A stretch of DNA of 47,364 nucleotides from Aurantimonas coralicida (lineage in GTDB: Bacteria > Pseudomonadota > Alphaproteobacteria > Rhizobiales > Rhizobiaceae): contig DRFF01000056.1 in NCBI GenBank assembly GCA_011050685.1, positions 1-47,364 of the forward strand, written 5' to 3'. Under the pieces are notes generated by a model. The model did not search any database. It saw only the letters and a list, made by a program, of their open reading frames with translations, and was not told the origin of the DNA. Made by a program: the position numbers and the translations under genes. Each line of letters starts with the position of its first letter. Positions within the stretch are counted from its first letter, which is position 1. Below, piece after piece: positions 1 to 47,364 of this stretch.

Positions 1-174
1 CGCAAGACGCCCACATTCGAGCCTGGGCCGGAAAACTCCGGACCACGCCTACTTCAATCAACCGCTTCTCGCAGCGGCATAAAACCCGGCAGACGATCCA
101 CTTATCAAGCCGTCGAGCCTGTTCAGACAAACCGAGCCACCTCTGGTGTTCGTCGGGTATAGCGGATCGGGCAT
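1..174 (-). CDS. Unrecognised gene fragment running off the left edge, possible frameshift
   Basis: An ATG at 174 on the minus strand has AGGAG seven bases upstream, so a gene starts here and runs off the window. As written the frame closes after 38 codons, at about 58. Adding one C to the CCC run near 155-157 would join the first six codons to a second frame that stays open to the window edge. That frame gives a charged, cysteine-containing product (residues such as DEHQRWLGL and DKWIVCRVLCRCEKR). I do not recognise a family. The frameshift is an inference from the strong ribosome site and the quality of the second frame. Confidence 0.3.
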
Positions 175-195
175 GAGTGTTTCTCCTGCATTTTC

Positions 196-636
196 CTAGC
201 GGTAACCGATATTCATGACGTAGTCGCGCAGCAGGTTCTCTTCCTGCTGGATCTCTTGCAGCAGCATCTGAAGGACATCGCGGGCGTTCAGAACACCCAG
301 CGGCTTACCGTCCGAATCGAGAATTGGGACGTTCTTGAAGCCGCTGGTCTTCATGACCTCCCAGGCGTCGTGCAACTGGCCCTCGGGCTCCGCCGTGATC
401 ACATCACGCGTCATCGCCTCGACCACCGGCGCGGTGCAGCTTGCGCCCGCGCAGCGGCCGGTTTGGCGGACCACGTCGGTCTTGGTAAGAATACCTGCCA
501 TCCGGCCCTCTACATCACTGACCAGCAGCATGTCGCTGCCATCATCCAGAAGCCGAGCGGCCTCGAGCAGGGTTGCCGTCATCTCGATGCAGAGCATCCG
601 CTTGCTTGCCGTAGGCAGAAACTTTTGGATCAACAT
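196..636 (-). CDS. CBS-domain pair protein
   Basis: A 146-residue protein made of two CBS repeats, roughly residues 5-60 and 75-130, with the typical GxLTxxDVV (AGILTKTDVV) and GVLNARDVL strands that end each repeat. Stand-alone CBS pairs usually bind adenine nucleotides or related ligands and act as sensors. No catalytic domain is attached. Cysteines in the linker (RCAGASC) are unusual for a plain CBS pair and could make it redox sensitive, which is inference. The start at 636 is well placed behind GGAGG. It is the last gene of the leftward run nsrR, DUF6522, flavin reductase, CBS, so it probably belongs to the NO-response unit. Confidence 0.85.
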   Translation of the reverse strand: MLIQKFLPTASKRMLCIEMTATLLEAARLLDDGSDMLLVSDVEGRMAGILTKTDVVRQTGRCAGASCTAPVVEAMTRDVITAEPEGQLHDAWEVMKTSGFKNVPILDSDGKPLGVLNARDVLQMLLQEIQQEENLLRDYVMNIGYR

Positions 637-645
637 TATGGCCTC

Positions 646-690
646 CTACTCAGCCAGCGCGATGAGAAGCACCGCGACGATCCCGGTCAT
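646..690 (-). CDS. Possible 14-residue hydrophobic peptide
   Basis: A minimal ORF, MTGIVAVLLIALAE, lies between the flavin reductase and the CBS gene. It is almost entirely one short hydrophobic helix. Its TAG stop overlaps the GGAGG ribosome site of the CBS gene, which would couple the two. It has no clear ribosome site of its own and is short enough to arise by chance. Recorded because it sits in the only gap of this leftward run. Confidence 0.15.
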   Translation of the reverse strand: MTGIVAVLLIALAE

Positions 691-720
691 CGCAGCGCCC
701 GCGGGTCAGTTCCACGGCAT

Positions 721-1386
721 TCACATCCTCTCCTCGACGATACGGTCGTCCTTAATGCCAAGGTCGTGCAACGCCTCGCGCACCGCATCCATCATCGGTG
801 GCGGGCCGCAGAGATAGCAGCGACGCTCTGCTTCGACGAACTGACGCAAGTAATCCCGATCAAGTCTTTGTTGCGGTACGCCGGCGCCAGGCTCGTCCAC
901 GACGAAGACGGTTCTCAGTCCCTTCATCGCCTCGAACTTCTCGCGCCAGATGATGTCGGCTTCGGTCTTGTTTGCAAAAACCAGCGTCGATCCCTCGAGT
1001 GTACCGTGATCGTGCAACCGCTTGCGCAACACCGCGATCATTGGTGTGATGCCCGCCCCGCCGGCAATGAACCCGCCCGGTCCCTGATCCGAGATCGCGC
1101 CGAACGGTCCTTTGATTTCCACCTCGTCGCCCGCCTTCATCACACCGATCTGTTCAGTCACGCCGTGGTGGTCGGGATAGGACTTGACGACGAATTCCAA
1201 AGTCGGCTCATGCGGCAAGGTCACCGGGGTAAAGGGGCGGCCTTTGTCTTCCCAACCATCCTTGAGAAGATACAGTTCCACTCCCTGACCCGGACTATAT
1301 TCGAACCCTTCCGGCCGGTCGAAAATCAGATGATTCGTATCGTGCGTAACCGGGTCGATATGTTTCAGCGTCATTCGATATTTCAT
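721..1386 (-). CDS. NAD(P)H:flavin oxidoreductase, ferredoxin-NADP reductase fold
   Basis: A 221-residue single-module flavoprotein reductase. RPFTP near residue 50 is the FAD-binding motif, GGAGITPM near 110 is the NAD(P)H pyrophosphate-binding loop, and CGPPPMM near 195 is the conserved nicotinamide-side motif. There is no globin, 2Fe-2S or flavodoxin domain, so it must pass electrons to a separate partner. Its position between nsrR and the CBS gene, opposite a NO reductase operon, suggests it supplies electrons in the NO response, rather like the reductase half of flavohaemoglobin; that role is inference. The start at 1386 is chosen because AAGGAG stands seven bases upstream. Upstream in-frame ATGs lack one and extend into low-complexity arginine-rich sequence. 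Confidence 0.88.
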   Translation of the reverse strand: MKYRMTLKHIDPVTHDTNHLIFDRPEGFEYSPGQGVELYLLKDGWEDKGRPFTPVTLPHEPTLEFVVKSYPDHHGVTEQIGVMKAGDEVEIKGPFGAISDQGPGGFIAGGAGITPMIAVLRKRLHDHGTLEGSTLVFANKTEADIIWREKFEAMKGLRTVFVVDEPGAGVPQQRLDRDYLRQFVEAERRCYLCGPPPMMDAVREALHDLGIKDDRIVEERM

Positions 1387-1468
1387 GGGGCGGCTCCTTC
1401 TTCTATGGGCCGACTGATGATGCCGCCGACCGGGTCCGTTAAAGCGTGCGCGCGAACGGACGTAATCT

Positions 1469-1552
1469 TCAACCACCACCTCGGAACGCGACGATCAGCA
1501 GCGAGATCATCAGGATCCCATGGATAGGCGTGCGCCGCCTTGCTGCTCGCAT
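1469..1552 (-). CDS. Possible 27-residue membrane miniprotein
   Basis: In the 234-base gap between DUF6522 and the flavin reductase there is a minus-strand ORF. It begins with an arginine-rich segment (MRAARRRTP) followed by one hydrophobic helix (ILMISLLIVAF). GGGGAT precedes the ATG. The arrangement of positive residues then a helix is what a small membrane peptide looks like, but length and lack of homology keep confidence low. A second frame through the same gap stays open from about 1590 and ends in an ATGA overlap with the reductase start, but has no start codon that I can find. Confidence 0.2.
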   Translation of the reverse strand: MRAARRRTPIHGILMISLLIVAFRGGG

Positions 1553-1620
1553 AAATTATCCCCGGATCGGAACCGTGAACGCAGTTTAAAACCAGTTGTC
1601 AGATTCGGATTGCAGGGGGA

Positions 1621-1908
1621 TCAACCGGCCCTTCTCGACGAGGCGGGCAGCGGCAGCTTGCCAAAATCGATGGCGCTGCATGTGAGGATCGTTCCGCTTT
1701 CATCGACGGTCATGCGGACCCGGCGGCTTGCCGCAAAGAACGTCAGCCGGATCTTGCCCGCGTCTTCGTCCGCGCCGCGTTCGAACCGGCCGGTGATCGT
1801 GCCGTCGCGCATTCCCTGTTTCAGGTCATCCGCCTCGATCCGGAACGCTTTGGCAAGGACATCGGCGTCGATCTGGATCGCGTCATCGGCAAATGCGATA
1901 TGAGTCAT
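1621..1908 (-). CDS. DUF6522 family protein
   Basis: A 95-residue soluble protein. The segment DEDAGKIRLTFF followed by RRVRMTVDESG and SAIDFGKLP matches what I recall of the DUF6522 family, small alphaproteobacterial proteins of unknown function often found next to nitrogen-oxide metabolism genes. No cofactor-binding motif is visible: there is one cysteine, near residue 77. AGAAGG precedes the start at 1908. It lies 33 bases downstream of nsrR and is read in the same direction, so it is probably co-transcribed with the repressor. The family name is from memory and should be confirmed by profile search. Confidence 0.75.
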   Translation of the reverse strand: MTHIAFADDAIQIDADVLAKAFRIEADDLKQGMRDGTITGRFERGADEDAGKIRLTFFAASRRVRMTVDESGTILTCSAIDFGKLPLPASSRRAG

Positions 1909-1941
1909 TGACCTTCTCCACTTCCCTGCGCTTCCTCGGAT

Positions 1942-2370
1942 TCATGCGGCCGCGATTAGTGATCCGTCCCCGGGCCAAGCGCAATCCGCCACCGTTGTCC
2001 GGTCAAGCTCCGTCATAAAGGCCGCCCGCGCAGCGGCGAGTTGGGGTTTCAGGCGGCACCGCGGTTGCAGCACGCAAGCGCTGCCATCCGCACGAAAACA
2101 TTCGACGATGGCGAAACGCTGCTCGAGATGGCGCACGACCTCCCCGACAGTGATCGTATGTGCCGCGCGGGCCAGCCGTAATCCGCCACTCCTGCCGCGT
2201 TGCGCCCGGACAAATCCGCCGCGACCGAGATCCTGCACCACCTTGGCTAGATGATGCTGCGAGATCGCGAACTCCTCGGCGATCTGTCCGGTGGAGATCG
2301 ACTCTTCGGGCGCTCCGGCCAGCCGCATCAGAACGCGTAAACCGTAGTCGGTGAAAGACGCCAGCCGCAT
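1942..2370 (-). CDS. nsrR: Rrf2-family NO-sensing repressor NsrR
   Basis: A 142-residue Rrf2 regulator. The N-terminal winged helix (MRLASFTDYGLRVLMRLA, then a recognition helix around SQHHLAKVV) is followed by the dimer helix and three cysteines, C91, C99 and C105. Their spacing (seven then five residues between) equals that of Bacillus subtilis NsrR, C92, C100 and C106, which ligate a NO-labile 4Fe-4S cluster. Divergence from a NO reductase operon and adjacency to YtfE make NsrR more likely than IscR, whose cysteines are spaced differently. AAGGAG precedes the start. Probably autoregulated through the palindrome at 2387-2399. Confidence 0.88.
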   Translation of the reverse strand: MRLASFTDYGLRVLMRLAGAPEESISTGQIAEEFAISQHHLAKVVQDLGRGGFVRAQRGRSGGLRLARAAHTITVGEVVRHLEQRFAIVECFRADGSACVLQPRCRLKPQLAAARAAFMTELDRTTVADCAWPGDGSLIAAA

Positions 2371-2386
2371 CGGTGCTCCTTAAATG

Positions 2387-2430
2387 GTATTGACAATACG
2401 AAATATATCGGAAGATAATGCATATTGCAA
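2387..2430. promoter_or_regulatory. Overlapping divergent nsrR/nor promoters with a 13-bp palindromic operator
   Basis: Rightward promoter: TTGACA at 2390-2395, 18-base spacer, GATAAT at 2414-2419. Leftward promoter: TTGCAA at 2425-2430, 17-base spacer, TATATT on the minus strand at 2402-2407. The perfect inverted repeat GTATTG-A-CAATAC at 2387-2399 covers the rightward -35 element and the predicted leftward transcription start, so one bound dimer could shut both. Assignment to NsrR is inference from position; the sequence does not match the gammaproteobacterial NsrR consensus. Confidence 0.65.
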
Positions 2431-2482
2431 ATACCTATTAACGGCAGGCTCGGACAGCCGAAGCCTTGAGGGGGTGGATGTG

Positions 2483-2815
2483 ATGAGCCGACATGTGGAA
2501 GCGATCGACGCCGACACGTCCGATACAAGCCGGAAACGACCGGTCCCGAGGGCGCAAGGGATCATCGCGCTCTCGCTGGCTATCGTTGCCAGCGTGTTCG
2601 CCTTCTTCCTCGCCTGGCCGTGGTGGTGGGATTTCAGCTACTGGGCGGAATCGCGGATCATGTGGGTGATCTATTTCGCAACGGGTTTCGTGCTGGCGAT
2701 CTACGTCTTCTATGCGTTCTTCGGCAGCCTGCGCACGCTTTTCGAGCATGACGCCATCGAACGCGCCGAACTTGTCGAACAGGCGGAGCCCGATGACACG
2801 GAGGGCCAGTCATGA
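2483..2815 (+). CDS. Small two-helix membrane protein of the nor operon
   Basis: A 110-residue protein with a polar N-terminus, a first membrane helix at about 25-48 (IIALSLAIVASVFAFFLAWP), a second at about 58-80 (IMWVIYFATGFVLAIYVFYAFF) and an acidic C-terminal tail. I know no named family. The start at 2483 is preferred over the upstream in-frame ATG at 2384, which lies on the promoter elements; GAGGGGG lies ahead of 2483. Its stop overlaps the norC start by four bases (ATGA), and norC overlaps norB the same way. The three are therefore translationally coupled and the product is probably an accessory or third subunit of this NO reductase. Confidence 0.75.
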   Translation: MSRHVEAIDADTSDTSRKRPVPRAQGIIALSLAIVASVFAFFLAWPWWWDFSYWAESRIMWVIYFATGFVLAIYVFYAFFGSLRTLFEHDAIERAELVEQAEPDDTEGQS

Positions 2816-3783
2816 GTTGCCGTCCAGGTCAACCCTGTGAAGAAGGCAGGAAGCGGCGCACCGCACTTGGCGTGCTTGGGCTGATGGCGCTGATCTTCGT
2901 TGCGCTGTCGTTCATGTCTTTCCTCGATTCGCGCGGCCAAGTGGTGCCGATGGGGGTCGAATATGCGGGCCATGATGCTGTCGAGGGCAAGCGGGTCTTC
3001 CAAGCCTATAACTGCATGGGGTGTCATACGATCGTCGGCAATGGTGCCTATCTTGGGCCGGATCTGACCAAACTCTACGGCGATGTCGGGCCTGCCTGGC
3101 TGGAGGCGTTTCTGCCCTCGGCAGGCAGCTGGCCGACGCAGACGGCAGTGCAGGTTCAGTTGCAGAAATCTGCCGTCGTCACTGAAGCGGACGTCAACTC
3201 GATCGACGCCTATTTCGACAAGTATCCCGCTGCTGTGGAACGGGTCAATCGGCGCAGCGGCCATGCCACGATCATGCCCAACCTGCCGTTTCGCGCGGGC
3301 GAGGTCGCCCAGTTGATCGCTTTCCTGAAATACACGTCGCAGATGGATACCGAGGGCTGGCCACCGATCCCACAGATCGTCGGGCTAACTTTCCCGCAGG
3401 CGACGCAGATGCCGGCGGAGGCGGTTGCAACCGCAGTAGCAGCACCGCCCGAGGGTAGCATTGCAGCCGCCTTGGGCGATCCGGTCGACCTTGGTGCCCA
3501 ACTTGTCGAGGATAACGGCTGTACCGCCTGCCATTCCTCCGGAACCGAGAAACTCGTCGGCCCGGCCTGGGGCGGGCTTTACGGAGGTGAGGCGGAGCTT
3601 GCCGATGGGTCGACGGTAAAGGTCGACGACGCCTATCTGACCGAGGCCATCATGAACCCGGACGCGCAGGTCGCCGCAGGCTTCCACGCCGGCGTCATGC
3701 CATCGTATGTCGACATTCTGGAGGCCGATCAGGTCGCAGCCATTGTCGCCTATATCCGCAGTCTCGGAGGAGAGGGACAATGA
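2812..3783 (+). CDS. norC: Di-haem NorC-like cytochrome c subunit
   Basis: A 323-residue protein, about twice the usual NorC length of roughly 150. Residues 17-38 form an uncleaved N-terminal anchor. The first cytochrome c domain has CMGCH at 68-72 and a likely axial methionine at M155, as in ordinary NorC. After a proline/alanine linker near 195-215 comes a second cytochrome c domain with CTACH at 237-241 and a likely ligand at M296 (HAGVMPSY). This second domain resembles the cytochrome c domain fused to subunit II of caa3-type oxidases. The protein would carry electrons from a periplasmic donor to NorB, with the added haem as an extra relay. Coupled to both neighbours by four-base overlaps. 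Confidence 0.85.
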   Translation: MSCRPGQPCEEGRKRRTALGVLGLMALIFVALSFMSFLDSRGQVVPMGVEYAGHDAVEGKRVFQAYNCMGCHTIVGNGAYLGPDLTKLYGDVGPAWLEAFLPSAGSWPTQTAVQVQLQKSAVVTEADVNSIDAYFDKYPAAVERVNRRSGHATIMPNLPFRAGEVAQLIAFLKYTSQMDTEGWPPIPQIVGLTFPQATQMPAEAVATAVAAPPEGSIAAALGDPVDLGAQLVEDNGCTACHSSGTEKLVGPAWGGLYGGEAELADGSTVKVDDAYLTEAIMNPDAQVAAGFHAGVMPSYVDILEADQVAAIVAYIRSLGGEGQ

Positions 3784-5504
3784 TCCGGATCGAATACCAG
3801 ACCCAAAGGCTGAGCCTGCGTTTTTTTCTGGTAATGCTTGTGCTGTTCCTGTTTCAGACCGCATTCGGCCTGCTTCTGGCGGCGCAGCACATCGATCCGA
3901 CACTGCTCTCGGGGGTATTCAATTTCAACATCGTCCGGGCCGAACATACCAATCTCGGCATTCTGTGGATCCTCACCGGCTTTATCGGCACGATTCTGTT
4001 CATCGGGCCGCTGCTGTCGAAACGTGAACTGGCCGCGCCTTGGCTGATCAAATTCTTGTTCTATGCACTACTGGCCGTCGTAGTCTGGAACGTCCTGACG
4101 CAGTTTCTGGCGCAACAGGGGATCGCCGGCTGGTGGCTGGGGCAGCCCTGGCTGCAGGAGGGACTGGAGTATCTCGAGGCCGGTCGCGTCGCCGATATTG
4201 TGATCCTGATTGGCTTCGCAATCCTGTGCTATGTGGTCCTGCGCACTTTCCCGCCAATGTCCCAGTGGAACGAGATTCACTGGGGGCTGGGACTTGGCGT
4301 GCTGGCACTGACCGCTGTTTGGGTGTTCGGGCTGTTCTTCATCGGGCGGCTGGACCTGCAGGAATATTTCCGCTGGTACGTCGTGCACTACTGGGTCGAA
4401 GGAGTCTGGGAGGTCATCCATATCAGCCTGGTCGGCTTCCTCGTGGTGTTGATGTTCAACGCCAGCGTGAAGACCGTGGGCTACGCGGTCTTCTGGGGCA
4501 TTTCGTTGGTCTGGCTCTCGGGGCTTCTGGGCAACGCGCATCATTATTTCTGGATAGGCACGCCGGAGTTTTGGCAATTCTGGGGCTCGCTGTTCAGCGC
4601 GCTCGAACCATTGCCTCTGATCTTCTGCTTCTGGCACATCTATCTCGACGCTCATCACGACCGCAAACCTATCGCTAATATGCCTGCGTTCGCCTTCCTT
4701 CTAGGCTCGGTGGTGCTGGAGCAGGTAGGGGCGGGGATCCTCGGCTTCACCATGACCTTCGCGCTGACCAACGTGTGGTCGCACGGCACCTGGGTGACGC
4801 TGAGCCACGCGCATCTGGCGCTCTTCGGCACATTCGGCATGCTGGGGCTGTCGGCAGCCTACTATGCGGTGCCGCTGATGCGCGGCATCCGGGATTTCGA
4901 CCAGCGTCTTGGCAAGCTGGCCTTCTGGCTCATCTTCACCGGCATGCTTGGCCTGGCCTTCGCCTTCGCCATCGGCGGCACGATCCAGGTCTATGTCTAC
5001 CGCACGCTTGGCCTTGACTGGTTTGGAGGCGACGTCTCGCCTGCGATGCAGATCGCCAAGCTGCAGGTGCCGGTCTTCGGGCTGGTGTTTACCATTGGCG
5101 TCGGGCTTCTGGTCTTCGACCTGCTCACGCTCGGCTATCGCGCACGGGTCGCTACGACGCCGGCGGCGCGCGGCTTCGAGACAGCAGACGCCTATGATGG
5201 CCCGGCGCACGCTGTCATGCCAGGCTGGAAGCGATTGCTGACCGGCTGGGAAGCCGGGCTGTGGCTCTTGGGAATGTGGGTTTTCGGCGCGGTAATCACG
5301 CTGGGGCTTCTGAGCTTCAACCTTTCCAGCGTGCGCGATGGCAGCCCGTTCTTCCCGTACCTGATGGCCGGCATCGGCTATCCGGGGCTGTTTCTGGTGA
5401 CGCTGCTCTTCGTCTGGCGGTTCCTCAGTTCGCTCGCCGCCCGGAATGTCGAGCCGCTTGCCGTCTACACCAGCGCAACGTTCGCGGCCGAACCGGCGGA
5501 GTGA
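3780..5504 (+). CDS. norB: Nitric oxide reductase catalytic subunit NorB, C-terminally extended
   Basis: A 574-residue haem-copper-superfamily protein reducing NO to N2O at a haem b3/FeB centre in the inner membrane. Every residue known for Pseudomonas aeruginosa NorB is present with a constant offset of four: H56, H203, E207, E211, H254, H255, E276, H343 and H345. The glutamates E207 and E276 separate true cNOR from cbb3 oxidases, so oxidase activity is unlikely. Ordinary NorB is about 460 residues; here an extra 100 or so add two predicted helices (about 488-512 and 525-550). No norQ or norD, normally needed to load FeB, is present in the window. Start at 3780 overlaps norC by ATGA. Confidence 0.93.
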   Translation: MIRIEYQTQRLSLRFFLVMLVLFLFQTAFGLLLAAQHIDPTLLSGVFNFNIVRAEHTNLGILWILTGFIGTILFIGPLLSKRELAAPWLIKFLFYALLAVVVWNVLTQFLAQQGIAGWWLGQPWLQEGLEYLEAGRVADIVILIGFAILCYVVLRTFPPMSQWNEIHWGLGLGVLALTAVWVFGLFFIGRLDLQEYFRWYVVHYWVEGVWEVIHISLVGFLVVLMFNASVKTVGYAVFWGISLVWLSGLLGNAHHYFWIGTPEFWQFWGSLFSALEPLPLIFCFWHIYLDAHHDRKPIANMPAFAFLLGSVVLEQVGAGILGFTMTFALTNVWSHGTWVTLSHAHLALFGTFGMLGLSAAYYAVPLMRGIRDFDQRLGKLAFWLIFTGMLGLAFAFAIGGTIQVYVYRTLGLDWFGGDVSPAMQIAKLQVPVFGLVFTIGVGLLVFDLLTLGYRARVATTPAARGFETADAYDGPAHAVMPGWKRLLTGWEAGLWLLGMWVFGAVITLGLLSFNLSSVRDGSPFFPYLMAGIGYPGLFLVTLLFVWRFLSSLAARNVEPLAVYTSATFAAEPAE

Positions 5505-5609
5505 GCCCACGTCAGGTCGACGGAATCGAAAAGCGGGGCACCAACGCCACAGGGCGCCACACCCGCACACCTTTCAACTCAATCAAATCATCTACACAAG
5601 GCGAAGAAC

Positions 5610-6281
5610 ATGACCGAGACCACCCAGCCCCTGCACGACCAGAATGTCGGCGAGATCGCCGCGCGACTTCCCGGCGCCACCGGTGTCTTCCGCCGGTTTG
5701 GAATCGATTTCTGCTGCCACGGCGACGTTTCGCTGACCGAGGCGGCGTACCAGCGCAAGCTCAATATTATCGAACTTGAAACAGCGCTGCAGGCGCTCGA
5801 CCCCGCAGCCGCACCGCAGGCGCCGCGGGAAACCACCGCGCTGATCGATCACATCCAGACCCGCTATCACGAGGTCCACCGACGCCAGATTCCCGAACTG
5901 ATCGAACTGTCGCGCAAGGTCGAGGCGGTTCATGCCGCCCACCCGAACGCCCCGGAAGGGCTGGCCGACGCCTTGCAACAGATCATGGGCGAATTGGAAG
6001 TGCACATGAAGAAGGAGGAGTTGATCCTGTTTCCAGCCATGCGTAGACAGGCTGAGGGACAATTGGATGCGCCGATCACCGAGATGCGCCACGATCACGA
6101 TGCTCACGGCGCCTTTCTGGAGCGGGTGGCGCAGATAACTGACGACTATACCTTGCCGGACGGCGCTTGCCGGTCGTGGCAGGCGCTTTACGCCGGAGCG
6201 GCACAACTCAAGGATGATCTGATGGAACATATCCACCTTGAGAACAACGTGCTGTTCCCGCGATTCGAGGCGAGCGCATGA
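5610..6281 (+). CDS. ytfE: YtfE/ScdA (RIC) di-iron iron-sulfur cluster repair protein
   Basis: A 223-residue protein. An N-terminal ScdA_N domain carries the hallmark DFCCHGD at 33-39 (C35, C36). A hemerythrin-like four-helix domain follows, with histidine and glutamate ligands in HIQTRYHEVHR, HMKKEE, MRHDHDAHG and HIHLENNVLFPR. The family repairs or releases iron from iron-sulfur clusters damaged by NO and is a classic NsrR target (also called NorA or DnrN). It lies 105 bases downstream of norB in the same direction, with AAGGCGAAG ahead of the start, so it probably belongs to the nor operon. Confidence 0.93.
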   Translation: MTETTQPLHDQNVGEIAARLPGATGVFRRFGIDFCCHGDVSLTEAAYQRKLNIIELETALQALDPAAAPQAPRETTALIDHIQTRYHEVHRRQIPELIELSRKVEAVHAAHPNAPEGLADALQQIMGELEVHMKKEELILFPAMRRQAEGQLDAPITEMRHDHDAHGAFLERVAQITDDYTLPDGACRSWQALYAGAAQLKDDLMEHIHLENNVLFPRFEASA

Positions 6282-6343
6282 CATTGTAGCTGGCCTTGTG
6301 CCGTCTCCTCCGACTGATAGCGCCCTGGACTTGCCCCGATTTG

Positions 6344-6368
6344 GTGGCTCTTGCGCATGTTGTGTGGT
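6344..6368 (+). repeat. Left terminal inverted repeat of the ISL3 element
   Basis: 25 bases that match the reverse complement of 7950-7974 without mismatch. Further inward the two ends keep partial similarity (TCTTGAGG against TTTTACGG). Confidence 0.9.
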
Positions 6369-6420
6369 CTTGAGGCGTGGCGACTCTTTCTAACACCGCA
6401 GATGATGCGGTGGAGGAAGC

Positions 6421-7948
6421 ATGCCTCAAATATCGATGATGCCCGGATGTCGCTTCAATGGAATCCGGCGCGAAGGTCCATCGGGACTGACGATTTCGTT
6501 GCAGAAGCGCTATAAGGTTGCGCGGTGTCCGGAATGCCGGCTGCCGACGCCGGACCTTCGGCGAGAACGTGCCGATGCTGGTCGCGCCGTCGGCGCAAAG
6601 GACGAAGCGGCTGGCCAAGGCGCCAGCAAGAACGGGAATTGCTCTGGGCGGAGCGGCGGGCAGCCGCCTTTCAAGGCAAATGGCAATGCCTGTCAGCGGC
6701 GACACAATCCTTCGGCTGGTCCGTCTGCTGCCCGAGCCGACGCCGTCGACACCGACAATTATCGGCGTTGATGATTGGGCGATGAAGAAGCGGCTGCGCT
6801 ACGGCACGATCATCATCGACCTCCAACGCCACCGTCCGATAGATCTCTTGCCTGACCGCACGGCGGAGACGGTGATCGTTTGGCTGGAATCCAGGCCTGG
6901 GATCGAAATCGTTGCTCGGGGCCGATCGACAGAATACCGGCGCGCCATAACGATCGGTGCCCGGAACGCCGTCCAGATCGCCGATCGTTGGCACCTTCTC
7001 CACAACACGCGGCAGATGGTCGAGCGATGGGCTGCCGGCGCTCATGCGCGTTTGCGGCGGCTGCCCGAACTGTCATCGCCGAAGGCGACGAAGACGTGTC
7101 GAACGAAGGCGTTCGGACGATTGCGTTCCGACGCTGATGTCGCGGCCGAACGCCGCACACGGCGACTGACGCAATATGACGATGTGCGTCGGCGTTACCT
7201 CGCCGGCGAGGCGATCGTGGCGATCAGCCGAGCGACAGGTTTGTCACCGACCACCGTCCGTAAGTTCGCTTATGCCGATGCCTTTCCCGAGCGGGCCGTG
7301 CGGGCAACGGCAAGCAGCATCATTGATCCCTATCTGCCGTTGCTGAGATCGCGGCTCGCGAACGGATGCGAAAACGGCCTGCAGCTCTGGCGCGAATGCC
7401 GCGATCTTGGCTATGGCGGTTCCGCCAGCCAGATTCATCGGTGGCTTCAGGACCACCGGACGGCTCCGTCGAAACATGCCCCGCATAGGACGGTCGATAC
7501 GGCTCCGCCAGCTCCCGCCACCCAAAACCCTGTTTCGATTCCGTCCCCGAAGAAATTCGCGTGGTTGATCGTCAAGGCACCAGAAAGGAGGTCGATCGAA
7601 GAGGCTAACGCGATCCTGCGAATCAGCCAGGATCGCGACGCCGTCATCCTCATTCGAGTTGTTCGCCGTTTCGTCGATCTCGTCCGCCGGGTCGGAACCA
7701 AGGCCCATGATGCCGGCCCCGCGTTCGACGATTGGCTTCGTGGCGCAAAGCGCTGTGGTCTGCGTCCTGTCGAAACCTTCGCCGCAGGCCTTCAGCATGA
7801 CGGCGATGCGGTTCGAGCCGCTTTGGAAACCTGTTGGAGTAGCGCCCAGGTCGAGGGCCAGGTGAATAAGCTGAAGCTGCTCAAGCGCTCCATGTATGGC
7901 CGCGGAAATCTCGAACTGCTCCGCCGCCGACTGATCCTGGCGCCGTAA
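6421..7948 (+). pseudogene. ISL3-family transposase, frameshifted near the N-terminus
   Basis: The intact downstream frame (from about 6520) shows the ISL3 DDE core: GVDDWA and RYGTIIIDL with the first Asp, IADRWHLLHN with the second, and the final Glu in SSAQVEGQVNKLKLLKRSMYGR. The true N-terminus is in another frame, starting at ATG 6421. It reads through to a zinc-finger segment (ARCPEC) at about 6525, and the finger continues in the core frame as NAGCRRRTFGE. One extra G in the ccgGaat stretch explains the shift. The first zinc finger usual for the family also appears to be missing. The upstream end of the open core frame uses TTG with no ribosome site, so it is not a natural start. Confidence 0.8.
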
Positions 7949-7949
7949 A

Positions 7950-7974
7950 ACCACACAACATGCGCAAGAGCCAC
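7950..7974 (-). repeat. Right terminal inverted repeat of the ISL3 element
   Basis: Exact reverse complement of the left repeat at 6344-6368. It begins one base after the transposase stop codon and ends one base before the stop codon of cbpM on the other strand. Confidence 0.9.
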
Positions 7975-7975
7975 T

Positions 7976-8314
7976 TTATCGAGGCGAGTCCAGGCCGCTC
8001 GGGGACAAAGCCGCGATGATCGCCTTCTGGATAGGCTCGTCCTGCGCCGCGACAGCGGCGGTCAGCGACAACAGGCGTTGCCGGGTCTCATAGAGCTGAT
8101 CGGCCAAAGACAATACCACCGGCAGGGTCTCCGCGTCGATCTCCAGGTCGTAATGCAGCGTGCAGATGAAGCGGACCCGGGCGCATTCCATGTCCGAGAA
8201 GATGAGGGTCCCGGCATCCGGCTGGGCCGAAACGAGTTCATCGCGGAGCCAGGCCTCGAGATCGTTTCGCTGCAGCGCCGAGATGGCCGCGACAAGCGCG
8301 TCGATACCCGTCAT
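7976..8314 (-). CDS. cbpM: CbpM-type modulator of the CbpA co-chaperone
   Basis: A 112-residue MerR-HTH-like chaperone modulator; the LEIDAETLPVVLSLADQLYETRQRL stretch is the helix pair typical of CbpM. CbpM binds the J domain of CbpA and restrains it. The start at 8314 overlaps the cbpA stop by four bases (ATGA), confirming the pair. The stop codon (7976-7978) lies one base from the IS end, so the last residues and the stop may be supplied by the insertion junction. The N-terminal part is shorter than in Escherichia coli CbpM only by a few residues. Confidence 0.82.
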   Translation of the reverse strand: MTGIDALVAAISALQRNDLEAWLRDELVSAQPDAGTLIFSDMECARVRFICTLHYDLEIDAETLPVVLSLADQLYETRQRLLSLTAAVAAQDEPIQKAIIAALSPSGLDSPR

Positions 8315-9228
8315 TTCAGCATCTCCTTGCGCGGATCCAGCCGGGTCTTTGGCTCCCATGTCTCCAGAAACGCGACCAGTTCGGGCTCCTCGGTCGTGGG
8401 AAGGACGATTTTGAGGGTGATCAGCTGATGCCCACGTTGACCGGTCTTCTGGTTACGGATTCCTCTCTCGCGAAGCCGCAAAATTGTGCCGGTATTGGAC
8501 CATTTCGGAACGGTCACCTTGACCGGCCCGCTGATGGTCGGCACCTCGATCCGGGCGCCCAGGGCCGCCTCCGTCAAGGTGACCGGCACTTCGACGTGAA
8601 TGTTACCGTCCTTGGAGCGAAAGAACGAATGCGGCTGGACATGCAGTTCGACATAGGCGTCGCCCGGGGCTCCACCACCGAACCCAAGCATTCCTTGCCC
8701 TTTCAGCCGCAGCATCTGCCGGTCGGCTGCACCCTCGGGGATCTTGACCTGCAAGGTCTTGCCTTCGGGTAATGTGATCGTCCGCGTGGCGCCATTGGCC
8801 GCATCCAGAAAAGCCACCGGGAGTGCATAACTCACATCCTGTCCACGCGCTCTGAACGTGCCCTGGGCTCGTCGTCCTCCGCCCGAAAACGCGCGGGACA
8901 GAAACTCCTCCAGATCTTCATTGCTCGAAAATCCGTCCTGTGCGGCGTGCGAAGCGTAGGCCGGGCCGTCGGCGAAGTCGCGATAGAACTGCTCATGCTG
9001 GCGCTCGGCTCCGCTGGCGTCGATTTCGCCCGCATCGAAGCGCCGGCGTTTTTCCGGGTCCTTGAGCAGGTCGTTCGCGGCCGAGAGGTCCTTGAACCTG
9101 CTCTCAGCCTCCTTGTCGCCCGGATGCAGATCCGGATGGTGCTTGCGCGCCAGTTTCTTGAATGCGGCCTTGATCTCCTTGCTGGTCGCGGAGCGGGCGA
9201 CGCCGAGGGTCTCGTAAGGGTCCTTCAT
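8311..9228 (-). CDS. cbpA: CbpA-type DnaJ co-chaperone
   Basis: A 305-residue curved-DNA-binding-protein-A type Hsp40. Residues 4-68 are a J domain with HPD at about 31-33, needed to stimulate DnaK ATPase. A short linker (QHEQFYRDFAD) leads to the DnaJ C-terminal substrate-binding domains, with VKIPEGAADRQMLRLKGQG and GDAYVELHVQPHSFFRSKDGNIHVEVPVTLTEAALGA recognisable. There is no zinc-finger domain, which separates CbpA from DnaJ. It is followed by cbpM and preceded 100 bases upstream by trxC on the same strand. The three form a protein-quality unit. Confidence 0.92.
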   Translation of the reverse strand: MKDPYETLGVARSATSKEIKAAFKKLARKHHPDLHPGDKEAESRFKDLSAANDLLKDPEKRRRFDAGEIDASGAERQHEQFYRDFADGPAYASHAAQDGFSSNEDLEEFLSRAFSGGGRRAQGTFRARGQDVSYALPVAFLDAANGATRTITLPEGKTLQVKIPEGAADRQMLRLKGQGMLGFGGGAPGDAYVELHVQPHSFFRSKDGNIHVEVPVTLTEAALGARIEVPTISGPVKVTVPKWSNTGTILRLRERGIRNQKTGQRGHQLITLKIVLPTTEEPELVAFLETWEPKTRLDPRKEMLK

Positions 9229-9328
9229 GCAACTGATTCCATGCCAACCATGCCTCGAATGACCGTGTTATTTATCGGTACTGCGCAACGCTCCGACGCC
9301 TCTGTTGCCGCGCCGTTGGATGGCAGGC

Positions 9329-9775
9329 TCAAGCCGCCGCAGTCGGCAACTTGTCACGCACCCATTGCACGATCTGTTGGGCCGACATCGCGCCCGAGGT
9401 TCGGGCCGCCTCCCGCCCATCCAGGAACAGGATCATCGTCGGAATGCCGCGAATGCCGAGGCGAGAGGCGGCTTCCTGTTCGACTTCCGAATTGAGCTTG
9501 ATCATGCGAACCCGCGGCTCCAGATCGCGCGCTGCGGCCTCATAGGCGGGCGCCATCGCCAGACATGGTCCGCACCAGGGGGCCCAGACATCGACGAGAA
9601 CCGGCACCGTGCCGCGCGCGATCTGGCGGTCGAAATTCTCCGTGCCGACATCCTCGGGATGGCCGGCGAACAGCTTCGCCCCGCATTTCCCGCATTTGGC
9701 ACCGCTGGCCGATCGCGACGGCGGCAAGCGGTTGACGCCGCCGCACTTGCTGCAAACCACACGAGTCTCGGTCAT
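9329..9775 (-). CDS. trxC: Thioredoxin 2
   Basis: A 148-residue thioredoxin with the N-terminal zinc-binding extension of TrxC: CSKC at about 8-11 and CGKC at about 28-31. The thioredoxin domain follows, with active site WCGPC at about 66-70 and the cis-proline segment GIPTM. TrxC is a cytosolic disulfide reductase and holdase induced by oxidative stress; the zinc finger tunes its redox potential. It is first of the leftward trxC-cbpA-cbpM set. A FixK-type site at 9947-9960 lies 170 bases upstream and could serve this direction as well as the rightward gene. Confidence 0.92.
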   Translation of the reverse strand: MTETRVVCSKCGGVNRLPPSRSASGAKCGKCGAKLFAGHPEDVGTENFDRQIARGTVPVLVDVWAPWCGPCLAMAPAYEAAARDLEPRVRMIKLNSEVEQEAASRLGIRGIPTMILFLDGREAARTSGAMSAQQIVQWVRDKLPTAAA

Positions 9776-9946
9776 TCCACTCTCCCTCCGTCTGGTTGGG
9801 TGCGACAGCCGGCTGCGTCCGACGGCATGTTTCCATCACCGTCCTTCTCGCGTCCAGATCCGAAGCGGCCGACACGACCACAGAACGGCAGCGACTCCGC
9901 GCGGCCTGTACCCTTCGTTATGATGCACATTGTCTCGATCGATTGT

Positions 9947-9960
9947 TTGACCTTGCGCAA
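9947..9960. promoter_or_regulatory. FixK/FNR-type site TTGACCTTGCGCAA
   Basis: Fits TTG(A/C)-N6-(T/G)CAA, the broader FixK2 consensus, with one half TTGAC and the other CGCAA. A weak -10 (TCTGAT, 9983-9988) follows at the 22-base distance expected of a class II activated promoter, predicting a start near 9995, about 36 bases before the gene at 10031. Confidence 0.6.
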
Positions 9961-10030
9961 GTCGCGGTGGAGTTTGCTGTGGTCTGATTGTCGGCAATGG
10001 CGCCCAACCCCAATCAGGAGTCACGACCCA

Positions 10031-10390
10031 ATGATCCTGCCGAATGATACACTCGTAGCGGTCGCCGACGGCGCGACCCTCAAACTGTTCCGGAACAGAG
10101 GTGTCGAGCCCCATATCGACCTCGTGGCCGTCGATGATCCGAAGGTCGCGGCGACCAACCCCCGGTCGGGCGCCCGACACAGGAATGCCTCGGCCAATCC
10201 GGACTCCCACCGCAGTGCAGAGGATGGTTTCGCGGCGGCCAGCGCCGGTTATCTGAATCGTTTGGCGATCGCCGGCGAACTCGGCCCGGTCTTTGTCATC
10301 GCCGACCCTAGGACATTGGGGGAATTGCGACGGAATTTTCACCCTCGGTTGCAGGCGAAGATTGTCAGCGAGTTGGCGAATGATCGGTGA
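10031..10390 (+). CDS. Host-attachment (PF10116 / baeRF-like) family protein
   Basis: A 119-residue protein: an N-terminal strand TLVAVADGATLKLFRN, a variable basic middle, then LAIAGELGPVFVIADPRTLGELRRNF and QAKIVSELAND. This matches the family named after an Agrobacterium host-attachment protein and related to the eRF1-like baeRF fold. Its biochemical role is unknown; the name should not be read as proof of attachment. The start at 10031 has AGGAG ten bases upstream, and long in-frame upstream sequence is antisense to trxC. A second, longer paralogue lies at 16780-17220. Preceded by a FixK-type site. Confidence 0.75.
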   Translation: MILPNDTLVAVADGATLKLFRNRGVEPHIDLVAVDDPKVAATNPRSGARHRNASANPDSHRSAEDGFAAASAGYLNRLAIAGELGPVFVIADPRTLGELRRNFHPRLQAKIVSELANDR

Positions 10391-10655
10391 GATCCTTCGA
10401 TCCACGATATCTCAACGGCCCTACACAATGCGTGAACCGGTCGGCAGCCGCGACAAGCGGGTCGCCCGGGCTCAGGCCAATATCGCGGAGGCTGCGGCCG
10501 GCGGCACCTTGGCAACGCCGTCGGCGTAGGCCTCGAAAGCCGCGCGGTTGAGCGCGTGGACTCCGGTGAAAACCGGTTTCGCGGTGCACAGCGTGTTGTA
10601 GGATGAGTCTGCCAACCCCGATGGCCGCGCAGCTGAATCCAGGACAGGGTATCCG

Positions 10656-12554
10656 TTGAACTCAATCCTCCACGATCGTCTGAACACCGCCCTGCTGACC
10701 GTTGCATTCCTCGGCCTCGTCGGGGGGCTCGGCCTGACATTTGCCGATCTGCCGCAACTAGCGGATACGATCTGGGCGGCGGGTGTCCTGCCGGTCCTCG
10801 CCGCCTTGGTCGTGGAGATCGTCCGGAGTCTGCGGCAAGGCGATGTCGGGTTGGACATTGTCGCCGCACTGTCGATGTCGGCGGCACTGCTGTTTGGCGA
10901 GACGCTCGCGGCGGCGGTCGTGGCGCTGATGTATTCGGGGGGAACCTTCCTTGAAAGCTTCGCCGAGGGTCGCGCCCGACGAGAGATGAGCGATCTTCTC
11001 TCTCGTGTGCCTCGCACCGCGACGCGCCACCGCAACGGCACGCTCGACGACGTGCCCTTGGATGACGTCGAGCCTGGCGATCTTCTGCTGATCCGGCAGG
11101 GGGACGTGGCGCCCGTCGACGGCACAGTCGAAAACAGCCGCGCGATGGTCGACCAGTCGGCGCTGACCGGCGAGTCGATGCCCGTACGTCTGGAGCATGG
11201 GCAGGACGTGATGAGCGGTTCGACCAACGCGGGCGAACCTTTCGACCTGCGCGCCAATCGCCGGGCGGCCGACAGCACCTATGCCGGGATCGTCCGCTTG
11301 GTGGAGGAAGCGCAACGGTCCAAGGCCCCGATGGCTCGGCTCGCAGACCGGTATTCGCTGCTCTTTCTGATGGTCACAGTCGCGCTGGCGACGGCGGCGT
11401 GGTGGTTCACGGGCGATCCGATCCGCGCGGTCGCCGTTCTCGTCGTTGCCACGCCGTGCCCTCTCATCCTCGCGGTCCCTGTCGCTCTGGTGGCCGGCCT
11501 CTCTCGAGCGGCGCACTTCGGAGTGCTGATCAAGGGCGCCAAACCGCTCGAGGCGCTAGCGCGCATCCAAACCCTGATTCTCGATAAAACCGGCACGCTG
11601 ACTGATGGGCGTCCGCAGATCGTGTCGATCGACACTTATGGAGCCCTGTCTCAGCATGAGGTCCTGTACTTCGCTTCCGCCTTGGATCAGGCCTCCAAAC
11701 ATCCGATCGCCCAGGCCATCGTCGTTGCGGCGCGGACGCGCGGCGTCGTTTTGCCCGCGCCCGTCGACGTCGAGGAGATGCCAGGCGAAGGTGTGGCGGG
11801 GAAAGTGGACGGCAGGGATGTCGTGGTGGGCGGCGCGGCTTTCGTGACGGCGCGGGTCGACGGGCCCGATGCGCGGCATCGCGCCGGTGATGCGGGTTCT
11901 GTGCTCGTCGCTCTTGCTGTCGACGGCAAGCTTGCAGGACATCTCGTGATGGCGGACGTCCTGCGGTCGGGGACGGCCGAACTGCTTGCAAGCCTGCGCC
12001 GCCTCGGCATCCGGCGTATCCTGCTGGCGACGGGCGACCGTCAGGCCGTGGCCACGGCCGTCACCGAGGGGCTGGGGCTCGATGCAGTAAAAGCCGAGTT
12101 GACCCCGGACCAGAAGGTGCTGCTGGTGCTGGCCGAACGCAAGAACGGCCCCGTCATGATGGTGGGCGATGGCGTCAACGACGCACCGGCGCTCGCGGCC
12201 GCGGACATCGGCGTGGCCATGGGCGCGCGCGGTGCGGCCGCCTCGGCCGAGGCGGCCGACGTCGTCCTCCTGGTCGACCATCTCGACCGGCTGCTGCCGG
12301 GGCTCGAAGTGGCCCAACGGTCCCGCCGGATCGCGATCGAGAGTGTATTCGCCGGGATCGGCCTCTCGATCGTGGGAATGGTCGCTGCGGCTTTTGGCTA
12401 TCTCGCACCGGTGCAGGGGGCATTGCTGCAAGAAGTGATCGACGTCGCCGTGATCCTCAATGCGCTCAGAGCGCTGAGGATCGTGCCGCATGACGTGGCC
12501 AGCTCAGCGCTCCCATCGTCGGGACTTGGAAGGGCGAATGATGGAAGCGGTTGA
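10656..12554 (+). CDS. Heavy-metal (P1B-type) P-type ATPase without metal-binding domain, TPCP type
   Basis: A 632-residue P-type ATPase: TGES at 171-174 (actuator), TPCP at 266-269 (transport helix), DKTGT at 310-314 (phosphorylated Asp), an HP motif (SKHPIAQAI) and GDGVNDAPALAAADIGVAMG. The N-terminus lacks the usual CxxC domain and starts directly with helices. Canonical Cu or Zn pumps carry CPC or SPC; TPCP marks a less studied branch whose metal is uncertain, so I do not assign one. The start is TTG at 10656, with AGGACAGG upstream. Its stop codon lies inside the FNR-type site at 12551-12564 that precedes the next gene. Confidence 0.87.
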   Translation: MNSILHDRLNTALLTVAFLGLVGGLGLTFADLPQLADTIWAAGVLPVLAALVVEIVRSLRQGDVGLDIVAALSMSAALLFGETLAAAVVALMYSGGTFLESFAEGRARREMSDLLSRVPRTATRHRNGTLDDVPLDDVEPGDLLLIRQGDVAPVDGTVENSRAMVDQSALTGESMPVRLEHGQDVMSGSTNAGEPFDLRANRRAADSTYAGIVRLVEEAQRSKAPMARLADRYSLLFLMVTVALATAAWWFTGDPIRAVAVLVVATPCPLILAVPVALVAGLSRAAHFGVLIKGAKPLEALARIQTLILDKTGTLTDGRPQIVSIDTYGALSQHEVLYFASALDQASKHPIAQAIVVAARTRGVVLPAPVDVEEMPGEGVAGKVDGRDVVVGGAAFVTARVDGPDARHRAGDAGSVLVALAVDGKLAGHLVMADVLRSGTAELLASLRRLGIRRILLATGDRQAVATAVTEGLGLDAVKAELTPDQKVLLVLAERKNGPVMMVGDGVNDAPALAAADIGVAMGARGAAASAEAADVVLLVDHLDRLLPGLEVAQRSRRIAIESVFAGIGLSIVGMVAAAFGYLAPVQGALLQEVIDVAVILNALRALRIVPHDVASSALPSSGLGRANDGSG

Positions 12555-12564
12555 CGCCGATCAA
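12551..12564. promoter_or_regulatory. FNR/FixK-type site TTGACGCCGATCAA
   Basis: Exact TTGAY-N4-RTCAA. It includes the TGA stop of the P-type ATPase and stands 158 bases before the universal stress protein gene at 12722; predicted transcription start near 12599. Confidence 0.75.
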
Positions 12565-12721
12565 TGCCAAGTTGGCGCGAACCCCGCTGATGTTGGAATG
12601 CGGACCGGAAGTCTCCCTCGCAGCACGGCACACCGTATCGCTGTGCGGCGAGGGGAGGAATGCTCCGGATCGCAGGCCATCGGATTCTAATGCGATCGTG
12701 ATCGCAGCGCAGGAGCCTTGC

Positions 12722-13558
12722 ATGAGTTACGCGTCGATCATGATGCATGTCGATAACGATGATGCGAGCACGGCCGCGCGTCTCGACCTCGCCGGCGCTC
12801 TTGCCACGCGCTTCGACGCGGTTTTGATCGGCGTGGCCGCCGCCGCGATACGCCCGCCGCCGGTCGACGCGTTTGGCGGTGTGGTGTTCGTCGACGTCAT
12901 CGCCGAAGAACGAGAGCGGATTGCCGCCGAAGTGCGAGCCGCAGAGGCGCGCTTCCGGTCTCATTTTTCCGGCCAAGCCATTACGACGGAGTGGCGCTCC
13001 GCGATTGATATGCCTGCCGAAACGCTGGCCCGCGAAGCTCGTTCGGCCGATCTGATCATCGTCGGGCGCGATCTGGACCAGCACCACGCCAGTGTCTACC
13101 AAACCGTCGATCCCGGCGAGGTCGTGATGGCTGCCGGTCGACCGGTCCTCATCGTCCCGCCAGGTACTCGTGCGCTTTCGGCCGAGCACGTGGTTATCGC
13201 CTGGAAGGACACCCGAGAGGCGCGCCGGGCACTATGGGACGCGTCGCCATTCCTGCGGGCGGCGGCGAGCGTCCACCTCGTCGAGATCGCCCCGAAAGCG
13301 GAATTGGGGGCCGCGCAAGCGCGCATCGCGGACGTCGTCCGTCATCTTGAGCGGCATCGGGTCAAGGCCCGCGCGGAAGTGCGCGCGCAACGAGAGGCAT
13401 CCGTGGCCGATGAACTCATCCTGATTGCCGAACAGAACGGTGCCGACCTCATTGTCGGGGGTGGATATGGCCATGCTCGCTTGCGAGAATGGGTCTTTGG
13501 CGGTGTAACCCACGACCTGCTGCGTCGCTGCCCGATATGCTGCCTCCTATCCCATTGA
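12722..13558 (+). CDS. Tandem universal stress protein (UspA family)
   Basis: A 278-residue protein with two Usp folds: residues 1-150 (SYASIMMHVD, then SADLIIVGRD and GRPVLIVPPGT) and 155-278 (AEHVVIAWKDTREARRAL, then GADLIVGGGYGHARLREWVFGG). The second half keeps the G-x2-G-x9-G nucleotide-binding loop; in the first half it is degenerate. Tandem Usps are typical of oxygen-limitation and stasis regulons. The start at 12722 has AGGAG eight bases upstream. An FNR-type site at 12551 precedes it and the phospholipase D gene follows 118 bases later, probably co-transcribed. Confidence 0.9.
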   Translation: MSYASIMMHVDNDDASTAARLDLAGALATRFDAVLIGVAAAAIRPPPVDAFGGVVFVDVIAEERERIAAEVRAAEARFRSHFSGQAITTEWRSAIDMPAETLAREARSADLIIVGRDLDQHHASVYQTVDPGEVVMAAGRPVLIVPPGTRALSAEHVVIAWKDTREARRALWDASPFLRAAASVHLVEIAPKAELGAAQARIADVVRHLERHRVKARAEVRAQREASVADELILIAEQNGADLIVGGGYGHARLREWVFGGVTHDLLRRCPICCLLSH

Positions 13559-13676
13559 GCAAATCCGCCGGTCGTCGAACTGCCTCGCAGGTGGCGACCA
13601 ACCGCACTCGGTCGCGCCGGTCGCCGGCTCGGGCCTGCCGCGTAGGGCGGCGCGATCTATCAGGCGCTGGACACAC

Positions 13677-15101
13677 ATGACCTGGAAGAGCTCCATCCTG
13701 CGGGAGTGCGACACGTGCTGGCGGATCGAAGCTGCGACCAAGGTGGCGCTACTCGCCGACGGCTGGGCATACCTGCCGGCCATGCGCGCCGCCATGGAGC
13801 GGGCCGAGCATTCCATTCTACTGGTCGGATGGGACTTCGACGCACGCGTGCCTTTTGGGCCCCCAACCGCCGAGGACCGGCATGCCGAACCGTTCTGCGA
13901 ACTGATGGCGCGCCTGTTGGCGCACAATCCCTCTCTGACGGTTCACATACTGATCTGGGAGATGGCGATAGGTTACAGCATCCAACGCCGGGACAGTCCC
14001 CGGCACGCGGCGCGATGGCTGCCCCGAGATCGTCTGGAATATCGGCTGGATGGCCGCCATCCGGTGGGCGCTTCGCACCATCAGAAAATCCTGGTTGTCG
14101 ATGATACCGTGGCGTTTTGCGGCGGCTCGGATTTCACGCGCAATCGCTGGGATACATCCCTGCATCTGCCGGCCGACAGTCGCCGCCGCACACTCGACGG
14201 GAGCATTTACAAGCCCCGACATGAGGTGATGCTCGCCGTCGCGGGACCAGCGGCGGCAGCCCTCGGCGAACTGGCGAGACGACGCTGGCATCGCGCCACC
14301 GGTGTTCAACTTCCGCGGCCAATCCCTGCAACGCCCGCCTGGCCCAAAGATCTCGTATCCGACATGAGCGATGTCAGAGTAGGGATCGCTCGAACCGAGC
14401 CCGCCGTCAGGGAGGTGGAAGCCCTCTATCTCGCCGCGATCGCTGCCGCCAGACACTGGATCTACCTGGAGAATCAGTATGTCACCTCGCCGGTTATCGC
14501 CGACGCCTTGGCGCAACGTCTCGGCGAGCGCGACGGTCCGGAAATCATCATCGTCTGCCCGGGTCGAAGCGTTGGGACCTTCGAGCGTTTTATCATGGAC
14601 CGCCCGCGAATCCCTCTGATTCACTCGCTCCGTTCAAGGGATGTCAACCAACGGTTGCGGGTCTTCGCTCCCATGGCCGCAATCGATCTGCCGATCACGG
14701 TGCATTCCAAGCTGATGGTGGTCGACAACCGTCTTTTGAGGGTCGGATCTGCAAATTTGAACAATCGGTCGCTCGGCCTCGATTCGGAATGTGACGTGGC
14801 GATCGAAGCCGGAGCGGATGATCTGGCGGCAAGACAGCGAATACTCGCCTTGCTGAGTCGCCTTGTGGGCGAGCATGTCGGCAGTCCGGCCGAGGTCTTT
14901 GCCGCCGTGTTGGAGCGATCGGGCAGTCTCATCGCGACGATCACTCTGCTCAACCAAGTCGAGGGGAGGCACCTCGAGCCGTTCCCGGCGCCGCGGCCGG
15001 GCTGGCTCGATCGTTGGCTTGGGCGGACGCATTTCTTTGATCCGTTCGACACGGCCGACAATTGGCGGCCATGGCGTCGCCTCCAGGGCCGACGACGCTG
15101 A
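13677..15101 (+). CDS. Phospholipase D / cardiolipin synthase superfamily protein
   Basis: A 474-residue protein with two HKD half-sites: HHQKILVVDDTVAFCGGSD at about 138 and VHSKLMVVDNRLLRVGSAN at about 342, each with H-x-K-x4-D. Such enzymes make or remodel phospholipids by phosphatidyl transfer, or hydrolyse them. There is no N-terminal membrane helix or signal peptide, so it is unlike E. coli ClsA. The segment IYLENQYVTSP before the second motif is typical of the PLD-like group with eukaryotic-type sequence. No separate regulatory site is seen, so it probably follows the Usp gene in one transcript. Confidence 0.88.
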   Translation: MTWKSSILRECDTCWRIEAATKVALLADGWAYLPAMRAAMERAEHSILLVGWDFDARVPFGPPTAEDRHAEPFCELMARLLAHNPSLTVHILIWEMAIGYSIQRRDSPRHAARWLPRDRLEYRLDGRHPVGASHHQKILVVDDTVAFCGGSDFTRNRWDTSLHLPADSRRRTLDGSIYKPRHEVMLAVAGPAAAALGELARRRWHRATGVQLPRPIPATPAWPKDLVSDMSDVRVGIARTEPAVREVEALYLAAIAAARHWIYLENQYVTSPVIADALAQRLGERDGPEIIIVCPGRSVGTFERFIMDRPRIPLIHSLRSRDVNQRLRVFAPMAAIDLPITVHSKLMVVDNRLLRVGSANLNNRSLGLDSECDVAIEAGADDLAARQRILALLSRLVGEHVGSPAEVFAAVLERSGSLIATITLLNQVEGRHLEPFPAPRPGWLDRWLGRTHFFDPFDTADNWRPWRRLQGRRR

Positions 15102-15134
15102 TCGGCGGGATGTGGCCTGTGTCAGGCCCAGCGT

Positions 15135-15148
15135 TTGACCGAAATCAA
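15135..15148. promoter_or_regulatory. FNR/FixK-type site TTGACCGAAATCAA
   Basis: Exact TTGAY-N4-RTCAA. Its centre predicts transcription from about 15183, between the site and the GTG start at 15217. The in-frame ATG at 15148 lies on the site itself and is therefore unlikely to be the start. Confidence 0.8.
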
Positions 15149-15216
15149 TGCCTGCGCCGCTCGATGGGGTGAGCTTGTTTGCATGCTCATCGAAAGTGAG
15201 GAGGGGACCGAAGCCG

Positions 15217-16731
15217 GTGACGACACTCGTGCAGACATCCTATCCACTTCGACGGTTGTTTCGCCGGCTCGACTTCGCCCCCGCGCCGAGGGACGATTCC
15301 CTGGGGCACCTCCTCGCGGTCTGGCAAGCGCGACGAGATGAGTTGATTTTTCCGTCGAAAAGCGGTCTCGACATCGAGAGTCTCGATCCGCAAGGCAAGT
15401 TTGCCTTCGTATATGGCGTGGCGGAGAAGGGGCGGAATTATACGCTTCGTTCCGGCGCCAGATCGGTGGATGCGGTGCTCGGGCATTGTGATGTCGGGGC
15501 AAGCTTATCCGACGCGCCACGCCGTCGCGGGGCGGTGCGGCTAAGGCGTTTGTTCGACGCCGTCCGGGAGGCAGGCGAACCCTTGCTTGCGGAGTTTACG
15601 CTCGACGAGGCCGGCAGCGAGGCGGAGGCGGTCGAGATGTTGCTGGCGCCGCTCTCCGAGGACGGCCGTACCATCGACGCGATTGTCGGCGGGCTGTCGC
15701 TTCGCGCGATCGAAACGGACGCGCTGAGCCCGAAACGACGTGCCGTGGCACGCCCGGACGGTCCGATGCTGTTCGCGCTCGGCTCCAGCGCATCCTTCGG
15801 GCAGCGTGTCGCCCGACATCTCGGCATCATGCTTGCGGCTCACGAGGAACGTTTTTTCGAGGACGGCGAACACAAGGCCCGTCCGCTCGTGAGCATTCGT
15901 GACCGCGATGTTTATGTCATCGACAGCCTCACCGGCGATCTGCGGCACACGAGCAATGACAAGCTGTGCCGGATGCTCTTCTTCATCGGAACCCTCAAGG
16001 ATTCCGGTGCTGGCCGCGTCACCGCCGTGGTTCCTTATCTCTGCTATGCCCGCAAGGACCGGCGGACCAAGAGTCGCGACCCGGTCACGACCCGCTATGT
16101 CGCACAACTGTTCGAGGCTGTCGGGACGGATCGCCTGATGAACATGGAGATTCATAATCTCGCCGCCTTCCAGAACGCTTTCCGCTGCCCGACGGTCCAT
16201 CTCGACGCCAACAGCGCCTTCATCAGCCATTTCGCGGCAAAGATCGGGGATGTGCCGGTTGCGGTCGTCTCGCCCGATCTCGGCGGCGCCAAGCGGGCGG
16301 AGATCTTTCGCGAGCGGTTGGAAACGATGCTCGGCCGTCCGGTCGCGAAAGGCTTCATGGACAAGCAGCGCAGTGGTGGTGTCGTGACGGGGGAGCTATT
16401 CGCGGGCGATGTCGACGGCCGCATGGTGATCGTGGTCGACGATCTGATCAGCACCGGGACCACAATGGCGCGGGTCGCGGCGGTCTGCCGTGCCAAAGGC
16501 GCGACGAAGGTTTCGGTCGTGGTGACCCATGGCCTGTTCACCGGTGGCGCTGATACGCTCTGGAGCGAGGCGGCGATCGATGAAGTCGTGATCACGGACA
16601 CCGTGCCGCTCCCCGCGCTCGACGCTGCGGCGGTCGCAAACCGCCTGGTCGTGCTGGAGACGGCGGACATTTTCGCCGATGCGATCGTAGCGTGTCGTGG
16701 CGCGGACTCCAGCCTTCACCGTCGGCGCTGA
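15217..16731 (+). CDS. PAS-domain / ribose-phosphate pyrophosphokinase fusion
   Basis: A 504-residue fusion. Residues about 25-180 resemble the alphaproteobacterial PAS_5 fold (VWQARRDELIFPSKSGLDI, FVYGVAEKGRNYTLRSG, MLLAPLSEDGRTIDAIVGGL). Residues about 188-504 are a PRPP synthetase: YARKDRRTKSRDPVTTR (ATP/ribose-phosphate region), VSPDLGGAKRAE, a catalytic-loop DKQRSG, and the PRPP loop VVDDLISTGTT. Prs makes PRPP from ribose-5-phosphate and ATP; a ligand- or redox-sensing PAS domain in front is not the usual form. The start is GTG at 15217, chosen because GGAGGGG lies ahead and the upstream ATG is inside the FNR-type site. It converges with the gene at 16780. Confidence 0.82.
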   Translation: MTTLVQTSYPLRRLFRRLDFAPAPRDDSLGHLLAVWQARRDELIFPSKSGLDIESLDPQGKFAFVYGVAEKGRNYTLRSGARSVDAVLGHCDVGASLSDAPRRRGAVRLRRLFDAVREAGEPLLAEFTLDEAGSEAEAVEMLLAPLSEDGRTIDAIVGGLSLRAIETDALSPKRRAVARPDGPMLFALGSSASFGQRVARHLGIMLAAHEERFFEDGEHKARPLVSIRDRDVYVIDSLTGDLRHTSNDKLCRMLFFIGTLKDSGAGRVTAVVPYLCYARKDRRTKSRDPVTTRYVAQLFEAVGTDRLMNMEIHNLAAFQNAFRCPTVHLDANSAFISHFAAKIGDVPVAVVSPDLGGAKRAEIFRERLETMLGRPVAKGFMDKQRSGGVVTGELFAGDVDGRMVIVVDDLISTGTTMARVAAVCRAKGATKVSVVVTHGLFTGGADTLWSEAAIDEVVITDTVPLPALDAAAVANRLVVLETADIFADAIVACRGADSSLHRRR

Positions 16732-16779
16732 GGCGTCAGGACGGCCACGTCCGGAGCGGAGAATGCCGGCGTGCGGGCC

Positions 16780-17220
16780 TCAGCTGAGATGACGCTGGAT
16801 TTCGCCGACCGGGTGCTTCGTGAGGTCCTTGTCGATCTCGGCCACGATCAGCTTGCGGACCGCGTCGGTGAAACATTCTCGCAAAGTCGCCAGCGTCTTC
16901 GGCGGCGCCACGATGATCAGCGCCTTCAAGTCTTCCCGCGCGCGGAGCCGGTCGATCTCCTCGGCCACTTCGGATGCGAATGCCGCTTCGGCCGCGGCAT
17001 GCCAGTCGGTCTGCCCGACGGCGCTGCGCCGTCCCTGGGTCTGCGTTCTGCCGGGCTCGTCGCTTCCCTGCTCGCCGGTGGGCGGATTGTCCGGCGCTTC
17101 GAGAACATGCTCGACCGTTAGATTGGGATTGAACGGGCCGCCTTCGTTTATGAGCACGAGGGCCTTGCGCCCGTCGGCGACGAGGACCCGCGCATGGTGC
17201 GGGATCTTGACCGTGGTCAT
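16780..17220 (-). CDS. Host-attachment (PF10116 / baeRF-like) family protein, second copy
   Basis: A 146-residue PF10116 protein: HARVLVADGRKALVLINEG at the N-terminus, a polar linker with a TDWHAAAEAAFASEVAEEI helix, and DLKALIIVAPPKTLATLRECF plus VAEIDKDLTKHPVGEIQRHL at the C-terminus. The C-terminal lysine/threonine/histidine segment (DLTKHPVGEI) is a family signature better kept here than in the shorter copy at 10031-10390. AGGAAG precedes the start. A near-perfect FNR-type site lies 66 bases upstream. Confidence 0.82.
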   Translation of the reverse strand: MTTVKIPHHARVLVADGRKALVLINEGGPFNPNLTVEHVLEAPDNPPTGEQGSDEPGRTQTQGRRSAVGQTDWHAAAEAAFASEVAEEIDRLRAREDLKALIIVAPPKTLATLRECFTDAVRKLIVAEIDKDLTKHPVGEIQRHLS

Positions 17221-17285
17221 GGCGATTACACTTCCTGCGTTCGATGTCCGAGATCAGAGGATAGCCGCATTGGCGACGCCCGGCT

Positions 17286-17299
17286 TTGACAAGGATCAT
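17286..17299. promoter_or_regulatory. Imperfect FNR/FixK-type site TTGACAAGGATCAT
   Basis: One base short of the palindromic consensus (last A is T). It is centred 72 bases before the PF10116 gene at 17220 (minus strand), predicting a start near 17251. Confidence 0.5.
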
Positions 17300-17376
17300 G
17301 TCCGCGCGCTCCCATGTGGCGAAATCCGACTGATTCGCTCCTTGCCCCCGGGCCGCCTGCCGAAAGCGCGGCCTGG

Positions 17377-18429
17377 CTATCGCAGGGCCTCCTCCGCCAA
17401 GGCGAGGTATCGGCTCGCGAGCGGTTCCCACTTGGCTGGCTCTCTTGGTGCGGCGTCGAGAAGATGGGCGAGGGAAAGCCGTACGCGCAACATCGCGCGA
17501 AACGCGGTGTAGAACGCGATCAGTCGCGGCGGCGGGCGATCGCCGAGTTGGTCCGCTACCGCCGCGACAAGGGTCGGGCCGATGGCGGGCGCGCTCAGTA
17601 TTCGGCATTCCAGGCCGAGAAAGGCCAACTCGTCGAGCGGATCGACGAGGCGCAATTCTCGGCTGAATTCGAGGCAATCGAAGATCACGATCGGATCGGT
17701 CAGGCAGATGTGCTCCGGTCGCAGGTCACCGTGCCCCTCGACGATGCGGCCGGTCCGCGCCCGCTCCTCGATCAGCGGGCGGTCTTCCGCCATTCTCTGG
17801 TCGAGCAGGTCCAGCACTGTCGGAAGGCGCGTGTGATCCACCGCGAAGGCGCGCCGCGTCAGGATCGCCCGGTTTTCCGCCTGCTGCGCCATGAGACGGT
17901 CGACATAGGCAGTCGGATCGACGGCCGGATGGTCGGCTGCACGGTAGAACCGCGCCAGGAGAGCCGCGATCTGATCTGTCTCGGCCGCGCCGATTCGGTC
18001 TTCTTGAAGCATCCGGTCGAACATGCGGTCCGCCGGCAGACGTCGCATGACCACCAGCCAGTCTACGATGGATCCGCTGCCGCCGAGCGCCAGCGCGCCG
18101 GCGTCGTCCTCGGTAAGGGGAACGGTTCCCAGATAGGTCTGCGGCGCCAGCCGCCGGTTGAGACGGACTTCCTCGCCGCAATTCTCTTCGCGGGCCGCCA
18201 ATGTGGTGAAATCCAGGAACGGGAAGCGGACCGGCTTCTTCAGCTTGTAGACGAGGTCGCCGGCTAGAAAAACCCAGGACATGTGGGTCTCCGTAACGAG
18301 GACATCGGCTGGGGCATGATCGTAGGAGGCCGGCTCGCTGAGGAACCGGACCTTGGCTTCGATGGCGCGAGTGTCGGCGCCATCGGGCGGCGACGCGGGG
18401 ATTTCAGCGAATGTCGGGTCGCTCGGCAT
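17377..18429 (-). CDS. COG2187 aminoglycoside-phosphotransferase-like kinase
   Basis: A 350-residue protein of the kinase-like family. The N-terminal lobe has THMSWVFLAGDLVYKLKKPV, whose lysines act as nucleotide contacts. The C-terminal lobe has the catalytic loop EGHGDLRPEHICL and the metal-binding IFDCLEF. The C-terminal P-loop domain carried by many COG2187 proteins is absent. The substrate is unknown; similarity to antibiotic kinases is only of fold. Rv2004c of the mycobacterial DosR regulon belongs to the same broad family. The ATG at 18429 is used because similarity starts soon after; an alternative ATG is at 18465. It lies 74 bases downstream of the DUF2267 gene. Confidence 0.8.
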   Translation of the reverse strand: MPSDPTFAEIPASPPDGADTRAIEAKVRFLSEPASYDHAPADVLVTETHMSWVFLAGDLVYKLKKPVRFPFLDFTTLAAREENCGEEVRLNRRLAPQTYLGTVPLTEDDAGALALGGSGSIVDWLVVMRRLPADRMFDRMLQEDRIGAAETDQIAALLARFYRAADHPAVDPTAYVDRLMAQQAENRAILTRRAFAVDHTRLPTVLDLLDQRMAEDRPLIEERARTGRIVEGHGDLRPEHICLTDPIVIFDCLEFSRELRLVDPLDELAFLGLECRILSAPAIGPTLVAAVADQLGDRPPPRLIAFYTAFRAMLRVRLSLAHLLDAAPREPAKWEPLASRYLALAEEALR

Positions 18430-18503
18430 GGGACGCACCGAACCAGATATGGGCCGAGATGTCATCGACGCTGCCCGACGCGGCGATCGCGGCCGGCCAT
18501 GCT

Positions 18504-18935
18504 TCAGCGGGTTGGCCAGAGTTCCCGCAGAGCCTTGCGCATGGAATTGCGAACCTGCGTGATCTCGCCTTCGGAGATATGCCGGTCGAGCAGCCTGAAA
18601 ACCGCGGCGATGGCTTCCTCCGTGTCATCGAACGGATCATCGCGGAGATCGTTCTCGACGCGGGCGACGAAATCCTCTTTCGTCCGGTTCCAGGCCGGGG
18701 TCGCCGAGGGCTGCCAACCCTCGAAGAAGATGCCGCGAATGAGGACGGGCAACTGCGCCGACAGATCCGCGGCTTCCTCGACCGAAATCGCGTCGCGCAG
18801 AGCGTGGAGCACCGATCGAAGCAGTCGCGAGGCGTGACGCTCAAGGCCCTCGTTCAAATCGTCGGCGAGTTCGTTGACCCATTGCTGCGCCTGCTGCGCC
18901 CCATGGGAGAAGGCGGGGATTGCGCTATCGTTCAT
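18504..18935 (-). CDS. DUF2267 domain protein
   Basis: A 143-residue helical protein. The stretch WVNELADDLNEGLERHASRLLRSVLHALRD, the segment AADLSAQLPVLIRGIFFEGW and the later FVARVENDL are the recognisable DUF2267 core. It resembles proteins placed with heat-shock and stress genes; the function is unknown. The start at 18935 has GGAGGACAGG upstream. A FixK-type site at 18997-19010 sits inside the end of ppsA, with a plausible -10 (CATAAA on the minus strand) at the expected distance. The gene therefore probably has its own oxygen-regulated promoter. Confidence 0.82.
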   Translation of the reverse strand: MNDSAIPAFSHGAQQAQQWVNELADDLNEGLERHASRLLRSVLHALRDAISVEEAADLSAQLPVLIRGIFFEGWQPSATPAWNRTKEDFVARVENDLRDDPFDDTEEAIAAVFRLLDRHISEGEITQVRNSMRKALRELWPTR

Positions 18936-18996
18936 GATCCTGTCCTCCGCACGACAATTCCGATCGCCTTTTATGGGCGCGTCCGCCAAATCCGCA

Positions 18997-19010
18997 TTGC
19001 GCCAGATCAA
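18997..19010. promoter_or_regulatory. FixK-type site TTGCGCCAGATCAA
   Basis: Fits TTG(A/C)-N6-(T/G)CAA. It overlaps the ppsA stop codon region and predicts leftward transcription from about 18962, 27 bases before the DUF2267 start at 18935. Confidence 0.6.
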
Positions 19011-21397
19011 ACCGCCGGTCTGCTGCCTTCGGCTCGTGCGACATGCGCCTTGACCGCGGCGAAGCTGTCCGGGCTGATCGAGATCGAGTCGATGCCGCAC
19101 TCGACGAGGAAGGCGGCGAAGGCGGGATTGTCGCTCGGGGCCTGACCGCAGAGGCCGACTTTCGCGCCGGCCTCGCGGGCCGCGTCGATCATGCTGCGGA
19201 TCATCCATTTCACCGCCGCGTCCTCCTCATCGAACAATTCGGCCAGAAGGCTGGAATCGCGGTCGACGCCGAGCGTCAGCTGGGTCAGGTCGTTGGAGCC
19301 GATGGAGAAGCCGTCGAAGCGTTCGGCAAAACCGCGCGCGAGGATGACGTTGGAGGGGATCTCGCACATGACATAGACCTGAAGCCCGTCCTGGCCGCGC
19401 TTCAGCCCATTCTCCGCCATGACATCAAGCACCCGGTCGGCCTCGCCGAGCGTGCGGCAGAACGGGATCATGACGATGACATTGGCAAAGCCCATCTCCT
19501 CGCGCAGTCGCCGGATCGCACGACACTCCAATGCGAAGCCCTCCCGGTAACGTGGCGAGTAGTAGCGCGAGGCGCCGCGAAATCCGAGCATCGGATTCGC
19601 CTCCTCGGGCTCGAAGCCCTGTCCGCCAACGAGATGGGCGTATTCGTTGGTCTTGAAGTCGCTCATCCGCACGATGCAGGGATTGGGGTGCGCGACGGCG
19701 GCGATGCGCGCCAGCCCTTCGGCCAGCCTGTCGACGAAGAAAGCCGGCTTGTCCGCGTAGCCGCGCGTGATGGCCTCGATCTCAGTCCGGACGGCCGCAT
19801 CGGTGATCGCCGCGAAATTGACCAGAGCCATCGGGTGGATCTTGATGGCGTTGTTGATGACGAACTCCATGCGGGCAAGGCCGACGCCGTCGGCCGGCAG
19901 TCGCCACCAGCGCGCGGCGGCGGCCGGATTGGCGAGATTCAGCATGATCTCGGTTCGCGTGGATGGCGCCTCGCCGGGATCGCTTTCCTCGACCGTGATG
20001 TCCGCGTCGCCTTCGTAGACGAAGCCTTGGTCGCCCTCCGCGCAGGACACCGTGATTGCCTGCTCGTCATGCAGCAGCTGTGTCGCGTCGCCCGTGCCGA
20101 CGATGGCCGGCAGGCCGAGTTCGCGGCTGACGATGGCCGCATGCGAAGTGCGCCCGCCATGATCGGTGATGATCGCGCTCGCGCGTTTCATGATCGGCAC
20201 CCAATCTGGATCGGTGGTTTCCGTCACCAATATGGCGCCGTCCACGAAGCGGTCGATTTCGTCCGGAGTGCGGATCATGCAAACCGGCCCCGAAACGATC
20301 GCCTGTCCGATCGACAGGCCGGTGCAGAGCGTCCGGCCATGGGCGCCGAGCCGGTAGCTCTTATGCACACCGGCGGTTCGCTGCGACTGCACGGTTTCGG
20401 GTCGCGCCTGGACGATGAAGAGCGACCCGTCGCGGCCGTCTTTCGCCCATTCGATATCCATTGGACAGCCATAATGCCCTTCGATCGTCTTCGCCCATCG
20501 GGCCAGCGCGAGGATATCGTCATCACTCAGTACCAGGCTTTGCCGCTCGATCAGCGAGGTGGGCACGTTTTTCACCGGTCGCTCACCGCCCTTGGCGTAG
20601 ATCATCTTGATCTGCTTGGCGCCGAGCGTTTTCTGTATGATCGGCGTGAGTTGCGGATTGTCGAGGAACGGCTTGAAGACCTGGTATTCGTCGGGATCGA
20701 CGGCGCCCTGCACGACGTTTTCGCCGAGGCCCCAGGCCGCATTGATGATCACCACACGGTCGAAGCCGGTTTCGGTGTCGATGGAGAACATTACGCCCGA
20801 ACTGCCGAGGTCGGAGCGCACCATCCGCTGAACGCCCACGGACAGCGCGAGCTTCATGTGATCGAAGCCCTTCGCCTGACGATAGCTGATGGCGCGGTCG
20901 GTGAAGAGCGAGGCATAGCAACGCCGGCAGGCGTCCAGCACCTTCGCCGGACCCGCGACGTTCAAAAAGGTCTCCTGCTGCCCGGCGAAGCTCGCATCCG
21001 GCAGGTCCTCGGCGGTGGCGCTGGAGCGGACGGCGACGTCGACATCGTCGACGTCGGAGCGGCGCGACAGTTCCTCGTACGCCTTCGTGATCGCCGCGGC
21101 GGATTCGTCCGGCCAGTCGCCGCGCAGGAATGCCGCCCGAATGGTTCGGCCGGCCTCGGCGAGCGTGATCTTGCGGGCGACCTCTTGCGCGAGCGTATCG
21201 CCAATGATCGCCGCGATTCCGTTTGCCGCGACGAAACGTCTGAACATCTCGGCTGTCGTGGCAAATCCAGGGGGAACCGCCACACCCGCGGGGGTGAGCT
21301 TCTGGACCATCTCCCCCAGAGAGGCGTTCTTGCCGCCGACTTTGGCGACGTCGACACGCACGATTTCCTCGAACCAGAGTATGTCGCTCTTGGGCAT
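19007..21397 (-). CDS. ppsA: Phosphoenolpyruvate synthase
   Basis: A 796-residue PEP synthase (pyruvate + ATP + water to PEP + AMP + phosphate). The N-terminal ATP-grasp part has VGGKNASLGEM and VAVRSSATAEDLPDASFAGQQ; the swivelling domain has GGRTSHAAIVSRELGLPAIV with the phosphorylated His. The C-terminal PEP/pyruvate barrel has GSNDLTQLTLGVDRDS and GLCGQAPSDNP with the catalytic Cys. Length is that of PpsA (about 790) rather than PPDK (about 880), and the AMP-type order of domains agrees. The start is taken at 21397; an ATG at 21415 with GGAG upstream is a real alternative adding six residues. It enables gluconeogenesis from pyruvate. Confidence 0.94.
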   Translation of the reverse strand: MPKSDILWFEEIVRVDVAKVGGKNASLGEMVQKLTPAGVAVPPGFATTAEMFRRFVAANGIAAIIGDTLAQEVARKITLAEAGRTIRAAFLRGDWPDESAAAITKAYEELSRRSDVDDVDVAVRSSATAEDLPDASFAGQQETFLNVAGPAKVLDACRRCYASLFTDRAISYRQAKGFDHMKLALSVGVQRMVRSDLGSSGVMFSIDTETGFDRVVIINAAWGLGENVVQGAVDPDEYQVFKPFLDNPQLTPIIQKTLGAKQIKMIYAKGGERPVKNVPTSLIERQSLVLSDDDILALARWAKTIEGHYGCPMDIEWAKDGRDGSLFIVQARPETVQSQRTAGVHKSYRLGAHGRTLCTGLSIGQAIVSGPVCMIRTPDEIDRFVDGAILVTETTDPDWVPIMKRASAIITDHGGRTSHAAIVSRELGLPAIVGTGDATQLLHDEQAITVSCAEGDQGFVYEGDADITVEESDPGEAPSTRTEIMLNLANPAAAARWWRLPADGVGLARMEFVINNAIKIHPMALVNFAAITDAAVRTEIEAITRGYADKPAFFVDRLAEGLARIAAVAHPNPCIVRMSDFKTNEYAHLVGGQGFEPEEANPMLGFRGASRYYSPRYREGFALECRAIRRLREEMGFANVIVMIPFCRTLGEADRVLDVMAENGLKRGQDGLQVYVMCEIPSNVILARGFAERFDGFSIGSNDLTQLTLGVDRDSSLLAELFDEEDAAVKWMIRSMIDAAREAGAKVGLCGQAPSDNPAFAAFLVECGIDSISISPDSFAAVKAHVARAEGSRPAV

Positions 21398-21440
21398 TGT
21401 ACACCAATCCTGCATCGTCTCCGATGCGGCTTTTCAAGTT

Positions 21441-21812
21441 CTAGTGGAAGCCGATTTCAACGCCACCGACCAACTGCAGAACGGCCGCCGAAATGGCGAT
21501 GGCGGGCGAGACTCCGCGCCCGGCGGCTATCGTCTGATCGTCGTCCTGAGACTCGTTTTCCCGCAGGACACAGCTCCATTGAGAGCCGGGACGCGTGCCG
21601 CCTCGCAACGTGATAGCCCAGCCGGGCAAAGCCTTCGCCACAAGGGCTAGCGCGCCATCCGTCGACGCGAGGGCATCGCGGGAGTCGGCGGGCTCGGCCA
21701 CCGCGGGCACGTGCTCCTCGAGCGCGCGGCGAATGTTCGTTACCAGTTCCAGATCCACCTCGTGGGTTGTCGCACAGCGGATCAGCAGACTTTTCAGATC
21801 TATCTCGGCCAT
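21441..21812 (-). CDS. Hypothetical protein, possible ABA-sandwich domain
   Basis: A 123-residue protein not firmly recognised. The C-terminal half, ALPGWAITLRGG, QWSCVLRENESQDDDQ and SPAIAISAAVLQLV, resembles small ABA-sandwich proteins found in phages and in alphaproteobacterial genomes, with the W-x-C-x-L-R-E and acidic triplet pattern. The start at 21812 has AAGGGG upstream; the in-frame ATG at 21860 lacks a ribosome site. It ends 43 bases before ppsA and is probably co-transcribed with it. Confidence 0.6.
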   Translation of the reverse strand: MAEIDLKSLLIRCATTHEVDLELVTNIRRALEEHVPAVAEPADSRDALASTDGALALVAKALPGWAITLRGGTRPGSQWSCVLRENESQDDDQTIAAGRGVSPAIAISAAVLQLVGGVEIGFH

Positions 21813-22189
21813 AGCGAGCGGCCCCTTCCATCGATGATCAAAGATGTTGCCGAGTCTCATCGCCGGTCACGTTGATTCCGCGTGACGGGAGAGCGGTGGA
21901 CCGAGCCGTTATGTCCGCACCTGTTCTCCCGAAGACCGACACGTACAAGTGTGCGGTGTTTTCGCTGTCTGCGGACGGACCGCACCGAACGCGCTACCGA
22001 CACAACGACATCGACCAGACCGCGGCATTGACGCGGATCAATGTCGAAGCCGTATCTTCGCCGACACGTTGCATATCCCGCCGGGCGCGCGCGGCCTGGG
22101 GTGCGGAACATGCTTCGGTCTCTCCGGATCGATACGGGCTCAGGGTGAGGAAAATTCCTCAAGGCGTAGCAGGAAAGAAGGCGGGCACA
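21813..22189. other. Divergent intergenic region before the metallophosphatase
   Basis: 377 bases between the leftward hypothetical/ppsA pair and the rightward metallophosphatase. Apart from the FNR-type site at 22028-22041 nothing firm is seen. Short open frames here lack ribosome sites. Confidence 0.6.
22028..22041. promoter_or_regulatory. FNR/FixK-type site TTGACGCGGATCAA
   Basis: Exact TTGAY-N4-RTCAA in the divergent region. It predicts rightward transcription from about 22076 (start codon 22190) or leftward from about 21993 (start codon 21812). No convincing -10 was found on either side, so direction is undecided. Confidence 0.7.
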
Positions 22190-23161
22190 GTGAGATCACC
22201 GGATCTGACGCAGGAAGAGCGGGACGCACTCGCTTTGCTGGAGGCGCGAATCGGACATCTGCATGTCCGACAGCGGCTCGGCCTGGAGAAAGACTACGAG
22301 GCCCATGTATTCCGAAGGGGCACGCATTTCTTCCACATCGAAAACTGGTACTCGATCCACGGTCTGATCCGCGGCGGGCTCAAGCTCGTCGGCCTGCATC
22401 GACGCGGCCAGCGCAACGCCCACAGGATCCAGGTCCGCCACAACGAGGTCCGCCTGGCGGAGTTGCCTGCGGCGTTCGATGGCTACACAATTCTGCAGCT
22501 CTCCGATCTCCACTTCGGCATGAGCTCCGGCTTTCTCGGGTCACTCCTGGAGATGCTCGTGCCGCTTCGCTACGATCTCTGCGTCCTCACCGGCGACTAT
22601 CGCGCGCTCACCTTCGGCCCGTGGGAGGCAGCGGTCGACGACCTCCGCCGTTTGCGACCGCATCTATCAGGCCCGGTCTATGCGATCCTTGGAAACCACG
22701 ACACCATCCGCATGGTGCCGGGTATGGAGGACGCGGGCTATAGCCTGCTCCTCAACGAGTGGGTTCGATTATCGCGGGACAGCGTGACGGTGTATCTCGC
22801 CGGCATCGATGACGCGCATTTCTACCGGCTTGAGAATTATCATCGTGCCGCGCACGACATTCCGCAAAACGCCGTCTCGATTCTGTTGTCCCACACCCCC
22901 GAGGCCTATCGGCATGCCGCCCATGCGGGTTTCGATCTCATGCTGTGCGGCCACACCCACGGCGGGCAGATATGCCTCCCGGGCGGTATTCCCATCCTGA
23001 CCGATGCCGATAGCCCGCGCGCCATGGCCAAGGGGCCTTGGCGCTGGCACGACATGGGCGGCTACACATCGGCGGGGGCAGGCACCTCGATCGTGGATGT
23101 GCGGCTGAACTGTCCGCCGGAGGTTACCCTGCATCGGCTGCGGCGAGCGTCGCCTCAATAA
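22190..23161 (+). CDS. YkuE/YaeI-like metallophosphoesterase
   Basis: A 323-residue calcineurin-like phosphoesterase. All metal-site blocks are present: LSDLHFG near residue 106, LTGDY near 135, GNHD near 170, LLSHTPE near 227 and CGHTHGGQICLPGG near 247. No transmembrane helix or signal peptide is evident, unlike many YaeI relatives, so it is probably cytosolic. Residues 1-80 form an extension with HVRQRLGLEKDYEAHVFRRG. The start is GTG at 22190 with AGGAAAGAAGG upstream; a GTG at 22145 is an alternative. The gene end overlaps the convergent CarS reading frame by seven bases. Confidence 0.82.
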   Translation: MRSPDLTQEERDALALLEARIGHLHVRQRLGLEKDYEAHVFRRGTHFFHIENWYSIHGLIRGGLKLVGLHRRGQRNAHRIQVRHNEVRLAELPAAFDGYTILQLSDLHFGMSSGFLGSLLEMLVPLRYDLCVLTGDYRALTFGPWEAAVDDLRRLRPHLSGPVYAILGNHDTIRMVPGMEDAGYSLLLNEWVRLSRDSVTVYLAGIDDAHFYRLENYHRAAHDIPQNAVSILLSHTPEAYRHAAHAGFDLMLCGHTHGGQICLPGGIPILTDADSPRAMAKGPWRWHDMGGYTSAGAGTSIVDVRLNCPPEVTLHRLRRASPQ

Positions 23162-23651
23162 GGCCGGTCTCGAATTCTGAGGCGGTACAGCAGGACGGAC
23201 AGCAACATTTCGAGGAGGACGAACGCGGCGGTCAGGAGCACAATATCGGCAGTGCCCAGATTCAGTTGAGCCTGGAGAACGAGGAGGGGCAGCAAGGACT
23301 CTGGAATTTGATCGAGCCCGAACGCCCGCGCATGCACCGCGAGCCCCAGCCGCCGCTTGCAGAAGCTGGCGAAAAGATCGCCCGTCAGCGCCAATGCGGC
23401 GAGGATCGCGCCAACCCCCAGCCCAGCCCGAGAAGACTGGCCGTCAGGCCGGCGGCCAGGGTCGAGGCGACGATACCGCGCATGGTCTTTGCCGCGCCAA
23501 ACAGGCGGCGCCCGTCGAAGAACGTCAAACCGCCATCAAGTGGCCACGCCAGCCGGTTCGCCAGAAGCCTGGTCGCGAGGATCGGAACGCCGTTGGCGAC
23601 GAGGAGAAGGGCAAGAATTCGAGCAAGCAGAAATGGGTCGGCTATCGTCAA
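23155..23651 (-). pseudogene. carS: CDP-archaeol synthase family protein CarS, one frameshift
   Basis: Two abutting frames give one CarS/DUF46-type membrane protein. The first covers ADPFLLARILALLLVANGVPIL, DGGLTFFDGRRLFGAAKTMRG and GLGWG; the second continues ILAALALTGDLFASFCKRRLGL and FGLDQIPESLLPLL. Adding one G to the G5 run near 23415 restores a single frame of about 165 residues, the usual length. CarS enzymes transfer CMP to unsaturated lipid alcohols; the bacterial substrate is unclear. The start is TTG at 23651 behind AAAGGA; the ATG at 23819 lies inside an FNR-type site. Whether this is a true pseudogene or a base-calling error cannot be told. Confidence 0.75.
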
Positions 23652-23742
23652 AGATCCTTTCGTCAGCGAAGGTCTCGGTCGGCTCGGCGGCGAACCGGGA
23701 CGGCGTAGCAGCCAAGCATTACGGCTTTCGCAAATGGCGTCA

Positions 23743-23756
23743 TTGATCCCGCGCAA
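23743..23756. promoter_or_regulatory. FixK-type site TTGATCCCGCGCAA
   Basis: Fits TTG(A/C)-N6-(T/G)CAA. It predicts leftward transcription from about 23708, 57 bases before the carS start. It is one of two sites spaced 63 bases, six helical turns. Confidence 0.55.
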
Positions 23757-23805
23757 AGGGTTTGCCGACCGCTGCTTAGACCATCGCTCGGAGTCGAGGA
23801 GCTGG

Positions 23806-23819
23806 TTGACGGACGTCAA
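23806..23819. promoter_or_regulatory. FNR/FixK-type site TTGACGGACGTCAA
   Basis: Exact consensus, and palindromic in the GAC-GTC core too. It is upstream of carS and of the nearer site at 23743. The gap 23652-23944 holds nothing else recognisable. Confidence 0.75.
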
Positions 23820-23944
23820 TGCCGCTTAAACGAACTGGCGAATGGTGGAGTGCCTTGGGAGTCCGCATGCCGGTAGGACGTCTAGCGCCAAGACCACGCG
23901 CGCCCGTATATCCACGCGTAGACCGGTGACGTGCGTGCCGGCCG

Positions 23945-25030
23945 TTACTCCGGTTTTCGGCGGCCTGTTCTCTCCCGCTCCCCCCAGATTTCGATGAGCA
24001 TGATCGTGATCGTGACGGCCAGCGGCCCCAGAATCAGACCGGCCATCCCGAACAGGACAAGGCCACCAATCATGGAGATGAATGCGGGAACGGTATGAAG
24101 ACGGAGCCGGTTTCCGACAAAGATCGGGCGCAGGATATTGTCGATCCCGCCGACGACCAGGGCGCCCCAAACGGCAAGAATGACGGCCTTGCCCAAATCG
24201 CCGTTTAAGGCGAGGAGAATGGCCGCGGGTATCCAGACGATGAACGCGCCCAGCACCGGCACGATCGACAACAGACCCATCACCAATCCCCAGAGCAGCG
24301 GGGTTGGCAAACCAAGGAACCAGAAGATCAGGCCGCCCAATGTGCCCTGGATCGCCGCAACCGCGATCGTCCCGTAGACCGTGGCATGGACCGTGTCGAC
24401 CACGCGCGTGAACAGGTGCTCGGTCTCGGCGCCGGTCAACGGCAATCGTTCTGTCAGAAAACGTCTTGCCGTGGCCTGATCGCGCAAGAAATAGAACAGC
24501 AGGTAAAAGGTCAGCACGAGCTCGATCACCTGTACGGCGGAGTTTCTCGCGAAGGCGGCGCCGGCGTTGCTCAGCCAACTCGCGAGATTCGCCATCATCG
24601 CCGGCAGGTCGATCTGCTGCTCGATCCATTGGCCGACCGGCGCAATGATAGGCTGGGCGTCGAGAAGCTGCTGGATAGCGCCCGACCTGAGCCTCTCCTG
24701 AATGAGCGAAACGCTCGCTGCCGCCTGTTCGATGAGGCGCTCGACCACGAAAATGGCTGGTGCGGCGACGAGGAGGGCGACGATCAGCACTGACATCAAG
24801 GCTGCGAAACTGGGGCGCGTCAGTGCCCCTTCGATCTTCGCATGCAGCCGGGCAAAGAGGATCGCCAGGGTCAATGCCCAGGTGAGGGCACCCAGAAAAG
24901 GCGCAGCCAATAGGACACATATGACGAACCCGGCAATCGTCGCCGCGGCAAGGACGAGGACACCGACGTGCCCGCCTGTCTCCTTGCCCTTGTCTGGCGA
25001 TGCGATGGGTTCCGTGGTTCGCTGCTTCAT
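23945..25030 (-). CDS. AI-2E/PerM-family membrane transporter
   Basis: A 361-residue PerM/AI-2E family permease with about seven to eight helices: a pair at 20-65 (VLVLAAATIAGFVICVLLAAP), one near 75-95, a long amphipathic stretch 95-150, and a C-terminal bundle. The bundle holds the family signature PTPLLWGLVMGLLSIVPVLGAFIVW, GGIDNILRPIFVGNRL and ISMIGGLVLFGMAGLILGP. Substrates proven in the family range from autoinducer-2 to sodium, so none is claimed. It is probably in the transcript of the erythromycin esterase-like gene, whose corrected end lies 60 bases upstream. Only a weak AGGAACG precedes the start. Confidence 0.9.
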   Translation of the reverse strand: MKQRTTEPIASPDKGKETGGHVGVLVLAAATIAGFVICVLLAAPFLGALTWALTLAILFARLHAKIEGALTRPSFAALMSVLIVALLVAAPAIFVVERLIEQAAASVSLIQERLRSGAIQQLLDAQPIIAPVGQWIEQQIDLPAMMANLASWLSNAGAAFARNSAVQVIELVLTFYLLFYFLRDQATARRFLTERLPLTGAETEHLFTRVVDTVHATVYGTIAVAAIQGTLGGLIFWFLGLPTPLLWGLVMGLLSIVPVLGAFIVWIPAAILLALNGDLGKAVILAVWGALVVGGIDNILRPIFVGNRLRLHTVPAFISMIGGLVLFGMAGLILGPLAVTITIMLIEIWGERERTGRRKPE

Positions 25031-25090
25031 CGGAAAGACGCGTTCCTGTCGTGGTTGCGGCCGCGTGATGCTGGATCAGCCTTGGCTCGG

Positions 25091-26433
25091 CTACACGCCG
25101 AACGGATAGGTGTCCGGGACTCCCTTCGGCCGCGGTGCCGGCAGGGGGTGATTGCCCGCGTTTCTTCGAACCAGACATAAGCGTCGAATTGCTCGGACAG
25201 CACCGCCTCGAAATAATGGCTGTAGATCTCCGTTTCCGGACGGTAGACGACGCCGATGGCGCGCTCCAGACGCGGCTTCGACAAAAGCTTACGCATCTCG
25301 CCGTGTTTGGGATCGCGCAGGTCCGTCAGTGAGCGCGCGATCCCCGTCGGCCGGAAGACGCGCTCGAAGGAATCGGGCCGCGACGGAAGCACGCGCTTGA
25401 TCTGCATCCGCCCACCCCAATCGTCCACTGCCGCAACGGTGCCGCGATCGGTGCCGAACCCGATCAGAGCGGCGTCGTCACGGTAGGCGGTCCGGCAGAG
25501 TTCGCCGATGTTGAATTCGCCCTGCCAGCCCATCGCCGTGGCCGCCGCATTGCCAATGTGGGAGTTGTGTGCCCACACGACGGCCTTCGCCTTGGGACCG
25601 CGCGCGTCCATGAGATTTTGAAGCGTATCGAACATGTGCCGGTCACGCAGGTTCCAGGACTCGGTCGAGCCGCGATACATGATGCGGTAATATCGCTCGG
25701 CCGTCCGCACGATGCGGGCATTTTGCGCTGCATCGAAATAGTCCTCGCCATCCTTGCGCATGTAGTCGAGGCGGTTTTCCAGAATGGTCTTGAGCTGTTC
25801 CACGACCGCGTCTTCGCAGGTGTCGCTATGCCCCAGCACGACCGACCTGCCGTAGAGGGCTGGACCCGCCTGCCAGGGCGTCACGCAGCCGTAACGCTGT
25901 GGTGCGGACTCGGCTGCTGCCGGGTCTACGCGTTCCAGATAGTCGAGGACGGCCGTCATCGAAGCGTACATGGAATAGACGTCGAGGCCGCAAAACTCGA
26001 CGTGACGTTCAGCCGGCAGGTCTGCATTGTGCTGACGCAGCATTCAGCGAACGCCGCGACCACGTCGTTCCGCCACATCCAGGTCGGGAAGCGGGCAAAT
26101 GATTCCTCATCATAGATCCCGGTCGCACGGCGGCGGACATGACGATCGACCCGCGCCGCGTCGGGCCCAGTCGGCTTCCACCGCGACGATGTTGAAGCCG
26201 TGTCGCTCGATAAGCTGCCGCGTGATGACCGCCCGGGCGCGGTAGAATTCCGAACTGCCGTGCGTCGCCTCGCCAAGAAGGACCACGCGGGCATCGCCGA
26301 AGCGATCGAACATCGCGCCGAACGCCTCGGCTTTCTCGGGGGCGGGGAGCGGCGCGCAAGCGTGCCGGATCGCATCGGCGGTCTCGTCGGCGCCTGCCGC
26401 CCGGAACAATTCGGATGGAAGCAAATCTGCCAT
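25091..26433 (-). pseudogene. Erythromycin esterase-like protein, three single-base frameshifts
   Basis: Three frames reconstruct one esterase of about 447 residues. Frame one from ATG 26433 gives MADLLPSELFRAAGADETA and VVLLGEATHGSSEFYRAR with the E-x-H catalytic site. One extra G in TGGGCCC at about 26167 moves to a second frame (DAARVDRH, FARFPTWMWRNDVVAAF). A missing G at about 26041 moves to the third (LRQHNADLPAERHVEFCGLD, VVWAHNSHIGNA). A missing C in the C5 run at 25144-25148 restores the family end and a stop at 25091. In the family, the HxxE-type site hydrolyses esters or acts as a hydrolase of unknown substrate; resistance is not implied. Read as inactive, or as sequencing errors. 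Confidence 0.82.
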
Positions 26434-26570
26434 CGAAATCTCGTGTCGCGGGGAAGGAGGGTGCAATCTGGCCTGGGGAATCCGCGAATGCCAGGCCGCT
26501 CGTCGTGGGTCGTGGCGGCCCCGGCTTACCAAAGATGGCAACCAATCTATCGGGGCAAACAACAAGCGCG

Positions 26571-26584
26571 TTGATATCCATCAA
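26571..26584. promoter_or_regulatory. FNR/FixK-type site TTGATATCCATCAA
   Basis: Exact TTGAY-N4-RTCAA. It is best placed for the leftward esterase-like gene (predicted start about 26536, codon at 26433). Confidence 0.75.
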
Positions 26585-26653
26585 GACGTGCCCCGATGAC
26601 GACCTGCGGGGCATGATCACATTCTTCCTGGCAGGCTTGTTCGTCCGACGATT

Positions 26654-26667
26654 TGACGCAGATCAAG
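26654..26667. promoter_or_regulatory. FNR/FixK-type site TTGACGCAGATCAA
   Basis: Exact TTGAY-N4-RTCAA with GATAAT 19 bases downstream at 26687-26692. It is best placed for the rightward Usp-ndvB transcript, leaving a long leader of about 290 bases. Confidence 0.8.
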
Positions 26668-26996
26668 ATATCACCGCGCCGGAACGATAATGTCGGGTTG
26701 AAATTATCGCGCCTCGAACGCGCGCAGTGTAAAATGCGCCATTCATCGATGCATCGAGCAAAGGTGGAGCGTCGAAGGCGGCAAGGCACCAATGGATAAC
26801 CAGTATCCGGCTGTGCTTGTCGACCGCTTGCCGCCCACCTCGTCTCCGTCCCGCTTGAAGCCGCAGCGGCGACCGGGCGGCCGGGTTCTCGACGCAGAAG
26901 TGGAGGTGTGTACGAGGGCTCAGCGCGCAACGCGGGTCGAACAGCGCGGTGGAATGAAGCTCGGGAGAGCGGCCTTCATCCTAGGAGGAGCGTATC

Positions 26997-28028
26997 ATGT
27001 CCGAAGTTGAACGTCCGGCAGCGGCCACTTGTGAACCGGCTCTGCCATACCCGCAGGCCTGCGAGCCGGTCTTTCGACACGTTCTGGCCTGTCTGGACAT
27101 GTCGCCGTTTTCACACGCGGTCTTGGCACACGCATCGGCTGTCGCCTCGATGATGAATGCAAGACTGACCGTTCTGCATGTTCTCGAACCGTCGGGCAGC
27201 GGCACGGTGCCGACCGATCCTGTCGAATGGACGCTGCGCCACCGCGACGTGGAGGCCGCGTTGCGCGACCGGATGTCCAGGTTTGACGGCATCGACGCCG
27301 AAATCGTTCTGATCGATGGCCCGGCGGCCGAATGCATCTGCGCCTGGGTCCGCGATCACGGCGTCGATCTGACGGTCCTGGGCGTGAGTGGCAATAGCAA
27401 TTGGCCTTTCCCAGGACTGGGCGGGACAGCGCGCCGCGTCGCTGAAGCGATCGAAGGTTCGGTTCTACTGGCCCCGTCGGTCGAGGCCGGCGAGGATGCG
27501 ATCCGCTATCGCCGGGTAATGACGCCGCTCGATGGATCACCGAGGGCGGAATCCTCCTTGCCGATCGCCGTTGGCCTTGCGGCGGCGCACGACGCCGAGA
27601 TTTTACTCGTCCACGCGGCACCGAACGTCGACTTGACTGAAATCGGCCCGCTCGAAGCCGAAGCCCGCGCCTTACGAGATCAACTGCGCCGGCGCAATGA
27701 GCGCGTTGCGGAGCAATATATCACGAAGGTGCGTGCGCGATTGCCGCTCGCCGAATCCTGCTCACGAACGCGGCTCATCGCCAGCGGGGACGCCCGACAT
27801 GCTCTTGCAGTCGCCGCTGTTGAAGACCAGGCGGACATTATCGTTCTGTCCTCCACTGGGGCGAGCGGACATCCCGACATCTCGGTAGGGAGCGTCGCGG
27901 AATATCTGATCAATCATGCCGACATACCTATTCTTTTGGTGCGAGGTCATGAATGGATGAGGCGCCGGGCTTCGCAATGTGGCGGTGACGCGCAGCCCGC
28001 GAGGTTGCCGAGTCGAGCACTGATGTGA
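26997..28028 (+). CDS. Tandem universal stress protein (UspA family), second copy
   Basis: A 343-residue protein with two Usp domains: about 25-160 (HVLACLDMSPFSHAVLAHA, ... VDLTVLGVSG) and about 170-320 (YRRVMTPLDGSPRAESSLPIA, ... ADIIVLSSTGASGHPDISVGSVAEYLI). Both keep the initial strand and the D that contacts nucleotide; the second has the glycine loop with a hydroxyl residue after the last glycine. AGGAGGAG stands seven bases before the start, one of the strongest ribosome sites here. Its stop overlaps the ndvB GTG start by four bases (GTGA), so synthesis of the stress protein and the glucan synthase is coupled. Confidence 0.9.
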   Translation: MSEVERPAAATCEPALPYPQACEPVFRHVLACLDMSPFSHAVLAHASAVASMMNARLTVLHVLEPSGSGTVPTDPVEWTLRHRDVEAALRDRMSRFDGIDAEIVLIDGPAAECICAWVRDHGVDLTVLGVSGNSNWPFPGLGGTARRVAEAIEGSVLLAPSVEAGEDAIRYRRVMTPLDGSPRAESSLPIAVGLAAAHDAEILLVHAAPNVDLTEIGPLEAEARALRDQLRRRNERVAEQYITKVRARLPLAESCSRTRLIASGDARHALAVAAVEDQADIIVLSSTGASGHPDISVGSVAEYLINHADIPILLVRGHEWMRRRASQCGGDAQPARLPSRALM

Positions 28029-31000
28029 CCGTCGCGCCGCTACCGGAGAGCGCAGACCCGCCAGACAGGGTGCCGGTGCTGGCTGCCATCGCCCTCAGGG
28101 CACGGCACGACATCAACCCGGGCCAGCCCGAGCCGGCGCCGTCATGGCGCAGGCTTTCCCAAATCATTCCCTGGCTGGATCACGCCCGCCAGTCTTGTGT
28201 CGAGCCGCCGCATCATGCGGCCAAGGCCTCCGAGTGGCTTCTCGACAACGAGTTTCATGTTCGCCGCGCGGTCCGCCAAGTGCGCGAGGATATGCCCGCG
28301 GCCTTCTACCGGCGACTTTCGCGTCTTGCCGCGCCCGAATACGCGGGAATGCCGCGGGTCTTGGCACTGGCCCACGGCATGCTCGACGTGGCGCATATGC
28401 AAATCGGCCTCGCTGGTACAGCCGAGTTCGTCAACGCCTATCAAAAGGATGGGCCGCTCACGATCGCCGAACTCTGGGCATTTCCTGCGATGCTGCGGCT
28501 CGCCTGCCTGGAAACGCTGGTTCTCGCATTTTCCGAACTCGTGCCGGATCTTGCCCCGCCATTCGCGCCGACGCCGGGATTGGGGCCGCACGAATCCGTC
28601 GATCCAACCGAAAGCGTTTCGCGCGCAATCTCCGCGCTCATGGCGGTATCGAACACGTCGTGGAAGGCCTTCTTCGATCAGGTCAGTCGGGTTGAGGCGA
28701 TCCTGCGGAACGACCCCGCCGGCGTCTATCAGGCAATGGATTTCGACACCCGTGACCGATACCGCAAGGCGGTCGAGGACATCGCCGCTGGCGCAGGGGC
28801 CCTCGAATGGAATGTCGCCGAGAGCGCGATAAGGCTGACGCGCGCTCATGCCGGGACATCGCGGCGCGGCCACGTTGGTTGCTGGCTAATCGCCGAAGGC
28901 CGGAAGGAACTGGAGCGGACGGTTGGCTTCCGCCCAGCGCTTGGCGCCGCTCTGCGTCGCGCCGTGAGCGGTCATCCGGGCTGGTTCTACGTCGGCGCTC
29001 TGACCGGTTTCGGCCTCGCCGCGCTCGCGGTTCCCGTCTGGGTGCTGGCCTCGCTTGGCGCGGGGGCGATCGCCTGGGCTGTCGGGATCGTCCTGTCGCT
29101 GATGCCCGCATCGATCATCAGCATCACGCTGACCCAGTGGATTGTCACGCAGTTCCTGCCCCCTTGGGGGTTGCCGAAGCTGAACGTCGAGCGCGGTCTC
29201 GACAAGGGCTGCGAAACGGCTGTGGTGATGCCGGTGATCTTGCGCCGAGCCGAGGAGGTCGGAGCACTGATCCAGCGGATCGAGGCCCATTGGCTGTCAA
29301 ACCCGGATCCGTTCATCCATCTGGCCCTGTTGAGCGATCTGGCCGACGCGGATTCGGAGCGGCTCCCAGAGGATGCTCTGATCGAGACGGCGCTGGTCGA
29401 GGGGGTCCGGCGCCTGAATGCGCGCTATGCTGATCACGCGCCGTTTTCGCTGCTTCACCGGGAGCGCCGTTGGAATGAGTCCGAGGGATGCTGGATGGGC
29501 TGGGAGCGAAAGCGCGGCAAGCTCGAAGAGTTCACCGCTTTCATCCTCGGTCATATGCCCGAGGCCTTCGCCGTGCAGGAGGGCGCTTGCGACACACTGT
29601 GTCGGGCCCATTTTGTCGTCACGCTGGACGCCGACACCACAGCGCCACCAGGCGCCATCAATCGGCTTATCGGGACGCTGGCTCACCCCCTCAATCGTGT
29701 TGAATTCGATCCCGAGACTGGCAAGGCCTCCCTTGGCTACACCTTTATCCAACCGCGCGTCGAAATCTCCCCCGAAGCCGGCCAAGGATCGCTGTTCACC
29801 CGGCTCTATACCGGCGACACGGCGATCGACATCTACAGCCGCGCGGTTTCGGACGTCTATCAGGACCTGTTCGGCGAGGGCATATTCACAGGCAAGGGCG
29901 CTTACGACGCCTTCGCCTTCCACAAATGCCTGCCCCAGAACGTTCCGGAAAACGCGCTTGTCAGCCACGATCTGTTCGAGGGTCTGCATGGTCGCGCGGC
30001 ACTGGCTAGCGACATCGTCTTTTACGAGGACTTCCCGCCGAATTATCTCGCCTATGCCCGCCGGGCTTACCGTTGGATCCGAGGCGACTGGCAGCTCCTG
30101 CCCTGGCTCGGTCGGTTGGCGCCCATACGCGGCGGCGCGCGCGTGGCCAATCGGCTGTCGGCGCTGGATCGCTGGAAGATCATCGACAATCTGCGCCGCA
30201 GCCTGATCCCACCGGCGCTGGTGGCGTTCGCGACGGCGGGATGGCTGATACTGCCGGGCGAGGCGCTGATCTGGACGATGTTGACGGTTGCCGCCCCCGG
30301 CGCCTACCTGTTCACCGACCTCGTGACCAATCTGGCGCGCGGACGGCGCCGCGGCGCCGCCCGGAGCATGCTGCGGCAATTGGCCGATCATGGTGGTCGC
30401 TGGCTGCTCGCGATCGTTTTCATGGCGTATGAAGCCGTGCTTGCCATGGCAGCGATCGTGCAGACCGTATGGCGTGTTTTCGTCTCGCGGCGACGCTTGT
30501 TGCAATGGACGTCGGCGGCCCATTCGGCCGCGCGGGTCGCGGAGGGGCGAACGGGGATATGGATCGAGATGGCGGCGGCGCCGGCTCTCGCCGGCATTCT
30601 CGCCCTGCTGCTGGCCACGGTCGATCCCGCCAGCTTGCCGGGCGCCGCGCCGCTGCTCCTGGTCTGGTTCGTCTCACCCCTGATCGCCGGCGCTATCAGC
30701 AAACCGATCAGCTTTTTCAAGGAAAAGCTTGGCGCGGAGGATCGGACATATTTGCGTCACGTCGCACGGCGGACGTGGCTCTATTTCGAAACCTTCGCCG
30801 GACCCGATGATAATTGGCTACCTCCCGACAATCATCAAACCAACCCCCAGGAAGAGACCGCGCACCGAACCTCTCCCACCAACGTCGGCATGCTGTTCCT
30901 GTCCTCGCTGACGGCTTGCGACCTCGGTCACATCGGCCTCTTCGACCTCGCAGCGCGGATGACCTATGCGCTGGATTCGCTCGAGCGGCTCGAGACCTAT

Positions 31001-33163
31001 CGTGGTCATACGCTCAACTGGTTCGAGACGAAGACCCTCAAATCCCTTGAACCGCGCTACGTTTCCACGGTCGACAGCGGCAATCTTGCCGTGAGCCTGC
31101 TCACCCTGCGCGAGGGCTGCCGCGAATATGCCGGGGGATCGGCGATGTCTGCTTCCCAATGGGAGGGTCTCGACGACGAACTGCGTCTGCTGCGCGAAGC
31201 TCTCACCGCGCTGCCCGGCCAGCAGCAGCGCGCGGTCTTCGAGCCGATCGATGCGATGCTGGAGCGTCTCCCTTCGATCCAATCCGACCCCGCGACCTGG
31301 CGAGCCGCGCTGGCCCAAATCGCCATAGGGGACTGGAAGAAGGTTCAGACGCTTGTCGCGCAAGCTCTCGATGGCGTCGATCAGGTCGATCCGCATGCGA
31401 TTCACGCCTGGCTGGAACGTGCCGATCATCACCTTTTGAATATGCGACGCGACCTCGACGCCCTTGAGCCGTGGCATCCGCTCGCTGACGCTTCTCCGCC
31501 GGGCCTCGGTGGGCTCGCCGAAGTCTTCGCCACGCTGCCGGTCGCCACCGATCCTCTCGACGGTAGTATCGAACAGCTCGGTCGCGCGCGCGCCGCCCTA
31601 TCGAGTCTGGGGGCAGCCGACGACGCGACCCGGCACTGGCTCCGCGAGATGACCATCGCGCTCGAACATGGAGAAACCGCTCGCAATACCCTGCGGGAGA
31701 ATCTCGAGAGCATCGCCCGGCGTGCCGGCGAGCGGGCGTTCGGAATGGACTTTCGCATCCTTTTTGACAGCGAGACCCGCACCTTCTTGATTGGCTACAA
31801 TCTCGGCTCCGACCGGCTGGATCAGCATCATTACGACCTGCTGGCCAGTGAGGCGCGGCTGGCGAGCTATTTTGCGATCGCCAAGCGCGACGTGCCGGTG
31901 GATCACTGGTTCCACCTGGGACGGCCGATCACCCAGGCCGGCGGTGCATTGGCGGCGCTCTCCTGGAACGGCTCCATGTTCGAATATCTCATGCCGGCGC
32001 TGTTGCTGCCGAGCGATGCCGGGCGACTTCTGGGGCAGAGCGAACGTGCCGCGGTTTCCGCGCAACGGCAGTATGGCGATAGGCTCGGCCTGCCCTGGGG
32101 AGTATCGGAGTCCGGCTTTGCCTCCCGCGATGCCGCGCATCGCTACCAGTATCAGGCATTCGGGGTGCCGGGTCTCGGATTGAAGCGCGGGCTATCCGCG
32201 GATTACGTGGTCGCGCCCTACGCCAGCGCGCTGGCGCTGGCCGTGGCACCGGTCGCGGCCGTTGCCAATCTCCGCCGGTTGGAAAAGCTCGGCCTGTGTG
32301 GCCAGTATGGGTTTTTCGAAGCGGCGGATTTCACGCCGGACCGACGTCCGGCCGAAGGCGGCTTCACGCCTGTTCGCGCTTACATGGCGCACCATCAGGG
32401 GATGATCGCCGCCGCTATCGGCAACGCTCTGAACGACAACATCCTCGTCAAGCGTTTTGGCCGGGAGCCCCACATGCGGGCAACCGAACTGCTGCTGCAG
32501 GAACGTGTGCCCTGGGAGTTCCCGCCTGAGCAGGCCACCGATGCGGAAGACGCCACGCCCGACTTGGCACGAACGCCGACCCCGACTCTGCATGGTTGGA
32601 CCGCGCCTGATGAGCCCACTCCGCAAGTGCACGTCATTGGTAATGGAAGCCTCGCATCCTGGATCACCAGTGCCGGCGGCGGCGCGCTCTGGTGGCGGGG
32701 TCAGGCCCTGACGCGGTGGACCGGAGACCCCGTCAGCCGCGCAGGCGACGCGCGGCTCTATCTCAGTGAGCCGGACAGCGGCGCGATACGGTCGCTCGGC
32801 GAGCATGGACGGGGATTTTCGGAGACAAGCTTCCACGCTCACATGGCTGAGTTTCATGATCGCGGAGATGAGCTCTCGACCCGTCTCGAAATCGCGATTG
32901 CGCCCGGCGACAATGTGGAGATCCGCCGCGTGACTCTCTTCAACGAGAGCGGCAGGACCCGCGAGATCGACCTGACCAGCTACGCCGAAGTGGTGCTCGC
33001 GCCGGCGGCGGCACATGAGCGGCACCCGGCGTTCAGCAAGCTGTTTGTCCACAGCGAGCGGATTGCCGAGCACGGTGCGCTCGTCTTCACCCGTCGCCCC
33101 AGCGCCCCACGGAGAGGCCCCCTGTTCTCGTTCATCGCCTGGTGGCTCAGGATTCGGCGGTGA
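28025..33163 (+). CDS. ndvB: Cyclic beta-1,2-glucan synthase NdvB/ChvB, N-terminal part (frameshifted gene)
   Basis: The first 1712 residues of a giant inner-membrane glycosyltransferase that builds periplasmic cyclic beta-1,2-glucan from UDP-glucose. Hydrophobic clusters lie near residues 320-375 and 730-900. The GT84 domain shows VVTLDADTTAPPGAINRL (metal/nucleotide site) and RRAYRWIRGDWQLLPWL. A glycoamylase-like region near 1430-1480 has GGFTPVRAYMAHHQGM. The frame ends at 33163 inside the first carbohydrate-phosphorylase module, where the sequence (LFSFIA) continues in the next frame as LVAQDSAVMPAGFETDRRAF if one C is added at about 33138. The corrected gene spans 28025-36459, about 2811 residues, the normal family size. 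The start is GTG, coupled to the Usp gene. Confidence 0.88.
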   Translation: MTVAPLPESADPPDRVPVLAAIALRARHDINPGQPEPAPSWRRLSQIIPWLDHARQSCVEPPHHAAKASEWLLDNEFHVRRAVRQVREDMPAAFYRRLSRLAAPEYAGMPRVLALAHGMLDVAHMQIGLAGTAEFVNAYQKDGPLTIAELWAFPAMLRLACLETLVLAFSELVPDLAPPFAPTPGLGPHESVDPTESVSRAISALMAVSNTSWKAFFDQVSRVEAILRNDPAGVYQAMDFDTRDRYRKAVEDIAAGAGALEWNVAESAIRLTRAHAGTSRRGHVGCWLIAEGRKELERTVGFRPALGAALRRAVSGHPGWFYVGALTGFGLAALAVPVWVLASLGAGAIAWAVGIVLSLMPASIISITLTQWIVTQFLPPWGLPKLNVERGLDKGCETAVVMPVILRRAEEVGALIQRIEAHWLSNPDPFIHLALLSDLADADSERLPEDALIETALVEGVRRLNARYADHAPFSLLHRERRWNESEGCWMGWERKRGKLEEFTAFILGHMPEAFAVQEGACDTLCRAHFVVTLDADTTAPPGAINRLIGTLAHPLNRVEFDPETGKASLGYTFIQPRVEISPEAGQGSLFTRLYTGDTAIDIYSRAVSDVYQDLFGEGIFTGKGAYDAFAFHKCLPQNVPENALVSHDLFEGLHGRAALASDIVFYEDFPPNYLAYARRAYRWIRGDWQLLPWLGRLAPIRGGARVANRLSALDRWKIIDNLRRSLIPPALVAFATAGWLILPGEALIWTMLTVAAPGAYLFTDLVTNLARGRRRGAARSMLRQLADHGGRWLLAIVFMAYEAVLAMAAIVQTVWRVFVSRRRLLQWTSAAHSAARVAEGRTGIWIEMAAAPALAGILALLLATVDPASLPGAAPLLLVWFVSPLIAGAISKPISFFKEKLGAEDRTYLRHVARRTWLYFETFAGPDDNWLPPDNHQTNPQEETAHRTSPTNVGMLFLSSLTACDLGHIGLFDLAARMTYALDSLERLETYRGHTLNWFETKTLKSLEPRYVSTVDSGNLAVSLLTLREGCREYAGGSAMSASQWEGLDDELRLLREALTALPGQQQRAVFEPIDAMLERLPSIQSDPATWRAALAQIAIGDWKKVQTLVAQALDGVDQVDPHAIHAWLERADHHLLNMRRDLDALEPWHPLADASPPGLGGLAEVFATLPVATDPLDGSIEQLGRARAALSSLGAADDATRHWLREMTIALEHGETARNTLRENLESIARRAGERAFGMDFRILFDSETRTFLIGYNLGSDRLDQHHYDLLASEARLASYFAIAKRDVPVDHWFHLGRPITQAGGALAALSWNGSMFEYLMPALLLPSDAGRLLGQSERAAVSAQRQYGDRLGLPWGVSESGFASRDAAHRYQYQAFGVPGLGLKRGLSADYVVAPYASALALAVAPVAAVANLRRLEKLGLCGQYGFFEAADFTPDRRPAEGGFTPVRAYMAHHQGMIAAAIGNALNDNILVKRFGREPHMRATELLLQERVPWEFPPEQATDAEDATPDLARTPTPTLHGWTAPDEPTPQVHVIGNGSLASWITSAGGGALWWRGQALTRWTGDPVSRAGDARLYLSEPDSGAIRSLGEHGRGFSETSFHAHMAEFHDRGDELSTRLEIAIAPGDNVEIRRVTLFNESGRTREIDLTSYAEVVLAPAAAHERHPAFSKLFVHSERIAEHGALVFTRRPSAPRRGPLFSFIAWWLRIRR

Positions 33164-36100
33164 TGCCGGCCGGTTTCGAGACCGACCGTCGGGCCTTCTT
33201 GAGCCGCCATGGCAATTCGGAGCACCCGCCGGGCGCGACCGGCGTGCTGGCCGGGCGCGCCGGATGGACGCTCGATCCGGTCATGGCGCTCCGCGCTCGA
33301 ATCCGCCTTGCTCCTGGCGCCCGGGCGCAACTCGCCTTCGTGACGACCGCCGCCGGCTCGCGTGAGACGGCGCTCGAGACCGCCGAACGCTATGCAACCG
33401 TGCCGGCGCTCGACTGGGCGATGGAGGACGCATTGCGATCCGCGGCGATCGAGGCGCGGCGTCTCGGCATGGATACGCGGGCGCTGGCCGAGGCGCAGGC
33501 GCTGTGTCGCGACCTCGTCTTCCCACGGTTGCCGGCGCACCTATCGGTCGCCGTGTCACAAATGGGCCTTCCCGCGCAGGCGCAGCTCTGGAGCATGGGC
33601 CTTTCCGGTGATTTGCCAATTGTCCTGGTGCGGGTTGCCGATGATTTGCATGCGCAACTGCTCCCAAGCGTGGTCCGGGCGCATCAGTGGTGGCTGCGGC
33701 GGGGCCTTCGCGCGGATATCGTCATCCTGCGCGAAGGCGCTTCGGGCTATCAGGAGCCGACCCGCGAACTGTTGTTTTCCACACTCCGCGAAGCGCGTGT
33801 CCCCGAAGGCTTGGGCGGATCGGGAGGCGTTCATCTGCTGGCGGCGGATCAGTTCGGAGCGGGGGAGAGGCTCGCTCTCACGGCTTCGGCACGGTTGTCG
33901 CTCGACGGTGCGGCGACGTCCCTCACCAACGCGGTCACCGCTCCGCGCCCGGTGCGTATCGGACCACCCCACTTCCAACCCGTCGGACCGTCGCCGCCCG
34001 AACCGACGCCCGTCGCCGAGCTCTCACGTCCGCCAGATATCCTATTGGACAACTCCTATGGCGGCTTCTCACCGGCCAATGGCGATTACGTGATCCATCT
34101 CGAAGGTGGCCGCAAGACACCGGCGCCCTGGTGCAACGTCTTGGCCAACGAGCGCTTCGGGACGATCGTGTCGGAGTCCGGACTGGGTTTCACCTGGTGC
34201 ATCAACAGCGGCGAGCATCGGCTGACGCCCTGGTCGAACGATCCCTTGGTCGATCCGCAGGCGGAGGCACTCTACCTGCGCGACGAGGAGACCGCCCGGA
34301 TCTGGACGCCGACGCCGCTACCCTCCGGCGGCGATACGACGTGCCAGATCCGTCACAGCCCCGGAGCCACGACCTGGCAACGCAATGGAGAGGGGCTGGA
34401 GCAGCGTCTCACCGTCTTCGTTCCGCCCGACGCTTCCGTGAAATTGGCGCTTCTCAGCTTGTTCAATCCGGGCCAGAGCGGGCGGCGGTTCACCGCCACC
34501 TACTACGCCGAATGGCTGCTGGGAGCACTGGGCAGCACGGCGCGGCCGCACGTGGTCACCGGCTACGATGCCGAGAGCCGGGCGCTGATTGCCCGCAACG
34601 GCTGGAACCCGGAATTTGGCGACCGCACCGCGTTTCTGGCGGCGAGCCGTCCGCCCCATAGCCTGACATGCGACCGCACGGCGTTTCTTGGCTGGCAGGG
34701 CGATCGCGTTCATCCCGCCGGACTCCTCGCCTGGAGCCTTGACGGCGTGCTCGACGGCATCGCCGACCCCTGCGCGGCGTTTCAGGTTCACATCGACCTC
34801 GCGCCCGGCGCGACGGAGGAGGTCGTTTTCGTGCTTGGCGAAGGCAACGACGCGACCGACGCCGCGCGGCTGGCCGCCCATTGGGGGGACGTCGGCAGGG
34901 CCAGGACGGCGCTCGCCGCAAACCAGGCGCTCTGGACCAAACGACTTGGAGTTGTCACGGTCTCGACGCCGGACCCGGCCTTCGATCTTCTGGTCAACCG
35001 CTGGCTCGTCAACCAGACACTCGCTTCGCGGGTGTTCGCGCGCGCCGGGTTCCATCAGGCCGGCGGTGCTTTCGGATTCCGCGACCAGCTTCAGGACATG
35101 ATGGCGCTCCTGTTCGCAGAGCCGCAGCGCGTGCGGGCCCACATTCTGGAGTGTGCGGCACGGCAGTTCGAACAGGGCGATGTGCTGCACTGGTGGCATC
35201 CGCCGGCGGGGCGTGGCGTGCGGACGCACTGCTCGGACGACCTTTTGTGGCTCGTCTATGCGACCGGCCGCTATGTCGAGGCCACCGGCGACAGCGCGAT
35301 CCTTGCCGAAGAGGTGGCGTTTCTGTCCGCCGCTCCGCTCGGGGACGAGGAGGAAGACCGATACGCTCTCTTCGAGCCGGGTTCGGAACGCGCGACGCTG
35401 TTCGAACATTGCCGACGGGCCTTGGCGCGCGGAGTCACCGCTGGTGCTCACGGACTGCCGCTCATGGGGACAGGCGACTGGAACGATGGAATGGATCGGG
35501 TCGGCAGGGAAGGACGCGGTGAAAGCGTATGGCTCGCCTGGTTCGCCGCCGTCTGCGCCGACGCATTCGCGGAGCTGGCTCGGGTGGTCGGGCGCGAGGA
35601 TCTGGACGAATTGTGGAAGGCGCGCGCCGGCGATCTGCGCATGGCCGCCGATACGGCCGGGTGGGATGGCGGGTGGTATGCGCGGGCCTTCGCCGACGAC
35701 GGTCTGCCCTGGGGCTCGAAGGATAACGACGAATGCCAGATCGACAGCATATCGCAATCCTGGGCGGCGCTGGCCGGCGGGCCATCACCGACACGGACAG
35801 CGGCGGCGGTTGCTGCCGCGACCGCGCGGCTCGTTGATCCTGAAACACGGCTGGTCCGCTTGCTCACCCCACCCTTCGATCGCACACCACGCGACCCGGG
35901 TTATATTCGTGCCTATCCGCCGGGCGTGCGCGAAAACGGCGGCCAGTACACCCATGCGGCGGCCTGGCTGGGCTTGGCTCATGCGCGGCTCGGCGACGGC
36001 GACCGGGCTTACCAGATCTTCGACCTGATCAACCCGATCCGCCGCACCGCCAGCCGCGCTGGCGCGGAGCTATACGGCGCCGAGCCCTATGTCCTGCCGG

Positions 36101-36459
36101 GCGACGTGCGTGGCTCCGAGCCTGGAATCGGGGAGGCGGGCTGGACCTGGTACACCGGCGCCGCAGGCTGGACATGGCAACTCGCCGTCGAAGGCATTCT
36201 CGGCGTCAGCCTTCGGCAGGGTGCCGTGCATATCGCTCCGCGCCTGCCGAGGGCTTGGGGCGGAGCCGACGTCAGGGTGAAGGGACCAACCGGAAGTTTG
36301 ATGATCGGCATCGCAGATCCCGATCATCTGGGCACCGGACGGGTGGAGCTCACGGTCAACGGCGCGCGCATCAAGGGCGATTGCGTCGCGTTTCCGACGG
36401 ACGAAACGGAACACCGCGTCGTCGCACGCTTGTGTCCGATCGAGGCTGGGATCGCTTAG
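33142..36459 (+). CDS. ndvB: Cyclic beta-1,2-glucan synthase NdvB/ChvB, C-terminal GH94 part (frameshifted gene)
   Basis: About 1105 residues continuing NdvB. The GH94-type beta-glucan phosphorylase module controls chain length in characterised homologues (Brucella Cgs). Visible family blocks include ILLDNSYGGFSPANGDYVIH, TPWSNDPLVDP, GAFGFRDQLQDMMAL, LHWWHPPAGRGVRTHCSDD, GTGDWNDGMDRVG with the likely catalytic Asp, and NGGQYTHAAAW. The upstream end (MAQD at 33142) has no ribosome site and lies inside the preceding frame, so it is not an independent gene but the tail of the frameshifted synthase. If the frameshift is real, the cell would make a synthase without its length-control module. Confidence 0.86.
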   Translation: MAQDSAVMPAGFETDRRAFLSRHGNSEHPPGATGVLAGRAGWTLDPVMALRARIRLAPGARAQLAFVTTAAGSRETALETAERYATVPALDWAMEDALRSAAIEARRLGMDTRALAEAQALCRDLVFPRLPAHLSVAVSQMGLPAQAQLWSMGLSGDLPIVLVRVADDLHAQLLPSVVRAHQWWLRRGLRADIVILREGASGYQEPTRELLFSTLREARVPEGLGGSGGVHLLAADQFGAGERLALTASARLSLDGAATSLTNAVTAPRPVRIGPPHFQPVGPSPPEPTPVAELSRPPDILLDNSYGGFSPANGDYVIHLEGGRKTPAPWCNVLANERFGTIVSESGLGFTWCINSGEHRLTPWSNDPLVDPQAEALYLRDEETARIWTPTPLPSGGDTTCQIRHSPGATTWQRNGEGLEQRLTVFVPPDASVKLALLSLFNPGQSGRRFTATYYAEWLLGALGSTARPHVVTGYDAESRALIARNGWNPEFGDRTAFLAASRPPHSLTCDRTAFLGWQGDRVHPAGLLAWSLDGVLDGIADPCAAFQVHIDLAPGATEEVVFVLGEGNDATDAARLAAHWGDVGRARTALAANQALWTKRLGVVTVSTPDPAFDLLVNRWLVNQTLASRVFARAGFHQAGGAFGFRDQLQDMMALLFAEPQRVRAHILECAARQFEQGDVLHWWHPPAGRGVRTHCSDDLLWLVYATGRYVEATGDSAILAEEVAFLSAAPLGDEEEDRYALFEPGSERATLFEHCRRALARGVTAGAHGLPLMGTGDWNDGMDRVGREGRGESVWLAWFAAVCADAFAELARVVGREDLDELWKARAGDLRMAADTAGWDGGWYARAFADDGLPWGSKDNDECQIDSISQSWAALAGGPSPTRTAAAVAAATARLVDPETRLVRLLTPPFDRTPRDPGYIRAYPPGVRENGGQYTHAAAWLGLAHARLGDGDRAYQIFDLINPIRRTASRAGAELYGAEPYVLPGDVRGSEPGIGEAGWTWYTGAAGWTWQLAVEGILGVSLRQGAVHIAPRLPRAWGGADVRVKGPTGSLMIGIADPDHLGTGRVELTVNGARIKGDCVAFPTDETEHRVVARLCPIEAGIA

Positions 36460-36558
36460 GCGAGACCGCCGTGGCGACCCAAGGCGCCCGGCCGCGACGC
36501 CGGGAGCGAGGCGCATGCGTCTTGTGGCATGGCGCCGCCGAAGCGGGCGGTGCAATCG

Positions 36559-38528
<1,970 letters not shown>

Positions 38529-38532
<4 letters not shown>

Positions 38533-38840
38533 ACGTGCGACGCGATGAGCAGGACAAGCCAGTCGAGACGGAGAAGGTCAATCATCTGGCTGAGACCGTC
38601 CGAATCAGAGGCGAGCGCCACCGCCAATGGCTGCGGGAGGGCGAGCCGACGGTGGCGAAGCGGCTGGCGCAGATCGGCGTTCTCGGCTGGATCATCGTGG
38701 TGCCGACCCTCATCGGCCTCTTCGTGGGTCGCTGGCTCGACCGGATGTTCGAGTCGGGACTGACGATCACCGGGGCGTTGCTGATGATCGGCCTTGCGAT
38801 CGGCTGCTGGTCGGCCTGGAAATGGATGAATGGGCAATGA
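38529..38840 (+). CDS. atpQ: N-type ATPase small membrane subunit AtpQ
   Basis: A 103-residue protein with a charged cytosolic N-terminus (45 residues) and two helices (IGVLGWIIVVPTLIGLFVGRWL and ITGALLMIGLAIGCWSAW), related to AtpI/AtpZ. The GRWLDRMF and GCWSAWKWM patterns are typical of the N-ATPase version. AtpI-like proteins assist c-ring assembly or bind Mg2+; the exact role of AtpQ is not established. Four-base overlaps on both sides keep it in the operon. Confidence 0.85.
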
Positions 38841-39142
38841 CCCTGATCGATACCGCCCAGGCGATGGACTGGCGAACGCCGATGGTGCTTTTCGGCTTCC
38901 TCGCGGCGGGCCTTGCTCTCGGCTTGGCCCACTTCTCGGCCCTCTGGTACCAGGCACAGCGGCTCGCGAGCGGTACGTCACCTTGGCGGACCGCGACCGT
39001 GGCGATCGCGCGGTTCGCGCTGCTTGTCGGAGCGCTCACGCTGGCCAGCCTCCACGGCGCGCCGGCCCTGTTCGCGATGACGATCGGCTTGCTCGGCGGC
39101 CGCGCCTTCGTCATGCGCCGTGTTGGAAGGCTCGCCGAATGA
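38837..39142 (+). CDS. atpR: N-type ATPase small membrane subunit AtpR
   Basis: A 101-residue protein with three predicted helices (VLFGFLAAGLALGLAHFSALW, VAIARFALLVGALTLASL and LFAMTIGLLGGRAFVMR). A conserved-looking arginine in each of the last two helices is the feature by which AtpR was proposed to face the c-ring and the a subunit. AtpR occurs only in N-ATPase operons, so its presence is strong support for the operon type. The start at 38837 overlaps the atpQ stop. Confidence 0.87.
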   Translation: MTLIDTAQAMDWRTPMVLFGFLAAGLALGLAHFSALWYQAQRLASGTSPWRTATVAIARFALLVGALTLASLHGAPALFAMTIGLLGGRAFVMRRVGRLAE

Positions 39143-39837
39143 ACTCGCCGCTGACCACCGAAGCGATGTTCCAGCTTGGCCCGGTCCCGATTACCGAGCC
39201 GATCCTCGTAACCTGGGCGTTGATGGTGCTGCTCGCCGCCGGTGGCATGGCGGTGTCTCGTCGTCTGTCGCTCGTGCCGTCGTCGCTTCAGGCGGCGCTG
39301 GAACTTGTCGTCGTGACGGTCGACGGGCAGATCCGCGAAACGATGCAGGCGGAGCCCGCTGACTATCGCGCCTTCATCGGTACGCTCTTCGTCTTCATTC
39401 TCTTCGCTAACTGGACCTCGCTGGTGCCAGGCGTCGAGCCGCCGACCGCCAATCTGGAAACCGACGCGGCGTTGGCGCTGCTGGTCTTCCTGGCGGTGAT
39501 CTGGTTCGGCGTCCGGGCGGGGGGCGTCGGTGGCTATCTCAAAAGCTTTGCCTCGCCGAGCGTCCTGATGATCCCGCTCAACTTCGTCGAGAGCATCACA
39601 CGCACCTTCTCCCTGCTCGTTCGCCTCTTCGGCAACATCATGAGCGGGGTTTTCGTCATCGGCATCGTCCTGTCGCTGGCCGGGCTCCTCGTCCCGATCC
39701 CGTTGATGGCGCTCGATCTCCTGACCGGTGCCGTCCAGGCCTACATCTTCGCCGTCCTCGCGACGGTGTTCATCGCCGGAGCCGTCAATGACGGACGCCC
39801 GGCTCCCACGAAGACCAAGGAAAGGGCTACACAATGA
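39139..39837 (+). CDS. atpB: N-type ATPase a subunit
   Basis: A 232-residue membrane a subunit with about five to six helices. The essential arginine lies in [18 protein letters not shown] at about residue 165; it faces the c-ring carboxylates during ion translocation. The segment [27 protein letters not shown] forms the ion-channel region. It is shorter than E. coli subunit a (271) at the N-terminus, as in other N-ATPases. Four-base overlaps join it to atpR and atpE. Confidence 0.92.
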
Positions 39838-40079
39838 ACTGGCTAGCGCTCGCAAGCATTCTGGGCGCGGTGATCGCGGTTTCCTTCGGCGCGATCGGAC
39901 CGGCCCTCGCCGAGGGGCGCTCGGTCGCCGCGGCGATGGACGCCATCGCCCGGCAGCCCGAAGCGTCCGCGACGATCTCCCGCACGCTGTTCGTCGGTCT
40001 GGCGATGATCGAGACCATGGCGATCTATTGCCTGGTCGTGGCGTTGCTTCTGCTTTTCGCCAACCCCTTGTTGCTCTGA
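39834..40079 (+). CDS. atpE: N-type ATPase c subunit with two carboxylates
   Basis: An 81-residue hairpin of two helices. The main ion-binding glutamate is E60 in the second helix (MIETMAIY). Aligned with the sodium-binding c subunit of Ilyobacter tartaricus, E60 equals E65, T61 equals S66, M62 equals T67 and Y65 equals Y70. The position of Q32 is a second glutamate, E27 (PALAEGRS). Two carboxylates per hairpin were found in the proton-specific c17 ring of the Burkholderia pseudomallei N-ATPase, so the ion here could be H+ despite the partial sodium signature. Overlaps atpB by four bases. Confidence 0.93.
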
Positions 40080-40085
40080 TTGCCC

Positions 40086-40812
40086 ATGCGCATCGACTGG
40101 TGGACGTTGGGCATCCAGACCGTCAACGTCCTGATCCTGGTCTGGCTCCTGGCGCGCTTCTTCTGGCGACCGCTCGCGGCGATGATCGAGACGCGGCGCA
40201 AGGCCGCGGCGGGGTCTCTGGCCGAGGCGGAGGCCGAGCGTAGCGAGGCGCGATCGGCGCTCGCCGAAATCGAGACGACGCGCGCGGGCTTTGCCGAGGA
40301 GCGGGCGCGTATCGTCGCGGAGGCACAGGTCGCCGCCGAAAAGGTCCGTGCCGGCGTGTTGGCAAAGGCCGAAGCGGAAGCGGAGGTTCTGAGGGATACG
40401 GCGAGAGCGGAAATCGAGAAGGAAACGGAGGCGAATCGCGAGAATTGGGCCGAGCAGGCCTCCCGGCTCGCCGTCGACATCGCCCGGCGACTGGTGGCGC
40501 GATTGGACGACAAGGCTTTGCAGGAGGCATTTTTGGATTCGCTGGTCGCGGAGATAGGCCGTCTTCCCGACCATGCCCGTCACAGCCTTGCACGGGACGG
40601 CGCGATCTTCGAGGCGGTCAGTGCCAGCCCTCTCGCGGACGAAGACAAGGAGCGCGTCCGGACGCGTCTCGTCGACGCGCTGGGCGGCAGCCCGAGGCTC
40701 GACTTCAAGGCGGATCCCAAGCTGCTCGCCGGCCTTGAATTGCATGGATCGCATATCCTGGTGACCAACAGCTGGCGCGCCGATCTCGACCGCATCCTGA
40801 CGGAGCTTTCCC

Positions 40813-40829
<17 letters not shown>
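40086..40829 (+). CDS. atpF: N-type ATPase b subunit with delta-like C-terminal extension
   Basis: A 247-residue protein, far longer than subunit b alone (about 155). An N-terminal helix ([15 protein letters not shown]) anchors a long alanine/glutamate-rich coiled coil, about 35-150. The last 90 residues are not coil-like: SLVAEIGRL, then [33 protein letters not shown]. They resemble the C-terminal strand region of the delta/OSCP subunit. This fits the absence of atpH from the operon: the stator cap seems fused to b. The ATG at 40086 is used; the preceding TTG at 40080 is less likely. It overlaps atpA by 17 bases. Confidence 0.88.
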
Positions 40830-42353
<1,524 letters not shown>

Positions 42354-42357
<4 letters not shown>

Positions 42358-43211
42358 GCGACCGGCTCGCCGACGTCTCTGCCCGCATCGAGGGCATCCG
42401 CCAGCTCGGCACCGTGGTCAACGCCATGCGTGGGATCGCCGGGGCTCGGGTGCAGAAAGCGCGCGACGAGTTGAGCGCGGTCGACGCCTACGCCCAGACG
42501 ATCGCCGCGGGGCTTGCTCAGGTATTGGCCCAGGTTTCCACCGAGGCGCCGCCTCCACCGGAGCGGACGAGCAAGGCAGCGCTCGTCGTCTTTGGCGCCG
42601 AACAGGGGTTCGCCGGAGCCTTCAACGAGCGCGTGTTGGCGACGATCGCCGACGAGGTGCCGGTGCCGGTGCTCTTTCTTATCGGCACGCGCGGATTATC
42701 CCATGCCGCCGAACGAGGCATTGCGGCCGACTGGACCAGCGCGATGCCCTCCCATTCCTCCGGCATTCCGAAGCTCGCCAGCGACATTTGCGACGCGCTC
42801 TACCAGAGGATCGGGGCAGGAGGGGTCGAACGGGTGACGGCGGTCTTCGCCGATGGGTCCGTCGGGGCCGAGCCGACGGTCGTTCGTCGGCCTCTTCTGC
42901 CGCTGGACCCTGCCACGTTCGCGGGGGTTGAGCACAGGAAGCCGCCGATCCTTAATTTGCCGACCCGCAAGCTCCTGGCCGATCTCACCGCCGAATACTT
43001 GCATGCTCTGTTCTGCGAGGTTGCGTTGCACGCCTTCGCTGCGGAAAACCAGGCACGGATGACGGCAATGGCCGCGGCGCATCGCGAAATCGATCGGCAG
43101 CTCGGCGCTTTGCGGGCGACGTTCCGACATGTACGCCAGGAACAGATCACCGCGGAGATCATCGAGCTCGCAGGCGGCGCGGCGGCGAGCCAGAGGCGAC
43201 CAGGAGTGTGA
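42354..43211 (+). CDS. atpG: N-type ATPase gamma subunit
   Basis: A 285-residue gamma subunit, the rotating central shaft. The paired terminal helices are clear: [29 protein letters not shown] at the start and [27 protein letters not shown] towards the end. The middle domain ([19 protein letters not shown]) keeps the family GxQGLCGxxN pattern as [11 protein letters not shown]. It is the last gene of the nine-gene set. The beta-CASP nuclease gene follows after 87 bases without a visible terminator. Confidence 0.92.
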
Positions 43212-43298
43212 AGGCCGTGGGCCTGCCGTGAGGCGATTACCGACCTGAACGCGGCGACCGAGGGCAATCAATTCTGACGATAACGGCTGGAGCTTCCA

Positions 43299-44918
43299 AT
43301 GAGCCAAGATAGCACGAAAACGGGCCAGGGCTCGATCCTCCGGTTCCACGGAGCGGCACAGGCCGTCACCGGCTCATGTTTCGAACTGGAGGTTGCCGGC
43401 GGCCGGCTTTTGATCGACTGCGGCCTGTTCCAGGGATCGAAGTCGGAGAAGGAGTTGAACTACCGCGCCTTTCCGTTCGAGCCGAAGCAGGTCGATGCGG
43501 TGCTGCTGACCCACGCCCACATCGACCATTCCGGGCTGCTACCGAAGCTGACCAAGCATGGGTTCGGCGGCCCCGTCTTCGCCAGCCGCGCGACCCAGGA
43601 CCTGTGCAGCGTCATGCTGCCCGACTCGGCCTATATCCAGGATACCGAAGTCGCGCATCTCAACCGCCGCAACAAGCGGCGCGGTCGCAGGGTCGTGGCG
43701 CCGATCTATGACGCTGCCGACGTCGCCCAATGCCTGAGCCAATTCCGGGCCATTGCGTTCAACGCATGGTTCGATGTGATGGCCGGCGTCAGGGCGCGTT
43801 ATTGGAACGCGGGGCACCTTCTCGGCTCTGCCTCCATCGAAATCGAGATCGCCAGCTCCGGAGATCGACCACTGCGGCTGCTGTTTTCCGGCGACCTCGG
43901 CCCCGCTCACAAGCTGTTGCAAGCCGATCCGGACGCGCCGAGCGGCTTCGACTATGTCATCTGCGAAAGCACTTACGGCGACGAAGATCGTGCCGGGGCG
44001 TCGGAAGCCGATCGTCGCCGGATGCTGCGAGACGCGGTGAGGGCGGCGAACAACCCGGGCGGGGCGCTCCTGATCCCGTCCTTTGCGGTCGAACGGACGC
44101 AGGAGCTCCTGGTCGACCTGCAGCGTCTCATCGAGACCGGCGATCTGCCGGCGATTCCGATCGTCATCGATTCGCCGCTCGCCACCCGTGCCACCCGGGT
44201 CTTCCACGACCATGCGGGGGAATTGGAGCACGGCGATATTCTGTCGCGCGCTTTGCGGGCACCGAACATCCGCTTCACCGAGACGGTCGACGAGAGCAAA
44301 GCGCTGGATCGGATGAAAGGCTTCCATATCGTGATCGCGGCCAGCGGAATGTGCGAGGCCGGACGCATCCGGCATCGTTTGAAGAATTGGCTGTGGCGGC
44401 CGGAAGCGACCGTGCTTTTTGTCGGCTTCCAGGCCCAGGGCACGCTGGGCCGGATATTGAAGGACGGGGCTCGTCAGGTCCGTATTCAAGGCGATGAGTT
44501 CGTCGTGCGGGCACAAATCCGCGAGATCGATCTCTACTCCGGCCATGCCGACGGACCCGAGCTTTGCGAATGGCTGTCGGAACGGCGTCCGGTGGAGGCC
44601 GGTCTGTTCCTCGTGCATGGGGAAGTCGAGGCGATCGAGGGGCTGAAGCAGCGTGTGAGCGCGGTGATTCCGAACGAGCGGGTCATCGTGCCGCGATTGG
44701 ACGACGGCTTCAGGCTCACGGCCGAGGCCGCCATCCCGCTGAAATCCGACACGCCGCGCCGCCTCGACCCGGGCAAGCTGGCTCATCTCGACTGGCACAA
44801 CGACGTTTCGAAACTCTTCCTCGACATTAATGAAAGGCTCGAAAAGGCGGCCGACGACAAGGCGCGCGGGGTTGTGATCCGGACACTTCGACGCGCCCTC
44901 GGCGCGAGTGACGGTTAG
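43299..44918 (+). CDS. Metallo-beta-lactamase / beta-CASP RNase-like protein
   Basis: A 539-residue nuclease-type MBL. The zinc site HAHIDHSG lies near residue 72, followed by WNAGHLLGSASI and FSGDLG. The beta-CASP part has ESTYGDEDR, IPSFAVERTQELL, VDESKALD and ASGMCEAGRIRHRL, and the C-terminal SGHAD and VHGE motifs close the active site. This is the bacterial CPSF73-like group, acting on RNA ends. GGAG precedes the start. It follows the N-ATPase operon closely in the same direction, suggesting the same FNR-type control. No coupling to RNase J is visible. Confidence 0.88.
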   Translation: MSQDSTKTGQGSILRFHGAAQAVTGSCFELEVAGGRLLIDCGLFQGSKSEKELNYRAFPFEPKQVDAVLLTHAHIDHSGLLPKLTKHGFGGPVFASRATQDLCSVMLPDSAYIQDTEVAHLNRRNKRRGRRVVAPIYDAADVAQCLSQFRAIAFNAWFDVMAGVRARYWNAGHLLGSASIEIEIASSGDRPLRLLFSGDLGPAHKLLQADPDAPSGFDYVICESTYGDEDRAGASEADRRRMLRDAVRAANNPGGALLIPSFAVERTQELLVDLQRLIETGDLPAIPIVIDSPLATRATRVFHDHAGELEHGDILSRALRAPNIRFTETVDESKALDRMKGFHIVIAASGMCEAGRIRHRLKNWLWRPEATVLFVGFQAQGTLGRILKDGARQVRIQGDEFVVRAQIREIDLYSGHADGPELCEWLSERRPVEAGLFLVHGEVEAIEGLKQRVSAVIPNERVIVPRLDDGFRLTAEAAIPLKSDTPRRLDPGKLAHLDWHNDVSKLFLDINERLEKAADDKARGVVIRTLRRALGASDG

Positions 44919-44941
44919 ATGCATGAGGCCTCCTTCGCGGC

Positions 44942-44955
44942 TTGATCCGGATCAA
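44942..44955. promoter_or_regulatory. FNR/FixK-type site TTGATCCGGATCAA
   Basis: A perfect full 14-bp palindrome, first of a tandem pair (centres 35 bases apart) upstream of the Hsp20 remnant and ftsH. Confidence 0.85.
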
Positions 44956-44976
44956 GCGCCGCCAAGATGCAAAATC

Positions 44977-44990
44977 TTGATCAGGATCAA
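44977..44990. promoter_or_regulatory. FNR/FixK-type site TTGATCAGGATCAA
   Basis: Second site of the tandem pair; exact consensus. It predicts transcription from about 45025, through the Hsp20 remnant into ftsH. Confidence 0.85.
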
Positions 44991-45071
44991 TGCCGAAGCC
45001 GCATGCGCCGGCTTTGGTCATCCCGTTCAGCGGCTCCGGCGGACCAGCACGGTATCGCGACATGCTTCTAA

Positions 45072-45247
45072 GCCCGCAAGAAGGAAAAGGACTACTACCT
45101 CTCCGAGCGCCGCTACGGGTCCTTCCGGGTTCCCGAGACGCCGACAAGATCGCGGCGAGTTTCACCAAGGGCGTGCTGACCGTGAAACTGCCGAAGACGG
45201 CCGAGGTGCAGAGCAAGGAAAAGAAGATCGCGGTGACGGCCGCCTGA
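45072..45247 (+). pseudogene. Hsp20 small heat-shock protein remnant
   Basis: Only the end of an alpha-crystallin domain survives. After an in-frame TAA at 45069-45071 one frame reads KKEKDYYLSERRYGSFRVPE. A deletion/frameshift follows and the second frame reads DADKIAASFTKGVLTVKLPK to a stop at 45247. The first two thirds of the protein are absent, and the tandem FNR-type sites lie only about 80 bases upstream. So an internal deletion has joined the old hsp20 promoter to the gene's tail. The remaining 160 bases to ftsH hold no gene. Confidence 0.8.
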
Positions 45248-45406
45248 CCGGCTGGTCCGCCAAGGCAAGCGGTCGTCGCGGGTGTCCCTGCGGTGACCGC
45301 CATTATGTTCATGCCGTCGTCTTGCCGCGACCGCATTTCCCGCCCGTCTTGATGCAGTCGGAAGTTGACCGTCAAGACCGCGTCTTTTGATTGACCGGAG
45401 CCATAC

Positions 45407-47275
45407 ATGGCCAAGGATTCGCCGACGCCGCTGCAAAAGCAGACAATCATCATCTGGTACGTTCTCGCGGCGATCCTCGGCTTCAGCTTGCTGCAATGGG
45501 CCTGGGGGACCTATTCGGAAATCGAGACCATTCCGTTCAGTCAATTCGAGGAGCTTTTGTCGAACGACCGGGTGGCGGAGGTCACGGTCGGCGACGATAC
45601 GGTTCAGGGAACGCTCAAGGAGGCTTTGCCAAGCGGCAAGACGCGTTTCGTCACGACCCGTGTCGACACCGGGCTGGCGGACAAGCTCATTGCCCATGGG
45701 GTCACCGTGACCGGCGCGCCATCCAGTGGTTTCGCGGGAACTCTGCTCGCCTGGGTGCTGCCGTTCTTCGTCATCTACGTGATCTGGATGTTCCTCTTCC
45801 GTCGCATGGCCGGGGGGCAGGGTCTGGGCGGCCTCATGTCGATCGGCAAGTCGCGGGCCAAGGTCTATGTGGAGAAAGACACCAAGGTGACCTTCGCCGA
45901 TGTCGCCGGTGTCGATGAGGCCAAGTCGGAACTGCAGGAGGTCGTCTCCTTTCTCAAGGACCCGACGACCTATGGCCGACTGGGCGCGCGCGTGCCCAAA
46001 GGCATCCTCCTCGTCGGGCCACCGGGCACCGGAAAGACGCTGCTGGCCCGCGCCGTGGCGGGGGAGGCGGGGGTGCCGTTCTTCTCGATCTCGGGGTCAG
46101 AGTTTGTCGAGATGTTCGTGGGCGTCGGCGCGGCGCGGGTCCGCGATCTGTTCGAACAGGCGCGCAAGGCCGCACCGTCGATCATCTTCATCGACGAGCT
46201 CGACGCTCTTGGCCGCAGCCGTACGGCGGGTGGCTATGGTGGCTTCGACGAAAAGGAGCAGACGCTCAACCAGCTGCTCGCCGAACTCGACGGATTCGAT
46301 CCGAGTGTCGGCGTCATCCTGCTCGCCGCCACCAACCGGCCGGAAATCCTCGATCCCGCACTGCTGCGCGCCGGTCGCTTCGACCGCCAGGTTCTGGTCG
46401 ACCGGCCCGACCAGGCGGGCCGCCTTGCCATCCTCAAGGTGCATGCCGGCAAGATCATCCTCGATGAGGATGTCGACCTTGCCAAGGTCGCTGGCCTGAC
46501 CACCGGATTCACCGGGGCCGACCTTGCCAATCTGATCAACGAGGCGGCGATCGCCGCGACCCGCCGCGACGGGGCCTCGGTAACATTCGGCGACTTTACG
46601 ACCGCCATCGAGCGGATCGTCGCCGGCATCGAAAAGAAGAGCCGTGTTCTGAGCGAGGGCGAGCGCCGCCGCGTCGCCTATCACGAAATGGGCCATGGGC
46701 TGGTCGCGGCCAATCTGCCGGGCGTCGATCCGGTACAGAAGGTCTCGATCATCCCGCGCGGCGTCGGCGCTCTCGGCTATACCATGCAGCGGCCGACGGA
46801 GGATCGGTTCCTGCTCGCCGCCAGCGAATTGAAGAACCGGATCGTCGTCCTGATGGGTGGGCGCGCCGCCGAAGATCTGATCTTCGACGGTGATGTGTCG
46901 ACCGGCGCCGCGGACGATCTCCAGAAGGCGACCGATATCGCCATCGAAATGGTGACGCGGTACGGCATGGACTCCGGTCTCGGCGAACGGACCTACACGC
47001 GGCCCGCCCAGGCGTTTCTCGCCGTGCCGCAGACCCGCGCCTTCGAGGCCTCGCAAGCCACCGAGCGCGAGATAGATCTGGCCGTCCGGGAGATCGTCGA
47101 GGCCGCGCGCGTTCGCGCCAAGGATATCCTCGCGGGACAGCGTTCCGATCTGGACGCCGGGGCGAAGATGCTACTCACCCGGGAAACGCTGACCGCTGAG
47201 GAGTTCGCGCCGCTGCAGAGAGGGCAGCATCTGTCGGGGCACCTTACGGCCGGGGCGGCAGGAGAGTGGCGCTGA
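45407..47275 (+). CDS. ftsH: ATP-dependent zinc metalloprotease FtsH
   Basis: A 622-residue membrane AAA+ protease. Two N-terminal helices ([21 protein letters not shown] and [19 protein letters not shown]) flank a periplasmic segment of about 75 residues. The AAA module has [13 protein letters not shown], the pore motif [24 protein letters not shown] and GFDRQ-type arginine fingers (RAGRFDRQV). The zinc site is HEMGH near residue 427. It degrades damaged membrane and cytosolic proteins. This looks like an accessory FtsH rather than the housekeeping copy, since ftsJ, hflKC and glmM are not nearby; the pairing with hsp20 and trxC recalls protein-quality islands. It is read from the tandem FNR-type sites. 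Confidence 0.93.
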
Positions 47276-47364
47276 TCGGCTCCAGCACGAAAGCGCCGGC
47301 CCGGGCGAGGCCGGTGCGTACGCCATTCTGCAACCGCGGAAACACCGTGACCAGCCCGACGAAC
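47244..47364 (-). CDS. Possible C-terminal end of a gene continuing beyond the right edge
   Basis: A minus-strand frame is open from the window edge to a TAA at 47244-47246, overlapping the 3' end of ftsH convergently by about 30 bases. The visible 39 residues (FVGLVTVFPRLQNGVRTGL ... [12 protein letters not shown]) suggest an amphipathic or membrane tail. Too short to identify; an open frame of this length is common at this GC content. Confidence 0.25.
   Translation of the reverse strand, partial: FVGLVTVFPRLQNGVRTGLARAGAFVLEPISATLLPPRP

Follow-up and report, generated by a model that had tools for sequence, protein, structure and literature searches.

A probable low-oxygen persistence island in Aurantimonas with predicted FNR/FixK operators and an N-type ATPase operon

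Islands of the kind described here are already known from Burkholderia and Bradyrhizobium. According to published accounts, the lxa locus of Burkholderia encodes PpsA, universal stress proteins (USPs), a heat-shock protein, a metallo-beta-lactamase protein, an FtsH-like peptidase and a cation ATPase (PMC4981469). The locus is patchy among strains, CRP-family genes are its putative regulators and the mutant survives anoxia less well (PMC6127331, PMC4981469, PMC3759415). In Bradyrhizobium diazoefficiens, the region bll4634-blr4655 is described as FixK2-dependent and contains genes for USP, host attachment, Hsp20, nitroreductase-DnaJ and ppsA; most units have their own FixK2 box, and hspC2 and ppsA were activated in vitro (PMC9104804). 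Many of these families are reported as microoxia-induced (PMC6515984). The genes bll4644 (USP), bll4645 (host attachment) and ppsA were listed as microoxia-induced and outside the direct FixK2 regulon of 2008 (PMC6515984, Table 2), and were given FixK2 boxes in a 2022 table (PMC9104804). In a comparative reconstruction of alphaproteobacterial FnrN/FixK regulons, the terms universal stress, heat shock, ppsA and FtsH do not appear (PMC4999443). An Hsp20 gene of Rhizobium leguminosarum is described as FnrN-dependent.

In the DosR dormancy regulon of mycobacteria, too, low oxygen induces stress proteins together with a small heat-shock protein. Its regulator DosR, a response regulator of the two-component type, binds a different operator, and the likeness to the Aurantimonas island is one of working only; membership is not claimed. 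The lxa locus has been compared with DosR in the literature. Among the matches listed in a literature search on FNR/FixK, microaerobic growth and denitrification in Aurantimonas, none dealt with Aurantimonas, which does not prove absence from print.

The DNA analysed here (the window) is one entire contig (C56) of 47,364 bp from a draft Aurantimonas genome of 4.86 Mb in 202 contigs. We consider the region between 9.9 kb and the end of the contig at 47.4 kb to be a patchy low-oxygen persistence island of the lxa/FixK2-cluster kind, with a probability of roughly 0.85. Its genes are as follows.

10031..10390, plus strand, baeRF_family12/Host_attach protein (PF18856 1.1e-18, PF10116 5e-17)
10656..12554, plus strand, heavy-metal P-type ATPase (TIGR01525, 519.8 bits, above cut-off)
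12722..13558, plus strand, universal stress protein 1 (PF00582 7.3e-13)
13677..15101, plus strand, phospholipase D family protein (PF00614 9.4e-17)
15217..16731, plus strand, ribose-phosphate diphosphokinase-like (PRPP synthase-like) protein (TIGR01251, 228.5 bits, above cut-off; N-terminal ~200 residues without assignment)
16780..17220, minus strand, baeRF_family12/Host_attach protein (PF10116 6.4e-40)
17377..18429, minus strand, presumably a kinase-like protein (no Pfam or NCBIfam matches; homologue in 31 of 40 stretches, often next to the PRPP synthase-like gene of relatives)
18504..18935, minus strand, DUF2267 protein (PF10025 1.3e-29)
19007..21397, minus strand, phosphoenolpyruvate synthase (TIGR01418, 1097 bits, above cut-off)
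21441..21860, minus strand, small protein (no Pfam matches)
22190..23161, plus strand, calcineurin-like phosphoesterase (PF00149 6e-12)
23155..23651, minus strand, CarS-like gene (PF01864 in both pieces; two frames here, a single frame in A. marina)
23945..25030, minus strand, AI-2E family transporter (PF01594 1.2e-44)
25027..26433, minus strand, erythromycin-esterase family protein (PF05139 1.2e-105 in the larger piece; frame broken near 26040-26130)
26997..28028, plus strand, universal stress protein 2 (PF00582 1e-39; two Usp stretches)
28025..36459, plus strand, cyclic glucan synthase-like protein, presumably NdvB-like (PF17167 2.7e-104, PF06165, PF13632, PF10091; glycosyl transferase 2 and GH94 domains; reading frame changes near 33142-33163)
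36680..43211, plus strand, N-type (alternate F1F0) ATPase operon in the order beta-epsilon-AtpQ-AtpR-a-c-b-alpha-gamma
43299..44918, plus strand, metallo-beta-lactamase/beta-CASP nuclease-like protein (PF10996 3.2e-35, PF07521)
44990..45247, plus strand, Hsp20 gene remnant (PF00011 8.6e-07, profile positions 62-102 of 102, the domain end only)
45407..47275, plus strand, FtsH protease (PF01434 3.5e-57)

The Hsp20 gene is intact in A. marina (PF00011 2.6e-27 over 1-102; L051:2253-2795). Several island genes are broken in the assembly, and the island may therefore be in partial decay. Next to it lies an NO-type cluster (NorB-like oxidase, ScdA/RIC and Rrf2).

Like lxa as published, the island clusters genes for USP, Hsp20 (the remnant), PpsA, FtsH, a cation P-ATPase and a metallo-beta-lactamase protein. 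It differs in having two USPs in the window instead of six, and no CRP-family gene on the contig, whereas BCAM0287 lies inside lxa. The published lxa table, in which many proteins are hypothetical, names no N-type ATPase, cyclic glucan synthase, phospholipase D or AI-2E genes; conversely, acetate kinase and PHB genes, which lxa has, are absent among the genes annotated in the window. The contig stops directly after ftsH, and the region beyond is outside the view of the assembly. Because of this unseen side and the lack of a CRP-family gene on the contig, we describe the island as being of an lxa-like kind and stop short of classing it with the lxa loci. With bll4634-blr4655 it shares stress and metabolic units with individual boxes. 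The companions there are GroEL, nitroreductase and RND efflux; here they are the N-type ATPase, cyclic glucan synthase, phospholipase D and the PRPP synthase-like protein. FixK2 control was measured in the Bradyrhizobium region according to its report, whereas in the Aurantimonas island it is predicted.

The following sites were located in the window.

9947..9960, plus strand, wide-form site TTGACCTTGCGCAA in the divergent gap between the thioredoxin and baeRF12/Host_attach genes, with TCTGAT (2/3 bases) at class II spacing toward 10031
12551..12564, plus strand, exact site TTGACGCCGATCAA 5' of the USP gene, half-sites conserved in A. marina and A. marianensis
15135..15148, plus strand, exact site TTGACCGAAATCAA 5' of the PRPP synthase-like gene, half-sites conserved in both relatives
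17286..17299, minus strand, one-mismatch site TTGACAAGGATCAT; TATCCT lies precisely at class II spacing toward 17220; conserved in both relatives, with the flanks there well conserved too
18997..19010, minus strand, wide-form site TTGCGCCAGATCAA 5' of the DUF2267 gene, with TAAAAG (2/3 bases) 1 base off class II spacing; A. marina retains the wide form
22028..22041, no strand given, exact site TTGACGCGGATCAA in a divergent gap, identical in A. marina
23743..23756, minus strand, wide-form site TTGATCCCGCGCAA, with the same half-sites and a changed spacer in A. marina
23806..23819, minus strand, exact site TTGACGGACGTCAA, half-sites retained in A. marina
26571..26584, minus strand, exact site TTGATATCCATCAA with TAGATT 1 base off class II spacing, toward the esterase gene
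26653..26666, plus strand, exact site TTGACGCAGATCAA with TAATGT 1 base off class II spacing, toward USP 2
36559..36572, plus strand, exact site TTGATCGGAATCAA 5' of the N-type ATPase operon; TAGAGT lies precisely at class II spacing
44942..44955, plus strand, exact site TTGATCCGGATCAA; the A. marina counterpart has the wide form
44977..44990, plus strand, exact site TTGATCAGGATCAA, identical in A. marina

By sequence, the number of separate FNR/FixK-type operators is nine or more, and probably twelve or thirteen. Every one of the nine exact TTGAY-N4-RTCAA sites of the sequence-only reading was present, one of them starting at 26653 and not at 26654 as had been given. Its three TTGM-N6-KCAA wide sites (9947, 18997 and 23743) and the one-mismatch site at 17286 were likewise found. 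The wide form has two further matches in the window, at 42957 and 45626, which it had not listed; both are intragenic. Its placement of the sites at gene boundaries held for 13 of 13, all lying in gaps on a codon-based gene map; on this map 12551 and 18997 extend over the final bases of an adjacent gene, and 44977 just reaches the gene remnant. With the longest possible starts, 23743 and 23806 would sit in the first part of a reading frame.

Exact matches in the window (nine) were compared with 100 dinucleotide shuffles, which gave a mean of 0.11 and a maximum of 1; for the wide form, 14 matches were observed against a mean of 1.87 (maximum 7). The chance expectation for exact matches had earlier been put at 0.2, which is near the uniform-base count of 0.18 and generous because base composition alone gives 0.04. 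Genome-wide, the exact form occurs at 39 places in 4.86 Mb, against five for a reversed-pattern control. Nine of the 39 fall inside the window, which is 1% of the genome (expected 0.38, Poisson P ~3e-10). The density in the window is ~24 times the genome average, where a similar density throughout had been named as the outcome that would speak against an island. On the other contigs, the maximum was three exact sites per 47,364-bp stretch, with stretches taken within single contigs. Of the 30 exact sites beyond the window, four were called intragenic, one of these doubtfully; others front a cbb3-type oxidase operon, a FixG-type gene and three USP genes. TTGAY-N4-RTCAA operators are found outside genes more often than chance predicts, as in an FNR/FixK regulon. 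The wide FixK2 form was rejected as strong evidence on its own, with only 236 genome-wide matches against 138 for the reversed-pattern control; subtracting the exact counts leaves 197 non-exact wide matches against 133.

Conservation was assessed at the 11 sites with a counterpart in A. marina; 9947 and 36559 have none in the A. marina stretches and are outside the count. Half-site bases are retained at 108 of 110 positions, spacer bases at 36 of 44 and flank bases at 1184 of 1618 (73%), a difference between half-sites and flanks with P 3e-12. These values bear on the view that function is confined to the nine exact sites (and perhaps 17286), with the wide sites at 9947, 18997 and 23743 being background. 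The modest excess of the non-exact wide form over its control would fit that view, but 18997 and 23743 retain both half-sites in A. marina although bases between or around them differ, and we regard it as rather unlikely.

Of 58 one-direction sites, taken from this genome and others, 27 have a -10-like element (>=2/3 bases) at +29.5; across offsets the mean is 5.2 such matches and the runner-up has 13. The peak is where a class II FNR/FixK promoter requires its -10 element. Of the eight one-direction exact sites in the window, four have such an element (>=2/3 bases) exactly at class II spacing and six within 1 base of it. The operator-to--10 distance is compatible with class II activation, as in FNR/FixK regulons. 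The shuffles, the reversed-pattern control, the cross-species conservation and this -10 geometry argue against a chance or compositional accident or a set of functionless relics. Broken downstream genes and the modest genome-wide excess of the non-exact wide form would fit such a view; we nevertheless consider it highly improbable. The FNR/FixK reading is supported; A. marina conservation, the class II -10 element and the FixK2-dependent or low-oxygen expression published for the same gene families in Bradyrhizobium and Burkholderia agree with it.

The activator had been predicted to be encoded outside the window. A search with a CRP-family HTH model gave 14 matches in the genome, none on this contig. 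Seven were above the cut-off; six (E <=3.2e-13) were taken as CRP-family genes, and the remaining matches, including the seventh (27.7 bits against 27), were set aside. A FixK, a cysteine-bearing FNR and two further FNR-like proteins are all encoded on other contigs, and these four have an FNR-type recognition helix. FixK has FixK2 (4i2o) as its best PDB match (1.4e-32), and its gene adjoins a FixL/FixJ-like pair (PAS histidine kinase and receiver-LuxR response regulator). FNR, on contig C66, has an N-terminal cysteine cluster, with FNR 9qlt as the best PDB match (2.7e-21); its gene adjoins hemN (TIGR00538) and the cbb3-type oxidase operon. Of the two further FNR-like genes, one (C5) lies next to a narK-like transporter and the other (C169) next to a cytochrome d1 (nir-type) cluster; exact sites are close by. 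Given these neighbours, NO- or nitrate-linked control may occur. The sites might be served mainly by an NO- or nitrite-responsive regulator of the Dnr/NnrR type, making the island one of denitrification or NO stress instead of low oxygen. The neighbourhoods of these two genes and the NO-type cluster beside the island would agree with this, and the two proteins share the recognition-helix type. However, that cluster itself carries no sites, there being no exact or wide match left of 9947, as had been claimed; the cbb3-type oxidase operon and the FixG-type gene, too, lie behind exact sites; and similar clusters are under FixK2 or low-oxygen control in the published accounts. We judge this explanation improbable.

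The unusual part of the island is the N-type ATPase operon behind its well-placed site. The epsilon subunit matches its alternate model (TIGR03166, 116.8 against a cut-off of 100.1), as does AtpQ (TIGR02230, 67.1 against 46.7). The beta subunit (TIGR03305, 606 against 752), AtpR (32.3 bits against 55.5) and the alternate a, b, c, alpha and gamma models match below their own cut-offs. The beta-epsilon-first order with AtpQ and AtpR genes is that of N-type operons, the AtpR model being below its cut-off. Other N-type ATPase operons share this order and AtpQ but lack the site as a rule: among 23 further beta-subunit homologues from 397 genomes of the order, one had an exact and one a wide site within 500 bp upstream (one locus offered just 388 bp of upstream DNA). 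The idea that N-type ATPase operons generally lie behind an FNR/FixK site was rejected. A 2017 study describes the cellular functions of N-type ATPases as largely unexplored and proposes proton pumping for pH homeostasis (PMC5376962). A literature search found no apparent report linking an N-ATPase operon with FNR, which leaves absence from print unproven.

The PRPP synthase-like gene was used as the island marker in other genomes. The island is present in three of eight Aurantimonas genomes, the marker being full-length in two of the seven others of the genus; as in lxa-type islands, presence is irregular among near relatives. Marker neighbourhoods in 36 other alphaproteobacterial genomes hold 58 sites against 3.9 expected and none for the reversed control. 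Four of them (9, 7, 5 and 4 sites) supply 25 of the 58, and 11 have no exact site. Site-rich neighbourhoods across all Proteobacteria were rejected, six of seven stretches outside the Alphaproteobacteria having no site. Many gene families in the 36 stretches have no exact site within 300 bp upstream (FtsH 0 of 3, P-ATPase 0 of 3, DUF2267 0 of 4, PEP synthase 1 of 5). In genome G1058, 31 of 54 exact sites fall inside a 122-kb region that also holds homologues of nine kinds of genes in the window; from its sequence, this region appears to be an lxa locus.

For the low-oxygen persistence island, the following working is proposed. Each predicted operator fronts a gene or short operon, and many have class II geometry, with the centre near -41.5 and the -10 element ~30 bp downstream. 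As each unit has its own operator, one diffusible activator encoded elsewhere could turn on all units jointly. The likeliest activator would be FixK, beside its FixL/FixJ-like pair, or the cysteine-bearing FNR, acting as oxygen falls; low-oxygen induction of the island is what we infer. The products (USPs, Hsp20, which is decayed here, FtsH, PEP synthase, the PRPP synthase-like enzyme, the metal pump and membrane and envelope enzymes) would slow growth and protect the cell, and the N-type ATPase could consume ATP, keeping the membrane energised.

The comparison joins two literatures, as lxa in Burkholderia and the FixK2 region in Bradyrhizobium seem to be the same kind of element, and extends this kind to Aurantimonas, where its presence varies between species. 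Tentatively, and with somewhat less than even confidence, these islands may form one modular, horizontally reassorted family in Alpha- and Betaproteobacteria, built of cassettes with their own class II promoters and including the N-type ATPase as an anoxic pump. A cassette carrying its own class II FNR/FixK promoter would allow a new function, such as the N-type rotary ATPase, to be plugged into the oxygen circuit of the host. Low oxygen becomes a concrete candidate condition for an N-type ATPase, which, if this is true, would help the cell to survive anoxia by pumping at the expense of ATP to keep the membrane energised.

The window holds a multi-promoter survival island of the FNR/FixK type, which most likely serves under low oxygen. 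Sites, density, conservation and promoter geometry uphold both the operator cluster and this reading of it. All thirteen FNR/FixK-type operators that the sequence-only reading had placed between 9.9 and 45 kb were found in the window sequence, including the nine exact matches to TTGAY-N4-RTCAA (exact sites), one of which starts at 26653 rather than 26654. The wide form, TTGM-N6-KCAA (FixK2 type), gave two further matches absent from that list, at 42957 and 45626, both intragenic. In 100 dinucleotide shuffles of the window exact matches averaged 0.11 (maximum 1), against nine in the real sequence; wide-form matches in the shuffled window averaged 1.87 (maximum 7). The window makes up the entire contig C56 (47,364 bp) of a 4.86-Mb genome in 202 contigs. 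That genome contains 39 exact matches, versus five for a reversed control. Nine of the 39 lie in the window, where 0.38 would be expected (Poisson P ~3e-10), and the remaining 30 are scattered across 26 contigs, none of which has more than three in a window-length stretch; the objection that density might be similar across the genome, which the earlier reading had itself named as decisive against it, therefore fails. Taken alone, the wide form is near background (236 matches genome-wide versus 138 for the control).

Genes were mapped by codon usage, and 90% of the window was called coding. On this map all 13 sites are intergenic or extend a few bases into the end of a gene; if the longest possible starts are taken, 23743 and 23806 lie within the early part of a reading frame. 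Although 88% of the DNA is called coding in the window plus 36 stretches of other genera, 61 of their 67 exact sites are centred outside called genes. In the rest of the window's own genome, 26 of 30 exact sites are likewise outside called genes.

In class II promoters the operator is centred at −41.5, which places the −10 element 29.5 bp from the operator centre. Exact sites were pooled (n = 107: nine from the window, 30 from the rest of the genome, 10 from A. marina and 58 from other genera) and classed as one-direction (58), divergent (38), within genes (eight) or neither (two), with one outside these classes or lacking sequence. A TAnnnT-like hexamer (at least two of three bases) peaks exactly 29.5 bp from the centre in 27 of the 58 one-direction sites, against a mean of 5.2 over all offsets and 13 at the next best. 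In the window this spacing is exact for TAGAGT at 36559 and TATCCT at the one-mismatch site 17286. At the 26571/26653 pair, TAGATT faces the esterase gene and TAATGT the universal stress protein (USP) gene, each one base short of class II spacing; two sites would share one gap because one points each way. The start predicted from 26653 is at about 26700; with the USP 2 frame opening no earlier than 26997, the leader would be about 300 nt long (26667–26996). Two proteins of baeRF family 12/Host_attach (16780–17220 and 10031–10390) also sit behind sites. The Pfam name indicates a tie to release factors, and a link to translation or the ribosome under low oxygen is possible for this pair.

Within Aurantimonas, the named relatives were A. 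marina SW136 and A. marianensis LRZ36. Counterparts of all sites but 9947 and 36559, hence of 11 of the 13, are present in A. marina stretches. Over eight alignments 108 of 110 half-site bases were kept, compared with 36 of 44 in spacers and 1184 of 1618 in flanks (half-site versus flank, P 3e-12); the half-sites of wide-form sites 18997 and 23743 were also retained. The PRPP synthase-like gene (15217–16731), used as island marker, is present at full length in only two of seven other genomes of the genus, and the island is therefore patchy. In the A. marina stretch L051, the USP 2 and cyclic glucan synthase genes (window 27657–33377) survive only as fragments at positions 1087–1767, and no N-type ATPase (alternate F1F0 ATPase) or beta-CASP gene was found at the corresponding place. 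Which parts of the island are lost differs from species to species. Four window genes are interrupted or truncated:
23155–23651, CarS-like
25027–26433, erythromycin-esterase-like
28025–36459, cyclic glucan synthase-like
44990–45247, Hsp20 remnant
The CarS-like and Hsp20 genes are uninterrupted in A. marina. The four breaks reflect either real decay or draft-assembly errors.

Homologues of the PRPP synthase-like gene (E < 1e-60) occur in 21 others of 397 examined genomes of the order and 15 others of 385 examined genomes of the class. The 36 stretches (≤20 kb) around them hold 58 exact sites, versus 3.9 expected from each genome's own site density and no control matches. At least one site is present in 25 of the 36 and at least two in 12, and four stretches hold 25 of the 58. 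A site lies ≤300 bp upstream of 12/35 PRPP synthase-like, 12/29 kinase-like and 3/6 Hsp20-like genes, and of none of the three FtsH and four DUF2267 genes in these stretches. No exact site was found in six of seven stretches from outside the class; in the seventh genome, G1058, 31 of 54 exact sites lie within 122 kb. This region encodes a homologue of the window PEP synthase (71%), together with PRPP synthase-like, kinase-like, USP, beta-CASP, FtsH, esterase, Hsp20 and P-ATPase homologues. The N-terminal part of the PRPP synthase-like protein (15217–15830, about 200 amino acids) has no Pfam match, and the alignment starts at residue 1 in three of 36 homologues outside the genus.

The activator had been proposed to be encoded elsewhere, which agrees with a search by HTH model: none of its 14 CRP-family matches, six of them clear (E ≤ 3.2e-13), is on the window contig. 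One candidate activator is a FixK (best PDB match FixK2, 4i2o, 1.4e-32), whose gene neighbours a PAS histidine kinase and a receiver–LuxR response regulator, the make-up of FixL/FixJ. Another, an FNR whose N-terminus carries a cysteine cluster (best PDB match FNR, 9qlt, 2.7e-21), is encoded beside hemN (TIGR00538 above cut-off) and a cbb3-type oxidase operon. Two more candidate regulators carry an FNR-type recognition helix; the gene of one adjoins a narK-like transporter gene, that of the other a cytochrome d1 cluster. Within the window, a NorC-like protein (2872–3783) with two cytochrome c stretches adjoins a NorB-like oxidase and exceeds the usual NorC in length.

The putative N-type ATPase operon (36680–43211) lies behind site 36559, which ranks among the island's cleanest class II sites. 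Only epsilon and AtpQ score above the cut-offs of the alternate-type models, the other subunits falling below, so the label rests on those two and gene order. An FNR/FixK site as a general trait of such operons was rejected: among 23 other beta-subunit homologues in the 397 order genomes, one carries an exact match ≤500 bp upstream and one a wide-form match.

The closest known systems are described in Bradyrhizobium and Burkholderia. In the account of B. diazoefficiens, the FixK2-dependent region bll4634–blr4655 comprises GroEL, Hsp20, USP, host attachment protein, nitroreductase–DnaJ and ppsA units. Most of these units have a FixK2 box of their own, and hspC2 and ppsA are stated to have been validated through activation in vitro (PMC9104804). 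A second text reports microoxic induction of many of these families and marks bll4644, bll4645 and ppsA as not being members of the 2008 direct FixK2 regulon (PMC6515984). An Hsp20 gene of Rhizobium leguminosarum is described as FnrN-dependent, with an anaerobox (PMC11784457). The Burkholderia lxa locus is reported as low-oxygen-induced and irregularly present (PMC4981469, PMC6127331, PMC9104464, PMC9733578, PMC3759415); its described content is PpsA, six USPs, a heat-shock protein, a metallo-beta-lactamase protein, an FtsH-like peptidase and a cation ATPase, and the B. contaminans study also records expression in air (PMC4981469), so oxygen need not be the sole signal. The G1058 region (contig C3, 255000–377400; L119–L125) appears to be a giant lxa-like island. 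The window island is of the same kind as the lxa locus and the Bradyrhizobium FixK2-dependent region. This kind of island is already known and the window adds another instance, whose unusual part is the N-type ATPase operon behind a class II site.
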